A stretch of 64,000 nucleotides of DNA from Brucella grignonensis (GTDB lineage Bacteria; Pseudomonadota; Alphaproteobacteria; Rhizobiales; Rhizobiaceae): the NCBI RefSeq assembly GCF_002252505.1, contig NZ_NNRL01000169.1:62001-126000 (forward strand). Direction: 5' to 3'. This document shows positions 1 to 64,000 of the stretch, one piece after another (positions within the stretch are counted from its first letter, which is position 1; every line of letters starts with the position of its first letter). Position numbers and translations under genes: made by a program. The notes below the pieces were generated by a model that saw only the letters and a program-made list of their open reading frames with translations, searched no databases and had not been told where the DNA came from.

Positions 1-1
1 T

Positions 2-922
2 GAGGCTGCTATTGCCAAGACCGGCGTTCACCCGGGTGTGTTCTCGCTCATTCAGGGCGGTCGCCGCGATGTCGGTCATGCACTGGTACAGCATCCCAAC
101 ATCAAGGCTGTCGGCTTTACCGGTTCTCTCGGTGGTGGCCGCGCATTGTTCGATCTTTGCGCAGCACGTCCTGAACCGATTCCATTCTTCGGTGAGCTTG
201 GTTCGGTCAATCCGATGTTCCTGTTGCCAGAGGCAATGAAGGCCCGCGCCGAAGCGCTCGGACAGGGCTGGGCCGGTTCGCTGACCATGGGCGCAGGCCA
301 GTTCTGCACCAATCCGGGCATTGCCGTTGTTCTCGACGGTGCTGACGCAGATCGCTTTACGGAAGCAACAGTCGAAGGTCTCAAGAAGGTTGGTCCGCAG
401 ACCATGCTGACCGATGGTATCGCTCAGGCATATCACGACGGTAAAGAGCGTTTTGATACACGCAATGCCGTTAAACCGCTGTATGAAACCGAGTCATCAG
501 GTCGTCAGGCTTCGCCAAATCTGTTTGAAACGACTGGCGAGCGTTTCCTGTCTGATCATGCTCTGGGCGAAGAAGTGTTCGGTCCTCTTGGACTGGTCAT
601 TCGCGTTGGTTCTGTCGATGAGATGGAAAAGCTCGCTCGTGGCTTTGAAGGTCAGCTGACTACCACGATCCACATGGATTCAGGCGATCTCGACGAAGCA
701 CGCCGTCTTCTGCCCGTTCTGGAGCGCAAGGCAGGCCGCGTGCTGGTCAATGGCTTCCCGACTGGTGTGGAAGTGGTTGACTCGATGGTGCATGGCGGAC
801 CGTATCCGGCATCGACAAACTTTGGTGCGACAAGCGTTGGCACCATGTCCATTCGCCGCTTTCTGCGCCCTGTTTCTTACCAGAATTTTCCGAAGGGCCT
901 GCTGCCGGAAGATTTTGAATAA
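2..922 (+). CDS. NADP-dependent aldehyde dehydrogenase, 2-oxoglutarate-semialdehyde (2,5-dioxovalerate) type, 5' end missing
   Basis: The reading frame is open from the left edge, so the N-terminal part (roughly 200 residues of a family of about 520) lies outside the window; 306 residues are visible. The catalytic cysteine is in GQFCTNPG (Cys codon at 305-307), and the catalytic glutamate is in FFGELGSVNP. The C-terminal half resembles 2-oxoglutarate semialdehyde dehydrogenases, which oxidise 2,5-dioxopentanoate to 2-oxoglutarate at the end of non-phosphorylating sugar-acid, arabinose or hydroxyproline pathways. Which pathway applies cannot be told because the upstream genes are missing. A strong terminator follows directly. 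Subfamily assignment is by motif recognition only. Confidence 0.85.
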   Translation, partial: EAAIAKTGVHPGVFSLIQGGRRDVGHALVQHPNIKAVGFTGSLGGGRALFDLCAARPEPIPFFGELGSVNPMFLLPEAMKARAEALGQGWAGSLTMGAGQFCTNPGIAVVLDGADADRFTEATVEGLKKVGPQTMLTDGIAQAYHDGKERFDTRNAVKPLYETESSGRQASPNLFETTGERFLSDHALGEEVFGPLGLVIRVGSVDEMEKLARGFEGQLTTTIHMDSGDLDEARRLLPVLERKAGRVLVNGFPTGVEVVDSMVHGGPYPASTNFGATSVGTMSIRRFLRPVSYQNFPKGLLPEDFE

Positions 923-947
923 TCTTTTCGTTACAGATAAAAACAGA

Positions 948-976
948 AAGCCCCTCCTTTGGAGGGGCTTTTTTGT
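948..976. terminator. Bidirectional rho-independent terminator
   Basis: A 10-bp perfect stem (AAGCCCCTCC at 948-957, GGAGGGGCTT at 961-970) with a 3-nt loop is followed by a run of T. The opposite strand also carries a T-rich tract after the stem. It separates the convergent aldehyde dehydrogenase and haem-binding protein genes. Confidence 0.9.
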
Positions 977-977
977 T

Positions 978-1850
978 CTATTCGTAAAGTGCTGCAGCCA
1001 ATTTTCGGACAGCTTCAGCAGTCCTTGGGCCAAATCCCAGCATATATGGGCCTTCCAGCACAATCAGGGACTGGCTTTTGGCAGCGGGTGTTCTCTGTAG
1101 AGCTTTCACGGAGAAAACGTCCTCGCGGGTCGGACCGCCATTACCATCTGAGAGCATGAGCACGACATCGGGCTCCGCCTTGACCAGCCATTCTTCTGCG
1201 ACGGGTTTATAACCAGAATAGACCGACAAAGGATTGATGCCACCTGCATAGCGGATGAAAGCATCAGCTGCCGTGTCGCTGCCAGCACCACTCAGGCGAG
1301 CCAGCCCATGGAAAAATACCACCTTCTTTTGCTTATCGGCTGATATCCTGCTGGCATAGGCTGTTGCCATATCGAAGTCCTCCACGACTTTCTGCGTCAG
1401 AGCTTCGCCTTGCTTCTCAAGATCAAGCCTCTTTGCGATGAGCCCAATCTTTTTGATCAGACCGGCACGGCTGTTGTCGACAGGCACATAGAGGATCTCG
1501 ACCGCTGACTGGTTCAGAACATCGGTGGTTTCTGGCGGGCCGATATCTTCGGATGCAATGATCAAGTCTGTATTAAGCGTGAGTATGCCTTCAGGAGACA
1601 GGCTTCGCCGATAGCCGAGATTTGCCCTGCTTGAGGTTTCAGCAGGGTACTTGCTACTGCGGTCAACCGCGACAACCTTATCGCCAGCACCAAGCGCGAA
1701 TATGATTTCGGTCACGTCCGGACCAAGCGAAACAATGTGTTGTGCCTCTCTGATTTCCGCGACGGCTGATGATTGGGCGATCAGCGGGAGGCCGACGAGA
1801 AACATCAATGCGAGCAGAGGACGGACGGAGATGGCGATTAAGGAATGCAC
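978..1850 (-). CDS. hmuT: Haem ABC transporter periplasmic substrate-binding protein (HmuT/BhuT-like)
   Basis: A 290-residue protein with an N-terminal hydrophobic export signal (residues 1-31, ending in AVA). Family landmarks of haem-binding cluster III lipoprotein-like SBPs are visible: GYRRSLSPEGIL near residue 80, a GSDTAADAFIRYAGG-type segment, and a C-terminal LGFGPRT. It should bind haem in the periplasm and deliver it to an HmuUV permease. No permease, ATPase or haem receptor is adjacent, so it stands alone here. The only start not interrupted upstream is GTG at 1848-1850, which abuts one arm of a 12-bp inverted repeat and has no clear Shine-Dalgarno sequence. A TGA-N9-TCA site lies 52 nt upstream. 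Function is confident at family level; haem specificity is inferred. Confidence 0.8.
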   Translation of the reverse strand: MHSLIAISVRPLLALMFLVGLPLIAQSSAVAEIREAQHIVSLGPDVTEIIFALGAGDKVVAVDRSSKYPAETSSRANLGYRRSLSPEGILTLNTDLIIASEDIGPPETTDVLNQSAVEILYVPVDNSRAGLIKKIGLIAKRLDLEKQGEALTQKVVEDFDMATAYASRISADKQKKVVFFHGLARLSGAGSDTAADAFIRYAGGINPLSVYSGYKPVAEEWLVKAEPDVVLMLSDGNGGPTREDVFSVKALQRTPAAKSQSLIVLEGPYMLGFGPRTAEAVRKLAAALYE

Positions 1851-1892
1851 GGTTGCTTGATCCGATCAATGGAATGAACTGATCAAGCAACC
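1851..1892 (-). promoter_or_regulatory. Perfect 12-bp inverted repeat in the hmuT leader
   Basis: GGTTGCTTGATC (1851-1862) and GATCAAGCAACC (1881-1892) are exact reverse complements separated by 18 nt. The proximal arm ends one base before the GTG start codon, so a folded mRNA would occlude the translation start. It could be an RNA switch or thermolabile hairpin, or alternatively a DNA operator. Confidence 0.6.
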
Positions 1893-1901
1893 TATTTAAT
1901 A

Positions 1902-1916
1902 TGAGTATTATTATCA
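1902..1916 (-). promoter_or_regulatory. Candidate iron-responsive operator (TGA-N9-TCA)
   Basis: TGAGTATTATTATCA matches the TGA-N9-TCA core described for RirA iron-responsive operators in rhizobia and sits in an A/T-rich stretch upstream of a haem-binding protein gene. The motif carries little information, so position and gene context are the main support. Confidence 0.4.
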
Positions 1917-1954
1917 AGTTAAATCATGCGCCCCCGATAAGGGCGCTGGAAGTT

Positions 1955-3286
1955 CTAACTAATGGTCGCTTTTGACTTGCGAGGGGAATATTTTTTCACA
2001 AGACGGAAACTTTGCTTCGTCGTTGGGCGATCGTTGGAGTCCACCAGCGCTGACAAAGCACGCGCGTAATCGAGTACAAGTCCGGGAGTCCACGCCATGG
2101 ATTCTGCACGCTTGCGCATAAGGCCCGCGGCCCAGAGTTCTGGAAACACGATGGCCTGCAGCGCCCTGAAAACTGGCCATCTGTGCTCGCGATAAACGCC
2201 TTCAAGAGCTGCATCCAATGCGTCGGCGACAGCACTTGAACAGTTCCTGTTGGTCAGATTGTAAGTGTCGTTTGCACGATAATGCTTCCAGAATGTTTTG
2301 AGGCGTGTTGCGTCAATATTATTGATTTCAACTTGCACGGTAGACGGACACCATTCGCCTGACTCTACCTCGTAGCTCGGCAAAAAACGACCAGCAACAT
2401 TGTTGTCGGCGGTGGCACGCAAAGTACGGCTGAATTCGTCAGGGTTGCGGTCGATTTCAGCTGCGGGGTAATGACTGATATATATATCGGGAGCCATTTC
2501 CAGCGCTGCGTGTCCTGTCGAGATAACACCGTTGCTGTCGACGGCCGCAATATAGCGGTTGATCGCTCTTTGCCGAAGCGATGTCATTGCTGTGCCTGTT
2601 GGTGTCCAGACGTGAACGATAAGCTTTTTGCGGTTTCGGGCGCTCCGCTTGCGGTAGAGCTTTGCCGCGCGTTGATTGAAGGGGTTTCTGCTGAGAATGC
2701 TTGTCAGCGAGGCATCTGCTTCAAGCCGCTTTATTCGGAACGCGATGCTGAGCAAGCCAACGCCAGTCAGGATGAGAACGGCACCCACATTCGTGCCAAC
2801 TGTGCCTTCATACCATGTCGGCCAAGGCTGCAACGTTGCAATTGCCAGCAGGACTTCGACGATGCCTCCGGCCAAACCGACTTTCCAGCGCGGGTATCGT
2901 ACTACCCAGGCGCTGCCGATACGCACAATACCATCGATGAGAAAACACAAGCCGAAAAGAACAGCGAGCGCAAAGTTGCTCGCAGGTGTCGAGCTTATGA
3001 TCAGGATGCTCACACCGAGAAGGGCTACGCCTTGCACGATGCGCATTCTGCGAGCTGTGCCATAGCTCGCAATGGCCGCGAAGAGGCACAATGCGGCTTC
3101 AGGCAAGAGGAAATAACCAAAAACCCGTGCGGGTAGGACGGTATCGCCGTCAAGTGCGTCGATAACGATCAGTGCACCACCGATAATCCAGAGCACAGAG
3201 ACTACCAGCAAGGTTCTCCAGTGCCGCTGAATAATTTCGCGGCCCAGTAGTAGAAACAGTATTCGTATCACCCCACCACTCCGCAT
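1955..3286 (-). CDS. HdeD-type membrane domain fused to a papain-like (permuted NlpC/P60-like) domain
   Basis: 443 residues. Residues about 10-185 form six hydrophobic segments with the short-loop layout of the HdeD/DUF308 family (acid-resistance membrane proteins of unknown mechanism). After a basic linker (residues 186-222), residues about 223-400 form a soluble domain with STGHAALEM (His259) and, about 90 residues later, NRNCSSAV (Cys349). His before Cys is the order seen in circularly permuted papain-like folds (YiiX/LRAT/DUF4105-like), so a thiol hydrolase or acyltransferase is possible. The ATG start at 3284-3286 is the only good one. The gene stands alone. Fold assignment of the C-terminal half is tentative. 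Confidence 0.6.
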   Translation of the reverse strand: MRSGGVIRILFLLLGREIIQRHWRTLLVVSVLWIIGGALIVIDALDGDTVLPARVFGYFLLPEAALCLFAAIASYGTARRMRIVQGVALLGVSILIISSTPASNFALAVLFGLCFLIDGIVRIGSAWVVRYPRWKVGLAGGIVEVLLAIATLQPWPTWYEGTVGTNVGAVLILTGVGLLSIAFRIKRLEADASLTSILSRNPFNQRAAKLYRKRSARNRKKLIVHVWTPTGTAMTSLRQRAINRYIAAVDSNGVISTGHAALEMAPDIYISHYPAAEIDRNPDEFSRTLRATADNNVAGRFLPSYEVESGEWCPSTVQVEINNIDATRLKTFWKHYRANDTYNLTNRNCSSAVADALDAALEGVYREHRWPVFRALQAIVFPELWAAGLMRKRAESMAWTPGLVLDYARALSALVDSNDRPTTKQSFRLVKKYSPRKSKATIS

Positions 3287-3440
3287 ACTTTCAACGCATT
3301 TGTTAATAGCCGCAAAGAGGGAGGCTTTTCAATGTAAAAGGGATTCTAACTCGGTGACATTTCCATGATGGCTGGATCGGTTGCAACTTCTCTAAGAGAA
3401 AAAGCCCCGCGGGGCGGAGCTTTTTATTCAATGCGATGTC

Positions 3441-3512
3441 GACGCTCTAATCATTTGTTCTTACGCGTATTTTTCCCAAAAACTGTTTCTCACTTTTTGG
3501 GATGCGCTCTAA
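3441..3512. repeat. Partial Bru-RS-like interspersed repeat
   Basis: Starts GACGCTCTAA and ends GGGATGCGCTCTAA. It shares the CCCAAAAACTGTTTCTCACTTT-type core with copies at 21525-21629, 41226-41364 and 55410-55508. The terminal TTAGAGCGC (read leftward) supplies the TAG stop codon of the GlsB-like gene at 3509. Confidence 0.65.
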
Positions 3513-3757
3513 CTTATTGCTCGTCCGACCCAGATCAGAATACACGCGCCGATGAAGCCCGCCACCAGATAGCCGAGCCAGCCACCGAATGAGACGCCCA
3601 GAAAACCAAAGATAAAGCTGGCAATTGCCGCACCAATGATGCCCAAAATAATGTTCATGAATATGCCTGTGTCGCTATTCATGAAGTTGGATGCAATCCA
3701 GCCAGCAAGACCGCCAATAATAATTGCAGCAATCCAGCCTACACCTGCTTCACCCAT
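3509..3757 (-). CDS. GlsB/YeaQ/YmgE family small stress membrane protein
   Basis: 82 residues with three hydrophobic segments (about 7-24, 30-53, 57-78) separated by glycine-rich turns (GGLAGWIAS, GIIGAAIASFIFG, GGWLGYLVAGFIGA). This is the typical pattern of the transglycosylase-associated protein family, inner-membrane proteins of unknown biochemical role induced by general stress. A GGGAGACGAAA Shine-Dalgarno region precedes the ATG. The last residues and stop codon run into the Bru-RS-like repeat, so the extreme C-terminus may have been altered by that element. Confidence 0.85.
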   Translation of the reverse strand: MGEAGVGWIAAIIIGGLAGWIASNFMNSDTGIFMNIILGIIGAAIASFIFGFLGVSFGGWLGYLVAGFIGACILIWVGRAIS

Positions 3758-4095
3758 TTTCGTCTCCCTATCTAACTTGATGAATAAGGATATGTATCAG
3801 TCCGCAAATTCGGCAAGGCCGCAACGCCGACGTCTCAATCCGCAAGACGGCTTGTAAGAACTTGTTGTATGCCTGCGCGTTCTGCCGATGTTAAATCCAG
3901 TCTTTCAAACTGGTCATCAAGCAACACTGGCAGCGTATTGTCGGCTCGAACTGCCACAGGGCCAAAGGTCTCATCGCTTTTCTCGTTATAATACAGATAA
4001 GATCACCGGGCAAAGTGATGCCACACCATTCGCCCGATCATGACATTGGGACACCCTCTTTATTCAGATCCGTTTCGAAGTTTTCGGGTTAAGCT
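3758..4095. other. 338-nt region without a recognised gene
   Basis: On the minus strand a 56-codon stretch between stop codons (3835-4002) reads coherently (it ends in LTSAERAGIQQVLTSRLAD) but has no ATG and only internal GTG codons. It might be the tail of a decayed gene. I do not recognise a family. No terminator or operator stands out, and no BioR-like palindrome was found next to bioY. Confidence 0.3.
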
Positions 4096-4656
4096 CTAAA
4101 TTTCCCGCATCCGATTGCCGAAATTCACGAATATGAACTGACCTGCATAGGCTGCAATTGCGGCCTTGAGCAGATCGCCAGGTACGAAGGCAAGATCGCC
4201 AATGATGGCGCTGAATGGAGAGAGGCCAACATAAGCAATGAGCCAGGCGACGCCAAATGCGTGATCGATGATGACACCTACTGTGGCAGCAAAGAAAAAG
4301 CCTGAGAAAGTTTTCCAACCGCCGCTTGAGCTTTTAGCCACCTTGTTTGAAATCCAGCCTGTGGCAAAAGCTGCAGGCAAGAAGCCCACGAGATATCCAG
4401 CTGTTGGGCTGAGAAACACAGCAAGACCACCTCTGCCTCCCGATAGAACTGGCAGGCCGATTGCGACGAGCGCGATCAGCAGTAGCACCGAAAGTGTGCC
4501 TCCGCGTGCGCCAAGCACGACACCAGCGAGCAGAACTCCCAGACTTTGCGCATGAATTGGGACAGGTATGAAGGTAAGCATTATTGGGGGTATCAAGCCC
4601 AGTACCACGATGATTGCGGTAAACAGCGCTATCATAACCAAAGATTTCGTTTGCAC
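4096..4656 (-). CDS. bioY: BioY, biotin-specific S component of ECF transporter
   Basis: 186 residues and six hydrophobic segments. The central GRGGLAVFLSPTAGYLVGF signature is diagnostic of BioY, the membrane protein that binds biotin. The start is GTG at 4654-4656, with AAGAAGG 8 nt upstream. It is the last gene of bioM-bioN-bioY on the minus strand, separated from bioN by 44 nt. Together with BioM (ATPase) and BioN (T component) it makes a dedicated biotin importer. Confidence 0.93.
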   Translation of the reverse strand: MQTKSLVMIALFTAIIVVLGLIPPIMLTFIPVPIHAQSLGVLLAGVVLGARGGTLSVLLLIALVAIGLPVLSGGRGGLAVFLSPTAGYLVGFLPAAFATGWISNKVAKSSSGGWKTFSGFFFAATVGVIIDHAFGVAWLIAYVGLSPFSAIIGDLAFVPGDLLKAAIAAYAGQFIFVNFGNRMREI

Positions 4657-4700
4657 GTCTTGTACCTTCTTAATGGCGAAGCGGTTATGCGCTTACGTGT

Positions 4701-5327
4701 CTATATTGAATTCTGTTTACGGTGTTCATTGCGAATGCATCTTGCATCAATGGCATTTGCAATTTCGTCTGCACTTTGCAGTGTACCAATTACCATTGGT
4801 ACGATCACTGTAGATAGCCGCATTTTCAGCCCCCGTGCACGATGTGCCTCCGCTACTGATTTGTAACGGGCGTGCACCTCGGGAACGAAGCGTATGACCA
4901 ATCCGATCGCCAACCCGATGTCACGTGCATTGCCTATACCAATCGCCTCCAATGGTCGAGCGGCTCTGGTGATCGTGTCTATAAACTGGCCAATTGTCGT
5001 AGTCGCTGTAATCACAGTGGCAAAGAGGCTCAATGAGCCCAGCCGCATGAGAACAATTGATGCCGCTTGAAGGCTGTCTGCATAGGCGGTCCAAATAACG
5101 ACAACCGCAATCGTCAGCAGAAGTGGCCATGATTTTAGCCATTGAGCAACAGCGGTTCGGCTCGAGATGAACGAACCCACGACGACCAGAGTGGTTAAAA
5201 CTCCAAGAGCTACAGGAGATTTGAAGGTAAACAACACCACACTCAACCCGAAAAGGGTGATGAGTTTGACCGCTGGCGGCACTCTGTGAGCCGGTCCATC
5301 ACCGTGGGTTTCATAAAAGTTCATCAT
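4701..5327 (-). CDS. bioN: BioN, transmembrane (EcfT/CbiQ family) component of biotin transporter
   Basis: 208 residues, with hydrophobic segments in the N-terminal two thirds. The C-terminal cytoplasmic part has the coupling motif region (YKSVAEAHRARGLKM), matching the Ala-Arg-Gly motifs by which EcfT proteins engage the ATPases. The start overlaps the bioM stop in ATGA, which implies translational coupling. It is the middle gene of the biotin transporter operon. Confidence 0.9.
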   Translation of the reverse strand: MMNFYETHGDGPAHRVPPAVKLITLFGLSVVLFTFKSPVALGVLTTLVVVGSFISSRTAVAQWLKSWPLLLTIAVVVIWTAYADSLQAASIVLMRLGSLSLFATVITATTTIGQFIDTITRAARPLEAIGIGNARDIGLAIGLVIRFVPEVHARYKSVAEAHRARGLKMRLSTVIVPMVIGTLQSADEIANAIDARCIRNEHRKQNSI

Positions 5328-6040
5328 GCCAGCGCCAGATAATGGGCGATAGTCTCGTCAACGGGTCCATCCTGGATGAGTTTACCTTGATGGAAGAGCA
5401 GTACGCGGTCGAAACCTGACAGCAAGGTTAGATCATGGCTAACCACGATAACGTTCTCTTCAAGATCGCGGATGGTCTGTTCTACGATATTCCTGTTTCT
5501 CAAATCGAGTTGGTTGGTCGGCTCGTCCATGATGACAATATCAGGCGATGTAACAAGAACGGAGGCGAGGGCGGCAAGCTGAAGTTCACCGCCGGACAGC
5601 TCGTGTGCCCTGCGCTCTGCCAGATGCGCAATTCCGATGCGATCAAGTACGTTTGAGACTGCGGCGGCTATTTCCTGCTTGTTGAGCCCGCGCGATTGCA
5701 GGCCCAAGGCAATATCGTCTTTTATCAGCGGTAGTACGATTTGGTTTGCAGGGGTCTGGAAGATATAGCCAACAGCTGTGCGCACTTTTGCACCGTCAGT
5801 CGCAGTATCATGGCCATTTGTCACGACACGGCCCGACGACGGCAGTATCAATCCATTCACCATGCGTGAAAAGGTGGATTTCCCTGATCCGTTCAGGCCG
5901 ATGATGCCGATACGCCGTTGTGAAAGCTCGAGCGAAAGTGGCTCTAAAACCACCTTATCGGCAAACTTCGCCTCAGCTTTATCAAAAAGAATTTTCAACT
6001 TTTGACCCCACACAATGCGACATCGCTTGGCTCGACGCAA
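5324..6040 (-). CDS. bioM: BioM, ATPase of biotin ECF transporter
   Basis: Single ABC ATPase: Walker A GLNGSGKST (48-56), Q-loop in GYIFQTPANQIV, signature LSGGELQ, Walker B IVIMDEPTNQLD, and switch histidine in VVSHD. The family usually begins close to KILFDKAE, so the true start may be TTG at 5996-5998 rather than the ATG at 6038-6040, which adds about 14 residues. First gene of the bioMNY operon. ECF systems normally use two ATPases; bioMNY types use a single one, which fits. Confidence 0.9.
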   Translation of the reverse strand: MRRAKRCRIVWGQKLKILFDKAEAKFADKVVLEPLSLELSQRRIGIIGLNGSGKSTFSRMVNGLILPSSGRVVTNGHDTATDGAKVRTAVGYIFQTPANQIVLPLIKDDIALGLQSRGLNKQEIAAAVSNVLDRIGIAHLAERRAHELSGGELQLAALASVLVTSPDIVIMDEPTNQLDLRNRNIVEQTIRDLEENVIVVSHDLTLLSGFDRVLLFHQGKLIQDGPVDETIAHYLALA

Positions 6041-6204
6041 TCATGGCGTTCAAGACGTCAATGCAATGCGATTGGTTAAAGCTGATCGGCGCGCGGTGCA
6101 ATAAGGCCGCTCTTCTTTTATTTGTGGGCTTCTGGATTTTTGATCCTTTGTAAAAGTTCGAGCAAACGGCGGTGTGCAGAGTGTTTGTGTCATTCAGAAA
6201 GCAT

Positions 6205-6229
6205 AAAAGCGCTGATGATCAGCGCTTTT
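6205..6229. terminator. Bidirectional terminator hairpin
   Basis: AAAAGCGCTGAT (6205-6216) and ATCAGCGCTTTT (6218-6229) form a near-perfect A/T-ended stem. It lies downstream of the PTS EIIB gene on the minus strand and insulates the PTS operon from bioM. Confidence 0.8.
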
Positions 6230-6292
6230 CGTCTTCTTTGGTGAGATGCGGGCTCCAACGCCCTGCATCTGTCATAGCTTCAATCAGTGTGA

Positions 6293-6580
6293 TTATTTGC
6301 GCAACTCGGCTTCGATCTGATCGAGAACCTGATCCTTGCCGATGCCTGTGAGGAAGGGCAGGCCCTTTATGACGGGCTTGGTCACCGAAGCCGAAATAGG
6401 TGTGGTGGAAACGATGAAATCCACATTGTCAGCCAGAGAAGCAACTTCAGTTGCTTTTGCCTGCTGAGCGTTGAAGGTAAGCCCGCGCTTTTTCATTTCT
6501 TCGGTGACGGTTGCATTCACTGCCGTAGATGTCGCTACACCTGTACCGCAAGCGAAGAGAATTGTTTTCATTTTAGCCAT
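6293..6580 (-). CDS. PTS galactitol-type EIIB component
   Basis: 95 residues from the ATG at 6578-6580, chosen because GGAGG lies 5 nt upstream; a longer in-frame start adds only four residues. The P-loop CGTGVATSTAV begins with the phosphocysteine (Cys11). The rest matches the GatB/lactose IIB-like fold. It accepts phosphate from EIIA (next gene upstream) and hands it to the substrate held by EIIC. Last gene of the EIIC-EIIA-EIIB operon, which reads leftward. A 104-nt repeat separates it from the EIIA gene. Confidence 0.88.
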   Translation of the reverse strand: MAKMKTILFACGTGVATSTAVNATVTEEMKKRGLTFNAQQAKATEVASLADNVDFIVSTTPISASVTKPVIKGLPFLTGIGKDQVLDQIEAELRK

Positions 6581-6616
6581 GGTTTCCTCCAATTGGTGCT
6601 TGTGTGTTCAGAGCGC

Positions 6617-6720
6617 TAGAGCATTTCCTGTTTTTCTTGAATCATTGGAAATGCTCTATTCTTTGTTTTTTCGCATTATCCGACGCAAAACCGCTTCGCA
6701 CTTTTGCTGGAAATGCTCTA
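6617..6720. repeat. Bru-RS-like 104-nt palindromic repeat, inside a PTS operon
   Basis: Begins TAGAGCATTTCC (6617-6628) and ends GGAAATGCTCTA (6709-6720), a perfect 12-bp inverted end pair. A second GGAAATGCTCTA (6647-6658) lets the left arm pair internally instead. It is nearly identical to the copy at 41409-41512. It sits between the EIIA and EIIB genes of one operon. Confidence 0.85.
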
Positions 6721-6724
6721 GCCT

Positions 6725-7186
6725 TTATTGCAAGGCAGTTTGAACGTCCTCAAGCGTGCGTGCGGCCTTCAGCCTGTCGAGTGCATCAGCGTCCTGAATG
6801 GTTGCCATGATCTGCTGCAAGGTTTCAATCTGTTTGTCCTTGTCATTGATGGCAAGCAGAAACACATATCCAACCGGGACAGCTTCTTCCGGATCTTCCA
6901 TATTGGCGAACTGGATAGGCGATTTCAGCGTCGCAAAGGCGATTCCAGCCTTGATCACATGTTCAGGATCGGTGTGAGGGACTGCGACGTTATCATCGCG
7001 CTCTAGCGGCAATCCGGTAGGCATGGACAGTTCGCGGCTGACGACGGCATCAGCATAGCTTGGCTTGACGTAGCCAAGTTTCTCCAGCTTGCCCGCCAAT
7101 ATCCGGATAATCTCTTCGTTGGTTTTTGCGTCGCTCTGAAGCTCGATCGCTTGTGGGTCGAGAAAATCAATCAGACCAGCAGCCAT
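6725..7186 (-). CDS. PTS fructose/galactitol-type EIIA component
   Basis: 153 residues from the ATG at 7184-7186 (GGAG 6 nt upstream; an ATG 12 nt further upstream is less well placed). The active-site histidine is in AVPHTDPEHV (His71), typical of GatA/FruA-type IIA domains. It takes phosphate from HPr, here probably the HPr domain of the fusion encoded at 15762-17744, and passes it to EIIB. Its stop codon lies 4 nt from the end of the Bru-RS-like repeat. Confidence 0.88.
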   Translation of the reverse strand: MAAGLIDFLDPQAIELQSDAKTNEEIIRILAGKLEKLGYVKPSYADAVVSRELSMPTGLPLERDDNVAVPHTDPEHVIKAGIAFATLKSPIQFANMEDPEEAVPVGYVFLLAINDKDKQIETLQQIMATIQDADALDRLKAARTLEDVQTALQ

Positions 7187-7263
7187 TCCATTCTCCATTC
7201 AAAGAAGGTCGCACGCCGATCTCGACGTGCGACTTGTATTTCATGCAGCGATCATTGTCGCGC

Positions 7264-8673
7264 TCAGGCTGCAATTTCGTCTGCAGGTTCGTCCTCAGCA
7301 CCCGCAGCGCGTTCCCATGCCTGCGTATTGCGACGATAGAGCATGAAAAGTGCTGCAATAACCACGGCGATTACCGCGATACCAATAGCACCGAGCCATT
7401 GGATGGCCGAGATGATGACGTAAGGCACCCACAGGAATCCATCGACCACCGAAGTAATCTGCAAGGCGTTCTCAGGCAGCTTGAAGCCCGACGAAACAGC
7501 CGCGCTGGTGAACAATGGTGCGAGCGCATTGGCGACATAGAAGCCGATGGCCAGTGTGATGGTTCCGACGACGACCATACGGAACACGTTTCCTTTCAGA
7601 AGCGGCGCCGTCATGGCGACGATGAATGGAATGACGGCAAGATCGGCGAACAGGATCACGCGGTTGCCCGGCAGGATGACCGACAGAATGATCGCAATCG
7701 GCACAAGAATGAGTGACGACGAGATTGCAGCCGGGTGTCCGATCAGGATTGCCGAGTCGAGACCGACAAGAAGTTCGCGGTCGCCTGTGCGCTTGCGCAC
7801 AAATTCCTGTGCAGCATCAGAAACCGGCAACAGACCTTCCATCAGGATTTTCACCATGCGCGGCAGAAGCAGCATGACCGCTGCGAGCGTCATGCCGGTG
7901 CCGAGAACCTTGGCGAGGATCGTGCCGAAGTCGCCTGCATTATAAAATGCGATAGTACCAAGAACGAGGCCGATGATCAGCCCCATCACGACCGGCTCAC
8001 CGAAAACGCCGAAGCGACGTTCGATGGTTTCAGTGCTGATGTTGATCTTGTTGATGCCGGGAATGCGATCCATGATCCAGTTGAGCACGATGGCGATTGG
8101 CAGGATCTGCGCCGAGGCCAGATGTGGCACGGACACACCGGGTACGCCATAGAACTGCTGAACAGCGCGTGCGGACCAGTCTGCAAACAGCAGCGACAGT
8201 GCTGCAACCAGTGCTGCAATGATGATGCCGTAAGCGAGATTATCGGTTGCAGCGACAACCAGCGAGCCTACGAAAGCAAAGTGCCAGAAATTCCATACGT
8301 CCACATTGAGCGTGCGCGTCCAGCGCATGAGCAGGAGGACGATATTGACCAGAATACCTACTGGAATAACCCACAAGCCCACGGATGAACCAAAGGCAAT
8401 GGCCGCAGCGGAAGGCCAACCGACATCAACGATGTCGCGTTTGATGCCTGTATTGGTCACGATTGCCTGAGCCACTTCACCGATGGAGGTGAACATAAGG
8501 CCAAGGACCAGATTGATACCGATGAAAGCGACGCCAATTGTTATGGCTGCACGGAAGGCTTTGCCGACCTTCGCCCCAAGTACCACTGCAATAATGAAAA
8601 TCACGATAGGCAACAGCACTGTCGCCCCAAGCGTATCGACTGCCGTTTTAAGTCCGCTCAGAAATGCGTCCAT
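7264..8673 (-). CDS. PTS galactitol-type EIIC permease
   Basis: 469 residues with about ten to twelve membrane segments. It matches the GatC family along its length (conserved GLWVIPVGILVN and LLPVSDAAQEF stretches), so it should be the sugar-alcohol-translocating subunit. It is the promoter-proximal gene of the EIIC-EIIA-EIIB operon, whose promoter and operator lie at 8783-8822, divergent from the oxidoreductase-aco operon. The substrate is not known; the neighbouring enzymes point to a branched or deoxygenated C5 polyol rather than galactitol, because no tagatose-phosphate enzymes are present. Confidence 0.87.
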   Translation of the reverse strand: MDAFLSGLKTAVDTLGATVLLPIVIFIIAVVLGAKVGKAFRAAITIGVAFIGINLVLGLMFTSIGEVAQAIVTNTGIKRDIVDVGWPSAAAIAFGSSVGLWVIPVGILVNIVLLLMRWTRTLNVDVWNFWHFAFVGSLVVAATDNLAYGIIIAALVAALSLLFADWSARAVQQFYGVPGVSVPHLASAQILPIAIVLNWIMDRIPGINKINISTETIERRFGVFGEPVVMGLIIGLVLGTIAFYNAGDFGTILAKVLGTGMTLAAVMLLLPRMVKILMEGLLPVSDAAQEFVRKRTGDRELLVGLDSAILIGHPAAISSSLILVPIAIILSVILPGNRVILFADLAVIPFIVAMTAPLLKGNVFRMVVVGTITLAIGFYVANALAPLFTSAAVSSGFKLPENALQITSVVDGFLWVPYVIISAIQWLGAIGIAVIAVVIAALFMLYRRNTQAWERAAGAEDEPADEIAA

Positions 8674-8782
8674 TTATCTCTCCTCCCCCTCGGAGCACGT
8701 CCCAAAGTGCACCGAACTAACAGAACATCATTATTAGCTCGCACGTATCGACGTTTCAAAATGTGAATTGGGCGAAACGGCA

Positions 8783-8792
8783 GAACATTTGT
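8783..8792 (-). promoter_or_regulatory. Operator copy 1 of ACAAATGTTC motif (EIIC promoter)
   Basis: GAACATTTGT on the plus strand. On the minus strand it immediately follows the -10 of the EIIC promoter (see 8795-8822). Exact reverse complement of the copy at 8881-8890 and identical to the copy at 20678-20687. Confidence 0.6.
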
Positions 8793-8794
8793 AT

Positions 8795-8822
8795 TCTATA
8801 GCAAACTAAAGTTGAATAACAA
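8795..8822 (-). promoter_or_regulatory. Candidate sigma-70 promoter of the EIICAB operon
   Basis: On the minus strand TTGTTA (-35, 8822-8817), a 16-nt spacer and TATAGA (-10, 8800-8795). The operator copy lies at the expected transcription start. Confidence 0.5.
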
Positions 8823-8869
8823 GATGGCATTTCGTGAGGTGTGAACGTTGCGAGAAGTGAACACTGGTA

Positions 8870-8898
8870 TTGACTTAGAAACAAATGTTCATTAATCG
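8870..8898 (+). promoter_or_regulatory. Candidate promoter with operator copy 2 (oxidoreductase-aco operon)
   Basis: TTGACT (8870-8875), a 17-nt spacer and a weak -10 TAATCG (8893-8898). ACAAATGTTC (8881-8890) lies inside the spacer, an ideal position for repression. Confidence 0.5.
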
Positions 8899-8952
8899 AT
8901 AATGCATCAGAGGAGACTGCGAGAATTTTGCAGGGACGTTCAGGAGGAAACG

Positions 8953-10272
8953 ATGGCAACCAATGTGGCGTTGACAGGTTTGGCGCGTGACATGCAGGCG
9001 CGGGCGGATAGTGGGCGACCAATTCGCATCGGACTGATTGGCTCCGGCGAAATGGGCACCGATATCGTCACGCGCGTTGCACATATGCCGGGCATCGAGG
9101 TTGGCGCTATTTCTGAACTGCGCGTTCCCAATGCACTCAAGGCCGTGGATATTGCTTTTCAGGAAGAAGGCCATGGCCGCGAGGTCTCGACAGCTTCCGA
9201 CCTGACTGCTGCTATGGAAGCGCACAAGGTTGCTGTAACCGACAATGCCAATCTGATCCTCGAAAATGATCTTATCGATGTCGTTATCGATGCAACCGGC
9301 GTTCCGGCTGTGGGGGCTGAAATCGGCCTGCGCGCCATGGAGCATGGCAAGCATCTTGTCATGATGAATGTCGAAGCGGACGTCACCATCGGTGCTTATC
9401 TGAAAGCCGAAGCCGAACGCCTTGGCGTGACCTATTCGCTGGGCGCAGGCGATGAGCCTTCATCCTGTATGGAGCTGATCGAGTTTGTGACCGCGATGGG
9501 CCACCCGATTGTGGCTGCGGGCAAGGGCAAGAACAATCCGCTCAATATTGATGCTGTTCCGGATCAGTATCTGGAAGAAGCAACCCGCCGTAACATGAAT
9601 GTACGCATGTTGGTGGAATTCGTCGACGGTTCAAAGACCATGGTTGAAATGGCTGCTATCGCCAATGCAACAGGTCTTGTTCCCGACAAAGCCGGTATGC
9701 ACGGTCCTGCTGCAACGCTCGACCAGCTCAATAAAACCCTGATCCCTGAAAAGGACGGCGGCGTGCTGTCGAAGGTCGGTGTGGTCGATTATTCCATCGG
9801 CAAGGGTGTTGCGCCGGGCGTATTTGTTGTCGCCGACATGTCGCATCCGCGTATTTCCGAGCGCATGGAAGATCTGAAGATGGGCAAGGGGCCATATTTC
9901 ACGTTCCATCGCCCGTATCACCTGACTTCCCTTGAAGTGCCGCTCACCTGCGCCCGCGTTGTGCTCTATGGCAAGCCGGACATGGTGCCGCTTTCAAAGC
10001 CGGTCGCCGAAGTGGCAGCTGTTGCAAAGAAGGACATGCAGCCGGGCGAAAAGCTCGATGCCATCGGCGAATATTGCTACCGCGCGTGGATCATGACTTC
10101 GGGCGAAGCGCGCAATGCGCACGCGATCCCTTGCGGGCTTCTGCAGGGCGGCAGCGTGACCAAGCCGATCAAGAAGGGCGAGCTCATCACTTACGATAAT
10201 GCGGCTGTGGCACCCGGTTCCAAGATTGCCGAACTGCGTGCACGTCAGGACAAGCTCGTTTACGGAGCGTGA
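8953..10272 (+). CDS. SAF-domain NAD(P)H oxidoreductase related to DXR-like protein (DRL) of Brucella
   Basis: 439 residues from the ATG at 8953, which has AGGAGG 5 nt upstream; a longer in-frame start lacks such a site. The N-terminus is a Rossmann domain (GLIGSGEMGTD, about 28-37) resembling homoserine dehydrogenase. A middle domain has GAGDEPSSCMELIEF and GKGKNNPLN, and the C-terminal third looks like an SAF domain (GEKLDAIGEYCYRAW...IPCGLLQGG). This architecture is that of DRL, which in Brucella replaces DXR and converts 1-deoxyxylulose 5-phosphate to methylerythritol 4-phosphate. Here it heads an operon with acetoin-dehydrogenase-like genes and faces a PTS, suggesting a catabolic use in the reverse direction (inference). 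The DRL match is from memory of the family, not an alignment. Confidence 0.75.
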   Translation: MATNVALTGLARDMQARADSGRPIRIGLIGSGEMGTDIVTRVAHMPGIEVGAISELRVPNALKAVDIAFQEEGHGREVSTASDLTAAMEAHKVAVTDNANLILENDLIDVVIDATGVPAVGAEIGLRAMEHGKHLVMMNVEADVTIGAYLKAEAERLGVTYSLGAGDEPSSCMELIEFVTAMGHPIVAAGKGKNNPLNIDAVPDQYLEEATRRNMNVRMLVEFVDGSKTMVEMAAIANATGLVPDKAGMHGPAATLDQLNKTLIPEKDGGVLSKVGVVDYSIGKGVAPGVFVVADMSHPRISERMEDLKMGKGPYFTFHRPYHLTSLEVPLTCARVVLYGKPDMVPLSKPVAEVAAVAKKDMQPGEKLDAIGEYCYRAWIMTSGEARNAHAIPCGLLQGGSVTKPIKKGELITYDNAAVAPGSKIAELRARQDKLVYGA

Positions 10273-10284
10273 GGACAAAACATC

Positions 10285-11322
10285 ATGGTTCAAGCCAAAA
10301 AAGTCGAACCGCAGGATACGGGCGACCGTCACAACTTGCCTTATGCTTTCCGCACTTATTCGCCGGAACAGTTGAAGGAAGCACTGCATAAAATGTATCT
10401 CATCCGCCGCTTTGAAGAGGGCGCGGAAGAAAGCTACACGCGTGGCCTTATTCACGGAACGATGCATCTTTCTATCGGGCAGGAAGCGAGTGCGATGGGA
10501 TCGTGCCTGCCGCTCAACGACGATGACATGATTACGTCGACCCATCGCGGCCACGGTCATTGCATCGCCAAAGGTGCAGACGTGAAGCGCATGTTTGCGG
10601 AGTTTTTCGGCAAGGAAACCGGCTATTGCAAAGGCCGTGGCGGCTCGATGCACATTGCCGATGTTTCCAAGGGAAATCTCGGTGCGAACGGTATCGTCGG
10701 AGGGGGTATCCCGATTGCGGTCGGTGCAGCTCTTTCCGCCAAGAAGCAGAAAAACGGCAAGGTGGTCGTTTCGTTCTTTGGCGATGGTGCGAACAATGAG
10801 GGTGCTTTTCACGAAGCACTCAATATGGCTTCGGTCTGGAAGCTCCCTGTCATTTTCGTGTGCGAAAACAACGGTTACGGGATGTCTACTTCGACCAAGC
10901 GCTCGACGGCGGTTGCCAATGTCGCTGATCGTGCATCGGCCTATAACATGCCGGGCGTGATCGTGGATGGCAACAATCTGTCGGAAGTGGCAGAGGCCGT
11001 CAACGAGGCTACCGAACGCGCGCGGCGCGGCGATGGACCGACGCTCATTGAAAATAAGACATACCGCATTCGTGGTCATTCCAAGAGCGATCGCAACCGC
11101 TATCGCACTAAGGAAGAAATTGAGCATTGGCAGAATGATCGCGATCCAATCGCGCATTTTGAGGCCGACTTGAAAGCTTATGGCTTCATCAACGATGCCG
11201 AGATCGAGGCGATCCGTGCTGAGGTGGAGAAGGAAATCGCTGAGGCGATCGAATTTGCCAAGAACAGCCCTGCGCCTGATCTGACCAACCTGACCCGCGA
11301 CGTTTACACGGACGATATTTGA
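10285..11322 (+). CDS. acoA: Acetoin dehydrogenase-like E1 component, alpha subunit (TPP-dependent)
   Basis: 345 residues. The thiamine-diphosphate motif is [12 protein letters not shown]...CENN (GDG at 166-168, NN at 170-171), and [12 protein letters not shown] and GRGGSMHI are typical of 2-oxoacid/acetoin dehydrogenase E1 alpha. With the beta subunit it cleaves an acyloin and transfers the acyl group to lipoyl-E2. The next gene starts 2 nt after the stop codon, so it is tightly coupled. Preceded by the DXR-like gene with a 12-nt gap. A deoxyketose phosphate rather than acetoin is the substrate I favour, because no acetoin-specific genes (acoX, acoR) are present. Confidence 0.85.
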
Positions 11323-11324
11323 AC

Positions 11325-12323
11325 ATGGACACAGCAATCCGTGAGTTGAGCTACTCGCAAGCCATTCAAGAAGCTATGGCAATTGCCATGGAACGCGACG
11401 ACCGCGTTTTTCTGATGGGTGAAGACATTGGCGTCTATGGCGGCGCATTTCAGGTGACGGGTGATCTGGTGCATCGCTTTGGCGAAGACCGGGTTATGGA
11501 CACCCCAATTTCAGAACTGGGCGGCGCAGGTGTTGCTGTCGGTGCGGCCTTGACCGGTATGCGTCCGATTTTTGAGTTTCAGTTTTCCGACTTTGCTGCC
11601 CTCGGTATGGAGCAGATTGTCAATCAGGCGGCAAAAATCCGCTACATGCTTGGCGGTGCGGTTTCTGTGCCACTGGTCATGCGCTTCCCTGCAGGCTCTG
11701 GAACAGGTGCTGCGGCGCAGCACAGCCAGAGCCTTGAAGCATGGCTTGGCCATGTTCCGGGTCTCAAGGTTTTACAGCCTTCAACGCCGCATGACGCCAA
11801 AGGCATGTTGCTTGCGGCCGTTGAAGATCCAGACCCCGTCATGATCTTTGAACATAAGCTGCTTTATAAGATGAAAGGTCCGGTCCCTGAAGGCTTCTAC
11901 ACCGTGCCGATCGGCAAGGCAGAAGTGGTTCGCGAGGGTCGCGATCTAACCATCGTCGCAACAGCAATCATGGTGCACAAAGCACTTGATGCGGCTGCCG
12001 AACTTGCCAAGGAAGGCATTGATGTTGAAGTGATCGATCTGCGCACCGTGCGTCCGATTGATCGCGAAACCATCATTAAAAGCGTCAAGAAAACATCCAA
12101 GCTCCTCTGCGTTTATGAAGCTGTGAAGACGCTTGGTATCGGCGCTGAAATCTCCGCAATCGTCGCGGAAAGCGATGCTTTCGACTATCTCGATGCGCCA
12201 ATCGTGCGTCTTGGCGGGGCAGAGACTCCAATTCCTTATAATCCTGATCTTGAACGTGCGACTGTTCCACAGGTGCCTGATATCCTGAAAAGCGCGCGTG
12301 ATCTGGCCAAGGGAGTGCGCTGA
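11325..12323 (+). CDS. acoB: Acetoin dehydrogenase-like E1 component, beta subunit
   Basis: 332 residues from the ATG at 11325; a TTG six nucleotides upstream overlaps the acoA stop and is less likely. The sequence follows the transketolase pyrimidine-binding and C-terminal domains of E1 beta ([29 protein letters not shown], and [11 protein letters not shown] near the C-terminus). It completes the alpha2beta2 decarboxylase/cleavage component. It is separated from the E2-like gene by only 2 nt, so all four genes from 8953 to 13657 form one transcript ended by the hairpin at 13671. Confidence 0.87.
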
Positions 12324-12325
12324 CT

Positions 12326-13657
12326 ATGGCTGTGGAAGTCATTCTCCCCAAGGTCGATATGGATATGGAGACGGGGCAGATTTCGCGTTGGTACGCCAAG
12401 GATGGCGACACTGTCACGAAAGGCCAGCTTCTCTTTGAAATTGAGACTGATAAGGCGGCGATGGAAGTCGATGCGCCAGCAACGGGCATCATCGCAGATA
12501 TCAGCGCCGCAGAAGGCGCTGTTGTTCCGGTTGGTCAGACTGTCGCTTGGATTTACGACGAAGGTGAAAAGCGAGTTGGAGCTTCGGCACCTGTTGTCGA
12601 AGAGAAGCCAGTCGCAGCTTCCGTTGAAACGATCATCGAGCCGGCCATTCAGCAACAAGTTGAGCCTAAGCCCTCCCGAGACGATGTAGCCGGCTCAGCT
12701 GATGATGTGCGGGCAACACCGCTTGCTCGTCGGCTCGCCCGTGAAGCAGGCATTGATCTCGCCACCATTCAGGGCTCAGGGCCGAAGGGCCGTGTGCAGA
12801 AGAAGGACGTTGAAGGCAATACCGGCATTGCGAAGCCTGCGGTATCGGCTAAATCGCCTGCAATTAAAAATGTTGACCCATCCGCGCCCGGTCAGCTCAA
12901 TGCAGTCTGGTTGCGTGAGGGCGAGGCCGATCGGTTGCCGATTGTGCTGATCCACGGCTTTGCCGCAGACCTCAACTCATGGCGTGGCTTGTTTGCGGGG
13001 GCGTCGCTTGGCCATCCGATACTGGCGCTTGATCTTCCGGGACACGGCAATTCACCACGTGTTGTTCCTGAAAGCATCGATGATATTGCTACCGCCGTCG
13101 AAGCGACGCTTTCTGCTTTCGGTGTGACGTCTTGCCTGTTGGTCGGTCACTCGCTTGGTGGAGCTGTCGCCACAATCACCGCTGCGCGTGGCGTTGTCGA
13201 CGTGCGTTCCCTGTTGCTTATTTCTTCGGGGGGCTTGGGGCCGCAGGTCAATGGTGCATTCATAAAAGGTCTCGTCGGCGCGAAAAGCGAAGCCAGCATC
13301 GTTCCCTGGTTGAAACTGCTCGTTGCCGATGAGAGCCATCTGACGAAGCCGTTCATCAATGCAACAGTTGCACAAGCGGCTGATGCAGAACTGCGCGATA
13401 CGCAGGAAGCGATAGGTGCGCGGTTCTTTGCTGATGGCACGCAGACTTTTGAGGTTCGCTCAAGCATTGCCTCGCTTGCAATGCCGGTGCGGCTCATCTT
13501 CGGTGCCGAAGATCGGGTTATTCCCGTTGCCCAGGCCCATGGTTTGCCGGGGAAAGTTGGCGTCCACATTTTCGCAGGTTGTGGACATATGCCACAAATC
13601 GAAGAGCGGGCTGCGGTGCTGCAAATTCTCAAAGAATGCGCAGCCGCCGCCAATTGA
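12326..13657 (+). CDS. acoC: Acetoin dehydrogenase E2-like protein: lipoyl domain, E1/E3-binding domain, alpha/beta hydrolase
   Basis: 443 residues. A lipoyl domain occupies residues 1-78 with the modified lysine in ETDKAAME (Lys43). A peripheral-subunit-binding domain lies at about 130-165 (TPLARRLAREAGID...GPKGRV). An alpha/beta hydrolase fold occupies about 195-440, with the nucleophile in GHSLGG (Ser276), an acidic residue in FGAEDRVIP and a histidine in AGCGHMPQ. As in AcoC proteins, the usual catalytic acyltransferase core is replaced by the hydrolase-like domain, the expected partner of an acetoin-type E1. No E3 gene is nearby, so a housekeeping dihydrolipoyl dehydrogenase must serve. 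Confidence 0.88.
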   Translation: MAVEVILPKVDMDMETGQISRWYAKDGDTVTKGQLLFEIETDKAAMEVDAPATGIIADISAAEGAVVPVGQTVAWIYDEGEKRVGASAPVVEEKPVAASVETIIEPAIQQQVEPKPSRDDVAGSADDVRATPLARRLAREAGIDLATIQGSGPKGRVQKKDVEGNTGIAKPAVSAKSPAIKNVDPSAPGQLNAVWLREGEADRLPIVLIHGFAADLNSWRGLFAGASLGHPILALDLPGHGNSPRVVPESIDDIATAVEATLSAFGVTSCLLVGHSLGGAVATITAARGVVDVRSLLLISSGGLGPQVNGAFIKGLVGAKSEASIVPWLKLLVADESHLTKPFINATVAQAADAELRDTQEAIGARFFADGTQTFEVRSSIASLAMPVRLIFGAEDRVIPVAQAHGLPGKVGVHIFAGCGHMPQIEERAAVLQILKECAAAAN

Positions 13658-13670
13658 TGCGGTAACCGAA

Positions 13671-13705
13671 AAAAGCACATCGTTTTGTGACGATGTGCTT
13701 TTTGT
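13671..13705. terminator. Bidirectional terminator between aco operon and sorC gene
   Basis: AAAAGCACATCGT (13671-13683) and ACGATGTGCTTTT (13690-13702) form a perfect 13-bp stem with a 6-nt loop, flanked by A and T runs on both sides. It serves both convergent genes. Confidence 0.9.
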
Positions 13706-13707
13706 CA

Positions 13708-14736
13708 TTACTCGGACTGCGCCCTGTCCTTGAGCATCTGTGTCGCACTTTCTTCATCGGTGATGAGAACGGTGGGCTTCAGAAGTTCGATTGCGCCAAG
13801 CAGAGCGGCAATTTTCTCTTTGCCGCCTGATGTAAGAATACGCTGCGGCGTCTTCTGAAGACTTTCAATTTTTGCCGACATAACGCGATCGTGCACGGGA
13901 TCATCAACGATCTTGCCGTTCTTGTCATAGAAGTGGAAAAGCACGTCGCCAACAGCGCCATTCGCGATGAGCGAGAGCTTCTGTTCTTCATCAATCAGGC
14001 CGACACGATAAGACGTGCTGCTGGCGGTTTGAATGTCGCCAACGCTGAGCAGAACCATGTCCAGCTCTTCGGCCATATCCAGCACAGTATTCAATCCGCA
14101 ACGTTCGATAAGAGCGATCCGTGTCTCTTTGCTATCAACCAGAGCAGGGGCAGGGATCAGATAGCCTTCACCCTGAAAAATCTGCGCAAACTGCCAGGCA
14201 AATTCCGGCGGATTGGAACGGCGTGGCTGCACGATGCCGCCGAGCAGCGAGATGACTTTCAAATCGTTGAGTGGGCGGGCACCGATGTGCTGCAGAGTGC
14301 TGGAAAGAGTACGCCCCCAGCCGACGCCAATCGTCATGCCGTGCTGCACCTTTTCCGACAGATAAGCGCCAGTGGCAGCACTGATCGGTGGAATAGGATC
14401 AATGTCGGATGAAGAGAGCGGCGCGACAATCGCGCGTTCCAGACCAAAGGTCTTTTCAAGCTCTACTTCGAGTGCAGTCAGACTTGCCAGCTTGCCTTCG
14501 ATGGTAATTTTTACTTCATTGCGAGCACGGGCATCAGCGAGAAGACGAACGATTGTGACACGGCCGACGCCAAGCGCTTCAGCAATGTCGTTCTGGGTCA
14601 TTTGTTCGACGTAATACATCCACGCGGCACGCGTTCTCAACCGGCTCGTGCGGTTTTCGGCGGCAACGCCTTCCGATCCAATGATGAGGTCAGCTGTCTC
14701 CGGATTCTTTTGCGTCTTCTTGCCAGCTTTTTTCAA
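13708..14736 (-). CDS. SorC family transcriptional regulator of the PTS island
   Basis: 342 residues. The N-terminal helix-turn-helix (about 35-75: MYYVEQMTQNDIAEALGVGRVTIVRLL) is followed by the sugar-phosphate-binding SorC domain (VGWGRTLSSTL, SLLGGIVQPRR, DMVLLSVGDI, ILTSGGKEKIAALLGAI). SorC proteins typically sense a phosphorylated sugar or polyol, fitting a PTS system. It lies between the aco operon and the glucitol-type PTS operon. The likely target is the ACAAATGTTC motif at 8783, 8881 and 20678. Its gene starts ATG with AGGGATTATTTTG upstream. The exact ligand is unknown. Confidence 0.88.
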   Translation of the reverse strand: MKKAGKKTQKNPETADLIIGSEGVAAENRTSRLRTRAAWMYYVEQMTQNDIAEALGVGRVTIVRLLADARARNEVKITIEGKLASLTALEVELEKTFGLERAIVAPLSSSDIDPIPPISAATGAYLSEKVQHGMTIGVGWGRTLSSTLQHIGARPLNDLKVISLLGGIVQPRRSNPPEFAWQFAQIFQGEGYLIPAPALVDSKETRIALIERCGLNTVLDMAEELDMVLLSVGDIQTASSTSYRVGLIDEEQKLSLIANGAVGDVLFHFYDKNGKIVDDPVHDRVMSAKIESLQKTPQRILTSGGKEKIAALLGAIELLKPTVLITDEESATQMLKDRAQSE

Positions 14737-14883
14737 AATAATCCCTCAAATTATTGGCGCAATACTGCTTTATAGAAGTGATACTCTTAAAGCGAACCTA
14801 TTGCTTTTCCACGTGAAGGCAAACAATAATTCATGTGCTCTGTCCAGGCTGTTCCGGTGGCGCTTCGGTTAAGGAAAATGAAC

Positions 14884-15669
14884 ATGCTACGCATTCTTTC
14901 GGAAGAAATTGCAGTCAATCTGAAGGACCGTTTGCGCGAGGTTCGATACATGATTCGCCGCAATCGTCATGAAAGTTTGCAGGGCGAACAGGCCTCTTCG
15001 CGTCCGGGTGAAATCGTGTCACCGGAATTGCTGCTGGGACATGCCGCGAGCATGATGGACAAGGCGCTGACGACGGCTGAAACAATCTCCATTTCACTGA
15101 TTTCATCGAACCCGAATGTTCATAACAGTGCGCCGCATGTGAGAAGCCTGTCAGTTTATTTCGGCACAGGAGCTGAAGGTGGGCGCGCGTTCCGCAAGGA
15201 TATGTATTATCTCACCAAAGAAGTGCTCCGCCGCCATCAGTTGCAGAATGTGCTGATTCAGGAAGCTGTGTTTGTAACGGTGCATGCAAGAATGATGCGC
15301 AAACATGGAGCTCTCTTGAAGAGCGCGGTTGCCGCCGAAGTGGGTGACAAAAAAGTAGCCGAAACGGCCAAGGCCATCACGGCCATGTTTTTCGAGCTTC
15401 TTGCGGAAAAGCCGGTTCGTTTTATCTCACTGGATGGTCATTGTGATCCGCAGGCTTTGCGTAAATTCGAAACGATGTGTTTCGCTGCTGTTGGCCTGGC
15501 ATGTGGGCTGGCGACAGCCAAAGCTGGCGATCTGGAAGGAATTGACCCACTTGAGAGTGCCATTCTGGCTTTGGATGCAAGACATGAGCGTCTGATGCAG
15601 GCCGCTGAAGATCGGGATCAGTCACAGCTCGAAAATCTGTTCCAGACCTTGATTGCACACTTGCCATAA
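14884..15669 (+). CDS. Unrecognised helical protein in the PTS island
   Basis: About 261 residues from the ATG at 14884, where AAGGA lies 8 nt upstream; an ATG at 14878 and a longer frame starting at 14833 are alternatives. It is rich in predicted helix, has no signal peptide or membrane segment, and carries clusters such as LKDRLREVRYMIRRNRHES, SVYFGTGAEGGRAFRKDM and FISLDGHCDPQALRKFETM. I do not recognise the family. It is divergent from the SorC regulator gene and convergent with the HPr-EI gene, so it is inside the island by position. It may be a conserved accessory factor; no function is proposed. Confidence 0.7.
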   Translation: MLRILSEEIAVNLKDRLREVRYMIRRNRHESLQGEQASSRPGEIVSPELLLGHAASMMDKALTTAETISISLISSNPNVHNSAPHVRSLSVYFGTGAEGGRAFRKDMYYLTKEVLRRHQLQNVLIQEAVFVTVHARMMRKHGALLKSAVAAEVGDKKVAETAKAITAMFFELLAEKPVRFISLDGHCDPQALRKFETMCFAAVGLACGLATAKAGDLEGIDPLESAILALDARHERLMQAAEDRDQSQLENLFQTLIAHLP

Positions 15670-15740
15670 AGCAAAGCCCGGATATTAGAGCGCAGATCTT
15701 ACTCAATCAGATCGGCGCTCTAATATCCGGGCTTTGCTTT
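15668..15740. terminator. Large bidirectional hairpin containing a Bru-RS-like core
   Basis: A perfect 26-bp inverted repeat (15668-15693 and 15715-15740). Inside it a mismatch and five more pairs (GATCT/AGATC) close on a short loop. The inner part (TTAGAGCGC...CAATCAGATCGGCGCTCTAA) is a Bru-RS-like half element. Located between two convergent genes, it probably terminates both. Confidence 0.75.
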
Positions 15741-15761
15741 ACATGCGTCGCAAGCGACTTC

Positions 15762-17744
15762 CTAATTTACCAGCATATCCGTGATCGTCTTTTTTGCACG
15801 GGGGATTGAAGCGGGGCTCATGCTGAACTCGGTCAGCCCCATGCGCATAAACTCTCCGATAAGTTCCGGCTTACCTGCAGCTTCTCCACACATGCCCACC
15901 ATGATGCCTGCTTCGGTACCCGCCTTTGCGGTCATCTCGATTGCCGCCATGACAGCCGGGTGGCTTACGTCGTTGAGCTTCGCAACGGTTGGATTGAGCC
16001 GATCTGCAGCCATCACATATTGCGTGAGATCGTTGGTGCCGATGGAGAAGAAAGCCGCTTCTTTTGCAAGTTCGCGGGCTGCAAAAACCGCCGCCGGCGT
16101 CTCAATCATCACGCCAAGGTCGAACTCGGCGAAAGCTTTACCTTCGCTTTTAAGTTCGCTGATGCATTCTGCGATCAGTCGTTTGGTTGCGCGAATTTCT
16201 TCGACATCCGAGACCATCGGCAGCATCACCTTGAGATTGCCGTTGACAGCTGAGCGCAACAAGGCGCGCAACTGCGGCTTGAATACATCCAAACGATCCA
16301 GACACATGCGAATGCCGCGCCAGCCAAGGAAAGGGTTTTCTTCCTCGGGAAATTCGATGCCCGCAATGGGCTTGTCGCCACCGATATCGAGCGTTCGGAC
16401 AATAACCGAATGTGGTGCAAATGCTTTGAGAAGCGCCGAATAGGTTTCGGCCTGCATGTCTTCGGAAGGCAGATGAATGTGCTTCATGAAGAGAAGCTCA
16501 GTGCGGAAAAGACCAACACCCATCGCACCGGCTTCGAGCGCGACGTCGATCTCCTCAAGCGCGCCCATATTGGCGGCAACTTCGATAATATTTCCATCTG
16601 CGCGTCGAGGAATTATCGAGCGGTAGGCATCAAGCGCCTGCTTTTCCTGCAATGCCGCAGCGATGCGTGTTTCGATATCGCTGCAGGTGGCCGCATCCGG
16701 GTCTGAATGAACGATACCGCTACTTCCATCTACAGCAACGACTTTAGCGTTTTTAAGCTGCTGAACCGCACTTCCGAGGCCAAGAACAGCCGGAATGCCA
16801 TGCGTGCGGGCAATGATTGCAACATGCGATGTCGCACCGCCATGTCCGCAGACAACGCCTTTGATTTTCTTGAGCGGAGCCCGTGCCAAATCCCAGGCGC
16901 CGATGTCTTCAGCGATAAGTACGGATCCTGCTGGCAAGCCCTCCAGATTGATGTCTTCTTTGCCGAGAAGGGCGAGGCAGATCTGGCGGCTGACAGCATG
17001 CACATCATCTGCACGTGCATTGAGATAAGGGTCATCGAGTGCCGCAAACTGTCCGGCAACTGTGGATGCGGCTCCCAGCATTGCGGAAATTGCATCCATG
17101 CCGCCGCGAATAAGCGAGATAGCTTCTTCAGTCAGGCTGTCATCAGCCGCAATATCTTTTAATGCAGCGATGATACCGCGATCTGTATCCGCAAGGTTCC
17201 CTGCTATGAGCGATTCATCCATGCGTTGTTGCACAGTCGTAATTGCCGATTTGAAATGGGCAATTTCTGCGTCAATTTCGGACGCTGCAAGCTTTCGACC
17301 CAGTGGCTTTATTTCCTCAGGAAAAAAGGGAAATGCCGTGCCTAAAGAAATGCCTTCGCTTGCGCCGACGCCCTTTATTTGCCCATCGGGAAGCTTTGCG
17401 ATTGTTGCTGCTTGAGCGACCGGTGCAGGTTTCGGTTCGGTGCCTGATGTCGAAATGGTAGGCGTTACCGCGCTGATTTCTTCAAGACCAGCCTGCGGGT
17501 TTTCCAGATAGCCGATCAGCGCTTCGATGGCTTCAATGGCATCGGCACCATCGGCACGAACGGTCACTTCATCAAGCTCTTTCACACCAAGCAGCATCAG
17601 CTTGACGGAGCTTTTGGCACTTACGCTTTTTCCGGCCTTGGCGATTTCGATGTCACTTTCAAAACCTTTGGCCAGTTTAACGAAGCGGGTTGCGGGGCGC
17701 GCATGCAGCCCTTCATGCACCCGGACGATAGTCGAGCGTTCCAT
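15762..17744 (-). CDS. HPr-enzyme I fusion phosphotransferase
   Basis: 660 residues. Residues 1-85 are an HPr domain with the phosphohistidine in GLHARPAT (His14). A proline/alanine-rich linker follows (about 90-120). Enzyme I then extends from about 122, with the active histidine in GGATSHVAIIART (His307) and C-terminal PEP-binding motifs (GLFRTELLFM, MIETPAA, SIGTNDLTQY). It moves phosphate from PEP to HPr and on to the two EIIA proteins in this window. An HPr-EI without an EIIA domain dedicated to a sugar PTS is notable in alphaproteobacteria, where most PTS proteins are regulatory. Promoter-distal in the GutM-EIIC-EIIBC-EIIA operon, after a 108-nt gap. Confidence 0.92.
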   Translation of the reverse strand: MERSTIVRVHEGLHARPATRFVKLAKGFESDIEIAKAGKSVSAKSSVKLMLLGVKELDEVTVRADGADAIEAIEALIGYLENPQAGLEEISAVTPTISTSGTEPKPAPVAQAATIAKLPDGQIKGVGASEGISLGTAFPFFPEEIKPLGRKLAASEIDAEIAHFKSAITTVQQRMDESLIAGNLADTDRGIIAALKDIAADDSLTEEAISLIRGGMDAISAMLGAASTVAGQFAALDDPYLNARADDVHAVSRQICLALLGKEDINLEGLPAGSVLIAEDIGAWDLARAPLKKIKGVVCGHGGATSHVAIIARTHGIPAVLGLGSAVQQLKNAKVVAVDGSSGIVHSDPDAATCSDIETRIAAALQEKQALDAYRSIIPRRADGNIIEVAANMGALEEIDVALEAGAMGVGLFRTELLFMKHIHLPSEDMQAETYSALLKAFAPHSVIVRTLDIGGDKPIAGIEFPEEENPFLGWRGIRMCLDRLDVFKPQLRALLRSAVNGNLKVMLPMVSDVEEIRATKRLIAECISELKSEGKAFAEFDLGVMIETPAAVFAARELAKEAAFFSIGTNDLTQYVMAADRLNPTVAKLNDVSHPAVMAAIEMTAKAGTEAGIMVGMCGEAAGKPELIGEFMRMGLTEFSMSPASIPRAKKTITDMLVN

Positions 17745-17852
17745 TTATATAAGCCTCAAAGCGACATCTGAAACATTCCAACATTTTGAATGTCGAAACT
17801 TGTTCCAATTATCTGTTTTAACACGTAATTCCAAATCCAATGATGGCCAGAT

Positions 17853-18233
17853 TCAGCCGCCAATGGTGATAATCTGCCCTTCTTTGAGAGCAGCGACAAG
17901 CTCTTCGCCGACGATTTCAGTAGCGCAAATTTCGCCTGGACGATCTGTGGACTGCGCGCCCGTAAACGAAATAACGACATGGCCGATTTCTCGTACTTTT
18001 TGCCAAGCGCTATCACCGACGGCTGTGATTTCTGCGTTGAGTGAGCCGATGGTGATGCGGGCTCCGACAGTGGGGGCGGCAGCTTCAGGGCCTTCTTCCA
18101 CGACATGCATTACGGAAACTTCAGCGAGTTCGGGTGGCGACCCATCTGCAAAAAGAATGAGAACGCCGCCTTCAGCGAGATCCGCAACTTCCGGGCCGAT
18201 TGCGGTGATCCGCGTTTTCAGATGTATCGACAT
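17853..18233 (-). CDS. srlB: PTS glucitol/sorbitol-type EIIA component
   Basis: 126 residues from the ATG at 18231-18233, preceded by AAGGA; a longer upstream frame overlapping srlE is spurious. It matches the SrlB/GutB family (HLKTRITAIGPEVADLAEG...ILFADGSPPELAEVSVMH). The phosphoacceptor is expected to be the histidine in VSVMHVVEE. Takes phosphate from HPr and gives it to the EIIB domain of the neighbouring SrlE-like protein. Confidence 0.88.
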   Translation of the reverse strand: MSIHLKTRITAIGPEVADLAEGGVLILFADGSPPELAEVSVMHVVEEGPEAAAPTVGARITIGSLNAEITAVGDSAWQKVREIGHVVISFTGAQSTDRPGEICATEIVGEELVAALKEGQIITIGG

Positions 18234-18351
18234 AGAGGCGGTCCTTTCTTGGTATGGTCTTCGATACTCGGGAAAATCGACGAAGAGCATCGCTATTGCA
18301 TATGTTTGGGAGATTGCCTGCCGCCACTTTTGCCGCGGCAGGCTGAACGTC

Positions 18352-19338
18352 TTAAAGCACTGCGAGGCTGACAACCCATGCGATCAGGACTGAAACTGGA
18401 CCCATGATCTGACGGCTGATCAAAACAGCTGGAACGCCAATTTCGATTGTCTTGGGTTTTGCTTCACCGAGCGCCAGACCAACTGGCACGAAGTCGCAAC
18501 CGACCTGCGTGTTGTAGGCAAAGAGCGCAGGCAGGGCCATAGCCGGAGCGATGGTGCCGTTGGCGATCTGCGGTCCTATGATCGCCACGCCGACGACCTG
18601 CGCGATAACCGCGCCCGGTCCGAGGATTGGCGAAAGGAACGGCAAGCCGCAAATTGCAGAAAGCACAAGCAAACCGACAATATTGTTGGCTAGCGGTCCG
18701 AGCGGCTGGGCAAGAATATCGCCGATGCCGGTATAGAGGATCAGACCGATCAGCATGGTCACGAATGCCATGAATGGCAAAACGTTACGGATAACCTGAT
18801 CGATTGTGCGGCGCCCCGCCTGGAAGAAGATACCAACCACACGGCCCATGACACGACCGATACTGCTGATCAGTCCGACCAAACCGCCTTCGCTCGGCTG
18901 TTCTACCGGTGCAGACTCTTCTTCTTCAACTGCGGCAACTGCAGGGGCAGCGGTGGCCGAGCCATCGGCAGAAACGATGTCTTCCGGCTTCACACCTGAC
19001 ACGTAAATGTCCTCGGTGATAAACTGTGCCAGTGGCCCGGATTGTCCAACCGGTGTGATGTTTACCGTTGGAATGCGCTTGCGCGGATAGACGCCGCAAC
19101 GGGCAGTGCCGCCACAATCGACAACCACAACTGCCATTTCGCTTTCGATTGGTGGTGAGCGGAAGCCGTCAACGGCCTCTGCTCCGGTCAGTTCGGCAAT
19201 CCGGCGTGCAAGCGGATGAATGCCGCCGCCAGTGACCGAAACCACCTTATTGCGTTGCTCTGTCGGCTGAATGACAAGCGGACCGCCCCAGCCATTTGAG
19301 CCGCGGGAAATTTTAACTGCCTTATAGGTCTTTACCAT
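18352..19338 (-). CDS. srlE: PTS glucitol/sorbitol-type EIIB-EIIC2 component
   Basis: 328 residues and collinear with E. coli SrlE. The EIIB domain is at about 1-125 with the phosphocysteine in VVDCGGTARCGVYP (Cys75). An acidic/alanine-rich linker spans about 128-150. The C-terminal EIIC half has membrane segments and LPFLSPILGPGAVIAQVVG and CDFVPVGLALGEAKPKT. A GGGGAGG site lies 6 nt before the ATG. With SrlA it forms the permease. Whether the substrate is sorbitol is open, since no sorbitol-6-phosphate dehydrogenase is present. Confidence 0.92.
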   Translation of the reverse strand: MVKTYKAVKISRGSNGWGGPLVIQPTEQRNKVVSVTGGGIHPLARRIAELTGAEAVDGFRSPPIESEMAVVVVDCGGTARCGVYPRKRIPTVNITPVGQSGPLAQFITEDIYVSGVKPEDIVSADGSATAAPAVAAVEEEESAPVEQPSEGGLVGLISSIGRVMGRVVGIFFQAGRRTIDQVIRNVLPFMAFVTMLIGLILYTGIGDILAQPLGPLANNIVGLLVLSAICGLPFLSPILGPGAVIAQVVGVAIIGPQIANGTIAPAMALPALFAYNTQVGCDFVPVGLALGEAKPKTIEIGVPAVLISRQIMGPVSVLIAWVVSLAVL

Positions 19339-19359
19339 GTCGTCCTCCCCAATTCCCGC

Positions 19360-20145
19360 TTAAAGCTCAATGCCTTGACGCCGCGCCATGATGGCGGTGA
19401 TGCGTTCTGTGAGCATGCCTTTAAGGAGGATCACGACGAGACCAACGATGGCGTACCAGATGGCCACGTTGATGTGATAACCCGTTGGAACTGCGCCCTT
19501 CTTTTCCAGTTCAAGAAGTGCGACGAGAATGCCACCCCAGACGAAATATTCGCCCGGATTGATATGCGGAAAGAGGCCCAGTGGCGGATGAACGTAGGAA
19601 ACAGCCGCGTCATAGAAGGCGGGCTTGTATTTCTCGTCCAGAAACGAACCGAATGTGTAGGCCATCGGGTTGGTCAGGAAGAACACCGAAAGAACCGGCA
19701 GAACGGTATAGCGGGTGAGCGCGATACGTCCGGCGCTGCGCGCGATGCCATGGACGCGCTTTTCACCGACCAGTTCGGTTACGGCATAGAAGGCGGTCAT
19801 CAGCACGACGAGTGTCGGGATAATACCCGTTACAAACCCAGCAAAAACTTCGCCACCTTTCTGGAAGACGCCAATGAAATGCTTGCCGATTGAAGCAAGC
19901 CAGCCAAGCTGTTCTTCCTGCTGGACGTTCTGAAGGCGTTCCTTGAACTGATCAACGGTAATTCCGCTGCTGCCGGCATCGGCAGGCGCGGTGGTTGTTG
20001 CTTGCGCAAGCTGCAGAAGATCATTTCCCGCGTGGTCTGCGGCATGTTTGCCATGCAGGGCAGCATCGGAAATCATGCTGCCAGCCATATGTATAGATTG
20101 CATTGTTACGTCGGCATGTTGTGCCAACATCGTGACTATCGACAT
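19360..20145 (-). CDS. srlA: PTS glucitol/sorbitol-type EIIC1 component with an unusual N-terminal extension
   Basis: 261 residues from the ATG at 20143-20145 (GAGGAGGAG just upstream). From about residue 88 (GKHFIGVFQKGGEVFAGFVTGIIP) it follows E. coli SrlA (187 residues), including LTNPMAYTFGSFLDEKYKPAFYDAA and GLFPHINPGEYFVWGG. The first 85 or so residues are extra: hydrophilic, methionine/histidine/alanine-rich, then a helical VDQFKERLQNVQQEEQL segment. They are clearly translated because the only strong ribosome-binding site precedes them. The role of the extension is unknown. Confidence 0.9.
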   Translation of the reverse strand: MSIVTMLAQHADVTMQSIHMAGSMISDAALHGKHAADHAGNDLLQLAQATTTAPADAGSSGITVDQFKERLQNVQQEEQLGWLASIGKHFIGVFQKGGEVFAGFVTGIIPTLVVLMTAFYAVTELVGEKRVHGIARSAGRIALTRYTVLPVLSVFFLTNPMAYTFGSFLDEKYKPAFYDAAVSYVHPPLGLFPHINPGEYFVWGGILVALLELEKKGAVPTGYHINVAIWYAIVGLVVILLKGMLTERITAIMARRQGIEL

Positions 20146-20182
20146 TGCTCCTCCTCGATTGCTTGTTTCAGGCAAGCAACTC

Positions 20183-20614
20183 CTATGCTCCCACTGCCTT
20201 CAGACCTTCGAGCTCGATCCCATCGGATTGATCTCTTATGCGACCGATCTGCTCTATCGCCTGCTTGGCAGCAGCCACCACTTCAGGCGTTCCTTCTCCA
20301 ATTGCGGGACTGTCCTGCAACTCGCTGAGGCGCATTCCCTCAAAGCCCTCGCGGCGGCTGAATTTTGCAAAAACCGTCCGACCGCTCATTTGCAGGAAGC
20401 GTCGCACCACCAAGTTGCGGTCTACGACGAGCAAAACAATGACGCCTCTGCCGAAGCGGCCTCGCACATGACCCGCGCCGACAAAACCGTCAGAATATTT
20501 CGAGGTGATACCTTTCATCACATCGGAATAGTGGCGCATCTGAAACCAAACGCCCAGAGACTGAAAGCCCCAAAGCAAGGCGAGCGCCAGCAAAGCCCAT
20601 TGCCAGATAGCCAT
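20183..20614 (-). CDS. gutM: Glucitol operon regulator GutM-like protein
   Basis: 143 residues, with one N-terminal membrane segment (about 4-22, WQWALLALALLWGFQSLGVW) followed by the GutM family pattern (GRFGRGVIVLLVVD...RRFLQMSGRTVFAKF). In enterobacteria GutM/SrlM is an activator of the glucitol operon; how it works with a membrane anchor is unclear. First gene of the leftward PTS operon (20614 to 15762) with GGGAGGAGAACAAA before the ATG. Its promoter carries operator copy 3. Confidence 0.85.
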   Translation of the reverse strand: MAIWQWALLALALLWGFQSLGVWFQMRHYSDVMKGITSKYSDGFVGAGHVRGRFGRGVIVLLVVDRNLVVRRFLQMSGRTVFAKFSRREGFEGMRLSELQDSPAIGEGTPEVVAAAKQAIEQIGRIRDQSDGIELEGLKAVGA

Positions 20615-20670
20615 TTTGTTCTCCTCCCACGAAGAGTGAGCCGGATATTACTCAAGCTCACCTTTCGTCA

Positions 20671-20701
20671 ATTAGAGAACATTTGTCTTCTTGAATGTCA
20701 A
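20671..20701 (-). promoter_or_regulatory. Candidate promoter of the gutM-srl-ptsHI operon with operator copy 3
   Basis: On the minus strand TTGACA (20701-20696) and a -10 of TCTAAT at 19 nt or TCTCTA at 17 nt. ACAAATGTTC (20687-20678) lies between them, as in the oxidoreductase-aco promoter. Confidence 0.5.
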
Positions 20702-20796
20702 TATGTATAATTTTTTCGATAAGTGAGAGCGAATGACACCTGACTTTTCAATCGGTTTCGCATAATGTCATTTACAAACGGGAGGCCGCTCGCAAC

Positions 20797-21432
20797 ATGG
20801 ACTTGCTACTCAGAGAACAAATGGCATCTATGCCTGATTTGCGCCATCGGTTGCGCCAGCTGCGTTGGTTCAGGGCGACGTTCCGCAAGCACGCCAGTCT
20901 GTTGCATGAGCTTTATGGCGTCGAATATGAGATTGATGAAAAGAAGCTCACCGAAGCTTTCCTGAACTGGGTGGAGCTCGTTGATCAGAACAAGCGTTTT
21001 GCCAAAGTGGACCGCAAAGACTTCATCACCTTCGCCGCAGGTCTTGTGTTGCGAGAGCTGATCCGCTTGTCACCTGCGAAGGTCGTTTTGCCGCCAAAGC
21101 ACGCCGCAGACGATGCCGCGCGTCTTTACGAAATCGTCAGCTTCTGGCCAGAAGGTTTTCTCTACACAAACTACTGTATCTGCGCGATTGCTGCTGTGCA
21201 GGAGCAGGAATTCGGTACTGTTCCGGATATCGATCAGTGTGCTGACGAGTTGCGAACGTGGTGGTCTTACAAGGAAAACGTCTCGGAAATGCCGGGTTAT
21301 GCGATTGCATTTCTCGATAAGTTTCTTGGTGGCGAGCCGAACTGGGTCATGCCGGATCTGGCTTCAGCGCGCGCTGCGGTGAAGCGTGCGCTCGGCGAAA
21401 ATAATCCCGTGACGAAGATTCAGAATACATAG
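20797..21432 (+). CDS. Unrecognised protein divergent from gutM
   Basis: 211 residues from the ATG at 20797, with GGAGG 11 nt upstream. Helical, cytosolic-looking, no signal peptide. Recognisable features are limited to tryptophan- and aromatic-rich stretches (LNWVELVDQNKRFAKVDR, SFWPEGFLYTNYCIC, LRTWWSYKENVSEMPGYAI). It shares the intergenic region holding operator copy 3 with gutM, so it is probably part of the same regulon. I do not recognise a family; function unknown. Confidence 0.7.
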   Translation: MDLLLREQMASMPDLRHRLRQLRWFRATFRKHASLLHELYGVEYEIDEKKLTEAFLNWVELVDQNKRFAKVDRKDFITFAAGLVLRELIRLSPAKVVLPPKHAADDAARLYEIVSFWPEGFLYTNYCICAIAAVQEQEFGTVPDIDQCADELRTWWSYKENVSEMPGYAIAFLDKFLGGEPNWVMPDLASARAAVKRALGENNPVTKIQNT

Positions 21433-21524
21433 TTGCCCACTATTTCCTGCTGATTTTTCCGTCGCCCGTACTTTCACGGTTTGAATGATGGTATTTCCCT
21501 CTTTGATCCGGTCCGCCTGTTTTT

Positions 21525-21629
21525 AAGAGCGCGTTTCGATCTGATTGGATCAGATCGGCGCTCCAAATATTTGTTTTAACCCGCATCGTTGTCCGAAAAC
21601 CGTTCCACACTTTTCGGGATGCGCTCTAA
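21525..21629. repeat. Bru-RS-like repeat (about 105 nt)
   Basis: Starts AAGAGCGCGTTTCGATCTGAT, has the internal palindrome GATCTGATTGGATCAGATC, and ends TTCGGGATGCGCTCTAA. It is the same family as the inverted copies at 41226-41364 and 55410-55508. Confidence 0.8.
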
Positions 21630-21740
21630 TGCCGGCGGTGTGGTGTCGTATGCGCAAGAATATCTCCCAATTATCGAGTTGAAGTATCCACCGTTAAGCC
21701 TCTGGTGAAGAGGTTGTTCCGGACTGATAATTGTATTCTT

Positions 21741-21789
21741 CAAAAATCTTACATTTTTCGATATTCAGTCGACAAATGTAAGATTTTTG
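21741..21789. repeat. Perfect 16-bp inverted repeat
   Basis: CAAAAATCTTACATTT (21741-21756) and AAATGTAAGATTTTTG (21774-21789), 17-nt spacer. No T run follows, so an operator or a small-RNA hairpin is more likely than a terminator. The right arm is preceded by GACAAATGT, which resembles the SorC-type site at 21914. Confidence 0.7.
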
Positions 21790-21913
21790 ATTATCAATGA
21801 AGCTAGGCATTGGGGGAGGGCGTCGTCGGATCAGAATAAATGTCCAAAAAAGCCGGGAATTCCGGCTTTCGGCAGGCCCTAAACAAAATGTGTTGACAAG
21901 CGACAACATAGAC

Positions 21914-21925
21914 TGACAAATGTCA
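21914..21925 (+). promoter_or_regulatory. Candidate SorC operator of the ABC sugar operon (TGACAAATGTCA)
   Basis: TGACA and TGTCA arms around AA, 74 nt before the permease ATG and just downstream of a TTGACA box (21893-21898). A close relative, TGACTAATGTCA, lies at 28976-28987 beside the SorC gene of this locus. Confidence 0.5.
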
Positions 21926-21998
21926 GAACTGGATGGCATAGTTTAGTTGGGCTGAATTTCTGATTGATTGCCATTTCAGTTAAGGGGTGGGAGCCCTG

Positions 21999-23003
21999 AT
22001 GTTGAGAGGAGATGACGTGTCATCATATGGCGTGGATAGGCAGACGATTTTTCTGCTTTTGATCAATGGCGCAGTGCTGGCTGCCGGCGCAGCTTTTGCT
22101 GGCGCCAATTTCATGGATAGCTATAATCTGCAGTCCATGGCCGCTCAGGTGCCTGAACTTGGTCTGCTCGCACTCGGCGTTATGCTTGCCATGATTTCCG
22201 GAAATGGGGGTATCGATCTTTCCGGAATTGCGCTTGCCAATCTCGCTGGAATCATCGCGTTTCTTGTAACCCGCAACCTCATTCCAGTTGCTGATGCGCC
22301 GCTTCTGTTCTCATGGACATTTGCTGGATTGGCGCTTGCAGTTGGACTGGTCGGCGGGTTGGTCAACGGGATTATGATCGCCTATGCGCGGTTGACGCCA
22401 TTGATCGCAACGCTTGGTACGCAGTTGGTTTTCACTGGTATTGCCGTGTTTCTGACCAATGGTTCGGCAATCAGCCTTGGTTATATCGAGCCGCTGGATA
22501 ATTTCGGCAATATGCCGATCCTGAGCATTCCGATGTGCTTTGCACTGTTCCTCGCAATCGCTGCTCTTCTGGCTTTTCTTCTGAAATATACGCCCTTTGG
22601 TGTGAAGCTGATGCTCATGGGCAGCAACTCGAAAGCCGCGCGCTACGGCGGTATCAACGAAAAGCGTATGCTGCTTGTCACCTATACGATTTGCGGTGTG
22701 CTTGCATCGGTGGCGGGCATCATCATTGCGGCGCGCAATTCTTCCGTGAAGTGGGATTACGGTGGCTCTTATGTGCTGATCGCCATCCTTATCGCAGTGC
22801 TTGGCGGTGTTAAGCCGGAAGGCGGATATGGCAAAGTGTTGTGCGTGCTGCTGGCAGCGACAGCGCTTCAGATTCTCTCAAGCCTGTTCAACTTCATGAA
22901 TATTTCCAACTTCTTCCGCGATCTGGCCTGGGGCGTATTGCTTCTGGTGCTGCTGGCATCAGCGCGCGTGCACCTTGGTTACTGGCTGCGACTGAGGCGA
23001 TGA
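21999..23003 (+). CDS. Ribose-type ABC transporter permease 1
   Basis: About 334 residues with eight to ten membrane segments and the permease motif region of the RbsC/AraH family (GNGGIDLSG, GGINEKRMLLVTYTICG, LIAVLGGVKPEGGYG). The start could be ATG 21999 or the GTG at 22017, which has GAGGAG 5 nt upstream; the long GTG at 21987 is least likely. First gene of a set comprising permease, binding protein, ATPase and second permease. Unlike the usual ribose systems, two different permeases are encoded, suggesting a heterodimeric channel. Confidence 0.9.
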   Translation: MLRGDDVSSYGVDRQTIFLLLINGAVLAAGAAFAGANFMDSYNLQSMAAQVPELGLLALGVMLAMISGNGGIDLSGIALANLAGIIAFLVTRNLIPVADAPLLFSWTFAGLALAVGLVGGLVNGIMIAYARLTPLIATLGTQLVFTGIAVFLTNGSAISLGYIEPLDNFGNMPILSIPMCFALFLAIAALLAFLLKYTPFGVKLMLMGSNSKAARYGGINEKRMLLVTYTICGVLASVAGIIIAARNSSVKWDYGGSYVLIAILIAVLGGVKPEGGYGKVLCVLLAATALQILSSLFNFMNISNFFRDLAWGVLLLVLLASARVHLGYWLRLRR

Positions 23004-23093
23004 CCAATTCCCTTACGGCCCAGCGGGGAGGAAACTTGCGGGCCTTCAGGAATGAAACTCAACAATAAGCATCATTATAATTGGAGGAGAAGC

Positions 23094-24092
23094 ATGCGTA
23101 AAATTTCCAAACTGGCTGCCTGCACGGTGCTCGCAGGTGTTGCGATGGGTGGCATTGCCATTGCACAGGACAAACCAACCATCACAACGGTTGTAAAGGT
23201 TACCGGTGAAAACTGGTTCACCCGAATGAATGAAGGTGTGGATGCTTACGGCAAAGACAATGCCAATGTCAGTGTGAGTCAGGTCGGACCAGCCAAGGCA
23301 GATGCCGCACAGCAGGCCCGCATTCTTGAAGATCTCGTTGCAAAGAATGTGTCTGCGATTGCAGTTGTGCCGATGGACCCATCAGCGCTTGAAGGTGTTC
23401 TTCGTCGCGCTGCTCAGCGTGGTATCAAGGTCATCGCCCATGAAGGCGACAGCCTGACCAATGTCGATGTTGATATTGAAGCCTTCGACAATAAGGCCTT
23501 TGGCACACGCATCAACGAAGCACTTGCAAACTGCATGGGCAAATCTGGGAAGTGGACGTCATTCGTAGGTTCGCTTGGCAGCCTCACGCATAACCAGTGG
23601 GTTGATGCCGGTGCAGCGAACGCAAAGCAGTATCCAGATATGGAACTGGTTGCGGAGAAGAACGAATCCTTTAACGACGCCAATAAGGCTTACGAAAAGG
23701 CTAAGGAAATCCTGCGTAAATACCCGGATATCAAGGGCTTTCAGGGTTCGTCCGCTATCGACGTGATTGGTATTGGCCGTGCCGTTGAAGAAGCTGGTCT
23801 TCAGGACAAGACCTGCGTTTATGGTCTTGGTCTGCCAAAGGATACGGGTCCATATCTCGAAAGCGGCGCTGTTGATCAGATCTTCTTCTGGGACCCGAAA
23901 GACGCCGGCTATGTCATGAACAAGGTCGCAGATCTGGTTCTCAAGGGCGAGGAAATCAAGGATGGTATGGACCTTGGCGTTCCCGGCTATGAAAAGATGA
24001 CCGTGATCAAGGGACCGGGCAAGGGCGTCATCATGCAGGGTCAGGCCTGGGTGGACGTAGACAAGTCCAACTACAAGAACTTTCCGTTCTAA
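23094..24092 (+). CDS. Periplasmic sugar-binding protein of the ribose-type ABC transporter
   Basis: 332 residues from the ATG at 23094 (GGAGG 6 nt upstream). A signal peptide runs to about residue 25 (GIAIAQD), followed by a type I periplasmic-binding fold (VKVTGENWFTRMNEGV, VAKNVSAIAVVPMDPSAL, GFQGSSAIDVIGIGRAV). It resembles the autoinducer-2/rhamnose-type branch of the family. The ligand is unknown; the downstream aldolase and kinase indicate a pentose, deoxyhexose or polyol. A hairpin follows the gene, as expected for a binding protein made in excess. Confidence 0.9.
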   Translation: MRKISKLAACTVLAGVAMGGIAIAQDKPTITTVVKVTGENWFTRMNEGVDAYGKDNANVSVSQVGPAKADAAQQARILEDLVAKNVSAIAVVPMDPSALEGVLRRAAQRGIKVIAHEGDSLTNVDVDIEAFDNKAFGTRINEALANCMGKSGKWTSFVGSLGSLTHNQWVDAGAANAKQYPDMELVAEKNESFNDANKAYEKAKEILRKYPDIKGFQGSSAIDVIGIGRAVEEAGLQDKTCVYGLGLPKDTGPYLESGAVDQIFFWDPKDAGYVMNKVADLVLKGEEIKDGMDLGVPGYEKMTVIKGPGKGVIMQGQAWVDVDKSNYKNFPF

Positions 24093-24118
24093 GAAACACC
24101 CCGCCTGTCTGATAATAT

Positions 24119-24152
24119 TTCGGGGCTGCTTGGCACCACAGCAGTCCCGGAA
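24119..24152 (+). other. mRNA hairpin after the binding protein gene
   Basis: CGGGGCTGC and GCAGTCCCG pair (one G-U) around an 11-nt loop, extended by TT/AA. No T run. Position suggests a 3'-stabilising or attenuating structure that raises binding protein over ATPase expression. Confidence 0.5.
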
Positions 24153-24232
24153 TTGCGGTATCGCACCAACCAGTTTGTGCGCCTTGAATGAACATACGGC
24201 GCAAAAGTGTCTGAGAGTTTCAGGAATTTTCC

Positions 24233-25801
24233 ATGCACGCTACAGATTCAACACCTGCATCAACGCCACCCTTTCTTGAAATTCGAAACGTCAAGAAATC
24301 CTTTGGTGGTGTTAAGGCGCTTAAAGAAGTCAGCCTTGTTATCGAAGCAGGCCAAATCTATCACCTGATGGGTGAGAATGGCTGTGGCAAAAGTACATTG
24401 ATCAAAATCCTCTCTGGCGCGCAGCCTGCCGATGAGGGGCAGATTTTCATTGATGGCAAACCAACAGGCGCCCATGCTGGCGACATTGGTGCTATCGGTT
24501 CCTTGCGTGCTGGAATTGAAACGGTCTATCAAGACCTGTCATTGCTTCCCAACCTTTCTGTTGCCGAGAACGTCGCCTTCACCGAGCAGCTCGTTGAAGC
24601 ATCAGGCAAGCTTGCACGCAGGCTCGATGTAGCGGCACTGAATGAAACGGCGAGACGCGCTTTGGCGGAAGTGCATCTTCCAACAGATGCAGCTTTTCTC
24701 AAACGCAGAACAGATACCTTGCCGCTTGCCACGCGACAGCTCATTGCAATCGCTCGTGCGGTTGCGTCAGAAGCGCGTCTGGTCATCATGGATGAGCCGA
24801 CAACCTCGCTGACGCGACAGGAAGTCGTCAATCTCCTGCGCGTTGTCGAAAAATTGCTCAGCAAAGGCGTTGCTGTTCTTTTCGTGACCCACAAGCTCGA
24901 TGAGTGCAAGTCACTCGGCGGTCGCGCGATCATCATGCGCGATGGTTTGAAAGTTGCGGAGCTTGATGTTGCCACGCATACCAAGGCTGAGTTCAGTCAT
25001 TGGATGACCGGTCGCGAGATCAGCGAAACCCGGTATCGCACCGACCCGAAACTTGGCGAAGTGATGCTCGATGTTGACCAGCTGAGTGACGGGCAGAACT
25101 TTGAATCCGTTTCGCTTTCTCTGAAGAAAGGCGAAATTCTCGGTGTGACTGGTCTGCTTGACTCAGGTCGCAATGAACTGGCGCTGGCGCTTGCCGGTGT
25201 TGTGCCGGCAAGCTCTGGCAAAATCCGGCTGAACGGCGAAGAAATCGCGCCGCAATCGGCAGCTGACGCAATCCGCTTTGGCATTGGTTATGTTCCGGAA
25301 GATCGGCTTACGGAAGGTCTGTTTCTGGAAAAACCTATCCAAGACAACATAACGCTTCCGGTACTTGATCGTTTGCGCAATGCGCTGGGCATGATCAGTG
25401 GTAGGCGAGCGAAGAAAATTGCAGAAGACAGCGTTGCCGATCTTCAGATTGTTGCGCCGGATGTATCGATCCCGGTTCAATCGCTATCCGGCGGCAATCA
25501 GCAACGTGTCCTGATTGGACGCTGGCTGACGATTAATCCGCAGCTTCTAATCCTGCATGGTCCGACAGTCGGCGTCGATGTCGGCTCGAAGGATACAATC
25601 TTCCGTATTATCCAGCGCCTCGCTGACGATGGAATGGGGGTTATCATTATCAGTGATGATCTGCCGGAGCTCTTGCAGAACTGCGACCGTATCCTTGTTA
25701 TGCGGCAGGGCCGTATCGTTGCTGCACACAATGCCGATGGACTGACTGAAGACGCGATCTACGCATCCATGGCCAGCACTGCAAAGGAGATCGCGCAATG
25801 A
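24233..25801 (+). CDS. Ribose-type ABC transporter ATPase with two nucleotide-binding domains
   Basis: 522 residues. NBD1 has GENGCGKST, a degenerate signature (LPLATRQLIAIARA) and Walker B VIMDEPTTSL. NBD2 lacks a proper Walker A (VTGLLDSGRNELA) but has a canonical LSGGNQQ signature, and its Walker B position reads LLILHGPTVGVD, with no catalytic acidic residue. Such asymmetry is normal in RbsA-type proteins. The stop codon overlaps the start of the next permease (ATGA). Confidence 0.92.
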   Translation: MHATDSTPASTPPFLEIRNVKKSFGGVKALKEVSLVIEAGQIYHLMGENGCGKSTLIKILSGAQPADEGQIFIDGKPTGAHAGDIGAIGSLRAGIETVYQDLSLLPNLSVAENVAFTEQLVEASGKLARRLDVAALNETARRALAEVHLPTDAAFLKRRTDTLPLATRQLIAIARAVASEARLVIMDEPTTSLTRQEVVNLLRVVEKLLSKGVAVLFVTHKLDECKSLGGRAIIMRDGLKVAELDVATHTKAEFSHWMTGREISETRYRTDPKLGEVMLDVDQLSDGQNFESVSLSLKKGEILGVTGLLDSGRNELALALAGVVPASSGKIRLNGEEIAPQSAADAIRFGIGYVPEDRLTEGLFLEKPIQDNITLPVLDRLRNALGMISGRRAKKIAEDSVADLQIVAPDVSIPVQSLSGGNQQRVLIGRWLTINPQLLILHGPTVGVDVGSKDTIFRIIQRLADDGMGVIIISDDLPELLQNCDRILVMRQGRIVAAHNADGLTEDAIYASMASTAKEIAQ

Positions 25802-26829
25802 CCGACATCGTATCGGTAGAAAAGACCAGTGCGAAAGAGCGCGGTATCACGCTCCGCCTCTGGGATCTGATGGGTGCAAGGCCTGAACTGTTCACGCTTC
25901 TGCTGACAGTTATTACCTGCTTTGTGGTTATCGCGGCCAATCCTGACTTCCTGCAGATGAGCAATCTGGTGGACATCCTTCGCGCATCTGTCGTGCGTGG
26001 TTTGTTTGCTATGGGTGTGCTGGTCGTTCTGGCTTCAGGCGGTATCGACGTCTCGTTTACGGCTATTGCCGCTTTTGTCATGTATGCGCTGACAATGCTG
26101 GTGACAAACCTGTTCCCTGAAATGCCAATGGCACTCATTCTGGTGCTGGCCGCGCTCGGCGGAGCTTGCTTCGGTGCACTAAACGGCTTTCTCGTGCAGA
26201 AGCTGCAAGCTCCTTCGTTGATCGTGACGATTGGTACGCAATATGTGATCCGAAGCTTTCTTCTCACCTTCGTTGGAACAGCGCTTTTCATGAATATTCC
26301 GGCTGCAATGGATGCATTCGGTAAGGCGTCGTTATTTACACATCGCGCATCGAACGGCGTTGTTTCGGTTCTGCCCGCAACTGTGCTGGTGCTGGTCGTT
26401 GCAGCTTTTGTGACATGGTTCATCCTTGAGCGCACATTGATGGGGCGCGCGATTTTTGCGGTTGGCGGCAATCCATCGATTGCTGAGCGTCTTGGCATCA
26501 ACCTTTTCCGTGTCCGTATTTTTGTCTTTGCCTATGCAGGCTTGTTGGCTGGTATTGCGGGCGTGGTTCACGTTTCCAGTAATCGACTGGCCAATCCTTT
26601 CGACCTTGCGGGAATGGAGCTGGAAATTATTGCAGCGGTGGTGCTCGGCGGAGCACGTATTACCGGTGGTTCTGGCTCGGTTATTGGGACGCTTCTGGGG
26701 GTTCTATTGATAACACTCGTCAGTAACGTGCTGATCTTTGTGGGCATTCCAAGCACGTTGCAGCTGGCAATTGTTGGGGCTTTCATCCTGCTTGCCGGTA
26801 CGATCTTCGCACTGCGCGACAGAACCTGA
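25798..26829 (+). CDS. Ribose-type ABC transporter permease 2
   Basis: 343 residues; RbsC-like, with eight or more hydrophobic segments and family landmarks (LASGGIDVSFTAIAAF, GRAIFAVGGNPSIAERLGIN, GGARITGGSGSVIGTLLG). Translationally coupled to the ATPase by a 4-nt overlap. Paired with permease 1, but only about family-level similar to it. Confidence 0.92.
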   Translation: MTDIVSVEKTSAKERGITLRLWDLMGARPELFTLLLTVITCFVVIAANPDFLQMSNLVDILRASVVRGLFAMGVLVVLASGGIDVSFTAIAAFVMYALTMLVTNLFPEMPMALILVLAALGGACFGALNGFLVQKLQAPSLIVTIGTQYVIRSFLLTFVGTALFMNIPAAMDAFGKASLFTHRASNGVVSVLPATVLVLVVAAFVTWFILERTLMGRAIFAVGGNPSIAERLGINLFRVRIFVFAYAGLLAGIAGVVHVSSNRLANPFDLAGMELEIIAAVVLGGARITGGSGSVIGTLLGVLLITLVSNVLIFVGIPSTLQLAIVGAFILLAGTIFALRDRT

Positions 26830-26931
26830 AGCAAGCCGACGAGCTGAACCATCAAGTATCTGAATTGAATAGCACTGGGAGGTCTGTGTTGTTTTCGCAG
26901 ACTGCCCCCACTCGAAATCTGGGAGGATCTC

Positions 26932-27876
26932 ATGTCTCACGATGTGTCCGTTATCGGGCTCTATATTCTCGATGTTCTCGGGCGCCCTGTTGATGCAATT
27001 CCGGCGGGCGGCAATGTCGAGTTTATCGATGAAATCCGGCTGACAGTGGCAGGAACTGCTGGCGGAACGGTGGTTGATCTGGCGAAACTTGGTCTCAACT
27101 GCCTTGCGGTCGGCGCCGTTGGTGATGACGAGAAAGCCGATTTTGTGCTCGCGACCTTGCAGCGCTTTGGTGTTGACGTCGCCGAGATGCAGCGGTTGAA
27201 AGGCATACCAACGTCTTCATCGATCCTCAATATTCGCCGCAACGGTGATCGTCCGGCGCTGCATGCACGCGGTGCGTCCGATCATTTTGAGATTGCTGAC
27301 AGTGCTTTGGATGCAGTTCTGGCACCGCCAATTATTCATCTTGGCGGAACAGGTCTGCTGGCAAAACTTGACGGTGAACCGAGCCGCAAACTGCTTGCGG
27401 AAGCAAAGGCGCGCGGACGCACGACGACATTTGATCTTCTGGGTGCTAATGATGGCACACTGGATCTCATCTCGCCGCTTTTCCCGCTTATTGATTATTT
27501 CATGCCTTCGATTGAAGAGGCGAAGCAGATTTCCGACGCTAGTGATGTCGAGGGTGCTGGACGGTTTTTCATAGAACGCGGCGTCAAGCACTGCGTCTTC
27601 ACCCTTGGTGGCGATGGCGTATGCTTCATGGATGCGTCTGGTACCGTTCTGCGTCAGCCAGCATTCCAGATCGAAGTCGTCGACACGACCGGTTGCGGCG
27701 ATGCGTTCGATGCAGGTTTTATCACAGCATTGCACCACAAAATGGATGTGAAAACAGCGCTGAATTTTGCGCAAGCCTCTGCAGCACTGGTCGCAACAGG
27801 GCTCGGCTCAGATGCTGGTATCCGTTCGTTCGAGGATACCCTTAACTTTATGAATACCGCGCCAATCAAGCAGTGA
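26932..27876 (+). CDS. PfkB family carbohydrate kinase
   Basis: 314 residues. The N-terminal glycine motif (AGTAGGTVVDLAKLG), the substrate region GDDEKADFV, and the C-terminal PfkB signature DTTGCGDAFDAGF with the catalytic aspartate and the anion hole are all visible. It should phosphorylate the sugar brought in by the ABC system before aldol cleavage. GGGAGG precedes the ATG. The gene ends at the terminator at 27885. Substrate not determinable from sequence. Confidence 0.9.
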   Translation: MSHDVSVIGLYILDVLGRPVDAIPAGGNVEFIDEIRLTVAGTAGGTVVDLAKLGLNCLAVGAVGDDEKADFVLATLQRFGVDVAEMQRLKGIPTSSSILNIRRNGDRPALHARGASDHFEIADSALDAVLAPPIIHLGGTGLLAKLDGEPSRKLLAEAKARGRTTTFDLLGANDGTLDLISPLFPLIDYFMPSIEEAKQISDASDVEGAGRFFIERGVKHCVFTLGGDGVCFMDASGTVLRQPAFQIEVVDTTGCGDAFDAGFITALHHKMDVKTALNFAQASAALVATGLGSDAGIRSFEDTLNFMNTAPIKQ

Positions 27877-27884
27877 TTGAAAAT

Positions 27885-27919
27885 GCGGCGGACCGCCCAA
27901 AACGATCCGCCGCTTTTTT
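27885..27919. terminator. Rho-independent terminator between pfkB and sorC
   Basis: GCGGCGGA (27885-27892) pairs with TCCGCCGC (27906-27913), followed by six T residues. Confidence 0.85.
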
Positions 27920-28900
27920 CTATTGTGCGAGCAGAAGTTCTGCCGCTTCAAAATCGGTGACGAGGTGGGTGGCATAACCGCCGGTTAAAACGGCGCGGAT
28001 CGCTTCCACCTTGCGCGCCCCGCCTGCAACACAGAGCCTGCGTGGAACACGGTGCAGCTCATCAAGTTCGATGCCGATGACGCGTTGGTCGAGTTCGCGA
28101 ACGACCTGTTTTCCATCATTGTCGAGGAAACGACAGATCAGTACCGCGACGGCTCCATCTTTGGCATAGGCATCGATCTCTTCATCACTGGTGACATCAG
28201 CGACGCGCATCGTACTTTCAGATGATAACCCGCCAACCCCGAATACGATCATGTTTGACTGGGCAATCAATTCAAATTGCCGCTTAAGTGCAGGCTCACC
28301 CATCAAGGCATCGCGTAATCCAGCGCTGCTCAGGATAGCCGGAGCCAGCATATTCACGCTGGTTGCACCAATATTGCGGGCCATGATCGATGTGCAGAGT
28401 TCTGCCGCAAATTCACGTTTGCCCATTGATGATCCTGTGACCTGAACAACGCTCAACCCTTCGACAGGGCGAGGAAGGGAGATAGCGTCCGCGATCGCAA
28501 GGACGGTTCGCCCCCAGGATACGCAGATCGTATCGCCTGGCTTTACCATGCGTTCGATGAGGCGTGCGCCGCCGGTTCCCAGCGCCTGCAGCCGTGTTTC
28601 GGGTGAAGCGGCTTTCTCGCTGGGGATGACGAGAACTTCATCCAGAGCGTATTTGGCGGCTAGCTTATGAGCGATCTCTGTACGCGTAAGAATTTCTGAA
28701 TTCATCAGAATCTTCACCACGCCCCGCTGTCTCGCTTCCTGCAGATAATTGACGATCGTTGCGCGAGAAACGCCCATCTTCTTTGCAATATCGTTTTGGG
28801 TTAGCTGGTCTTCATAATAGAGCCAAGCCGCCCATACGATCACGTCATCAAACTCAGCCGGGATGGCATGCGTAGACGGTGTCAGATCGTCCGATGTCAT
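27920..28900 (-). CDS. SorC family transcriptional regulator (ABC sugar locus)
   Basis: 326 residues with an HTH at about 25-65 (WLYYEDQLTQNDIAKKMGVSRATIVNYL) and a SorC ligand domain (VSWGRTVLAIADAI, MIVFGVGGLSSESTMRV, LCVAGGARKVEAIRAVL). It is a clear paralogue of the regulator at 13708-14736, sharing the same MTQNDIA-type helix. It is divergent from the aldolase/dehydrogenase gene. The TGACTAATGTCA element at 28976 lies between them and is the likely binding site. Confidence 0.9.
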   Translation of the reverse strand: MTSDDLTPSTHAIPAEFDDVIVWAAWLYYEDQLTQNDIAKKMGVSRATIVNYLQEARQRGVVKILMNSEILTRTEIAHKLAAKYALDEVLVIPSEKAASPETRLQALGTGGARLIERMVKPGDTICVSWGRTVLAIADAISLPRPVEGLSVVQVTGSSMGKREFAAELCTSIMARNIGATSVNMLAPAILSSAGLRDALMGEPALKRQFELIAQSNMIVFGVGGLSSESTMRVADVTSDEEIDAYAKDGAVAVLICRFLDNDGKQVVRELDQRVIGIELDELHRVPRRLCVAGGARKVEAIRAVLTGGYATHLVTDFEAAELLLAQ

Positions 28901-28975
28901 ACTGATTTCCTGATGTTAGCCGTTCATCTGACTCGCACAGAAACGAGTTTTAATCAACAAGCCAATCAAGGAAGT

Positions 28976-28987
28976 TGACTAATGTCA
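28976..28987. promoter_or_regulatory. Candidate SorC operator (TGACTAATGTCA)
   Basis: Palindromic TGAC-N4-GTCA element in the divergent sorC/aldolase promoter region, overlapping a TTGACT -35-like box at 28975-28980. Matches the element at 21914-21925 in 11 of 12 positions. Confidence 0.5.
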
Positions 28988-29126
28988 GTATATAGTGTCA
29001 ATTGTTTCAAGAGTGAGGAAGCATCTTCATAAAATATTGTTTTGCCATGGAAAATCGTGTTTTCCGTGAGCGCTTGTCTATGTCTGCGGCTTGGAGGTTG
29101 CAGATTGCCAACCGAGGAGCAGGCAG

Positions 29127-31184
29127 ATGAAGTCGAATTGGTCAGATGCGGATTTTAACGCAATTGTCGGAGCCTATGAGAAGGCGGGTATCAATCGCGA
29201 TGTTGCTATCCGCACTTACACCACTCGTTTGCTGGGATCTGAACCAAAACTCGTTCTCCATGGCGGTGGCAATACCTCAGTCAAGACCGTGCTGAATGAC
29301 CATGATGGTACACCGGTTGAAGTCCTTTGCGTGAAGGGCAGCGGTTGGGATATGGGCAAGATCGAGCCCGCAGGCTTGCCTGCGCTTCATCTTGAGCGTC
29401 TCAAGGCAATGGTCAATTACGACACGTTGAGTGATGACGATATGGTGATGTTGCAGCGCCGCCTGCTTCTTGATCCGTCATCGCCAAACCCTTCCGTTGA
29501 AGCCATTCTTCATGCAATTCTTCCCTTCAAGCATGTCGATCACACTCATGCCAATGCGATTGTAGCGCTGACCAATCAGCCGAATGGTGAGGCAATCATT
29601 CGAGAATTGTTTCCGGAAATGATCATTGTTCCTTATGTCATGCCGGGTTTTGATCTGTCCAAAGCTTGCCTGAAAGCATTTTCCGAACGCCCGGATGCGC
29701 CGGGTATGATCCTGCTGAAACACGGTATTTTCACATGGTCTGAAGATCCGCGTGTGGCTTATGAGAATATGATTGAAGCAATTGATCGGGCCGAGAAGCG
29801 CATTGCGCAAGGCAATCCGTACCCGTTCGGTCGTGCAAGCACTAAAGAACACAAGGAAAAGCTTGCTTCAATCGCCGACATTGCTCCGATTTTGCGTGGG
29901 GCAATCGCACTTCCGGGCAAGGAAGAAGGGCGTCCGCGCCGCTTCATCATGGAGCATCGCTCGAACGATGAAATCCTTGATTTCTGCGGTGCTCCCAATG
30001 CTGCCGATCTGGTACGTCGCGGCAATGCAACGCCTGAGCACGTCATCCATATCAAGCGTTATGGCGTATATCTACCGGCACCTTATGCACATGATCTTGA
30101 GAGCTGGACGCAGATTGTCAGAGAAAGCGTCGCGTCTTATGTCGCTGCTTATAAAGACTATTTTGAACACAACAATGCGCGTGTTGGTGGGGGCAAAACC
30201 ATGCTCGATCCGATGCCGCGGGTTTTTTACATCGATGGTATTGGTTTGTTTGCGGCAGGACCGACGCAAAAAGCGGCCCGTATCGGTGCGGATGTGGCTG
30301 AAGCAACCATTGAAGTGATCCGTGGCGCCGAAGGAATTGATCAGTTCGAGGCGCTTAGTGAGGAAGACCTCTTTGACATTGAATACTGGTCGCTTGAACA
30401 GGCGAAACTCGCCAAACAGACGGAAAAGCCACTCACCCGACAGGTTGCGGTTATCACTGGCGGCGCAGGCGGCCTCGGTTTGGCCATTGCTGAGCGTCTC
30501 AGAGAGCAGGGTGCTGAAATTGCTTTGATCGACATTGACGCAGAGCGCGTGAAAACGGAAGCGAAGCGTCTGGATGGAAAAGCTGTCGCTTGCGATTTGA
30601 CCAACGCGCAATCCGCTGAGCAGGCAATAGCCGATATCGTTGCAACCTACGGCGGAGTGGATATCCTTGTTTCCAATGCTGGTGCAGCTTTTCAAGGTGC
30701 ACTCGCATCGGTCGATGATGCTTTGTTCAGGAAGGCCTTCGATCTCAACTTCTGGAGCCATCATTACATCGCCCGTGCTGCAGTGAATGTTATGAAACGT
30801 CAGGGGACTGGGGGTTCCATCGTGTTCAATGTGAGCAAACAGGCTGTTAATCCGGGTCCTGATTTCGGCCCCTATGGGACTTCAAAAGCCGCACTCATGG
30901 CTTTGATGCGTCAATACTCTCTGGAACACGCCGCTGACGGAATTACGGTCAACGCCGTCAATCCAGATCGCATACGCACAGGTTTGATGACTGATGAAAT
31001 GGTTGAAGAGCGGGCACAGGCTCGTGGCGTGACGCCGGAAATCTATATGCGCGGTAATCTGCTTAAGCGCGAAGTGTTGGCGGATGATGTTGCGGAAGCA
31101 TTCCTGCACCTAATTTCAGCACGTACGTCCACCGGCGCGGTTGTCACGGTTGATGGCGGCAATGTTGCAGCGATGATGCGCTAA
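29127..31184 (+). CDS. Class II aldolase/short-chain dehydrogenase fusion (RhaD-type)
   Basis: 685 residues from the ATG at 29127 (GAGGAGC upstream); a longer frame from 29091 is unlikely. Residues about 1-400 are a class II aldolase-like domain with HGGGNTSVK, VDHTHANA zinc ligands and ILLKHGIFTWS. Residues about 425-685 are a short-chain dehydrogenase with GGAGGLGLA cofactor motif, NAG motif (SNAGAAF) and catalytic YGTSK. Such fusions cleave rhamnulose-1-phosphate-like ketose phosphates and oxidise lactaldehyde. No isomerase is present, so the substrate may enter as a ketose or polyol. Confidence 0.88.
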   Translation: MKSNWSDADFNAIVGAYEKAGINRDVAIRTYTTRLLGSEPKLVLHGGGNTSVKTVLNDHDGTPVEVLCVKGSGWDMGKIEPAGLPALHLERLKAMVNYDTLSDDDMVMLQRRLLLDPSSPNPSVEAILHAILPFKHVDHTHANAIVALTNQPNGEAIIRELFPEMIIVPYVMPGFDLSKACLKAFSERPDAPGMILLKHGIFTWSEDPRVAYENMIEAIDRAEKRIAQGNPYPFGRASTKEHKEKLASIADIAPILRGAIALPGKEEGRPRRFIMEHRSNDEILDFCGAPNAADLVRRGNATPEHVIHIKRYGVYLPAPYAHDLESWTQIVRESVASYVAAYKDYFEHNNARVGGGKTMLDPMPRVFYIDGIGLFAAGPTQKAARIGADVAEATIEVIRGAEGIDQFEALSEEDLFDIEYWSLEQAKLAKQTEKPLTRQVAVITGGAGGLGLAIAERLREQGAEIALIDIDAERVKTEAKRLDGKAVACDLTNAQSAEQAIADIVATYGGVDILVSNAGAAFQGALASVDDALFRKAFDLNFWSHHYIARAAVNVMKRQGTGGSIVFNVSKQAVNPGPDFGPYGTSKAALMALMRQYSLEHAADGITVNAVNPDRIRTGLMTDEMVEERAQARGVTPEIYMRGNLLKREVLADDVAEAFLHLISARTSTGAVVTVDGGNVAAMMR

Positions 31185-31333
31185 TATAGGTTAATGCAAA
31201 TATCAGGGCGGGAAGCTTTCATAGGAAAAAGAAACAGACCTTTTGGTCCAAATCTCAACGCACAAAATCCATAACTGGCTTATAAAGATCGAAGAGTTGG
31301 CTCGCAAAGCCCTTCATTTGACTGGAGATTCTT

Positions 31334-33328
31334 ATGATCAAGCTTATTACGCTCACCTCATTGGCGGTTACATTGCTTTCTTCGACGGTTCTGGCTTCTG
31401 CCTCAGGCTCCATCGATGCAATTACGTTGTCATCGGGTGGGGTGGCGGAAATATCCAGAAAGCCTGCGGTTTCCAATGATGGAATTGTTGAGATCGAAGT
31501 TCCTCTCAATCAGGTCGATGATGTACTCAAAAGTCTTGTTCTCAAAGGTGGAAAGGGCGCGATAAAAAGCATTTCTCTCGCTGGCCCAAATCCGGTTCAG
31601 GAAACTTTCCAACAGCTCCCATTTTCGCCATCGGACCTGTCCTCAATGTCGGCTTTCCTGTCTTCGATTCCGGGAACGTCGGTAACGGTTTCGAGTGCTG
31701 GAAAAACCGTGAAGGGCAAAGTTCTGGGTGTGGAGGCTGTGGCCAAATCCGACGATGCCAAGTTACACGTGCTGACTGTGCTTGATCAGGATGGGCAGAT
31801 CCAGACCATTAAACTTGGTGAAGACACATCGCTAAGTGTGGATGACGCCGAGATGAAACGAAAGCTCACAAATGCAACAGCAGTTTTGGGGCGGGGGAGC
31901 AACGATAGTGCTCGTGTAATTCGCATAACAGTCGGCGGGCTTTCGGCGACGGATTCCCGCTTGGCTTATGTCGTTGCAGCCCCCATCTGGAAGACGGCTT
32001 ACCGGATTTTAACGGAGCCAAATGGTAAAGCCAGACTTCAGGCTTGGGCTATCGTTGAAAACGCCAGCGGCGAAGATTGGAAAGACGTCAAGTTGACGCT
32101 TACTTCGGCTGATCCTGTTACCTTGAGGCAGCGTCTGCATCAAATTTACTGGAAGGATAGGGCTGAGGTCATTGTAGACACAGCGACCAATAACGTCGTT
32201 GAGGCGGATACCGGAAATCTGGCGAACAGAGCAAGAGCTCGTTCGGCCGAGAGTGAAAAGGCTGCGGTCTTCGAGAGTGATGAACAAGTGGCGGGTGCGA
32301 TGCGTGTCCCGGCACCTGCCATTAGTGGTTATGGAGGAGGCTCCACAACAGAAAACACGGACAGCGCCGTTGCTGCGGCCTCTGAAAATGACACCAGTGC
32401 AAGTTTTGAGCTTCCCGGAACATTCAGTCTGACAAATGGCGATAGCTTGTCTGTGCCTATTGCTGATGCGCAGATTGAAGCGGAGATGATCTCAATTTAT
32501 CGGGGCGGTAGCAGCAATATTCATCCAGTTGCTGCGATCATGCTGAAAAATTCAACGGGCAATAGCATGCCGGGCGGTATCCTGACCGTTTACGACAGCG
32601 GTGCTGGTTACGTTGGTGATGCTCAACTCTTGAGCCTCCCAAAGGGTGACACGAGAATTGCCGCTTTTGCTACAGACCGTAAAGTGACAATAACGCAGGA
32701 GCAGGAACCAACCAGACAGATTGCCGATATCAAGGTCGTTGATGGTGTTGTTCGCATTTCGCAGAAAGCGCGTGAAACCACGACCTACCGTATATCGGGT
32801 GCTCTTGATGCTGACAGGACGGTTATTATTGAACACCCTGTTCGGGACGGCTGGTCATTTTCTTCTCAGGCTGATGATGGCAGAACAGCTACCAATCATC
32901 GGTTGAAAGCCTTGGTTAAAGCTGGTGAAGAACAATCGGTCGTTGCTGTCGATGAACAGCTTCAGAACGAAAGTTACGGACTTATCGATGTCGATCCAGC
33001 TGCGCTTTTAAGTTGGTCGTCCTCAGCCTCTGACAAGGGCGTTGCGGAAAAGTTCAGCCAGCTTGCCAAGGTGCGGCAGCAGCAGATTGACAAACAGCTC
33101 GAACTTCAAAGGTCTGAGGAAAAGCTTCAAGATCTCCAGAGTGAGCAGGAACGGATTCGCGAAAATATCGCAGCTGTGCCGGAGAACAGTGACTTGAAAG
33201 CCAAGTATCTGACGATGCTTGAGGAAAGTGAGAACTCCATCTCAGATGTTTTGAAAGCCAGGCAAGCAAGTAAAGTAGAAATTGATCGCTTTACCAATGA
33301 ACTCCGAGAGCAGATACGGAATTTCTAA
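31334..33328 (+). CDS. Exported DUF4139 family protein
   Basis: 664 residues. A signal peptide covers residues 1-22 (LLSSTVLASA). The body has the DUF4139 pattern (YRILTEPNGKARLQAWAIVENASGEDWKDVKLTLTSA split over residues about 225-260), a serine/asparagine-rich low-complexity region at about 320-360, and a charged coiled coil from about 570 to the end. GGAGA precedes the ATG. DUF4139 proteins are secreted beta-rich proteins of unknown function; a cell-envelope role is plausible. It does not appear linked to the flanking catabolic genes. Confidence 0.75.
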   Translation: MIKLITLTSLAVTLLSSTVLASASGSIDAITLSSGGVAEISRKPAVSNDGIVEIEVPLNQVDDVLKSLVLKGGKGAIKSISLAGPNPVQETFQQLPFSPSDLSSMSAFLSSIPGTSVTVSSAGKTVKGKVLGVEAVAKSDDAKLHVLTVLDQDGQIQTIKLGEDTSLSVDDAEMKRKLTNATAVLGRGSNDSARVIRITVGGLSATDSRLAYVVAAPIWKTAYRILTEPNGKARLQAWAIVENASGEDWKDVKLTLTSADPVTLRQRLHQIYWKDRAEVIVDTATNNVVEADTGNLANRARARSAESEKAAVFESDEQVAGAMRVPAPAISGYGGGSTTENTDSAVAAASENDTSASFELPGTFSLTNGDSLSVPIADAQIEAEMISIYRGGSSNIHPVAAIMLKNSTGNSMPGGILTVYDSGAGYVGDAQLLSLPKGDTRIAAFATDRKVTITQEQEPTRQIADIKVVDGVVRISQKARETTTYRISGALDADRTVIIEHPVRDGWSFSSQADDGRTATNHRLKALVKAGEEQSVVAVDEQLQNESYGLIDVDPAALLSWSSSASDKGVAEKFSQLAKVRQQQIDKQLELQRSEEKLQDLQSEQERIRENIAAVPENSDLKAKYLTMLEESENSISDVLKARQASKVEIDRFTNELREQIRNF

Positions 33329-33371
33329 AACGAGACGGCCTCTCCCATCTCAAAGGATCGGCTCAAATACA

Positions 33372-33674
33372 CTAATGTATATTGTGACCGTAGATAACAA
33401 AGGACACTATTGCGGTTAAAGCGCCAATAGCTGCGAGCAGATAAGCACGTCGAGAACAATGGTGATTTTTGTTGGCCAAGCCGATTGCTGTTGTGGTTAG
33501 AGTCCACAAAACCAAAAATGCCAGAAGCAACAATGTGTAGATTGGATTGGAAAGATCATATCCGCCTCCACCGATTGAGGGGGCCGCGGGTGGTGTCGGA
33601 TTTAGCAACCAGTTAAACCCACCTGTCACTAAAGCGAAGATAGCAACCCAAAAGAAAAATATACGATCTCTCAA
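33372..33674 (-). CDS. Small two- or three-segment membrane protein
   Basis: 100 residues beginning with TTG (33672-33674), preceded by GGGGAG at 7 nt spacing. Hydrophobic segments at about 5-25, 46-67 and 77-96, with a proline/glycine-rich loop (PTPPAAPSIGGGGYD) between the first two. The family is not recognised; it resembles many short uncharacterised inner-membrane proteins. Convergent with the DUF4139 gene. Confidence 0.55.
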   Translation of the reverse strand: MRDRIFFFWVAIFALVTGGFNWLLNPTPPAAPSIGGGGYDLSNPIYTLLLLAFLVLWTLTTTAIGLANKNHHCSRRAYLLAAIGALTAIVSFVIYGHNIH

Positions 33675-33701
33675 GTTTAGCTCCCCGGCTGATAAACGTG
33701 A

Positions 33702-35168
33702 CTAGTAATGCCCCATGGCTTCCTGTTCGATAACTACGCTCATTCCCATTGATAGCAAGGTGGTCAGCATATCATTGAGTTCAGAACCGAAAGCCCCATT
33801 CGTCAATGCGGCAGGAAGAATGTCAGGACAGACGAGTGCAACTGCATGAATTATATCGCTTGGTGTGGCTGCGTCTTTTAACGCGGCCTGAAGCTCCATT
33901 GCTTTGGGGTCATTCAGCGGCAGGAGCTGATCGCCGGGATCCTTTCGCACGAGAAAGGCAAGCCAAGCGGCCAAGGCAAACACAAAGGGACGTATCGATC
34001 CACCAGCCGCTATCGTTTCCAATGCTGGGGCCGTTATGCGTTGGGGAAGCTTTTGGGTGCCATCCATTGCGATCTGCGCCGTAGAGTGAGCAATTGCCGG
34101 ATTGGAAAATCGCTCGGCCAAGGCAGATGCATAGCTATTGAGATCAATGGCTAGTCCTTTGACGGTTGCTGCGGCCGCAGCAAGATGGCGCTCAACGAGG
34201 GCAGCGTGATGAGGGTCCACCATAACATCGCGTACAAATGTTTTGCCTGACAATTGTCCACTATAAGCCAGCATGGAATGGGCACCGTTCAGCATCCGAA
34301 GTTTCATGCGTTCATATGGAGTAACATCATCGACAAACAGGGCGCCTGCGCATTCCCATTCTGGCCGTCCGGTGCTGAACTGGTCCTCAATTACCCATTG
34401 AGTAAATGGCTCGGTTTCGACCGCTGCCTGATCTTCCCGCCCCGTCAGTTCTGCAGCCAGTTTGGCAGTATCGGCATTTGATGCCGGAGTGATACGATCG
34501 ACCATGGATGACGGGAAACGGACATTGTTTTCTATCCAGTTGGAAAGCTGCTCTCCGCGAGTTTCTCGAGCGAAAGTCAGTACCGCGTTGCGCAGCTTCT
34601 GGCCATTGTGCGATAGGTTATCACAACTCAGCACTGTGAATGGCGGCAGGCTCAATTTCATTCTGCGGGCGAGTGCAGCAACAATCAGGCCGATCACTCC
34701 AGTCGGGGTTTCGGGATTTGCAAGATCGGCAGCGACTGCGGGATGATCATGATCGAGTTGCCCGCTACTGGTGATGCCATATCCTTTTTCTGTCACCGTC
34801 AGACTGACGATGCGGCAGTCGGGTGATGCCATGGCGTTTAGTGCTTCGCTGCTGACGTCTGGTCCGGCCAATACCCGTTCGAGTGCACCGATCACGCGTG
34901 CCTCCGTGGAAGCGCCGCGCGTGATCATCGTGTAATGACCATTCTGCGGGTTCAAACTATCAGCAACTGCGGTTCCGCGTAGCGACACGCCGACCACCCG
35001 CCAGTCGCCACCCTTTTGTGCAAGAACAGTATCGGTATAAGCCAGCAGATGAGCGCGAGCAAAGTTGCCAAGCCCCAGATGGACGATGCCAACCCCATGA
35101 TTTTCCGGCTTATAGCCGGGCCAGGTAGCTGCTGTTCCATCACTCGCCATTGCTGAAAGTCTTGTCAT
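33702..35168 (-). CDS. uxuB: Mannitol dehydrogenase family protein, likely fructuronate reductase (mannonate oxidoreductase)
   Basis: 488 residues, matching E. coli UxuB in length. The cofactor motif GIVHLGLGNFARAH is near residue 27, and the catalytic KLRMLNGAHS (Lys...Asn..His pattern of polyol dehydrogenases) is near residue 290. It interconverts D-fructuronate and D-mannonate using NAD. The start overlaps the uxuA stop by 4 nt. Context with mannonate dehydratase supports the assignment over mannitol dehydrogenase. Last gene of the GntR-TRAP operon. Confidence 0.87.
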   Translation of the reverse strand: MTRLSAMASDGTAATWPGYKPENHGVGIVHLGLGNFARAHLLAYTDTVLAQKGGDWRVVGVSLRGTAVADSLNPQNGHYTMITRGASTEARVIGALERVLAGPDVSSEALNAMASPDCRIVSLTVTEKGYGITSSGQLDHDHPAVAADLANPETPTGVIGLIVAALARRMKLSLPPFTVLSCDNLSHNGQKLRNAVLTFARETRGEQLSNWIENNVRFPSSMVDRITPASNADTAKLAAELTGREDQAAVETEPFTQWVIEDQFSTGRPEWECAGALFVDDVTPYERMKLRMLNGAHSMLAYSGQLSGKTFVRDVMVDPHHAALVERHLAAAAATVKGLAIDLNSYASALAERFSNPAIAHSTAQIAMDGTQKLPQRITAPALETIAAGGSIRPFVFALAAWLAFLVRKDPGDQLLPLNDPKAMELQAALKDAATPSDIIHAVALVCPDILPAALTNGAFGSELNDMLTTLLSMGMSVVIEQEAMGHY

Positions 35169-36382
35169 TCAACGACCCTGACATCTGGATGCGATAGCGC
35201 AGTCATGATCCCACGCAACTCGGCCAAACCTTTCAATCGTCCAATGGACGGATAACCCGGCTGTGCTCTTCTGTTCAAATCGTCAAGAATATCCTGACCA
35301 TGATCTGGCCGCATTGGAATTTGCCAGTCTGTACGGCCCGCAGCTTTACGCCGGTTTTCTTCTGACAGAATGGCAGCGATCATGGCGACCATATCGGTAT
35401 GGCCTTCCAAGTGAGCCGCTTCATGGAAGGATCCGCCAAGATGGGGTTCTTCGAGTGCGACATTGCGCAGATGCAGGAAGTGTACTCGTTCGCCCAGGCG
35501 TTTCATCATGCCCGGCAGATCGTTGTCGGCACGTGTCCCCAGTGATCCGGTGCAAAGCGTAATGCCGTTTGCCGGAATATTCACCGCGTCCATCACCGCT
35601 TTGTAATCGGCTTCAGTCGACATGATGCGCGGCAAGCCGAGTAGAGGAAACGGTGGATCATCCGGATGACAACACAAACGTACGCCGAGTTCTTCTGCCA
35701 GCGGGCTCACCTCTGCCAGAAAATCGATCAGGTGTCCCCTGAGACGCTCAGGTGAAATATTGTCATAATGTGCAAGATGGAGCTTCACATCTTCCATCGA
35801 CATGCGTTCGGCGGCGCCAGGCAAACCGAAAACGACATTGCCCGAGAGTTCCAGACGCCGGGCGTCGGACATCTCCGCGAAGCGCTTGCGTGCTGCTTCA
35901 AGAACCTCTGAGCTGTAATCATCCGATGCGCCGTCGCGCTGCAGAAGAAACAAATCGAAGGCTGCAAAATCGATGGCGTCGTAGCGCATACAAGTGGCGC
36001 CGTTTGGCAATCGATAAGCCAGATCAGTGCGCGTCCAGTCTAGGATTGGCATGAAGTTATAGCAGATCACCTCAATACCCGCATCGCGCAGGTTTCGCAT
36101 CGAGGTTTTCCAGTTTGCGATATGTGTTTTCCAATCACCTGTCTGGCGTTTGATGTCTTCGGATACCGGGAGGCTTTCGACGACCTCCCATCTCAGGCCG
36201 GAGGCATCCCCGTTTTTCATTCGAGCGATGTCTGCTTTGCGTTTTTCGATTTCCGCGGACGACCAGACCGCACCAGTTGCAACATGGTGCAAGGCTGTCA
36301 CGACACCTTCTACTCCTGCCTGCAGCATGTCATCGATGGATACCAGGTCCTTGGGGCCGAACCAGCGCCAGGTCTGTCTCAT
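35165..36382 (-). CDS. uxuA: D-mannonate dehydratase
   Basis: 405 residues, with UxuA landmarks: FGPKDLVSIDDMLQAGVEGVVTALHH at the N-terminus, CYNFMPILDWTRTDL, RLCCHPDDPP (metal-binding Cys/His) and HFLHLRNV. It dehydrates D-mannonate to 2-keto-3-deoxy-D-gluconate with Mn or Fe. Its stop overlaps the uxuB start, and it lies 18 nt downstream of the alcohol dehydrogenase gene. With UxuB and that dehydrogenase it makes a three-step route to KDG; KDG kinase and aldolase must be elsewhere. Confidence 0.94.
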   Translation of the reverse strand: MRQTWRWFGPKDLVSIDDMLQAGVEGVVTALHHVATGAVWSSAEIEKRKADIARMKNGDASGLRWEVVESLPVSEDIKRQTGDWKTHIANWKTSMRNLRDAGIEVICYNFMPILDWTRTDLAYRLPNGATCMRYDAIDFAAFDLFLLQRDGASDDYSSEVLEAARKRFAEMSDARRLELSGNVVFGLPGAAERMSMEDVKLHLAHYDNISPERLRGHLIDFLAEVSPLAEELGVRLCCHPDDPPFPLLGLPRIMSTEADYKAVMDAVNIPANGITLCTGSLGTRADNDLPGMMKRLGERVHFLHLRNVALEEPHLGGSFHEAAHLEGHTDMVAMIAAILSEENRRKAAGRTDWQIPMRPDHGQDILDDLNRRAQPGYPSIGRLKGLAELRGIMTALSHPDVRVVE

Positions 36383-36400
36383 ATTGTCGTCTCTCTGTTT

Positions 36401-37483
36401 TCAGGGCCGTGCAGATGCATTGGCAAAAATAATTTGAACCTTGACTGATTGAGATCGGTCAGTCGCTGCGTGAAATGCGGAAAGCGCTTCGCTTACGGGC
36501 AGTGTGGCTGTGATAATCGGGCGGGGATCAATTGCGTGCGATCCGATAAGGCGCACGGCTTCAGCGAATTCGATATCGAAACGCTGCGAACCAACGAACT
36601 GAATTTCCTTACCGACCATCACATTCAACGGCATGGTTGTTGGTCCGGCGACCCCCACCTGCACCATTGTGCCGAGCGGTCGCAGACATGAAATCGCATC
36701 ATTGATTGCGGGTGCCGCGGCCGAACATTCGAAGACCAGATCAACCTTGCCCTTGCCGTCTTTCCATCGGTCGAGCCCGGTGGGATTGGCTGAAATGTTG
36801 ACCGTGTGATCAGCTCCCATTTTTGCAGCAATAGCCAGCGTCGCGTCCTGAATATCCGTCACGATGATTTCGGAAGCGCCTCGCATCCGTGCAACTGCCA
36901 CACAAAGCGCCCCGATAGGGCCTGCGCCGGTTACCAGCACGACTTTACCTGACAAGCTTCCAGCGATTGCTTCACCGCGATTGGCTGCATGCAGGCAGAC
37001 TGCCAGCGGTTCCGAACAGGCCGCCGCACCCGGTTCAATGTCATCAGGCACAGCAAAGCATTGATCTGCAGCAATCACCATTTTGTCGCGAAACATCCCT
37101 TGCTGATGCGGAAGGTACATTGCTGAACCTTTAAAACGCATCGCGATGCAGTGGCGCGGCAAGCCTTGCTGACAAAAACTGCAGGTGCCGCAGGGCTGGG
37201 ACGGGTTCATGGCAACAAGCTGACCGACGGCGAGGCTTGTTACGCCTTCGCCGAGTGCTTCGATACGCCCGGATGCTTCATGTCCGAGAATGATGGGTTC
37301 ACGAACACGAATTGTACCAATGCCGCCTTCCAGCCAGTAATGCAGGTCCGACCCACAAATGCCACCAGCCTGAACGGCAACAAGCACTTCGCCGGGGCCG
37401 GGTGTTTCGAGAGGTCTGCTTTCTATCCTCAGATCATCTTGCGCGTGAAGGCAAATTACACGTGTTTCCGACAGCTCTGTCAT
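36401..37483 (-). CDS. Zinc-dependent L-idonate/L-gulonate 5-dehydrogenase
   Basis: 360 residues of the medium-chain dehydrogenase family. Catalytic zinc ligands are in ICGSDLHYW and GHEASG, the four-cysteine structural zinc site is in CGTCSFCQQGLPRHC, and the Rossmann motif is GAGPIG. Closest in pattern to L-idonate 5-dehydrogenase (IdnD). Because it is co-transcribed with uxuA and uxuB and no gluconate kinase or 5-ketogluconate reductase is present, oxidation of L-gulonate to D-fructuronate fits the pathway better than idonate oxidation (inference). Confidence 0.85.
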   Translation of the reverse strand: MTELSETRVICLHAQDDLRIESRPLETPGPGEVLVAVQAGGICGSDLHYWLEGGIGTIRVREPIILGHEASGRIEALGEGVTSLAVGQLVAMNPSQPCGTCSFCQQGLPRHCIAMRFKGSAMYLPHQQGMFRDKMVIAADQCFAVPDDIEPGAAACSEPLAVCLHAANRGEAIAGSLSGKVVLVTGAGPIGALCVAVARMRGASEIIVTDIQDATLAIAAKMGADHTVNISANPTGLDRWKDGKGKVDLVFECSAAAPAINDAISCLRPLGTMVQVGVAGPTTMPLNVMVGKEIQFVGSQRFDIEFAEAVRLIGSHAIDPRPIITATLPVSEALSAFHAATDRSQSVKVQIIFANASARP

Positions 37484-37490
37484 TGCAACC

Positions 37491-38768
37491 TCAGGGCATC
37501 AATGTGTTGGGCAACCACGTCGCCAAAGGAGCGAAATAGCTGACCATCAGAAGAACGATAATATTCGTGATGACGTAGGGAATTATTGCCCTGATCACCG
37601 GCGATAGAGGTAGCCGCGCTATATTTGACGCGACGAACAGGCAGACGCCAACGGGAGGTGTCGTCAGACCGATCATCAGGTTCAGCACAGCAAAACAGGC
37701 GAAGTGAATGGGGTCGATACCAACTGCGATAGCCAGAGCCTGCAAAGGCACAAACAGAATGATCAGCGCGGCAATGGTTTCCATGAACATGCCAACAAAC
37801 AGAAGCAGAATATTAATCAGCAGGATGACAAGAAACTTGTTGTCCGTAATGGAAAGAACTGCGTCTGCGAGTGTCTGCGGAATGCGCTCTGCGACCAAAA
37901 TCCAGCCAAAAACATTGGCTGTGCCAACCAGCACCAAGATGCCGGCCGAACTGATTGCGCTGTCGATGATGATCTTTGGAATACGGCTTACCGGCAATTC
38001 CCGATAGATGAACAGACCGACGAGGGCAGCATAGAGACACGCCACTACAGCAGTTTCTGTTGGCGTGGTGATCCCAATCAGCAGGCCACCGACGATCAGG
38101 GCGGTCATTGCGATTGCCCATATCGCGCCAGTGAACGACGACAGCAACTCTCTGATGCCCTTCCAGTCTTCACGAGGGAAGTTCTTTTTCTTTGCGATGA
38201 AATAGGTGGTCACCATCATCGCAAAGCCCATCAGCAGACCGGGCATTGCGCCGGCGAGAAACAGTTTTCCCACTGAAAGTCCGGAGAGCGATCCGACAAT
38301 GATCATGGGAACGCTTGGCGGGATCATCGGGCCGACAGTCGACGAGGCAGCGGTGACTGCAGCCGAGAAATCTGCGGGATATCCGACTTTCTTCATGCCG
38401 GGGATCATCATGCCGCCAACCGATGCCACATCGGCGACTGCGGTTCCGGAAATGCCGCCGAAGAGCATGGAGGCCGCAATATTGGCTTGTGCCAAGCCAC
38501 CGCGCATCCAGCCGACGAGGGCATTGGCGAAGCGAATGATCCGCTCGGTAATGCCACCGGAATTCATCAGGTTTCCAGCCAGAATGAAGCCCGGAATACA
38601 GAGCAGCACGAAACTGTCCATTCCGGCATACATTTTCTGAGGAATGACAACCAACGGGATATCTGCGAACAGAAGATAAGCCATTGAGGACAGGCCCAAT
38701 GTCACGGCAACGGGCAAGCCGATGGCAAGGCCTAGCACAAAGGTGCCAAGAAGAAGGGTCAGACCCAT
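37491..38768 (-). CDS. dctM: TRAP transporter large permease (DctM family)
   Basis: 425 residues, about twelve membrane segments. Family landmarks GLPVAVTLGLSSMAYLLF, PGFILAGNLMNSGGITERIIRFANALVG and GLTTPPVGVCLFVASNIA are present. Overlaps the small permease gene by 1 nt. It is the sodium-coupled import channel for the acid delivered by the DctP-like protein, expected to be a hexonate given the operon. Confidence 0.93.
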   Translation of the reverse strand: MGLTLLLGTFVLGLAIGLPVAVTLGLSSMAYLLFADIPLVVIPQKMYAGMDSFVLLCIPGFILAGNLMNSGGITERIIRFANALVGWMRGGLAQANIAASMLFGGISGTAVADVASVGGMMIPGMKKVGYPADFSAAVTAASSTVGPMIPPSVPMIIVGSLSGLSVGKLFLAGAMPGLLMGFAMMVTTYFIAKKKNFPREDWKGIRELLSSFTGAIWAIAMTALIVGGLLIGITTPTETAVVACLYAALVGLFIYRELPVSRIPKIIIDSAISSAGILVLVGTANVFGWILVAERIPQTLADAVLSITDNKFLVILLINILLLFVGMFMETIAALIILFVPLQALAIAVGIDPIHFACFAVLNLMIGLTTPPVGVCLFVASNIARLPLSPVIRAIIPYVITNIIVLLMVSYFAPLATWLPNTLMP

Positions 38769-39268
38769 CAGTTTTCCTCCGAATTGGGGATGGGGCGCCC
38801 GTCATGGCGGCCTGTCAGCATTTCGATGATGCGCATCAGCGCCCAAATGATCAGCGCAACGAAAAGAATAAGTTGCGACGCGTGGATGAAATCCATGCGC
38901 CAGCCCAGAGACGGAGCCGTTTGACGGCTACCAATCGTGGTGTAATCCCATGCGGCTGGCAAAAGGACGGCTGCAAAGACCACCGTCAGAATTGCGCTCA
39001 CCAGTCGTAAGAACCAAGGCATACGCCCGGGCAGGCTTTCACATAAGAGATCAACGTTGACCATATCTCCGCTGCGTAAGGCGAGGCCTGCGCCGAGTGC
39101 TCCGATGTAGAGCAGGCAGAATCTCGTAAGCTCCTCAGTCCAGACTGGAGCTGTGCTCAGAAACGTGCGTGCGTAAACCTGCAGCAAAACCGCGCCCATA
39201 AGCACAAGAAATGTTGCGAGTATCAGAAGGCGGCATACACCCTCCAATCCTTTGAATGTCTTTGTCAT
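38768..39268 (-). CDS. dctQ: TRAP transporter small permease (DctQ family)
   Basis: 166 residues with four hydrophobic segments. The family tryptophan-containing pattern TAPVWTEELTRFCLLYIGALGAGLALRSGDMVNVDLL occurs between the first two segments. Sits between the DctP-like and DctM-like genes and completes the tripartite transporter. Confidence 0.92.
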   Translation of the reverse strand: MTKTFKGLEGVCRLLILATFLVLMGAVLLQVYARTFLSTAPVWTEELTRFCLLYIGALGAGLALRSGDMVNVDLLCESLPGRMPWFLRLVSAILTVVFAAVLLPAAWDYTTIGSRQTAPSLGWRMDFIHASQLILFVALIIWALMRIIEMLTGRHDGRPIPNSEEN

Positions 39269-39318
39269 GGTATCCTCGACAGGGTCGCTGCCGGATTTTA
39301 TCCGGCAGAGCCTTGATC

Positions 39319-40293
39319 TCAGTCGTTGAAAACCTGCTCAACCAGAGGACGGATTTCCTGCGGTACCGATGCGATGACGGCGTCCTTTGCCTTGCTCGCA
39401 AATGCAGCTTGGTCGACTTCCACGAATTTAACACCGCGTGCTTCTAGATCGGCAACGAGTGCTTTTTCGTCAGCCGTGAACAATTCACGCTCGTAAGACT
39501 GTGTTGTTTTGGCGGCTTCCTTCAAAGCAGCCTGATCTGCTTCCGACAATTTGCCCCAGCTACGCTCTGATATTGTCAGGTAAATCCATGAGCGAACGTG
39601 TTCAGTCTTGTTGACGACCTTCTGAACTTCGTAAAAGCCACCCGACTTGAAGAGGGCGAGCGGATTTTCCTGTCCTTCGATGGTGCCGTTCTGAAGCGAG
39701 GTGAACACTTCCGAGAAGGCCATAGGGGTTGGGTTTGCACCAAGCGCTTGCCAAGCAGCCACAAAAATAGGCACATTTGGCACGCGGACTTTGAAACCCT
39801 TCAGATCTTCCGGCTTTGTTATTTCGCGATTGGCGGAAAGATTACGGGGGCCGCGTGCGAAATAAGTCAGAGGGCGAATGCCTGCCTTTTCGATGATTTC
39901 GGCCTCGATTTGCTGGCCGATATCACCCGATGCAACCTTGTCCATATGTTCAAGCGACTTGTATCCATATGGCAAAGCCAGCAAAGCCGCTTTGGGCGCC
40001 CAATTCTGCAGACTTTCGCCGGTGATGGTCATATCGGCGGTGCCAAGCTGCATGCCGTTGATGACGTCGATTTCCTTACCGAGCGATTCATTGGGATAGA
40101 CTTCGACCGCTACGCGCCCTTCGGTGCGAGCCTTGACCTCTTCAGCGAATTTCAATGCGGCCTTGTGCCAGATGTTCTCTTCATTGGCGAGGTGGCCAAG
40201 CTTAAGCGTGACTTCCTGTGCAAGCGATGTGCCTCCCATCAATGCGAGCATCGCACAGGTTGCCGCTATGTGTTTAAAATTCTGAAACTTCAT
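39319..40293 (-). CDS. dctP: TRAP transporter substrate-binding protein (DctP family)
   Basis: 324 residues, signal peptide to about residue 25 (MGGTSLAQE). The DctP fold is indicated by LKLGHLANEENIWHKAALKFAEEV, the conserved arginine that salt-bridges the substrate carboxylate (FKVRVPNVPIF region), and NGTIEGQENPLA. GGAGG lies 9 nt before the ATG. First structural gene after the GntR regulator; the substrate is an organic acid, most likely L-gulonate, D-mannonate or a hexuronate. Confidence 0.93.
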   Translation of the reverse strand: MKFQNFKHIAATCAMLALMGGTSLAQEVTLKLGHLANEENIWHKAALKFAEEVKARTEGRVAVEVYPNESLGKEIDVINGMQLGTADMTITGESLQNWAPKAALLALPYGYKSLEHMDKVASGDIGQQIEAEIIEKAGIRPLTYFARGPRNLSANREITKPEDLKGFKVRVPNVPIFVAAWQALGANPTPMAFSEVFTSLQNGTIEGQENPLALFKSGGFYEVQKVVNKTEHVRSWIYLTISERSWGKLSEADQAALKEAAKTTQSYERELFTADEKALVADLEARGVKFVEVDQAAFASKAKDAVIASVPQEIRPLVEQVFND

Positions 40294-40337
40294 TCTTTCC
40301 TCCTCTGGAATGGTGTCGGCGCCGTCTTTGTCCGGCG

Positions 40338-41012
40338 TTATAGAAAATATTCGGGCCGTTCCTGCTCGATGATGGGGAGATCGATCAGAATCCCCTGTAG
40401 GTGCTGCCGCATGAATTGTTCCGCCCGCGCGGCGTCTCCCGATGCAATGGCGTCAACCACCTCGCGGTGCTGAGCAATCAGACGATCAACCGGAAAATGC
40501 ATGCTCGAAAGAAAACGCACTCGATCCATCTGCGCCTTCATTTCAACCACGACGCGCCAGGCTTTGCCCTTGTCAGCTCCTTCAGCCAAAGTGCGGTGGA
40601 ATATTTCGTCGGCATCCATGAAATCCCTTGCCGATCCGCCGATGAGTCCTTCCTGACGAACAAGCTGCGCCCGTAGTTCGGTCACAAGCGCATCGTCTGG
40701 TGATTGGGCCAGAAGCTTAACGATGTCGGCTTCAACGGCTTCGCGCACAAAGCGTGCATCCATTACTGCCTGGAGTGAGATTTTTGCGACGAAGGTTCCT
40801 CGCTGCGGGCGGACCTCCAGCAACCCTTCATTGGCAAGCGTAATAAAGGCTTCACGCACAGGTTGGCGGCTCACGCCATACTGCTGAGCCACGTCAGCTT
40901 CTGAAATTCGCGTGCCGGGGGACAATGCATTGTCAATGATGGCAGCCCGCAATGCAGCGTAAAGCTGATCCACCACACTGATGTGCTTTGGTCGCAACAA
41001 TGGACTTTGCAT
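40338..41012 (-). CDS. GntR family (FCD domain) transcriptional regulator of the hexonate operon
   Basis: 224 residues. The winged helix is at about 10-75 (YAALRAAIIDNALSPGTRISEADVAQQYGVSRQPVREAF). The helical FCD ligand domain follows, with metal-binding acidic/histidine residues (DEIFHRTLAEGAD and HREVVDAIASGD). Such regulators respond to the sugar acid of the operon they control. It is the first gene of the leftward operon, and repeated ACCATA/TATGGT elements 29 to 56 nt upstream are the likely operator. Confidence 0.92.
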   Translation of the reverse strand: MQSPLLRPKHISVVDQLYAALRAAIIDNALSPGTRISEADVAQQYGVSRQPVREAFITLANEGLLEVRPQRGTFVAKISLQAVMDARFVREAVEADIVKLLAQSPDDALVTELRAQLVRQEGLIGGSARDFMDADEIFHRTLAEGADKGKAWRVVVEMKAQMDRVRFLSSMHFPVDRLIAQHREVVDAIASGDAARAEQFMRQHLQGILIDLPIIEQERPEYFL

Positions 41013-41040
41013 ATTCTTAGTCTCCTCGATTTCTGATTAT

Positions 41041-41068
41041 ACCATACTACCATACCAGTCAATATGGT
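41041..41068 (-). promoter_or_regulatory. Candidate GntR operator cluster
   Basis: ACCATA at 41041-41046 and 41049-41054 as a direct repeat, and TATGGT at 41063-41068 inverted. The outer pair 41049/41063 forms ACCATA-N8-TATGGT upstream of the GntR start. Confidence 0.45.
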
Positions 41069-41225
41069 GACGCGTTTGCACGGCGGTGGTTCAGCTTGCT
41101 GATGTGTACTCCGGTGAGTAAATAGCCGAATTATCTCGGCTTTCCGTCAATTGTTCAGGCAATGAAAAATTGGATGATGTGTCGATCTGCAGGCTGCAAA
41201 ACAGGCTATTCCGCCGCGCAGCTCA

Positions 41226-41364
41226 TTAGAGCGCATCCAGAAAAGTGTGAAACGGTTTTCGGAAAAGATGCGCGTCAAAATAACGAGATAGAACGCCGAT
41301 CTGAATGTATCAGACCAGCGCTTCAGCAACTTATTTTGAAGTGAGTCTCATCTCGAAACGCGCT
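41226..41364. repeat. Divergent Bru-RS-like repeat
   Basis: Begins TTAGAGCGCATCCAGAAAAG and contains GTGAAACGGTTTTCGG, the reverse complement of the core seen at 21525-21629. Ends CGAAACGCGCTC. Internally expanded or rearranged compared with the about 103-nt copies. Confidence 0.6.
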
Positions 41365-41408
41365 CCTTGCATTTTTCAGGAAGTGTTCATTGAGTGATTG
41401 CATGAACC

Positions 41409-41512
41409 AGAGCATTTCCTGCTTTTCTTGAATCATTGGAAATGCTCTATCTCTTTGTTTTTTCGCATTATCCGACGCAAAACCGCTTCGCACTTTTGCT
41501 GGAAATGCTCTA
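41409..41512. repeat. Bru-RS-like 104-nt repeat overlapping the DUF1850 stop codon
   Basis: AGAGCATTTCC...GGAAATGCTCTA, nearly identical to the copy at 6617-6720. Its terminal CTA (41510-41512) is the TAG stop codon, read leftward, of the DUF1850 gene. Confidence 0.85.
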
Positions 41513-41869
41513 ATCACACGGTTTGATATGAATTGGTGTCGCTTCCTCTTTGCCCAACTCAACGCATTTCTGTGCCGCGCAAAAGGTCCAGCCGCCGCCT
41601 GTTTTTCCGGATGCAGCCAGGACGATTTCCTGCCGGGGCGGTATATGCGGACGATATTTATACCAACCGTCCTTCAAGACAGCGTCAGCCGGTGGATCCA
41701 TACCGGCTCCGGAGCCTTTGATACGCGCCTCTGATAGAACCAGCCCCTGTGAAGTGAGTATCCACGACTCCTCCCATGGTATTTTTTCAACGCTGTGCGT
41801 CCATGAGAGGAGAAAGCTTGTGGTGGCGATTTTTACAATGCTACCAGCTGTTGCGATGCAGATTGCCAT
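41510..41869 (-). CDS. DUF1850 protein, companion of the TAXI TRAP transporter
   Basis: 119 residues with an N-terminal hydrophobic segment (residues 1-20). The DUF1850 pattern is visible in SWTHSVEKIPWEESW and IKGSGAGMDPPADAVLKDGWYKY. This small family is found next to TRAP-TAXI permease genes and probably acts in the periplasm, but its role is unknown. The ATG follows directly after the TAA stop codon of the fused permease, so translation is coupled. The stop codon comes from the repeat, so the C-terminus (IHIKPCD) may not be the ancestral one. Confidence 0.75.
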   Translation of the reverse strand: MAICIATAGSIVKIATTSFLLSWTHSVEKIPWEESWILTSQGLVLSEARIKGSGAGMDPPADAVLKDGWYKYRPHIPPRQEIVLAASGKTGGGWTFCAAQKCVELGKEEATPIHIKPCD

Positions 41870-43975
41870 TTAGCTGGACGACGCGACAACCGAAGGCCGC
41901 GATCTCCAGAAATGCCAGACGAGGAATGCAGCACAGGCAGCAAAGCCCAGTTCATCGCTTAAAGGATAGGTTGCGAGCATCAGGGCGATGGCTGCGAAAG
42001 CCCATATACGCTCCCATCTATTTAATGGTGTGCGAAGATGGCCGATCGCCGCTGCACCCCAAAGAAGGATACTGAGCAGCGCCTTAATGAACATATAGGC
42101 GAAAGCCGGCCAGAATCCGAATTTTTCCGAGAGAGGGCCGCCTTCCTGTAGCATGATAATCGGTTCGTACACCGCCATAAAAGGTACGGCGAAACCCGCC
42201 ACGGCAATGCGGATCGCCTGCATACCAATTTTCATCCCCGATTCCCGTGCGATTGGCGCTGCCGCAAAAGCAGCGAGTGCAACGGGCGGAGTGAGGTCAG
42301 CCATGATGCCAAAATAGAAGACAAACATGTGCGACACCAGAAGAGGCACTTCGAGATGAAGAAGCGCAGGTCCTGCTATCGAAGAGGTGATGATGTAATT
42401 GGGAATGGTCGGAATGCCCATGCCGAGTACGAGACAGGCAAGCATGGTAAGTATCAGCGAGAAGAACAACGAATTTTCCCCCACACTGACAATTACACGG
42501 GCAAACGTCGATCCTGCACCGGTAAGCGCCAGAACACCGATAATGATGCCAACCAAGGCGCAGGCGATACCCACTGGGAGGGCATTTTTGGCACCTTCCC
42601 CGAGGCTTTGAAGGCAAAGGTTGAGCGTTTCGCGACCGCCGCGTACCAGAAAGTTTATCGCGACCAGAAGCACTACGAGAGCGATGATCAGCGTAATTCC
42701 TCGTAGGGTATAACCGAAGATATTGAAGGTTGTGCCGAAAGCCGCTGCCGACATGACGCCAAGCGCGACCCAGAACAGCACGCGCAAAGGCATAGACATG
42801 GAGCCGGAGACCGGTACGCCGAGAATGATAAGTGCGGTCAGGCTCAGGCCGACGGTGCCTGCAAACAGTGGTGTGTAGCCCGAGAAAAGAAGCCATACCA
42901 ATGCGACCAGCGGCAATACAAGAAACCAGCGTTTTTTGATTGCTTCGAGCGCGCTTGGCATTTCGCTTTTATTAAGGCCCTTCATTTTGAGACGCCGTGC
43001 CTCAAGATCCACCATCACGAAGACAGTGATGAAGTACAGAATTGCCGGAACAATTGCCGCCTTGACGATCTCGACATAGGGCAGGCCAAGCGTTTCTGCC
43101 ATGATGAAGGCAACCGCCCCCATGACCGGAGGCATGATCTGGCCCCCCATCGACGCAACGGCTTCGACACCGCCAGCAAAGGCAGGGCGGAAACCGGAGC
43201 GCTTCATGAGCGGAATGGTGAAAGCGCCTGTGGTCACAACATTGGCGACACCGGAACCGTTGATCGTTCCCATCAAGGCTGATGAGATCACCGAAACTTT
43301 TGCAGGTCCTCCACGCGACGCGCCAACCGTTCCCATGGCAATATCATTGAAGAGTTGGATCATGCCAGCGCGTTCGAGAAATGCCCCAAACAGAATGAAA
43401 AGAAAAATATAGCTCGAAGAGACATAGATCGGCGTGCCGTAAATTCCTTCTGTTCCCAGAAAGAGAACCTCGACCACCTGCTCGAAATCATAACCGCGAT
43501 GATTGAGTGGATGCGGCAGATATTGCCCGAACAAGCCGTAAGCCAGAAAAATCGCGCAGATGAGCGGCAGTGTCCAACCCATCATCTTTTTCCCCGCCCA
43601 GAAGACGAGAGCGACCACGAGAATGCCGATTATGATATCCGGCGTGTTGGGTTCGCCCGCGCGGATCACCAGGTCTTCATAGAACACCCAGTGATAAAGA
43701 CTGAGCACGAAGGCTACAATGGCTGCTAGCCAAAAGGCAGCTCGTTTTGCAGCCACTGTGCTTGCATTGGCGTAAAGGCCGAAGAGAAGCAGAAGCAGAA
43801 ATCCGACATGAACAGAGCGGACCACCTGACTTGGCAGCGGTGAATAGGCGGAAGTCCAAAGCTGGAAAACAGAAAAAGCCACGGCAATGGCAAACAGGAT
43901 TTTCGCGCCGGTGCCTGTGCCCCAGGCCGGAATATGCTCAGCCGATTCTACGGCGCTGTTCTCACTCTGCGTCAT
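41870..43975 (-). CDS. TRAP transporter fused permease (DctQ-DctM, TAXI type)
   Basis: 701 residues with about sixteen to eighteen hydrophobic segments. The N-terminal four-segment DctQ-like part is fused to the DctM-like channel, the normal form for TAXI systems. Landmarks: GTINGSGVANVVTTGAFTIPLMKRSGF, GGQIMPPVMGAVAFIMAE and TIPNYIITSSIAGPALL. It works with the TAXI receptor encoded upstream (44125-45078) and the DUF1850 protein downstream. Confidence 0.93.
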   Translation of the reverse strand: MTQSENSAVESAEHIPAWGTGTGAKILFAIAVAFSVFQLWTSAYSPLPSQVVRSVHVGFLLLLLFGLYANASTVAAKRAAFWLAAIVAFVLSLYHWVFYEDLVIRAGEPNTPDIIIGILVVALVFWAGKKMMGWTLPLICAIFLAYGLFGQYLPHPLNHRGYDFEQVVEVLFLGTEGIYGTPIYVSSSYIFLFILFGAFLERAGMIQLFNDIAMGTVGASRGGPAKVSVISSALMGTINGSGVANVVTTGAFTIPLMKRSGFRPAFAGGVEAVASMGGQIMPPVMGAVAFIMAETLGLPYVEIVKAAIVPAILYFITVFVMVDLEARRLKMKGLNKSEMPSALEAIKKRWFLVLPLVALVWLLFSGYTPLFAGTVGLSLTALIILGVPVSGSMSMPLRVLFWVALGVMSAAAFGTTFNIFGYTLRGITLIIALVVLLVAINFLVRGGRETLNLCLQSLGEGAKNALPVGIACALVGIIIGVLALTGAGSTFARVIVSVGENSLFFSLILTMLACLVLGMGIPTIPNYIITSSIAGPALLHLEVPLLVSHMFVFYFGIMADLTPPVALAAFAAAPIARESGMKIGMQAIRIAVAGFAVPFMAVYEPIIMLQEGGPLSEKFGFWPAFAYMFIKALLSILLWGAAAIGHLRTPLNRWERIWAFAAIALMLATYPLSDELGFAACAAFLVWHFWRSRPSVVASSS

Positions 43976-44042
43976 GAACGAACCTTCATCAGATTGTGCA
44001 TTTAAAACGAACAGTTACGGAAGAGATCCGATTGAGAAGGAT

Positions 44043-44078
44043 CGGGCACTGTCCGTCAGAAAAATGGCGGTGCCCGAG
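44043..44078 (-). other. Hairpin between TAXI receptor and permease genes
   Basis: CGGGCACTG and CGGTGCCCG pair with one mismatch around an AT-rich loop. Likely a stabilising or attenuating structure that sets binding protein above permease levels. Confidence 0.4.
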
Positions 44079-44124
44079 GTTCTCCCGGGTACCGTCCGCC
44101 GCGCAGGATTGCTCCCAGCTGGTC

Positions 44125-45078
44125 TTATTCTATGCCTTTTTCCTTGTAGTAACGCAGTGCGCCCGGATGGACAGGGACTGGTGACACAATTGTGCTTTTG
44201 TCCAGCTTGATTGCCTTTGCCGAAGCATGGGCTGCGGCCAGCTGATCCAGATTCTCAAATAGCCGCTTGGTCATCTGATAGACCAGCTCTTCATTCAGAT
44301 CTGGGCGAACGATCAGGTAGTTGATCACGGAAGCGGTCACGACATCCTTGTCCTGTCCGCTGTATGTATTTGCAGGGATCGTGTTGACCTGATAGGGCGC
44401 GCCGATTTTCTCGATGACGTCCGCCGGAACCTCAACAACATTGATGTCCACGGAATTGGCCAGATCGCGCAGCGAAGCGACACCGAGTCCGGAAGATTGC
44501 AAGGTAGCGTCCAGCTGTCGATTCTTCATAAGTTCGACAGATTCTGCAAAGGGCAGGTATTCAATCTTACCGAGGTCGTCATAGGAAATTCCAGCGGCCC
44601 CCAGAATGGTGCGTGCATTCAGTTCGGTTCCGGATTTTGGCGCGCCGACGGAAAGTCGTTTCCCTTTCAGGTCGGCCAATGTCTTGATGCCGGATTCCTT
44701 GGAGGCGACGATCTGGACGTAATTCGGATAGATTGCCGCAAGCGTGCTCAGATTGGTGAGCTTCTTCTTAAAACCGGCTGCTTCATTGCCTTCATAGGCA
44801 TCGCGCAAGGAATCGCCCAGGGTGAACGCGATTTCGCCGCGGCCGCTATTGATGAGGTTGATGTTTTCTATCGATGCTTTTGTTGCCTGAACCGATGGTC
44901 GCACGTCAGGAATGCTGGAATAGATTTTTTCCATCGCAACGCCGAGCGGATAATAAACACCACTTGTGCCGCCAGTCAGAATATTTACAAATTCCTCAGC
45001 TTTAGCCTGTGCAGCACCAAGAACAAGTCCTAGCGCCGTGGCCAGAGAAACAGTCGTTTTCCGATTGAAAATTTGCAT
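44125..45078 (-). CDS. TAXI family TRAP transporter solute receptor
   Basis: 317 residues from the ATG at 45076-45078, with GAGGAGG 5 nt upstream. Signal peptide to about residue 26 (GAAQAKAEE). The TAXI pattern is VNILTGGTSGVYYPLGVAMEKIY, with the ligand loop ASKESGIKTLADLKGKRLSVGAPKSGTELNARTIL split around residues 120-155. Members bind glutamate/glutamine or unidentified carboxylates. Leads the receptor-permease-DUF1850 operon. Confidence 0.92.
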   Translation of the reverse strand: MQIFNRKTTVSLATALGLVLGAAQAKAEEFVNILTGGTSGVYYPLGVAMEKIYSSIPDVRPSVQATKASIENINLINSGRGEIAFTLGDSLRDAYEGNEAAGFKKKLTNLSTLAAIYPNYVQIVASKESGIKTLADLKGKRLSVGAPKSGTELNARTILGAAGISYDDLGKIEYLPFAESVELMKNRQLDATLQSSGLGVASLRDLANSVDINVVEVPADVIEKIGAPYQVNTIPANTYSGQDKDVVTASVINYLIVRPDLNEELVYQMTKRLFENLDQLAAAHASAKAIKLDKSTIVSPVPVHPGALRYYKEKGIE

Positions 45079-45372
45079 ATTTCCTCCTCTCATAAATAAA
45101 TGTCACCATGGCTATAGAACCATGGCCAAGCAGGAGATTTTGCAGATTGGTCCCCCGCTGCATTTGAAAATGTCCTCCCTCGGAACTGGAGGAAACGCTA
45201 TAGCATTATTGAAAAAATCCCAAATGTTTTTGGTCGTTATTATTTGGTGAGTATAATTCATCAAAGCGGGTGGCGTTTCTTTGAGCAAAAGGCATGGCTC
45301 AAAAGCCGTTTCGCTGGGAGGCAAGAAACGGAATAATGCTATCATTTCAATAATATATATTTGTTTGTAAAG

Positions 45373-46785
45373 CTATTTTTCTGACCATATCGAATAGTCG
45401 ATCTTACCTTTGAGTTCGGGAAACTCATCTGGATCGAAACGGGGTTCTCCCGTTTTTTTCTGATTAAAATAGTCTTTGGTTATTTTGACGACGGTTCCGG
45501 AAAGAAGCACAATCGCAATCAGGTTCACTGATGCCATCAAGCCCATCGCAGCGTCGGCCATATTAAATACCGTCGCTACCGTCGTATAGGCACCCCAGAT
45601 TACCATGATCAAAACAGCGGCGCGTAGTGTGCCGATTGTCCGGCGATTGTCGAGTTTCAGGAACACCATCGCATTTTCTGAATAGGCGTAGTTGCCAATG
45701 ATCGAGGTGAACGCGAAGAAAAAGATGGCAATCGCAATGAAATAGCGACCTGCCTCGCCAATGTGAACCACCATTGCTTCCTGTGTCAGTGGCGTTCCTG
45801 TCAGTTCTGAACCAGGTGTCATGACGCCCGATAACAGGATCATAATGCCAGTGGCTGTACAAATCAGGATCGTATCGATGAATACGCCCAAAGCCTGCAC
45901 AAAACCCTGGCTCGAAGGATGATGCGGTGAGGGGGTGGCAACCGCCGCTATATTGGGTGCTGAACCCATGCCAGCTTCGTTTGAGAACAGGCCGCGTTTG
46001 ACGCCATTCAGCATAGCTCCCGCAATGCCGCCAGCGGCCTGTTCGATGCCAAAAGCACTCTTGACGATGAGCGCAATCACGCCGGGTACGGCAGTAATGT
46101 TTGCGATGACCACATAAAATGCCATGCCCAGATAGGCGATGGCCATGAATGGAACGACGTATTCAGCAACCTGTGCAATCTGACGAATGCCGCCGAATAT
46201 CACGATCCCGGTTAAAACAGCGAGAATGATTCCGACCCATATCTTTTGAACGCCAAAAGCTCCCTGCACGGCATCGGCGATAGAGTTTGCCTGAACGGCG
46301 TTAAAAACGAGGCCGAACGCGATAATGAGGCAAACCGAAAAAATCGCACCTGCCCACGGTGCATTTAATCCACGTGAGATATAGAAGGCAGGCCCGCCGC
46401 GATACTGGCCATTGTGATCTTTGATCTTATACAGCTGTGCCAAGGCGCTCTCGGAATAGGCGGTTGCCATACCAACGGTCGCCACCACCCACATCCAGAA
46501 TAAAGCACCCGGACCGCCCAGAAATAAAGCCACTGCTACGCCAGCCAGATTGCCGGTGCCTACACGCGATGCGAGACTTGTACAAAGTGCCTGAAACGGC
46601 GTGATCCCACTGGTGTCGTTTGCGGGTGCGCGCAAGACGGATCGGAAAAACTCCGGAAAATGTCTGAACTGTATGAAGCCAAGCCGAAATGTAAAATACA
46701 GTCCCACCGCAATCAGGCCATAAAGGAGAATGTAGCTCCAGAAGATCGTATTTAGAAAGTCGATGATTGCATTTACTATGGTCAC
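45373..46785 (-). CDS. Sodium:alanine/glycine symporter (AGCS family)
   Basis: 470 residues with about ten or eleven membrane segments. AGCS landmarks include PFQALCTSLASRVGTGNLAGVAVALFLGGPGALFWMW and MLNGVKRGLFSNEAGMGSAPNIAA. Imports neutral amino acids with sodium in the inner membrane. It is a single gene with its own promoter region; the next operon starts 294 nt away. Substrate specificity is not readable. Confidence 0.93.
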   Translation of the reverse strand: MTIVNAIIDFLNTIFWSYILLYGLIAVGLYFTFRLGFIQFRHFPEFFRSVLRAPANDTSGITPFQALCTSLASRVGTGNLAGVAVALFLGGPGALFWMWVVATVGMATAYSESALAQLYKIKDHNGQYRGGPAFYISRGLNAPWAGAIFSVCLIIAFGLVFNAVQANSIADAVQGAFGVQKIWVGIILAVLTGIVIFGGIRQIAQVAEYVVPFMAIAYLGMAFYVVIANITAVPGVIALIVKSAFGIEQAAGGIAGAMLNGVKRGLFSNEAGMGSAPNIAAVATPSPHHPSSQGFVQALGVFIDTILICTATGIMILLSGVMTPGSELTGTPLTQEAMVVHIGEAGRYFIAIAIFFFAFTSIIGNYAYSENAMVFLKLDNRRTIGTLRAAVLIMVIWGAYTTVATVFNMADAAMGLMASVNLIAIVLLSGTVVKITKDYFNQKKTGEPRFDPDEFPELKGKIDYSIWSEK

Positions 46786-46964
46786 GACGATCTCCTACTA
46801 ATTGGACTGCGGTGGATCTATCTTTAGTCAGGGCGGCATTAATTCCTGCGCTCAGTATTTCAATAATTACAATAATATTAGCTTATTTAGCGAGCGTGAA
46901 ATGAATGTCCAGGCGGTAATTGGTCAGCCACCGGAATTGAATAAGATAGCAGTCGTACAGAGAT

Positions 46965-47600
46965 TTACCAGCGCAACCATATGCGCCCGCCGATCAATCC
47001 GAGAAGCCCGGTGATGGCGATGCCGAGCGTATACCAGGCGGCAACAAACGGAATACCTGTTTCTGGACAGTGAAGCGAATAGACGAGCGCACCACTGCTG
47101 CCCGATACGATACCAGCAGCGAAACCCGCGAGCGCCGGATGAGCTGGAGCTAGTCTGCGCATGGCTACGAGGAGCGATGCCAACATTGGCAGCGATATGA
47201 GTACGATCAACCACGGACAAACGAGTGCCGTGTGGCCCCACAGTAGTACATCCCTTTGTTCGGGTGCAACACTCTCCCACTGGTACAGCGCCGCCCCCAT
47301 CAGGCAGACAAGAAGAAGGACTACCGGTCGCCAGTGCGGCTGGCTTCGGATCGGTCGAGATAAGACAAAAACTGCTGGAACCAAGATCAGAAGCAGAAAT
47401 ATCCCGTAGAAAAACTTGGTCCAGAATGAAACGGTTGTCATAGCCAAGGATAGATCGTGGCGTATGCCCAGAAACAGGAGCATGATGGCAAGTCCCGCAA
47501 CTACACCGCCTGTAGCGTGACGCAGAAATAGCCAGCGCATGGCATCAGCCGAAACGGGTTTGGCGTTGACAGCCAGTCGGTTGATCAGATCATCAGTCAT
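46965..47600 (-). CDS. nrsF: NrsF-type (DUF1109) antisigma factor
   Basis: 211 residues from the ATG at 47598-47600, which overlaps the sigma factor gene by 8 nt. Six hydrophobic segments. The N-terminal cytoplasmic stretch MTDDLINRLAVNAKPVSADAM matches the family, and the C-terminal half contains the CPETGIPFVAAWYTLG-type cysteine region. In Caulobacter, NrsF holds the ECF sigma factor SigF at the membrane and releases it under metal stress. Coupled translation and context make it the partner of the adjacent sigma factor. Confidence 0.88.
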   Translation of the reverse strand: MTDDLINRLAVNAKPVSADAMRWLFLRHATGGVVAGLAIMLLFLGIRHDLSLAMTTVSFWTKFFYGIFLLLILVPAVFVLSRPIRSQPHWRPVVLLLVCLMGAALYQWESVAPEQRDVLLWGHTALVCPWLIVLISLPMLASLLVAMRRLAPAHPALAGFAAGIVSGSSGALVYSLHCPETGIPFVAAWYTLGIAITGLLGLIGGRIWLRW

Positions 47601-48159
47601 TCTGTTTACCCCCGAATTTTTGGGCAAGCGCGACAAGACCACGATGAATGGCCACTTTGACGGCGCTTTGGCTCATACCGCTGCTACGCGCGGCATCGTC
47701 AATCGATTGTCCCTCGATTTTTACCCTGCGGATCAGTCCGGCGGTGCGTTCCGGTATGTCGCCCAACATCCTGTCCACATCCATGCGGGCATCGGTGGCA
47801 TCGGCTTCATCGGTAAACGGAATGTCCTCATCAAGTGCTGTTGTGGGGCGTCGTCCTTGTCGGCGCAGATGGTCGAACAGTTTGTATCGAGCTATTGCGC
47901 TGACCCAGGACATGAAGGGCATATTGCGATCATAGGTTATGCGGCGGGTGTGGATCGCTAACAGCGTTTCCTGCATGAGATCCTCGGCTTCCGCTGTACT
48001 GCTGAAAAGGCGCCGTTGGAAATAGGACGTGAGCAGGCGCGATAGTTCACCCAGCAGCGTCCTGTAGGCTGCTTCATTTCCATCCAACGCCAATAGCATC
48101 AGGCTCTTCAACCTCTCTTCGTTCGAATAAGTCAGATTGCAACTCCCACTCACCTGCAT
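47593..48159 (-). CDS. sigF: ECF sigma factor (SigF type)
   Basis: Longest frame 188 residues. Regions sigma-2 (AEAEDLMQETLLAIHTRRITY...MSWVSAIARYKLFDHLRR) and sigma-4 (IEGQSIDDAARSSGMSQSAVKVAIHRGL) are both present. The ATG at 48157-48159 lies between its own predicted -10 element and transcription start, so a downstream start is more likely, for example the ATG at 48097-48099 (168 residues). Autoregulated from the TGTAACC-N16-CGAA promoter and kept inactive by the NrsF-type protein. Confidence 0.9.
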   Translation of the reverse strand: MQVSGSCNLTYSNEERLKSLMLLALDGNEAAYRTLLGELSRLLTSYFQRRLFSSTAEAEDLMQETLLAIHTRRITYDRNMPFMSWVSAIARYKLFDHLRRQGRRPTTALDEDIPFTDEADATDARMDVDRMLGDIPERTAGLIRRVKIEGQSIDDAARSSGMSQSAVKVAIHRGLVALAQKFGGKQND

Positions 48160-48160
48160 A

Positions 48161-48187
48161 TTCGTAAAATAAACGGAAAAGGTTACA
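48161..48187 (-). promoter_or_regulatory. ECF-type promoter of the sigma factor operon
   Basis: On the minus strand TGTAACC (48187-48181), exactly 16 nt, then CGAA (48164-48161). Same elements and spacing as the divergent promoter at 48222-48250, and like the GTAACC/CGAA promoters described for Caulobacter SigF. Confidence 0.75.
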
Positions 48188-48221
48188 TAGCCCAGTCAAA
48201 TGATCACATCGGTGTGATTGA

Positions 48222-48250
48222 TGTAACCATTTTCCTCCGTCTGACGAAAC
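48222..48250 (+). promoter_or_regulatory. ECF-type promoter of the MXKDX protein gene
   Basis: TGTAACC (48222-48228), 16-nt spacer, CGAAAC (48245-48250), about 48 nt before the ATG at 48298. Confidence 0.75.
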
Positions 48251-48297
48251 CCTTCACGTCACGCGCCGCTGGCGCCGAAATCAACAGGAGTATCGTC

Positions 48298-48606
48298 ATG
48301 ACCATCAAACAGAACATCGTTGTCCTTCCGGCACTTGCCCTGCTTGCAGGCCTTTCTTTCACGTCAGCATCTCTCGCACAAGACGCAATGAAGCCCGATG
48401 CCATGAAGTCTGACACGATGAAAACAGACACCATGAAAAAAGATTCCATGGGCAAGAACGACGCGATGAAGGGAGATGCCATGCAAAAAGATGCCAAGAC
48501 AAAGATGAAGAAGCATGGCGACGAGGCAATGAAAAGCAATGGGATGAAATCTGATGCCATGAAATCCGATGCTATGGAAACCGATACTATGAAGAAGCCG
48601 CAGTAA
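48298..48606 (+). CDS. Exported pentapeptide MXKDX repeat protein
   Basis: 102 residues from the ATG at 48298 (AGGAG 7 nt upstream). A signal peptide runs to about residue 25 (SASLAQD). The mature part is almost entirely tandem five-residue units of the type MKxDx (PDAMK, SDTMK, TDTMK, KDSMG and so on), very rich in Met, Lys and Asp. This matches the MXKDX repeat family of unknown function. Methionine-rich periplasmic repeats suggest an oxidant- or metal-buffering role (inference). Its promoter matches that of the adjacent ECF sigma factor. Confidence 0.85.
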   Translation: MTIKQNIVVLPALALLAGLSFTSASLAQDAMKPDAMKSDTMKTDTMKKDSMGKNDAMKGDAMQKDAKTKMKKHGDEAMKSNGMKSDAMKSDAMETDTMKKPQ

Positions 48607-48742
48607 TTGCGATGGCCCGCCGGTCTACCCTCGGGCTGGCGGGCATACTATCGGACAGCTCGTATATCGTCAGCGTTTATTGACACGCCGTACACACGGG
48701 ATCGGGGAAGAAAGCCTATTTTTCCTGCTTCTTTCAGGGTGC

Positions 48743-50203
48743 TTACAGTATGGGCGCCATCATACTTATGGTATTTTGCATCAAACGTTGATGAAACGGC
48801 CAGTCTTCAACGCTTTTTTGCGTCACGGGATTTGAGACGCTGAGATAGCCTTCCTGACGCGTGCGTATCGCTTTGGTAACACGCGCATCAGCAATCAGAA
48901 GATTATTCTCAAAGTTGAGTTGCATGCTTCGACGATCCATGTTCGCCGATCCGACCAAGGCCATCTTCCCATCCATGGTGATGGATTTTGTGTGCAGCAA
49001 TCCCAAGGGATATTCATAAATATTGACGCCACTAGACAAGAGCGCCGGGTAACAGCTGCGGCTGGCATATTTGACCAACCAGGAATCATTGCATTCTGGA
49101 AAAATGATCGTCGTCTTAACGCCACGTCGCGGCGCTGCGCACAACGCGTGCATGACGGCTTCGTCAGGAACAAAATACGGCGTTGTAATCAGAAGTTCTT
49201 TGTTCGCGGAGTAAATCGCGCCCGTAAACGAACCCGACATCGCATTGCCCGGGGTAGAGGGGCCGGTTCCATACATCTGCGCGATAGTTCCCCGCTCGAA
49301 GCGCTCTGGTAGAGGTTTTGCTACAGCCAGCTCTTCCAGAGGTTCACCAGTTTCGGCTATCCAGTTGCAGAGAAACAAATATTGAGCCTGTCGCGAAATT
49401 GGACCCTCGCATCGCAGAAACATATCCACCCATGGGGCGTAACTTGCCTTAATCCTGAATGCCGGATCCGCACAGTTCTGGCTGCCGCAATAAGCTATTC
49501 GATTATCGATGACGACCAGTTTACGATGATTACGTAAGTCGAGCCGACCAACGGCAAGATGACCCAGTCGCGGAATATCGTTCAAAGCCGCAACAAGGAT
49601 CACGCCAGCTTTGTGCATTTGTTGCCAGCGTATGCTTTTGATAAAAGCGCGTGAGCCCAAAGCGTCTACCATTATCCGGCAGCGGACACCCCGTTGCGCG
49701 GCAGCAATTACGGCATCAACTACCTTCCCGCCGTTATCATCGTCCAGCCAGATGTAAAAACAAATGTGCACGTGTTCCGTTGCCTGCTCAATATCTCGAA
49801 CAAGGCTCGTTATCGCACTGTCAGAATCGAGTGTCGGTTGATGCACTGAAGCTCCCGGGCAACCAACCAGTGTGATGCGATTTCCCTCAATTGGAGCCAA
49901 CCCGTTGATTGACTGACAGAAACCGAACTGAAGGGTTGCTTCAGATGGAACTGTTTCAGTTAGAGGAACTGATGCTTCCGGCTTGGCTGTTCGCTCCTCC
50001 GCAGCCTTCAGTCGCCGCATTCGTCGCTTTCCAATACTGGTTTCTCCCAGCATGAGATAGGCGATGACCCCCAACAAGGGTAAAAGCATAATGATTGCTA
50101 CCCAAGCCACGCGGGCAGAGGGTTCGCGGTTTGGGCGCGTAATCGCCCTGGCAACGGTCAAAAGATGTATGATGAATAATATTAGGTTGAACGTCGTTAG
50201 CAT
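48743..50203 (-). CDS. cls: Cardiolipin synthase (phospholipase D family)
   Basis: 486 residues. Two N-terminal membrane segments (about 5-22 and 32-52) are followed by two PLD motifs, NHRKLVVIDNRIAYCGSQN (near 220) and LHTKSITMDGKMALVGSANMD (near 400), giving HxK(x)4D twice. It condenses two phosphatidylglycerol molecules to cardiolipin at the inner membrane. Length and order match ClsA. The start is ATG at the right end; the next in-frame Met is in the second membrane segment. Confidence 0.93.
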   Translation of the reverse strand: MLTTFNLILFIIHLLTVARAITRPNREPSARVAWVAIIMLLPLLGVIAYLMLGETSIGKRRMRRLKAAEERTAKPEASVPLTETVPSEATLQFGFCQSINGLAPIEGNRITLVGCPGASVHQPTLDSDSAITSLVRDIEQATEHVHICFYIWLDDDNGGKVVDAVIAAAQRGVRCRIMVDALGSRAFIKSIRWQQMHKAGVILVAALNDIPRLGHLAVGRLDLRNHRKLVVIDNRIAYCGSQNCADPAFRIKASYAPWVDMFLRCEGPISRQAQYLFLCNWIAETGEPLEELAVAKPLPERFERGTIAQMYGTGPSTPGNAMSGSFTGAIYSANKELLITTPYFVPDEAVMHALCAAPRRGVKTTIIFPECNDSWLVKYASRSCYPALLSSGVNIYEYPLGLLHTKSITMDGKMALVGSANMDRRSMQLNFENNLLIADARVTKAIRTRQEGYLSVSNPVTQKSVEDWPFHQRLMQNTISMMAPIL

Positions 50204-50245
50204 CTACTAGTCATTTCACCTGTTGCTACGCTCAATTTCAAATGC

Positions 50246-50431
50246 TTACAAGAATCGTCTGTTACGTTCCTGCGATGAGCTATACAATAGTTTGAGTGCC
50301 TCCAGTGCAATGAGGACATAGGTTCCATTGTTATCCATGTCTTTATCTGTCGACAAGTCAAGCTGTTGCCAGACACCTTGAGGGCTGCAACCAGCGGGGT
50401 GTAGCGGAGGCATCTTGTCATGATGTAACAC
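50246..50431 (-). CDS. Possible small protein (61 residues)
   Basis: GTG start at 50429-50431 with AAGGAGAG about 8-10 nt upstream, a better ribosome-binding site than expected by chance. The product is hydrophilic at first, then a helical YVLIALEALKLLYSSSQER tail. No family recognised, and no promoter is obvious. It could be a remnant or a genuine small gene. Confidence 0.35.
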   Translation of the reverse strand: MLHHDKMPPLHPAGCSPQGVWQQLDLSTDKDMDNNGTYVLIALEALKLLYSSSQERNRRFL

Positions 50432-50499
50432 CGTTTAATCTCTCCTTTGTCCGAAGCCTACGGACGCGCGCAGATATAGAGCCGTTGCATAATTTCGAG

Positions 50500-51345
50500 T
50501 TACTGTTTTCTCACAACGCGAACTGGAATTGATTTTACTGCGGGCGTCCCACTGATGCGGTCATAATAATAAGGCGGCAAAAGCGGGTTGAGTTCCGGAT
50601 AATAGCCTGCAACTGCGCCGCGCGGCATCGGATAATCCAGCACGGTGAGGTTTTCGACACGCCGGCGAGGAGGAATGTCCAGATGAAATCCATGCTCTTT
50701 TCCGTGAACCAGATGACCGCGATTAAGTTTGGTCGTTATCCCGACTGTCAGCTCGAGCTTGCGCATGGCGTCGTAAGAGCGATCGGTATCGGAAATGGCA
50801 CGAATGAAATTGCCGCCCAATCCAGTGAACACCTTTGCGGTGCCAGCATGCATCGCCTCGACAGTTTCAACTGCATGATGCCCGTGTTCGCGTTGGGGGC
50901 AAAACCAAACACATCGCGCACACGATCGAGATATGCCTGCGTGGGCTTCTCATCGATGCCGACCGTCCGATTACCCTGCACGTTCGAATGACCGCGGATC
51001 GGAAAGATTCCGGCACCCGGTTTGCCAAAATTTCCACGGAGCAGAAGCAGATTTACCACATGCTGGAGAAGGCGAGATCCTTGCTGATGTTGCGTGAGGT
51101 CCACTCAGTAACAAATGATCGTGGCGCGCGAGCGGATGTAAATTTCTGCGCAACGGCGTATCTGGGCTTCTTCGAGGCCTGACACCCTTACGATGTCTTC
51201 CCATTTATGGGCTATCCCGCGTCTTTCAAACAGCTTGTCTCGGCGGATAATCTGTCCATCAAAATATGACAATCTGACTTGGTCGGGAGATGGAGGTGTG
51301 GCAAGCTGTCTGTATTCGCACCCATTTTTATTTTGGCACGACAGT
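50500..51345 (-). pseudogene. Decayed FdhF/YdeP-type molybdopterin oxidoreductase, C-terminal remnant
   Basis: Read leftward, fragments in two frames join into the C-terminal part of a YdeP-like formate-dehydrogenase-family protein: SYFDGQIIRRDKLFERRG, then IYIRSRATIICY, an in-frame TGA, VDLTQHQQGSRLLQHVVNLLL, LRGNFGKPGAG, GHSNVQGNRTVGI, a frameshift near 50880, then TKLNRGHLVHGKEHGF and DRISGTPAVKSIPV. The N-terminal three quarters, including the iron-sulfur and most Mo-bis-MGD ligands, is missing. Clearly inactive. Confidence 0.75.
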
Positions 51346-51348
51346 TGC
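51333..51348 (+). promoter_or_regulatory. Candidate sigma-54 promoter upstream of dnaK
   Basis: TTGGCACGACAGTTGC: TGGCAC, 5-nt gap, TTGC, a full match to the -24/-12 consensus. About 130 nt upstream of the dnaK GTG start codon. It overlaps the edge of the ydeP remnant. Confidence 0.5.
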
Positions 51349-51479
51349 CTACTTCTTACAGTCGCTTACTTCTTTGAGTGTTGGAGTTGAATCCACATGG
51401 ATGAAGCGCGGCGGTCCATCGAATTCAGAGACAAACCAACGTTTCAGCTACTGAACCGATATGAATGAGGAGTCATGTG

Positions 51480-53387
51480 GTGGCCAAAGTTATCGGCATT
51501 GATCTTGGAACAACCAATTCGTGCGTAGCGGTTATGGAAGGCAAGAACACGCGTATCATTGAAAATGCTGAAGGCGCGCGTACCACGCCATCGATTGTAG
51601 CATTTACAGCTGATGGTGAGCGCCTGGTCGGGCAGCCCGCACGCAGACAGGCGGTAACCAATCCGACTAACACCATTTTTGCGGTTAAGCGTCTGATTGG
51701 TCGACGTTATGATGATCCTACCGTTGAAAAGGACAAGGCGCTTGTACCTTACAAAATTATAGAAGCTGCGAATGGCGATGCCTGGGTGGAAGCGGAAGGA
51801 AAGCCCTATTCGCCGTCGCAGATTTCAGCCTTTATTCTTCAAAAGATGAAGGAAACGGCTGAGGCGAACCTGGGCGAGTCAATTACCCAGGCTGTGATCA
51901 CCGTTCCTGCTTATTTCAATGATGCTCAGCGGCAGGCCACCAAGGATGCTGGCAAAATCGCTGGTCTTGAAGTGCTGCGCATCATCAACGAGCCAACCGC
52001 TGCCGCACTGGCTTACGGTCTGGAAAAGAAGAAGCAGGCCAAAATTGCGGTTTATGATCTGGGAGGTGGTACATTTGACGTCTCGATCCTGGATATCGGT
52101 GATGGTGTCTTCGAGGTCAAAGCTACCAATGGCGACACATTTCTGGGTGGCGAAGACTTCGACATGCGGCTTGTCAACTATCTCGCTGACGAGTTCAAAA
52201 AAGACACTGGCATTGACTTGCGCACGGATAAGCTCGCGTTGCAACGCCTGAAGGAAGCGGCGGAAAAAGCCAAGATCGAACTTTCTACTGTAACGCAGAC
52301 AGAAGTGAACTTGCCGTTCATCACCGCTGACGCAACGGGACCGAAGCACCTTCTGGTGAAGATCACGCGGTCCAAATTCGAAGCGCTCGTTGAAGATCTT
52401 GTTCAGAGAACAATCGAGCCATGCCTGAACGCATTGAAGGACGCTGGCCTAGCGGCTGCGGAGATCAACGAAGTCGTTCTTGTTGGCGGCATGACGCGTA
52501 TGCCGAAAGTCCAGGAAGTCGTGCAGAAGATATTCGGCAAGGAACCCCATAAGGGGGTCAATCCCGATGAGGTCGTGGCTGTTGGCGCTGCAATTCAGGG
52601 AGGTGTGCTTCAGGGTGATGTCAAGGATGTCCTTCTGCTCGATGTGACGCCCCTCTCATTGGGTATCGAGACTTTGGGAGGCGTGTTCACGCGACTTATC
52701 GAACGCAACACAACCGTTCCTGCAAGAAAGAGCCAGACCTTTTCAACCGCAGAAGACAATCAAAATGCAGTGACCATACGCGTATTCCAGGGCGAACGAG
52801 AAATGGCTGCAGATAACAAAATGCTCGGCCAATTCGATCTTATGGGTATTCCGCCCGCTCCGCGCGGTGTGCCGCAGATCGAAGTGACTTTTGATATCGA
52901 CGCCAATGGTATCGTCAATGTCTCCGCCAAGGATAAGGGCACAGGAAAGGAACAGCGTATCCAGATACAGGCATCCGGTGGCCTTTCGGAAGCCGATATA
53001 GAGAAAATGGTCAAGGATGCGGAGGCACACGCCACGGAAGACAAGAAGCGCAGGGAGCTCGTTGAAGCCCGCAATTCGGCTGAAGCAGTCATGCACGGGA
53101 CGGAGAAGGCTCTGACTGAATATGGGTCGAGAATTAGTGACGCTGACCGTAAGGCAATCGAAACCGCAGTATCAGAGCTACAAGACGCCATATCAGGCGA
53201 TGATCTTGCAGTCATCGGTGCCAAAGTTGATGCCCTTCAGGAAAAAGCGATGAAGCTTGGCGAAGCAGCTCAAGCGGAAGCGGCGAATGCATCGGATACT
53301 CATTCGGCGAACAATCAAACCGCTGGAGATAATGTTGTTGATGCCGAATTTACGGAAATCGACGACGACGAAAAGAAAGCGAACTAA
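51480..53387 (+). CDS. dnaK: Chaperone DnaK (Hsp70), probably a second copy
   Basis: About 635 residues. The start is GTG 51480 or 51477, with GAGGAG just upstream; an ATG at 51465 is badly placed. ATPase motifs [27 protein letters not shown] and [11 protein letters not shown], the linker [19 protein letters not shown], a substrate domain and the C-terminal EEVD-like tail [12 protein letters not shown] are intact. The neighbours are a CbpA-type co-chaperone, CbpM and a ClpB remnant, not the usual grpE/dnaJ context, so this looks like an accessory Hsp70 set. Possibly sigma-54 dependent. Confidence 0.95.
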
Positions 53388-53401
53388 GTCGCAATCTGGA
53401 C

Positions 53402-53438
53402 TTCCGAGTGGAACTCAAAATCTGAGTTCCACTCGGAA
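53402..53438 (+). other. Strong hairpin between dnaK and cbpA
   Basis: Perfect 16-bp stem TTCCGAGTGGAACTCA / TGAGTTCCACTCGGAA with a 5-nt loop and no T run. Probably limits read-through or stabilises the dnaK message, giving more DnaK than co-chaperone. Confidence 0.75.
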
Positions 53439-53481
53439 TAAGTATGGTCAAGTAATGTTGTTGCAATTGCCGGAGTAAGCT

Positions 53482-54381
53482 GTGAAAAATCCTTATGAAG
53501 TTCTTGGAGTTGCATCGACCGCGACGGCCGCGGAGATACAAAGTGCCTACCGCAAACTCGCCAAAAAGCTTCACCCAGACCTTAATCCAGGCGACAAAAA
53601 TGCCGAAGACAAGTTCAAGGAAGTCGCCGCCGCTTACGATCTGTTGAGCGATGCTGACAAACGAAAGCGTTTCGATAGCGGCGAAATTGATGCCTCCGGC
53701 ATGGAGCGCCCTCAACATCAGTATTATCGTGATTTTGCCAACACAGATCAGGCAGATCACTATGCTGAGATGGGCGGCTTTGCCGATTTCATGGACCAGG
53801 ATGCATTCGCCGAGTTGCTCAGGCGCGGTCAACGAGGACGGGCCAATCGCAGAGGCGAAGACATGTATTATCGACTCCCGATCGATTTCGTTGAATCGAT
53901 CGCCGGTGCAAATAAGCGTCTGACATTGCCAGACGGCAGTGCTCTCAATGTCAAGATACCGGCCGGGCTTATAGATGGTCAGACGATCCGGCTAAAAGGA
54001 AAGGGTGCCCCCGGTATCGGCAAAGGCGAGCCAGGCGATGCGATGATCGAAGTCACCGTCTTACCCGATGACAGATATTCTCGAAAGGGCGATGATATTA
54101 TCATCGAACTACCAATATCGCTTTCCGAAGCCGTTCTTGGTGGTAGAATCCGGGTGCCTACGCCGACGGGGGACGTCACAATGACAATACCCAAAGGTGC
54201 CAATACCGGAACGACTCTCAGGTTAAGAGGAAAAGGCGCTCCAACAAAAACAGGTGGACATGGTGATGAACTGGTTAAGCTGAAGGTTGTGTTGCCGAAG
54301 TCATCTGATCCCGAGCTTGAGGAATTCGTATCGAAGTGGAGCCACGCAAACGACTTCAACCCACGGCAAGATGAGGCATAG
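53482..54381 (+). CDS. cbpA: CbpA-type DnaJ co-chaperone
   Basis: 299 residues, GTG start with GGAG upstream. The J domain is at 1-70 with LHPDLNPG (HPD at 31-33), a short linker lacks the zinc-finger of classical DnaJ, and two beta-rich substrate domains carry GGKR-free but typical motifs ([27 protein letters not shown] split around 150-180). It stimulates the Hsp70 encoded just upstream. Followed 5 nt later by the CbpM-like gene. Confidence 0.92.
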
Positions 54382-54386
54382 CCAAG

Positions 54387-54686
54387 ATGAACATGATGAC
54401 GAAGAGTGAATTTCTTGCAGTTTCTGGTTTGAAGAGTCGAACTCTTGAAGTTTGGCTTCAGCAGGAATGGATCATTCCGCAAAAATCATCGGAGGGCACT
54501 ATCGCGTTCTCAGATGCTGATACGGCGCGTGCTCGGCTCATTGTCGAACTGAAAAAGGATTTTGGAGCGAACGATGCCGGTATCGATGTCATTCTTCATT
54601 TACTGGATCAAATACATGGAATGCGGCGATCACTCGAAATTCTAAACGGCGGCTTTGTTCACCATGGAACAAACAATGCAGAATAA
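54387..54686 (+). CDS. cbpM: Chaperone modulator CbpM
   Basis: 99 residues; a MerR-like fold with KSEFLAVSGLKSRTLEVWLQQ at the N-terminus, followed by a C-terminal helix pair (VILHLLDQIHGMRRSLEIL). CbpM proteins bind the J domain of CbpA and inhibit it. The gene lies 5 nt after cbpA, confirming the pairing. A MerR transcription factor is less likely because of length and context. Confidence 0.88.
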   Translation: MNMMTKSEFLAVSGLKSRTLEVWLQQEWIIPQKSSEGTIAFSDADTARARLIVELKKDFGANDAGIDVILHLLDQIHGMRRSLEILNGGFVHHGTNNAE

Positions 54687-54796
54687 CGATTATATAGGTT
54701 CCAAATCGCTTCTGTTCATCTTTGGTACGAGGCTTTGCTCAATATCGCAGATCGCTAATATAATCGTGTGAGTATCGCCTTTCATTATCTGCTTGG

Positions 54797-55390
54797 CGGT
54801 TATCCTGTTCGATGAGATCGAGAAAGCACATCCTGATGTATTCAATGTGTTGCTCCAGGTTCTGGATGATGGCCGGTTGACGGACGGGCAGGGGCGCACT
54901 GTTGATTTCCATAGTGCACTCATAATCATAACCTCAAACCTTGGTGCTGAATATTTGGTCAATCAGGCGGAGGGTGAGAAAACCAGCATTGTTAGAGAAG
55001 AAGTCATGGTGGTTGTGCGGGCGTATTTTCGACCCGAGTGTCTCAATCGTGTCGACGCAATCATTCTTTTCCAGCGGTTGCAAAAAAATGAGATAGGACG
55101 CATTGTCGAGATACAATTCCAATGACTGAGCAGACTTCTTGATGACCGCAAGATTGATCTTCTATTGGATGAAAAAGGGAGGGCTGGCTGGTGGACAAGG
55201 GATGGGACCCCACTATGGCGCGAGACCTTTGAAGCGCGGCATCAAACGATATGTTCAGGATCCGTTGGCCGAGATGTTGCTGAACGGTGAAATTCACGAC
55301 GGCGCATCCGTCAAGATTTCTGCAAACAAGACTGGACTTACGTTCAACGGCAAGAATGTAAAAATTCTCGATGATGAGGATGAAGAGTAA
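54797..55390 (+). pseudogene. ClpB C-terminal remnant
   Basis: Starts abruptly at the second Walker B of ClpB ([17 protein letters not shown]) and runs through [13 protein letters not shown] and [10 protein letters not shown] to an in-frame TGA near 55123. After this the frame continues with LLDDRKIDLLLDEKG, shifts near 55180-55200, and ends with HYGARPLKRGIKRYVQDPLAE and LDDEDEE. All of NBD1, the middle domain and the Walker A of NBD2 are lacking, so no disaggregase activity is possible. It completes the picture of a former dnaK-cbpA-cbpM-clpB stress cluster. Confidence 0.85.
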
Positions 55391-55409
55391 AAAACTGCAA
55401 TGGGAATGC

Positions 55410-55508
55410 GAGGGCGCATCCCGAAAAGCGTGAAACGGTTTTCGGGATGCGCGTTAAAACAAATAGTTAGCACACCGATCTGATTCAATCAGATCGAAAC
55501 ACGCTCTA
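55410..55508. repeat. Bru-RS-like repeat after the clpB remnant
   Basis: GAGGGCGCATCCCGAAAAGCG...GATCTGATTCAATCAGATCGAAACACGCTCTA; inverted relative to the copy at 21525-21629. Confidence 0.8.
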
Positions 55509-55569
55509 GCAGGGAAATTACCTGAGTTTCAATAACTGGACCATTATCATAAGCTCGAGGAGAGAAGTC

Positions 55570-55824
55570 ATGAGCGACAATATTCGAGAGAATATGGAAG
55601 TGATCGGCGCGGACGGGGTACATGTCGGTACAGTCGATAAAGTGGTGGGCAAGAGGATCAAGTTGAAGCTTAGCGACGGCTTTGGTGAACACCGCGGCCA
55701 TCATCATTACATTGAACTTGGATTTGTTGCAGGCGTTGAAGGTGATAAAGTCCGCCTGTCTGCAAATGCTGATATTGCGATCACTTTGGAAGAAGAGCCG
55801 TCAGGAAAACCAGTGGACTTGTAG
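55570..55824 (+). CDS. DUF2171 family protein
   Basis: 84 residues, GGAGA 7 nt before the ATG. PRC-barrel-like pattern with ENMEVIGADGVHVGTVDKV and a histidine-rich turn EHRGHHHYIELGFV. DUF2171 proteins are small, soluble and of unknown function, often near stress genes. Independent gene with its own leader. Confidence 0.85.
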   Translation: MSDNIRENMEVIGADGVHVGTVDKVVGKRIKLKLSDGFGEHRGHHHYIELGFVAGVEGDKVRLSANADIAITLEEEPSGKPVDL

Positions 55825-55945
55825 TCTTGTCGTACGGGATCACCGGATCGGGTGAAGGAGCCCATTCTGACCCAGATGAATGTGATTGCTCATCGGCATT
55901 TTGACCGACCTTGGCCGAGTTGAAACGGAAAGGGCACCAACAGCA

Positions 55946-56140
55946 ATGCCAGAATATGATCTGTACTTGAATATCAAGAAGCCCGCCATTGGCCTTTACG
56001 TCCGTCACGGTGCGGGATTACCGGATCTGGCAGACAAGAACGACTGGGATTTCGATGGCACCGAAGTGGAAAGCTTGCTGCCGAATGACCTCGTCAAGGA
56101 AATCACGGAAAACGGTCACGCATTTCGTGATATGGAATAG
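55946..56140 (+). CDS. Small uncharacterised protein
   Basis: 64 residues starting MPEYDLYLNIKKPAIG from the ATG at 55946; an upstream in-frame ATG at 55886 would add 20 residues of different composition. GGAAAGGG lies further from the ATG than usual. The sequence (KNDWDFDGTEVESLLPNDL) looks like a conserved alphaproteobacterial small protein, but I cannot name a family. Confidence 0.6.
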   Translation: MPEYDLYLNIKKPAIGLYVRHGAGLPDLADKNDWDFDGTEVESLLPNDLVKEITENGHAFRDME

Positions 56141-56244
56141 TTTTACTGTCGAGTAGATGCTGTCTGGCTGGAGAATTGTCATTTGGGCGAGACGGCAGTT
56201 CTCTCGTGACTATTTCGTATGTTTCCAGTTGAAATGGAATAAAC

Positions 56245-57210
56245 ATGGCCACAGACGATATTTCTGCACTCCCCGTTTCGCAATCAGTTGTTGGAAAATT
56301 GACAAGGGCTGCGATTTTTCTTGTTGTAACAATCAACAAGGGAAGCGAAGCAGAACAGGCAGTGCGTGGTTTGTGCGCTGATCTTTCTAGCCTGGTGCGT
56401 GGTGTTGGTTTTCGGCGGTTGAATGGACAACTCTCCTGCGTAACCGGTTTCGGATCAGAGGCGTGGGATCGCCTCTTCGGTGCACCGAGGCCGAAGGAGC
56501 TGCACACATTCCGTGAGATACGAGGTGTTCACACTGCTGTATCGACGCCCGGCGACATTCTGTTCCATATCCGGGCAGACAGCATGGACCAGTGTTTCGA
56601 ACTGGCAACCCATATCATGTCGCGGCTTGCTGGTTATGTTTCCGTTGCGGATGAGGTGCACGGCTTCAAGTTCTTCGACGACCGCGATCTCCTCGGCTTT
56701 GTCGACGGTACGGAAAACCCGGTCGAACAGGCCGCTCTCTCAGCCACTCTTATTGGAAATGAAGATCCGGAATTCTCCGGTTGCAGTTATGTGATCGTCC
56801 AGAAATATCTCCATGATCTCGATAGATGGAACATGGTCTCAGTCGAGGAACAGGAAAATATAATAGGTCGGCACAAGCTCTCAGACATTGAACAGCTCGA
56901 TGCGCAGAAGAAGCCATATGCTCATAACGTATTGACCAATATTGAAGATAATGGGGAACAGCTCCAGATTGTGCGTGACAACATGCCTTTCGGCGAGGTC
57001 GGCAAAGGAGAGTTTGGGACTTATTTTATCGGCTTTGCTCGTTCGCCGTCGCGTATCGAAAAAATGCTGGAGAATATGTTCGTCGGCAATCCACCCGGCA
57101 CTTACGATCACATTCTCGATTTCAGCCGCGCCGTAACGGGTTGCCTGTTCTTTGTTCCAACAGTGACATTCCTCGATGACGTCAGCTCCGACATGATTCC
57201 GGTTGCATAG
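56245..57210 (+). CDS. Dyp-type haem peroxidase
   Basis: 321 residues. The GxxDG motif occurs as GFVDGTENP (151-159). The proximal haem histidine is probably His227 (KKPYAHNVL), and an arginine in GTYFIGFARS completes the distal site. No signal peptide or Tat motif, so cytosolic or encapsulated; no encapsulin gene is visible in the window. Reduces peroxides with a broad electron donor. Solitary gene in a stress-related stretch. Confidence 0.92.
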   Translation: MATDDISALPVSQSVVGKLTRAAIFLVVTINKGSEAEQAVRGLCADLSSLVRGVGFRRLNGQLSCVTGFGSEAWDRLFGAPRPKELHTFREIRGVHTAVSTPGDILFHIRADSMDQCFELATHIMSRLAGYVSVADEVHGFKFFDDRDLLGFVDGTENPVEQAALSATLIGNEDPEFSGCSYVIVQKYLHDLDRWNMVSVEEQENIIGRHKLSDIEQLDAQKKPYAHNVLTNIEDNGEQLQIVRDNMPFGEVGKGEFGTYFIGFARSPSRIEKMLENMFVGNPPGTYDHILDFSRAVTGCLFFVPTVTFLDDVSSDMIPVA

Positions 57211-57358
57211 AGTTAAAAGCCTTCCACAATGGTTGCAGCCCACACAGGAACTTCTGAACGACTTGCATCGCAACGAAACGACTTGGTTAAAGCTGTCATT
57301 AGTGCTTGGTGCCTTTGTATCGGCCCGTTTAAGATCGCGCATTATTGGTTGGAAATAG

Positions 57359-58000
57359 TCACATTTCTAGGTCTGGTTTACGATTTTCGTTATGCCGAAC
57401 CATCGTTTCCGCAAGCGTTGGGTCGGCAATATTCAAAGCATCAATTGCCGCTCTGGTGTCATAAAGCCGTTCGTCCTGCCCCATTTTGAACTTTGCTTCA
57501 ATGCGAGCGGTGGGTATTTCAAAACCGATAATGTTGGGTAGTCTGCGCTGCATGCCGCCGGGGCCCAGTTCACGCATATGCCAGCGATCTTCCCTTCCGC
57601 CTTCCAGAACATCGACCAGTTCCAGCAGATGACGTGCGGTTGCATGTTCATCAATCTGTACCGGGCGGCCATGACAATGCACGACAGCAAAGTTCCACGT
57701 TGGTGCGCTGTCACGCACAGGTTTTTCGGGATACCATGACGATGAGATGTATCCGTGTGGTCCGTTGAATATCACAACGGTTTCACGGCCCTCAGCAATC
57801 AATTGGCTATGTGGGTTAGCACGCGCCAGATGCGATTCTAACCTGGTGTCTCCAGCTTCTGATCGCTTGAGCACGAATGGCAGATGGGAGACGACAAGAC
57901 CAGCGTCGCCCGGTGTAACGACGGTTGCGAAGACCGTCGCCTTAATCAGATCAAACACTTCATTTTCGGAAAGTGGTGCAAATTCTGGCTTTGTGTACAT
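57359..58000 (-). CDS. FMN-binding PaiB-type protein
   Basis: 213 residues; family motifs FVLKRSEAGDTRLESHLARANPHS split near 45-70, GPHGYISSSWY near 85 and VVHCHGRP near 110 match the FMN-binding split-barrel family annotated as negative regulators (PaiB). The stop of livH and the start of this gene share one nucleotide, so it is co-transcribed with the ABC importer genes. Its biochemical role is unclear; oxidoreduction or deacetylation regulation has been suggested for relatives. Confidence 0.88.
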   Translation of the reverse strand: MYTKPEFAPLSENEVFDLIKATVFATVVTPGDAGLVVSHLPFVLKRSEAGDTRLESHLARANPHSQLIAEGRETVVIFNGPHGYISSSWYPEKPVRDSAPTWNFAVVHCHGRPVQIDEHATARHLLELVDVLEGGREDRWHMRELGPGGMQRRLPNIIGFEIPTARIEAKFKMGQDERLYDTRAAIDALNIADPTLAETMVRHNENRKPDLEM

Positions 58001-58881
58001 CAGCTTCTCTGTACGCGCATGGCTGGGATCAATCCGTTTGGACGAATGAGCAGAATGATGATCACGCCGGAGAGCACCATAGCATCACGATAGGGGGCCA
58101 GTTCGGCTGGAAGTGTTGCTTGCAGCAACACTTCGATGAAGCCGAGAAGAAAGCCACCGGCGACTGCACCCGAGAGACTACCAAGGCCGCCGACAACTGC
58201 TGCGATGAAAGCTTTGAGAACCGGTGTGAATCCCATCAGCGGGTCCACAGAGGCACGCTGGGCAATCCACAGCATGGACGCGAGGCCAGCCAGCAGGCCC
58301 GAAAGCAGGAAGGCTGTCGCAATGATACGGCCAGCCGGAATGCCCATCAGACGCACGACGTTGAAATCCTCTGCGGCTGCACGCATTGCTGTTCCTGTGA
58401 CAGTACGTCTGAGGAACAATTCCAGCGCGATCAATGCAAGAATGGAAACCGAGATCGAGATTGCCGGGCCTACGCCAATCGTCATGTCCCCGACCTGGAA
58501 AGCGCCGGTCATCCAGCTTGGCATAGGCACCGGTTGCGCACGCGCAGAGACTCCATTTTGAAAGAAGACTTTCAAGAGACTGGATACGGCGAAACTCGTT
58601 AAAAGCAGACTTGTGACACTCGCACCGCGCATGGGTCTAAATGCTATGCGCTCCATAAGCACGGCGGCAATCGCGCCGATGCAAAGAGCTATCGCGACGG
58701 CCAGTGCAAACGGAACACCCATAAACAAGGCTGCAAGCAACGCGTAACCTGAGATGGTCATCAGCTCGCCATGCGCAAAGTTGATCAGGCCCACAATAGA
58801 AAAGACAATTGCCAATCCCAGTGCCAGCAGCGCGTAGACGCCGCCAAGACTGATGGCATTGATGATCTGTTGCATAATCAT
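58000..58881 (-). CDS. livH: Branched-chain amino-acid-type ABC permease LivH
   Basis: 293 residues, eight or so membrane segments, with GLINFAHGELMTISGYA and GGLGSLSGAVAGGFLLGFIE, the standard LivH features. It pairs with the permease half of the LivM-LivG fusion. Lies 5 nt downstream of livF. These importers carry amino acids, amides, urea or aromatic acids as well as Leu/Ile/Val, so the substrate is open. Confidence 0.92.
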   Translation of the reverse strand: MIMQQIINAISLGGVYALLALGLAIVFSIVGLINFAHGELMTISGYALLAALFMGVPFALAVAIALCIGAIAAVLMERIAFRPMRGASVTSLLLTSFAVSSLLKVFFQNGVSARAQPVPMPSWMTGAFQVGDMTIGVGPAISISVSILALIALELFLRRTVTGTAMRAAAEDFNVVRLMGIPAGRIIATAFLLSGLLAGLASMLWIAQRASVDPLMGFTPVLKAFIAAVVGGLGSLSGAVAGGFLLGFIEVLLQATLPAELAPYRDAMVLSGVIIILLIRPNGLIPAMRVQRS

Positions 58882-58886
58882 CGTAT

Positions 58887-59636
58887 TTACGCTCCAAGAT
58901 AGGCTTGGCGGACAAGATCGGAATCTGCGAGTTCTTTAGCCGTTCCAGAAAGAACAGCTTCGCCGTTGGCCAGCACGGTTGCCTTGTCGGCGATCTCCAG
59001 TGCCAGAGCGACATTCTGCTCGATCAACAGGACTGTGAGGCCTTGTTCGCGCAAACTCGCGATGAGGTCGAAGACTGTATCAATGATCTGCGGTGCAAGC
59101 CCCAGCGATGGTTCATCGAGAAGGATCAGCTTGGGCTTTGACATCAGCGCCCGGCCAATGGCCAGCATTTGTTGCTCACCGCCGGAGAGATTGCCGCCCT
59201 TGATACGGTAATAGCGGCGCAGGATTGGAAACAGCTCCAGAATTTCTTCTTCGCGTGTTTTCGCTTCCACACTGGAAAGATGTACTGCGCCGCCAAGGCG
59301 TAGATTATCTGCAACCGTAAGGCTCGCGAAAATCCTGCGACCTTCTGGAACCAGCGCTATGCCGAGCCGGGAAATAGCTTCGGAGGCAAGGCCTTTCAGC
59401 TCCTTGCCTTCGAAAGTGATCTTGCCGGACGCAGCTGGTACCAGGCCAGCAATGGCGCCAAGGGTGGAGCTTTTTCCTGCACCGTTGGCACCTACGAGCG
59501 CGACGATTTCACCGCGCCCCACATTGAGATCAACGCCACGTACGGCCTCAACCTCGCCATATCGAATTCTAAGAGCGTCCAGGGTCAGCATTGCAATATC
59601 CCGATTGTGAAAGCCTTCAGTGACGTGGTTGCTCAC
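58887..59636 (-). CDS. livF: ABC importer ATPase LivF
   Basis: 249 residues. Walker A GANGAGKSS, signature LSGGEQQ, Walker B LILLDEPSLGL, and switch histidine position occupied as in LivF (LLIEQNVALAL). The GTG start (59634-59636) overlaps the TGA of the binding protein gene; an ATG at 59589-59591 starts the conserved part MLTLDALRIRYGEVEAV and may be the real start. Confidence 0.92.
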   Translation of the reverse strand: MSNHVTEGFHNRDIAMLTLDALRIRYGEVEAVRGVDLNVGRGEIVALVGANGAGKSSTLGAIAGLVPAASGKITFEGKELKGLASEAISRLGIALVPEGRRIFASLTVADNLRLGGAVHLSSVEAKTREEEILELFPILRRYYRIKGGNLSGGEQQMLAIGRALMSKPKLILLDEPSLGLAPQIIDTVFDLIASLREQGLTVLLIEQNVALALEIADKATVLANGEAVLSGTAKELADSDLVRQAYLGA

Positions 59637-60805
59637 GGAGCAGGAACGTCTTCAGCTGCCGGGATTTCTGTCTTCACATATTGTGGCACGCCGCCTTCAT
59701 AGCGCATCAGGACGACGGGACGCAGCGGCATGCCCGTTGTGCCAGCATAGGTAATTTTGCCCGTGACACCGTCAAAGTCCTTTATCGCGGCGATGGCATC
59801 ACGAATGGCACGCGGATCATCGGAGCCTGCTGTTTTCACCGCAGCATCGAGGATGAGTCCGATTTCGTAACCGTTTACTTCATAGGTCGATTCCGGCGCG
59901 TGTCCGGTGGTCTTGGCAAAAGATTTGTCGAAAGCCTCGAGCTTGCTGCCCGGTTCTGCATAGCCTGCGGCGGTGAAGATCACGCCATCCACCAGCTTGC
60001 CAAGGCCTTTGATGGTTGGTGTGTTGAGCGCATCGGCACCATAGACGGGTGTATCGACGCCAGCTGCACGCAACTGTTGGATGAAGGCCGGGAAATCCGG
60101 TTCGTAAGCCGCAGTCATGATGAGATCAGGTTTTTCGGCCAGATTTTTGATCTTGGTTACTTCGGCAGAAAAGTCGGGCTGGTTCATTGTGAAGGTGCCA
60201 CGGCCAATCACCTTGCCGCCCTTTTTCTCAAAAACCTTGCCAAAATATTCCGGCAGATTGGCGACATAGGTCGTATCTGGAGAGGTCAGGAGGTAGACGG
60301 ATTTTTTGCCTTCTGAAAGCGCGAAATCTGCAACCGCAGTGGCCTGCACATTGTCGGCCGGATAGGTGCCAAACATCACATCGCCGACAGCGACGCTGAG
60401 GATAGGTGCCGTGCCGCAGAACGTAAGTGTGGGAATGTTTAGAGGCTGAGTTAACTGGCCTGCGGCGATGGATGCATCGGCATCGCAAGGCGTGATCATG
60501 ACTTTTGCGCCCGCATCGATCAGTTCTTGCGCAACAGTTGCCGTCTGAGCGGTGTCGGTGCGGGTATCCTTGATGATCAGTTTTGCCTGATACTTTCCAC
60601 CCAGGCCACCCTTGGCGTTGATTTCGTCAATGGCCATGCGGAAACCAGCCAGTGAAGGCTGATCATAGGGAGCAAGGCCGCCGGTCTGGGCGGTGGCAAC
60701 GCCTATGATTATCTCTTCAGCTTTAGCCGTTGATGCTGTGGCTATTGCGAGTGCACAGACTGATGCTGCGAGCATGGAGCGCTGAATATAGTTGTGTTTA
60801 GACAT
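59633..60805 (-). CDS. Branched-chain amino-acid-type ABC substrate-binding protein
   Basis: 390 residues from the ATG at 60803-60805 (AAGGGG upstream); the longer frame to 60934 is not supported. Signal peptide to about residue 29 (STAKAEE). A type I periplasmic fold with IGVATAQTGGLAPYDQPSLAGFRMAIDEIN split near 33-60, and FCGTAPILSV. Ligand unknown; a neighbouring isochorismatase-family hydrolase could indicate an amide or ureido compound (weak inference). Confidence 0.9.
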   Translation of the reverse strand: MSKHNYIQRSMLAASVCALAIATASTAKAEEIIIGVATAQTGGLAPYDQPSLAGFRMAIDEINAKGGLGGKYQAKLIIKDTRTDTAQTATVAQELIDAGAKVMITPCDADASIAAGQLTQPLNIPTLTFCGTAPILSVAVGDVMFGTYPADNVQATAVADFALSEGKKSVYLLTSPDTTYVANLPEYFGKVFEKKGGKVIGRGTFTMNQPDFSAEVTKIKNLAEKPDLIMTAAYEPDFPAFIQQLRAAGVDTPVYGADALNTPTIKGLGKLVDGVIFTAAGYAEPGSKLEAFDKSFAKTTGHAPESTYEVNGYEIGLILDAAVKTAGSDDPRAIRDAIAAIKDFDGVTGKITYAGTTGMPLRPVVLMRYEGGVPQYVKTEIPAAEDVPAP

Positions 60806-60830
60806 CTTGTTTTTCCCCTTTGTTATGATC

Positions 60831-62714
60831 TTAGTTTTCGCTTTGGGTGTGTCGGGTGCGAGCGCTGCGGCTACCGAGATAAGCGGCAATGACATCCGGG
60901 TTTTTCTGAACTTCGGTTGGCAGGCCATCAGCAATTACCTTGCCATGGTCGATCACCACGATCCGCTCACACAGCCCCATTACCAGCCGCATGTCATGTT
61001 CGATGAGGATAATGCCGATCTGACGTTCTTTGCGAATTTCGGCCAGGATCGCGATCAGTTCAGCGGTTTCGACCGCGTTCATGCCTGCCGCCGGTTCATC
61101 GAGAAGCAGAAAACGTGGCTTTAGAACGAGGGCGCGGGCAATCTCCAGTCGGCGGCGCAATCCATAGGCAAGTCCGGCTGCCGTACGATCGGCTACATCG
61201 GCAAGTCCCATGCGCTGCAGTTCGCGCATTGCGGTGGCTTCGGCATGGACCAGATTAGGTTCGACTTGCCTTGCTGCGACCACTACATTTTCCATCACCG
61301 TCATACGCGGAAAAATACGGATATTCTGGAATGTGCGTGCGATGCCATGCCGGGCAAAACGAAAAGCGGTATGTGGTATAGGCTCGTTGCTGATGGAAAC
61401 GTGACCGGAACTGGGAACCACGTCACCGGAAATCATGTTGATGAATGTGGTCTTGCCAGCGCCGTTGGGACCTATGATACCGGTAATCATATTGGTGTGG
61501 AATTCAAGCGAGGCATCGTCCACGGCAACGACCCCCGCATATCGACGCGTCAGATGGTTTGTGATGATAGGCGTGTTATCTGGATTTCGATGCGGCTCGG
61601 CGGCGGCAGTTACTTTCGGGGATAATCCGAAGCGGCGGAGCAAATTGAGCTCCCCTTTGCCGAAAAGCCCTTCAGGACGTCGCCAGATAATGAGGATCAT
61701 CGCCAGTGCCAGTGCGCCCTGCGTCAGGCCGAATACTGGCGGAATATGGAAGCCCAGAATGTCGCCGCCACCCTCAAACCGCCTTACGACCTCGATAACA
61801 ATGGTGGTGGCAACAACACCGGAAAAGGCTCCTAGTGCGGAGTGCATCCCACCGACAATCAACATTGCAAGGATGGTGAAACCGAGATCGAAATAGAAGT
61901 CGCGCGGTGAGAATGCCCCAAGGAACTGTGCCAGCATGGCGCCCGCTGCCATCGCCACGACGATGCTGAGTACCCATGAAAACAACCATGCGGCACGATG
62001 ATTAACACCAACGGCAGCAGCACCGCGTTCGTCATCAGATGCGGCGCGTGCGGCAAGCCCGAAGGGGGTGTCGCGGAAAATGCGTGCTACAGTCAGTGCT
62101 GCGGCAGCCACAAGCACTGTGGTCCAAAGGCCGACATCACGCGGCACTCCATAGAATGGCTGGCTGCCGCGGGTGATTTCGCGCGCTGCCACGAGAACAG
62201 TGTAAATAATGATGAGCAACGCAAGTGTCGCAATTGGTGCGCTTGATCCGGACAAGCGCAGAAGCGGTATGCCGGTGATCAGACCTACGACTACGGCTGC
62301 CACCACCACCACGAGCAGGGCTCCCAGAAAAGGTAGCTGATAGCCAGCCAGGAAAGATGGCAGATCGCGTAAGGTTGTGGCCTGCATCGCTGCCGGCATC
62401 GTCAGAATGCCGGTGAGATAAGCGCCGATGCCCATGAATCCAGCGTGACCAAACGAGACGATGCCAGTATTGCCAGAAAAAATCTGCAACCCCACAACCG
62501 CCGTCAGCATGATTGCGGCATAGGCGACCACCCGTTGTATGGCGGGCCCGCCAAAGATGAATGCGATGATTGCAACAGCAATTATCAACAAAATCATTGC
62601 GGTACTGTCGACCAGTGCACTTCGAAGCGCAGTCGAAAGAAAACCACGATGTATAACCGGTGTCGTCGTCCGTGTGCTGCGCTCGAGCGACGACGAATGC
62701 GTGCTTGTTGTCAT
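60831..62714 (-). CDS. LivM-LivG fusion: ABC permease joined to ATPase
   Basis: 627 residues. Residues about 30-335 form a LivM permease (GNTGIVSFGHAGFMGIGAYL, FFDLGFTILAMLIVGG-like ending). Residues about 365-615 form a LivG ATPase: Walker A GPNGAGKTT, QNIRIFPRMTVMENV, Walker B FLLLDEPAAGMN, switch histidine in ILIEHDM. The signature region reads LAYGLRRRLEIARA, where LivG proteins usually have GEQRRLE, so the signature glutamate/glutamine is changed. The N-terminal 30 residues are Ser/Thr-rich. First gene of the operon. Confidence 0.92.
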   Translation of the reverse strand: MTTSTHSSSLERSTRTTTPVIHRGFLSTALRSALVDSTAMILLIIAVAIIAFIFGGPAIQRVVAYAAIMLTAVVGLQIFSGNTGIVSFGHAGFMGIGAYLTGILTMPAAMQATTLRDLPSFLAGYQLPFLGALLVVVVAAVVVGLITGIPLLRLSGSSAPIATLALLIIIYTVLVAAREITRGSQPFYGVPRDVGLWTTVLVAAAALTVARIFRDTPFGLAARAASDDERGAAAVGVNHRAAWLFSWVLSIVVAMAAGAMLAQFLGAFSPRDFYFDLGFTILAMLIVGGMHSALGAFSGVVATTIVIEVVRRFEGGGDILGFHIPPVFGLTQGALALAMILIIWRRPEGLFGKGELNLLRRFGLSPKVTAAAEPHRNPDNTPIITNHLTRRYAGVVAVDDASLEFHTNMITGIIGPNGAGKTTFINMISGDVVPSSGHVSISNEPIPHTAFRFARHGIARTFQNIRIFPRMTVMENVVVAARQVEPNLVHAEATAMRELQRMGLADVADRTAAGLAYGLRRRLEIARALVLKPRFLLLDEPAAGMNAVETAELIAILAEIRKERQIGIILIEHDMRLVMGLCERIVVIDHGKVIADGLPTEVQKNPDVIAAYLGSRSARTRHTQSEN

Positions 62715-62874
62715 GTTGTTCCCCGCAGAATTGGGTTCTGCTTTTCTTCAAACTAAGGCCAGTTTTTATTTTATGTCAATATCTCTTCACGATTGACGAG
62801 AATTAAAATTTCTGTAATTGAATCTGCATAACTTGCAGAACAGGCAAGATCGATTGGGGAAGGCAGAGGAAAAA

Positions 62875-63813
62875 ATGGCGATACGGGACGTCCTGATGCG
62901 CGGCGATCTGGCGCTTACTCCATCGGAGGAGAAGATCGTCAAGCTGCTTCTGACTGACTATCCGACGTCCGGTCTCGGTACTGCCACGAGCCTGGCTCGA
63001 AGGGCGGGGGTCAGTGATCCGACAGTCATTCGTCTGGTTATGAAGCTGGGTTTTGACGGCTTTGCCGATTTTCAGGCCAGGCTTTTAGCGGAAATTGAAT
63101 CCCGCCTTCACTCGCCACTGTTAATGATGGAAGCGAAGCGTGCCGATCAGGCCGCTACAAGTGCCAATCAGGCGGTGGTCATCACCTATATCCAGTCGGT
63201 TATCAATGCCCTCGACAAGGCGATGACGACCACTCCCGTTACCACCTATGATCGTGCTGCCAGAATTATCATGGAGGCCAAGGGGCAAGTCATGTTCCTG
63301 GGTGGACGTTTCAGCCGTCATGTGGCTGGAATGCTTGCCGGCTACATTTATCAGTTCCGGAGCGGTGTCGTCGATCTTGGAGCTTTGTCGGCCCAACAGT
63401 TTGATATCCTTGCCGATATGGGTAAGCGTGATGTCCTCGTTGTGTTCGATTATCGCCGTTATCAGCTCGATGTCGTCGCTTTTGCGAAACAGGCGGCGGC
63501 GCGTGGTGTGAAAATTGTGCTGTTCACCGATCCCTGGCTTTCACCTGTTTCGGAATATTCAGAGGCGAACATCGTCAGCCCGCAGGAAGTGACATCGCCT
63601 TACGATACTTTGGGGCCATCCATCGTGCAGATGGAAGCACTTGTTACCCACATTCTCTCCACGATTAGCGAGGCGACCCATAATCGTATCGAAGGGCTTG
63701 AGGAAGTGCGGCGGCAAAATGCCATTACGCTCGACAGCGTGAGGGATGATGGTCGCAACGGTTCGAATGAAGAACCGGAAATACGCGATTTTCCGGGGCC
63801 TAAATCACGATAG
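62875..63813 (+). CDS. MurR/RpiR family transcriptional regulator
   Basis: 312 residues from the ATG at 62875 (AGAGGA upstream). N-terminal HTH_6 domain (LTPSEEKIVKLLLTDYP...LARRAGVSDPTVIRLVMKLGFDGFADFQ) and a C-terminal SIS-like domain (GQVMFLGGRFSRHVAGMLA, RDVLVVFDYRRYQLDVVAFAKQA) in which a phosphosugar would normally bind. The C-terminus after about residue 285 is charged and low-complexity. Divergent from the LivMG operon, hence its likely regulator. Confidence 0.9.
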   Translation: MAIRDVLMRGDLALTPSEEKIVKLLLTDYPTSGLGTATSLARRAGVSDPTVIRLVMKLGFDGFADFQARLLAEIESRLHSPLLMMEAKRADQAATSANQAVVITYIQSVINALDKAMTTTPVTTYDRAARIIMEAKGQVMFLGGRFSRHVAGMLAGYIYQFRSGVVDLGALSAQQFDILADMGKRDVLVVFDYRRYQLDVVAFAKQAAARGVKIVLFTDPWLSPVSEYSEANIVSPQEVTSPYDTLGPSIVQMEALVTHILSTISEATHNRIEGLEEVRRQNAITLDSVRDDGRNGSNEEPEIRDFPGPKSR

Positions 63814-63863
63814 ATCAGCCCCAACCACCACAGGTTCAAGAATAAACAGAGGGAACACCTGAT

Positions 63864-64000
63864 ATGGTACATCCAACTATAAGGCGCGACGCTCCATTCG
63901 TTGCCGGTGAAACTGCAATTCTGCTCGTCGATATGCAGCGTATATGGCTTGAGCCCGGCCTTGATCCATCGCATCCCGAACGTGATGCGGATCATTATTT
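63864..64000 (+). CDS. Isochorismatase-family cysteine hydrolase, 3' end missing
   Basis: First 45 codons visible: VHPTIRRDAPFVAGETAILLVDMQRIWLEPG. The LLVDMQ aspartate is the catalytic Asp of the family (ureidoacrylate amidohydrolase, N-carbamoylsarcosine amidase, nicotinamidase, isochorismatase). GGGA precedes the ATG. It follows the RpiR regulator by 50 nt and is probably co-transcribed. Exact activity cannot be assigned from the fragment. Confidence 0.75.
   Translation, partial: MVHPTIRRDAPFVAGETAILLVDMQRIWLEPGLDPSHPERDADHY

What the first reader, a model, noticed from the sequence alone, without database searches (positions are those of the whole stretch)
6293..21432. Possible undescribed PTS-based catabolic system for methylerythritol or a 1-deoxy-pentulose
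Seen: one island with a galactitol-type EIICAB, a glucitol-type EII set with GutM, its own HPr-EI, SorC, a DXR-like/SAF oxidoreductase, and AcoA-AcoB-AcoC-like genes in one operon with that oxidoreductase. Established: DXR/DRL enzymes interconvert 1-deoxy-D-xylulose 5-phosphate and 2-C-methyl-D-erythritol 4-phosphate, and the DXR reaction is reversible in vitro. Acetoin dehydrogenase cleaves CH3-CO-CHOH-R acyloins to acetyl-CoA plus an aldehyde. Inference: 2-C-methyl-D-erythritol is taken up as its 4-phosphate, oxidised by the DRL-like enzyme to deoxyxylulose 5-phosphate (a methyl acyloin), and cleaved to acetyl-CoA plus glyceraldehyde 3-phosphate. The second permease could take the deoxyketose or a deoxypentitol. 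The essential DRL of Brucella may derive from such a catabolic gene.
Basis: partly seen in the sequence, partly recalled or inferred. Interest (0 to 1): 0.95.

Follow-up and report, generated by a model that had tools for sequence, protein, structure and literature searches.

The report
Predicted methylerythritol-eating pathway in Ochrobactrum-type bacteria
One gene island in what is likely an Ochrobactrum-type Brucella genome joins two sugar-import systems, an enzyme of the isoprenoid-making DXR-II family and an acetoin-dehydrogenase-like complex behind one repeated DNA motif, and it is predicted to let the cell eat methylerythritol or deoxyxylulose by running an early step of isoprenoid synthesis backwards.

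Summary
In detail: every gene named is there. The interpretation survives the tests I could run, without biochemistry. The oxidoreductase (8953-10272) is a DXR-II/DRL family member, 722 bits to Brucella abortus DRL, with its inhibitor-anchoring residues; the genome has no DXR-I and one further, unlinked DRL. AcoA follows DRL in 66 of the 80 best-matching genome loci. Uptake differs between genomes: Gut- and Gat-type PTS with HPr-EI, ABC plus PfkB kinase, or MFS plus FGGY kinase in a Bacillota plasmid (DRL 42% identical). A 10-base motif precedes gutM (29 of 29), gatC (12 of 12) and Aco-linked DRL genes (81 of 86), but unlinked DRL genes rarely (4 of 45), so both PTS and the DRL-Aco operon look like one regulon. 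In two genomes the only DXR of either type found is Aco-linked, although IspF is present, so it should be a working DXP/MEP enzyme. Best reading: MEP to DXP to acetyl-CoA plus glyceraldehyde 3-phosphate. Imported sugar, direction and cleavage remain inferred. Whether the essential Brucella DRL came from a catabolic gene is not settled. I found no such pathway in the open-access library; key subscription papers are not held.

The parts
6293..6592 (-). GatB-like PTS EIIB
   Evidence: PRK10310 46.7 bits, below its cut-off of 95; CGTG cysteine motif seen in the sequence (motif meaning recalled)
6725..7198 (-). GatA-like PTS EIIA
   Evidence: PTS EIIA models, best E 3e-16, all below cut-offs
7264..8673 (-). 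Gat-type PTS EIIC
   Evidence: PF03611 292 bits over a cut-off of 24.2; TIGR00827 439 bits, below its 542 cut-off
8783..8796 (+). predicted operator copy 1, GAACATTTGTATTC, in the gatC/DRL gap
   Evidence: motif present upstream of 12 of 12 GatC genes
8877..8890 (-). predicted operator copy 2, GAACATTTGTTTCT, next to DRL
   Evidence: motif present upstream of 81 of 86 Aco-linked DRL genes
8953..10272 (+). DRL / DXR type II
   Evidence: PF21135 226.7 bits; 722 bits to B. abortus DRL chains 3upl/3upy; K191, K193, T229, R320 kept
10285..11322 (+). AcoA-like E1 alpha, TPP-dependent dehydrogenase
   Evidence: TIGR03182 392.2 bits, just under its 393.85 cut-off; 43%, 44% and 31% identical to the three other E1 alpha matches of the same genome
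11319..12323 (+). AcoB-like E1 beta
   Evidence: PRK09212 399 bits over a cut-off of 321
12326..13657 (+). AcoC-type E2: lipoyl domain, E3-binding domain, alpha/beta hydrolase
   Evidence: NF011457 acetoin dehydrogenase E2, 441.9 bits over a cut-off of 307; Pfam domains
13708..14736 (-). SorC-family regulator with sugar-binding domain
   Evidence: PF04198 188.9 bits
14833..15669 (+). Hyp278, uncharacterised partner protein
   Evidence: no Pfam family over cut-off; tblastn matches at E <= 1e-4 in 14 fetched loci
15762..17744 (-). HPr-EI fusion, likely phosphoryl donor of the island
   Evidence: TIGR01417 470 bits over 341.7 and TIGR01003 78.1 over 47.9; one of two PEP-utilisers_N genes in the genome
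17853..18374 (-). Gut-type EIIA (start uncertain)
   Evidence: PF03829 97.6 bits
18352..19338 (-). Gut-type EIIBC
   Evidence: PF03612 244 and PF07663 138 bits
19360..20175 (-). Gut-type EIIC
   Evidence: PF03608 211.8 bits
20183..20614 (-). GutM-like regulator
   Evidence: PF06923 93 bits
20677..20690 (+). predicted operator copy 3, GAACATTTGTCTTC, in the gutM/Hyp211 gap
   Evidence: motif present upstream of 29 of 29 GutM and 27 of 33 Hyp211 genes
20797..21432 (+). Hyp211, conserved uncharacterised helical protein
   Evidence: 444 homologues at E <= 0.001; tblastn matches at E <= 1e-4 in 36 fetched loci; model with mean pLDDT 89; no Foldseek match at E <= 0.001

Best explanation
[quoted passage not shown] Shown by sequence and comparison: the gene content, membership of DRL in the DXR-II family with its anchoring residues, the conserved DRL-Aco operon, the motif shared by both PTS operons and the DRL operon, and sugar kinases beside DRL-Aco in some genomes without the PTS. 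Inferred: HPr-EI feeds both permeases; the Gut-type permease takes methylerythritol (among the loci fetched, Gut was seen only with DRL) and the Gat-type one deoxyxylulose (Gat was seen with DRL alone, with Aco alone and with both); the SorC-family protein binds the motif and senses MEP or DXP; E3 comes from elsewhere in the genome; removal of DXP by an irreversible, oxidative cleavage pulls DRL in the MEP-to-DXP direction.
For: (1) DRL: 722 bits to B. abortus DRL. K191, K193 and T229, which PMC3847144 says anchor fosmidomycin, are identical in 87 of 87 Aco-linked rows (86 loci plus the window); a Deinococcus relative has K, L, I. PMC3847144 (parts 1-4 of 8 and passages read) says that O. anthropi and M. 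loti carry additional functional DXR-II paralogs and lists one S. fredii NGR234 enzyme in the DXR-II clade; the one DRL place found on NGR234 record NC_012586 lies directly before an AcoA gene, though I did not verify that it is the listed gene. (2) Necessity: no DXR-I in the window's genome. Genomes G085 and G188 have one DRL_cat gene each, Aco-linked, no DXR-I, but IspF. (3) Linkage: AcoA next to DRL in 66 of 80 genome loci (the scan kept the best 80 of 567 relatives); 32 of the 33 plasmid records with an AcoA of 60-80% identity also carry DRL (compared by eye). (4) Exchangeable phosphorylation: Gut+Gat PTS, ABC+PfkB kinase (annotated sugar kinase), MFS+FGGY kinase in Priestia. (5) One predicted regulon. 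(6) Chemistry: PMC3424233 (passages read) says purified PDH makes 1-deoxy-D-xylulose from pyruvate and D-glyceraldehyde and that mutant PDH yields DXP in vivo; [quoted passage not shown] (7) Accessories fit the products: lpdA and lipA, lpdA and class II fba. (8) The E1 subunits carry positions conserved with DRL linkage and different in all four unlinked complexes compared.
Against: No biochemistry or growth data. Direction is not shown, and the DXR equilibrium favours MEP (recalled). Listeria, Ligilactobacillus and Enterococcus raffinosus loci have DRL (37-41% identical) with a Gut-type PTS but no Aco genes in the stretch, so another fate must exist there. Rhizobium sp. SSA_523 has Gat PTS, HPr-EI and AcoABC with no DRL within the 19 kb fetched. 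Five of 86 Aco-linked DRL promoters lack the motif, among them those of G085 and G188, the two genomes on which the necessity argument rests; the SorC gene itself has it in only 7 of 36 loci, and the ABC promoter of L084 lacks it. With looser criteria the motif is not rare: the 14-base form at up to 2 mismatches occurs 5 times in the window, as often or more in 6 of 100 shuffles, and at up to 1 mismatch 7 times in the genome against 5 for the reversed control, though 2 of its 3 exact copies lie in the island. 21 well-flanked Aco-linked loci have neither Gut nor Gat genes, and only some were examined for other transporters. 14 of 80 loci have DRL without Aco. The E1 may accept other acyloins. 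G085 and G188 are 99% and 98% complete, so a missed dxr is possible.
Confidence: 0.66

Rival explanations
1. The true food is 1-deoxy-D-xylulose (or a 1-deoxyalditol made into it): the PTS makes DXP, the Aco complex cleaves it, and DRL only shunts some DXP forward to MEP for isoprenoids.
For: A second island in the same genome pairs an acetoin-type complex with an ABC transporter, a XylB-like kinase and two SDRs but no DRL in the 19 kb fetched, as a deoxyketose pathway would look. SSA_523 has Gat PTS plus Aco without DRL in the stretch fetched.
Against: DRL and AcoA are neighbours in 66 of 80 loci, also in genomes that have DXR-I (G172, G023, G134, G116) or a second, unlinked DRL, where no shunt is needed.
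Confidence: 0.15
2. The substrate is another branched polyol, such as 2-C-methylthreitol or apiitol, and the island's DRL has drifted to it while keeping the same chemistry.
For: Two different permeases are present. The Ligilactobacillus DRL-Gut locus without Aco carries genes annotated transketolase and fructose-6-phosphate aldolase, which would suit a non-deoxy ketose phosphate.
Against: Anchoring residues are identical to those of the unlinked DRL. Aco-linked DRL is the only DXR found in G085 and G188. An acetoin-type E2 suits a methyl ketose.
Confidence: 0.12
3. An acetoin operon and an unrelated PTS island that happen to lie together, with DRL as a spare isoprenoid gene.
For: The E2 model is named acetoin dehydrogenase.
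Against: The same set recurs in Pseudoroseomonas (Rhodospirillales), Terrarubrum, Paracoccus and Rhizobium in different orders and shares one motif in most loci.
Confidence: 0.04

Closest known systems
DXR type II / DRL of Brucella abortus (PDB 3upl, 3upy; PMC3847144)
   Same: Same family, length and anchoring residues; members of the family are known to make MEP.
   Different: Known role is biosynthetic. This copy is in an operon with an acetoin-type complex behind a shared motif that unlinked copies mostly lack (present in 4 of 45).
Acetoin dehydrogenase complex (AcoABC)
   Same: E1 alpha, E1 beta and an alpha/beta-hydrolase E2 in order; same acyloin bond chemistry expected.
   Different: Tied to DRL and, in many loci, to sugar-phosphate-forming uptake. 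E1 alpha matches the linked complexes of the 199-genome survey at 68% or more and Priestia at 56%, against 43-44% for the two nearest other complexes of its own genome.
Glucitol (Gut/Srl) and galactitol (Gat) PTS operons
   Same: EII subunits and GutM.
   Different: No alditol-phosphate dehydrogenase or tagatose-bisphosphate enzyme among the genes called in the island; DRL and Aco stand in their place.
Unlinked DRL of the same genome (G000:C60, L002/L149)
   Same: 76% identical DRL; a HAD phosphatase beside it is 53-57% identical to two in catabolic clusters.
   Different: No Aco, PTS or regulator of the island found in the 16.5 kb around it; no motif in the 200 bases before it.

Membership tests
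DXR type II (DRL) | DRL catalytic domain (PF21135) over its curated cut-off | tested here: met
   226.7 bits against 27
DXR type II (DRL) | Groups with characterised DRL, not with outside oxidoreductases | tested here: met
   722 bits to 3upl; in one clade with the genome's other DRL (97/94); the one outside relative used, from Deinococcus, is far away
DXR type II (DRL) | Residues K191, K193, T229 that anchor fosmidomycin (PMC3847144) | tested here: met
   kept in 87 of 87 Aco-linked rows, window included
DXR type II (DRL) | Converts DXP to MEP | not testable with these tools
   indirect: only DXR found in G085 and G188, with IspF present
Acetoin dehydrogenase complex | E2 of lipoyl, E3-binding and alpha/beta-hydrolase domains | tested here: met
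   NF011457 441.9 bits over 307; domains
Acetoin dehydrogenase complex | Cleaves acetoin | not testable with these tools
   substrate unknown; E1 positions differ from four unlinked complexes
Galactitol-specific PTS | NCBIfam cut-off for galactitol-specific EIIC | tested here: not met
   439.4 bits against 542.2; the wider Pfam EIIC-GAT family is met
Glucitol-type PTS | Pfam EII-GUT, EIIBC-GUT and GutA domains | tested here: met
   substrate not implied
SorC-family regulators | Sugar-bind domain PF04198 | tested here: met
   188.9 bits over 27; binding to the motif untested

The most novel reading that the evidence does not exclude
Bacteria own a dedicated pathway that eats the isoprenoid precursor sugar: methylerythritol (and perhaps its isomer in isoprene-derived aerosol, 2-methylthreitol) is phosphorylated on entry, DXR-II runs backwards, and an acetoin-type complex undoes DXP synthase. 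DXR-II arose or persists as a catabolic enzyme that several lineages, Brucella among them, recruited as their only isoprenoid reductoisomerase.
Probability: 0.4. Interest if true: 0.93.

Novelty: new variant of a known kind. Interest (0 to 1): 0.85.

Why it matters
If true, an enzyme described as an alternative isoprenoid biosynthetic enzyme and drug target has a second, catabolic life, which would help to explain why DXR-II is so patchily spread and why genomes with DXR-I also keep it. It would give bacteria a gene-level route for using free methylerythritol, a plant metabolite (recalled) and, with 2-methylthreitol, a tracer of isoprene-derived aerosol (PMC4740749, PMC6145830: search listing and start of abstract seen; that the tracers are 2-methyltetrols is recalled and fits the term counts). 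It also makes the origin of the essential Brucella enzyme testable, and predicts an enzyme complex that cleaves DXP.
Full report
Observation. The island at 6293-21432 is as described. On the minus strand lie a Gat-type EIIC, EIIA, EIIB set, a SorC-family regulator, an HPr-EI fusion, and Gut-type EIIA, EIIBC, EIIC with GutM. On the plus strand lie DRL-AcoA-AcoB-AcoC, packed as an operon, and two uncharacterised genes, Hyp278 (14833-15669) and Hyp211 (20797-21432). The nearest named genomes are Ochrobactrum-type Brucella: DRL identity 96-100% in L003-L007, L009 and L010; that the window is one of them is inferred from this.

The oxidoreductase. It carries DRL_cat and matches B. abortus DRL at 722 bits over 435 residues. 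The genome has no DXR-I domain and two DRL_cat genes: this one and an unlinked copy on contig C60, 76% identical. PMC3847144 states that Lys191, Lys193 and Thr229 anchor the inhibitor fosmidomycin; all are kept in 87 of 87 Aco-linked sequences (86 loci plus the window), whereas a Deinococcus relative has K, L, I. The same paper reports 11 sequences in the DXR-II clade that are functional in complementation, says that O. anthropi and M. loti carry additional functional paralogs, and lists one S. fredii NGR234 sequence in the clade. On NGR234 record NC_012586 the single DRL place found is directly followed by AcoA; that this is the listed gene, and which O. anthropi or M. loti paralog is Aco-linked, I could not check.

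Conservation of the operon. The genome scan matched 567 relatives and kept the best 80; AcoA lies next to DRL in 66 of these 80, and 14 have DRL without it. With 12 plasmid loci and 40 loci from other Hyphomicrobiales, 87 of 133 extracted DRL genes, the window included, have AcoA within 800 bases on the same strand. In plasmids, 33 records have an AcoA of 60-80% identity (lowest 70.9%); 32 of these also carry a DRL of 52% or more (by eye). The exception, Rhizobium sp. SSA_523, has Gat PTS, HPr-EI, a Hyp211 relative and AcoABC in the stretch fetched, but no DRL there. The set recurs in other Alphaproteobacteria: Pseudoroseomonas has SorC, ptsP, Gut, GutM, a Hyp211 relative, DRL (57%), AcoABC and Gat in one stretch; Terrarubrum and Paracoccus have Gut, ptsP or HPr-EI, SorC, DRL (57%, 52%) and AcoABC. 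A Priestia (Bacillota) plasmid has AcoABC-E3, SorC, an MFS transporter, DRL (42%) and an FGGY kinase.

Phosphorylation is the shared need. Where the PTS is missing, a kinase can stand in: ABC transporter plus PfkB or sugar kinase beside DRL-Aco in Agrobacterium, Sinorhizobium and Rhizobium N324 (PfkB domain tested for the first two), or MFS plus FGGY in Priestia. This fits an enzyme whose substrate is a sugar phosphate. In several Mesorhizobium loci an ABC transporter with no kinase seen lies nearby; its role is open. Of 135 loci (132 DRL loci without the window, plus L179, L182 and L183), 35 well-flanked Aco-linked ones have Gut genes and 21 have neither Gut nor Gat.

One predicted regulon. 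GAACATTTGT occurs three times in the 64-kb window, only in the gatC/DRL and gutM/Hyp211 gaps; 0 of 100 shuffles reach three, but the motif was chosen from these gaps. In 200 bases upstream, GAACATNTGT with at most one mismatch occurs for 81 of 86 Aco-linked DRL genes, 4 of 45 unlinked ones, 29 of 29 GutM, 12 of 12 GatC and 27 of 33 Hyp211; for SorC 7 of 36, AcoA 0 of 86, AcoB 1 of 85, AcoC 0 of 81, HPr-EI 0 of 30, Hyp278 0 of 11, GatA 0 of 12, GutC 0 of 35 and random pieces 122 of 3960. The Priestia DRL gene, counted apart, lacks it. Fisher p is 1e-23, and 2e-9 after collapsing DRL genes at 93% identity (26 of 31 against 4 of 35); relatedness is not fully removed. None of 200 letter-shuffled motifs reached the real counts for Aco-linked DRL (largest 61 against 81) and GutM (23 against 29). 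Looser forms are not specific: 14 bases with up to 2 mismatches, 5 in the window and as many in 6 of 100 shuffles; with up to 1 mismatch, 7 in the genome against 5 for the reversed control, 3 of them exact and 2 of these in the island. That the SorC-family protein binds it is inference.

DXR-I against DRL. In 199 Hyphomicrobiales genomes, 165 have DXR-I and 103 any DRL_cat match. The 41 DRL loci of 210 bits or more lie in 33 genomes, 7 with DXR-I and 26 without (read from the listings); 14 of the 41 are Aco-linked, the window included. Of the 26 genomes, 23 have a DRL that is not Aco-linked; three (G085, G188, G183) have only Aco-linked ones at that score, G183 with a further weaker gene. All three have IspF. 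G085 and G188 have a single DRL_cat gene each, so the Aco-linked enzyme should make their MEP, unless a dxr was missed in assembly. Their DRL promoters are among the five without the motif, which would suit a double role but weakens them as examples of the regulated form. Among the 7 genomes with DXR-I, 4 have an Aco-linked DRL and 3 do not.

Chemistry of the last step. DXP is a methyl acyloin, the bond type that acetoin dehydrogenase cleaves (recalled). PMC3424233 (passages read) states that purified PDH forms 1-deoxy-D-xylulose from pyruvate and D-glyceraldehyde, that mutant PDH enzymes give DXP in vivo, that wild type does not give enough, and cites a 1986 paper on 1-deoxyketoses from pyruvate and acetoin dehydrogenases (title only). 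The cleavage direction with CoA is inference. Linked E1 subunits have 15 alpha and 10 beta positions conserved in at least 97% of rows and different in four unlinked complexes; the Priestia alpha row was too short to include, and shared ancestry alone could give this.

Assigning the two permeases. Among the loci fetched, Gut genes occur with DRL and Aco, or with DRL alone (Listeria, Ligilactobacillus, E. raffinosus). Gat genes occur with both, with DRL alone (L132) and with Aco alone (L179). DXP is a substrate of both enzymes and MEP of DRL only, so Gut for methylerythritol and Gat for deoxyxylulose fits best. The loci were mostly chosen by DRL, which biases this.

Evolution. The Aco-linked label needs at least 5 changes on the careful tree. 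The unlinked copy of this genome sits in a 97/94 clade of 24 rows, 21 of them Aco-linked, but beside rather than inside the linked crown (the branch that joins it to the crown has 81/27). A HAD phosphatase next to it is 57% and 53% identical to two in catabolic clusters. Catabolic origin is possible and not shown.

Verdict. The gene island is a real, recurrent, co-regulated-looking unit with DXP/MEP chemistry at its centre. The catabolic pathway is the best explanation; substrate, direction and cleavage need assay.

Noticed in passing
L175 3503-15552 (G000:C73, upstream of the window): A second SorC-headed island in the same genome: sugar ABC transporter, acetoin-type E1/E2, AhpD-like protein, XylB-like kinase and two SDRs, without DRL; it looks like a deoxyketose or deoxyalditol pathway of the same logic.
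   Followed up: partly
window 20797-21432 and 14833-15669: Hyp211 (36 loci) travels with DRL-Aco in PTS and kinase versions alike; FWPEG is invariant in the 30 sequences aligned, and its confident helical model has no clear fold match. Hyp278 is its fast-changing neighbour (14 loci).
   Followed up: partly
L002 178-939: HAD phosphatase divergent from the unlinked DRL is 53-57% identical to HAD genes inside two catabolic clusters (L083, L065).
   Followed up: partly
L021, L023, L031, L059 and similar (Mesorhizobium): DRL-Aco near an ABC transporter (solute-binding protein, permease with two matched stretches, ATPase), in some loci with a SorC-family gene, and no kinase seen; it could import a phosphorylated compound directly.
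   Followed up: no
L132 and L137 (G069, G136): A DRL without Aco beside Gat PTS genes (all three in L132, only EIIB found in L137), in genomes that also hold an Aco-linked DRL and no DXR-I.
   Followed up: partly
L060: A contig titled Bacillus subtilis SK6B4 carries an 86% identical DRL with the gene order of L028 (Rhizobiales); likely a mislabelled or contaminated assembly.
   Followed up: no
L180 (Clostridioides difficile plasmid) and L181 (Enterococcus plasmid): Plasmid-borne acetoin-type complexes with E3, one beside a sugar-binding regulator and MFS transporter, 51-53% identical in E1 alpha, with no DRL in the stretch fetched.
   Followed up: no
window 6593-6724, 15670-15740, 21537-21560: Intergenic palindromic repeats (AGAGCATTTCC and GCGCTCTAATATCCGG types) inside and just after the island.
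   Followed up: no
window 4096-6040 and 21987-26829: The island is flanked by what look like a BioY/CbiQ/CbiO biotin transporter set and a ribose-type sugar ABC transporter (recognised from the ORFs, no family search run).
   Followed up: no
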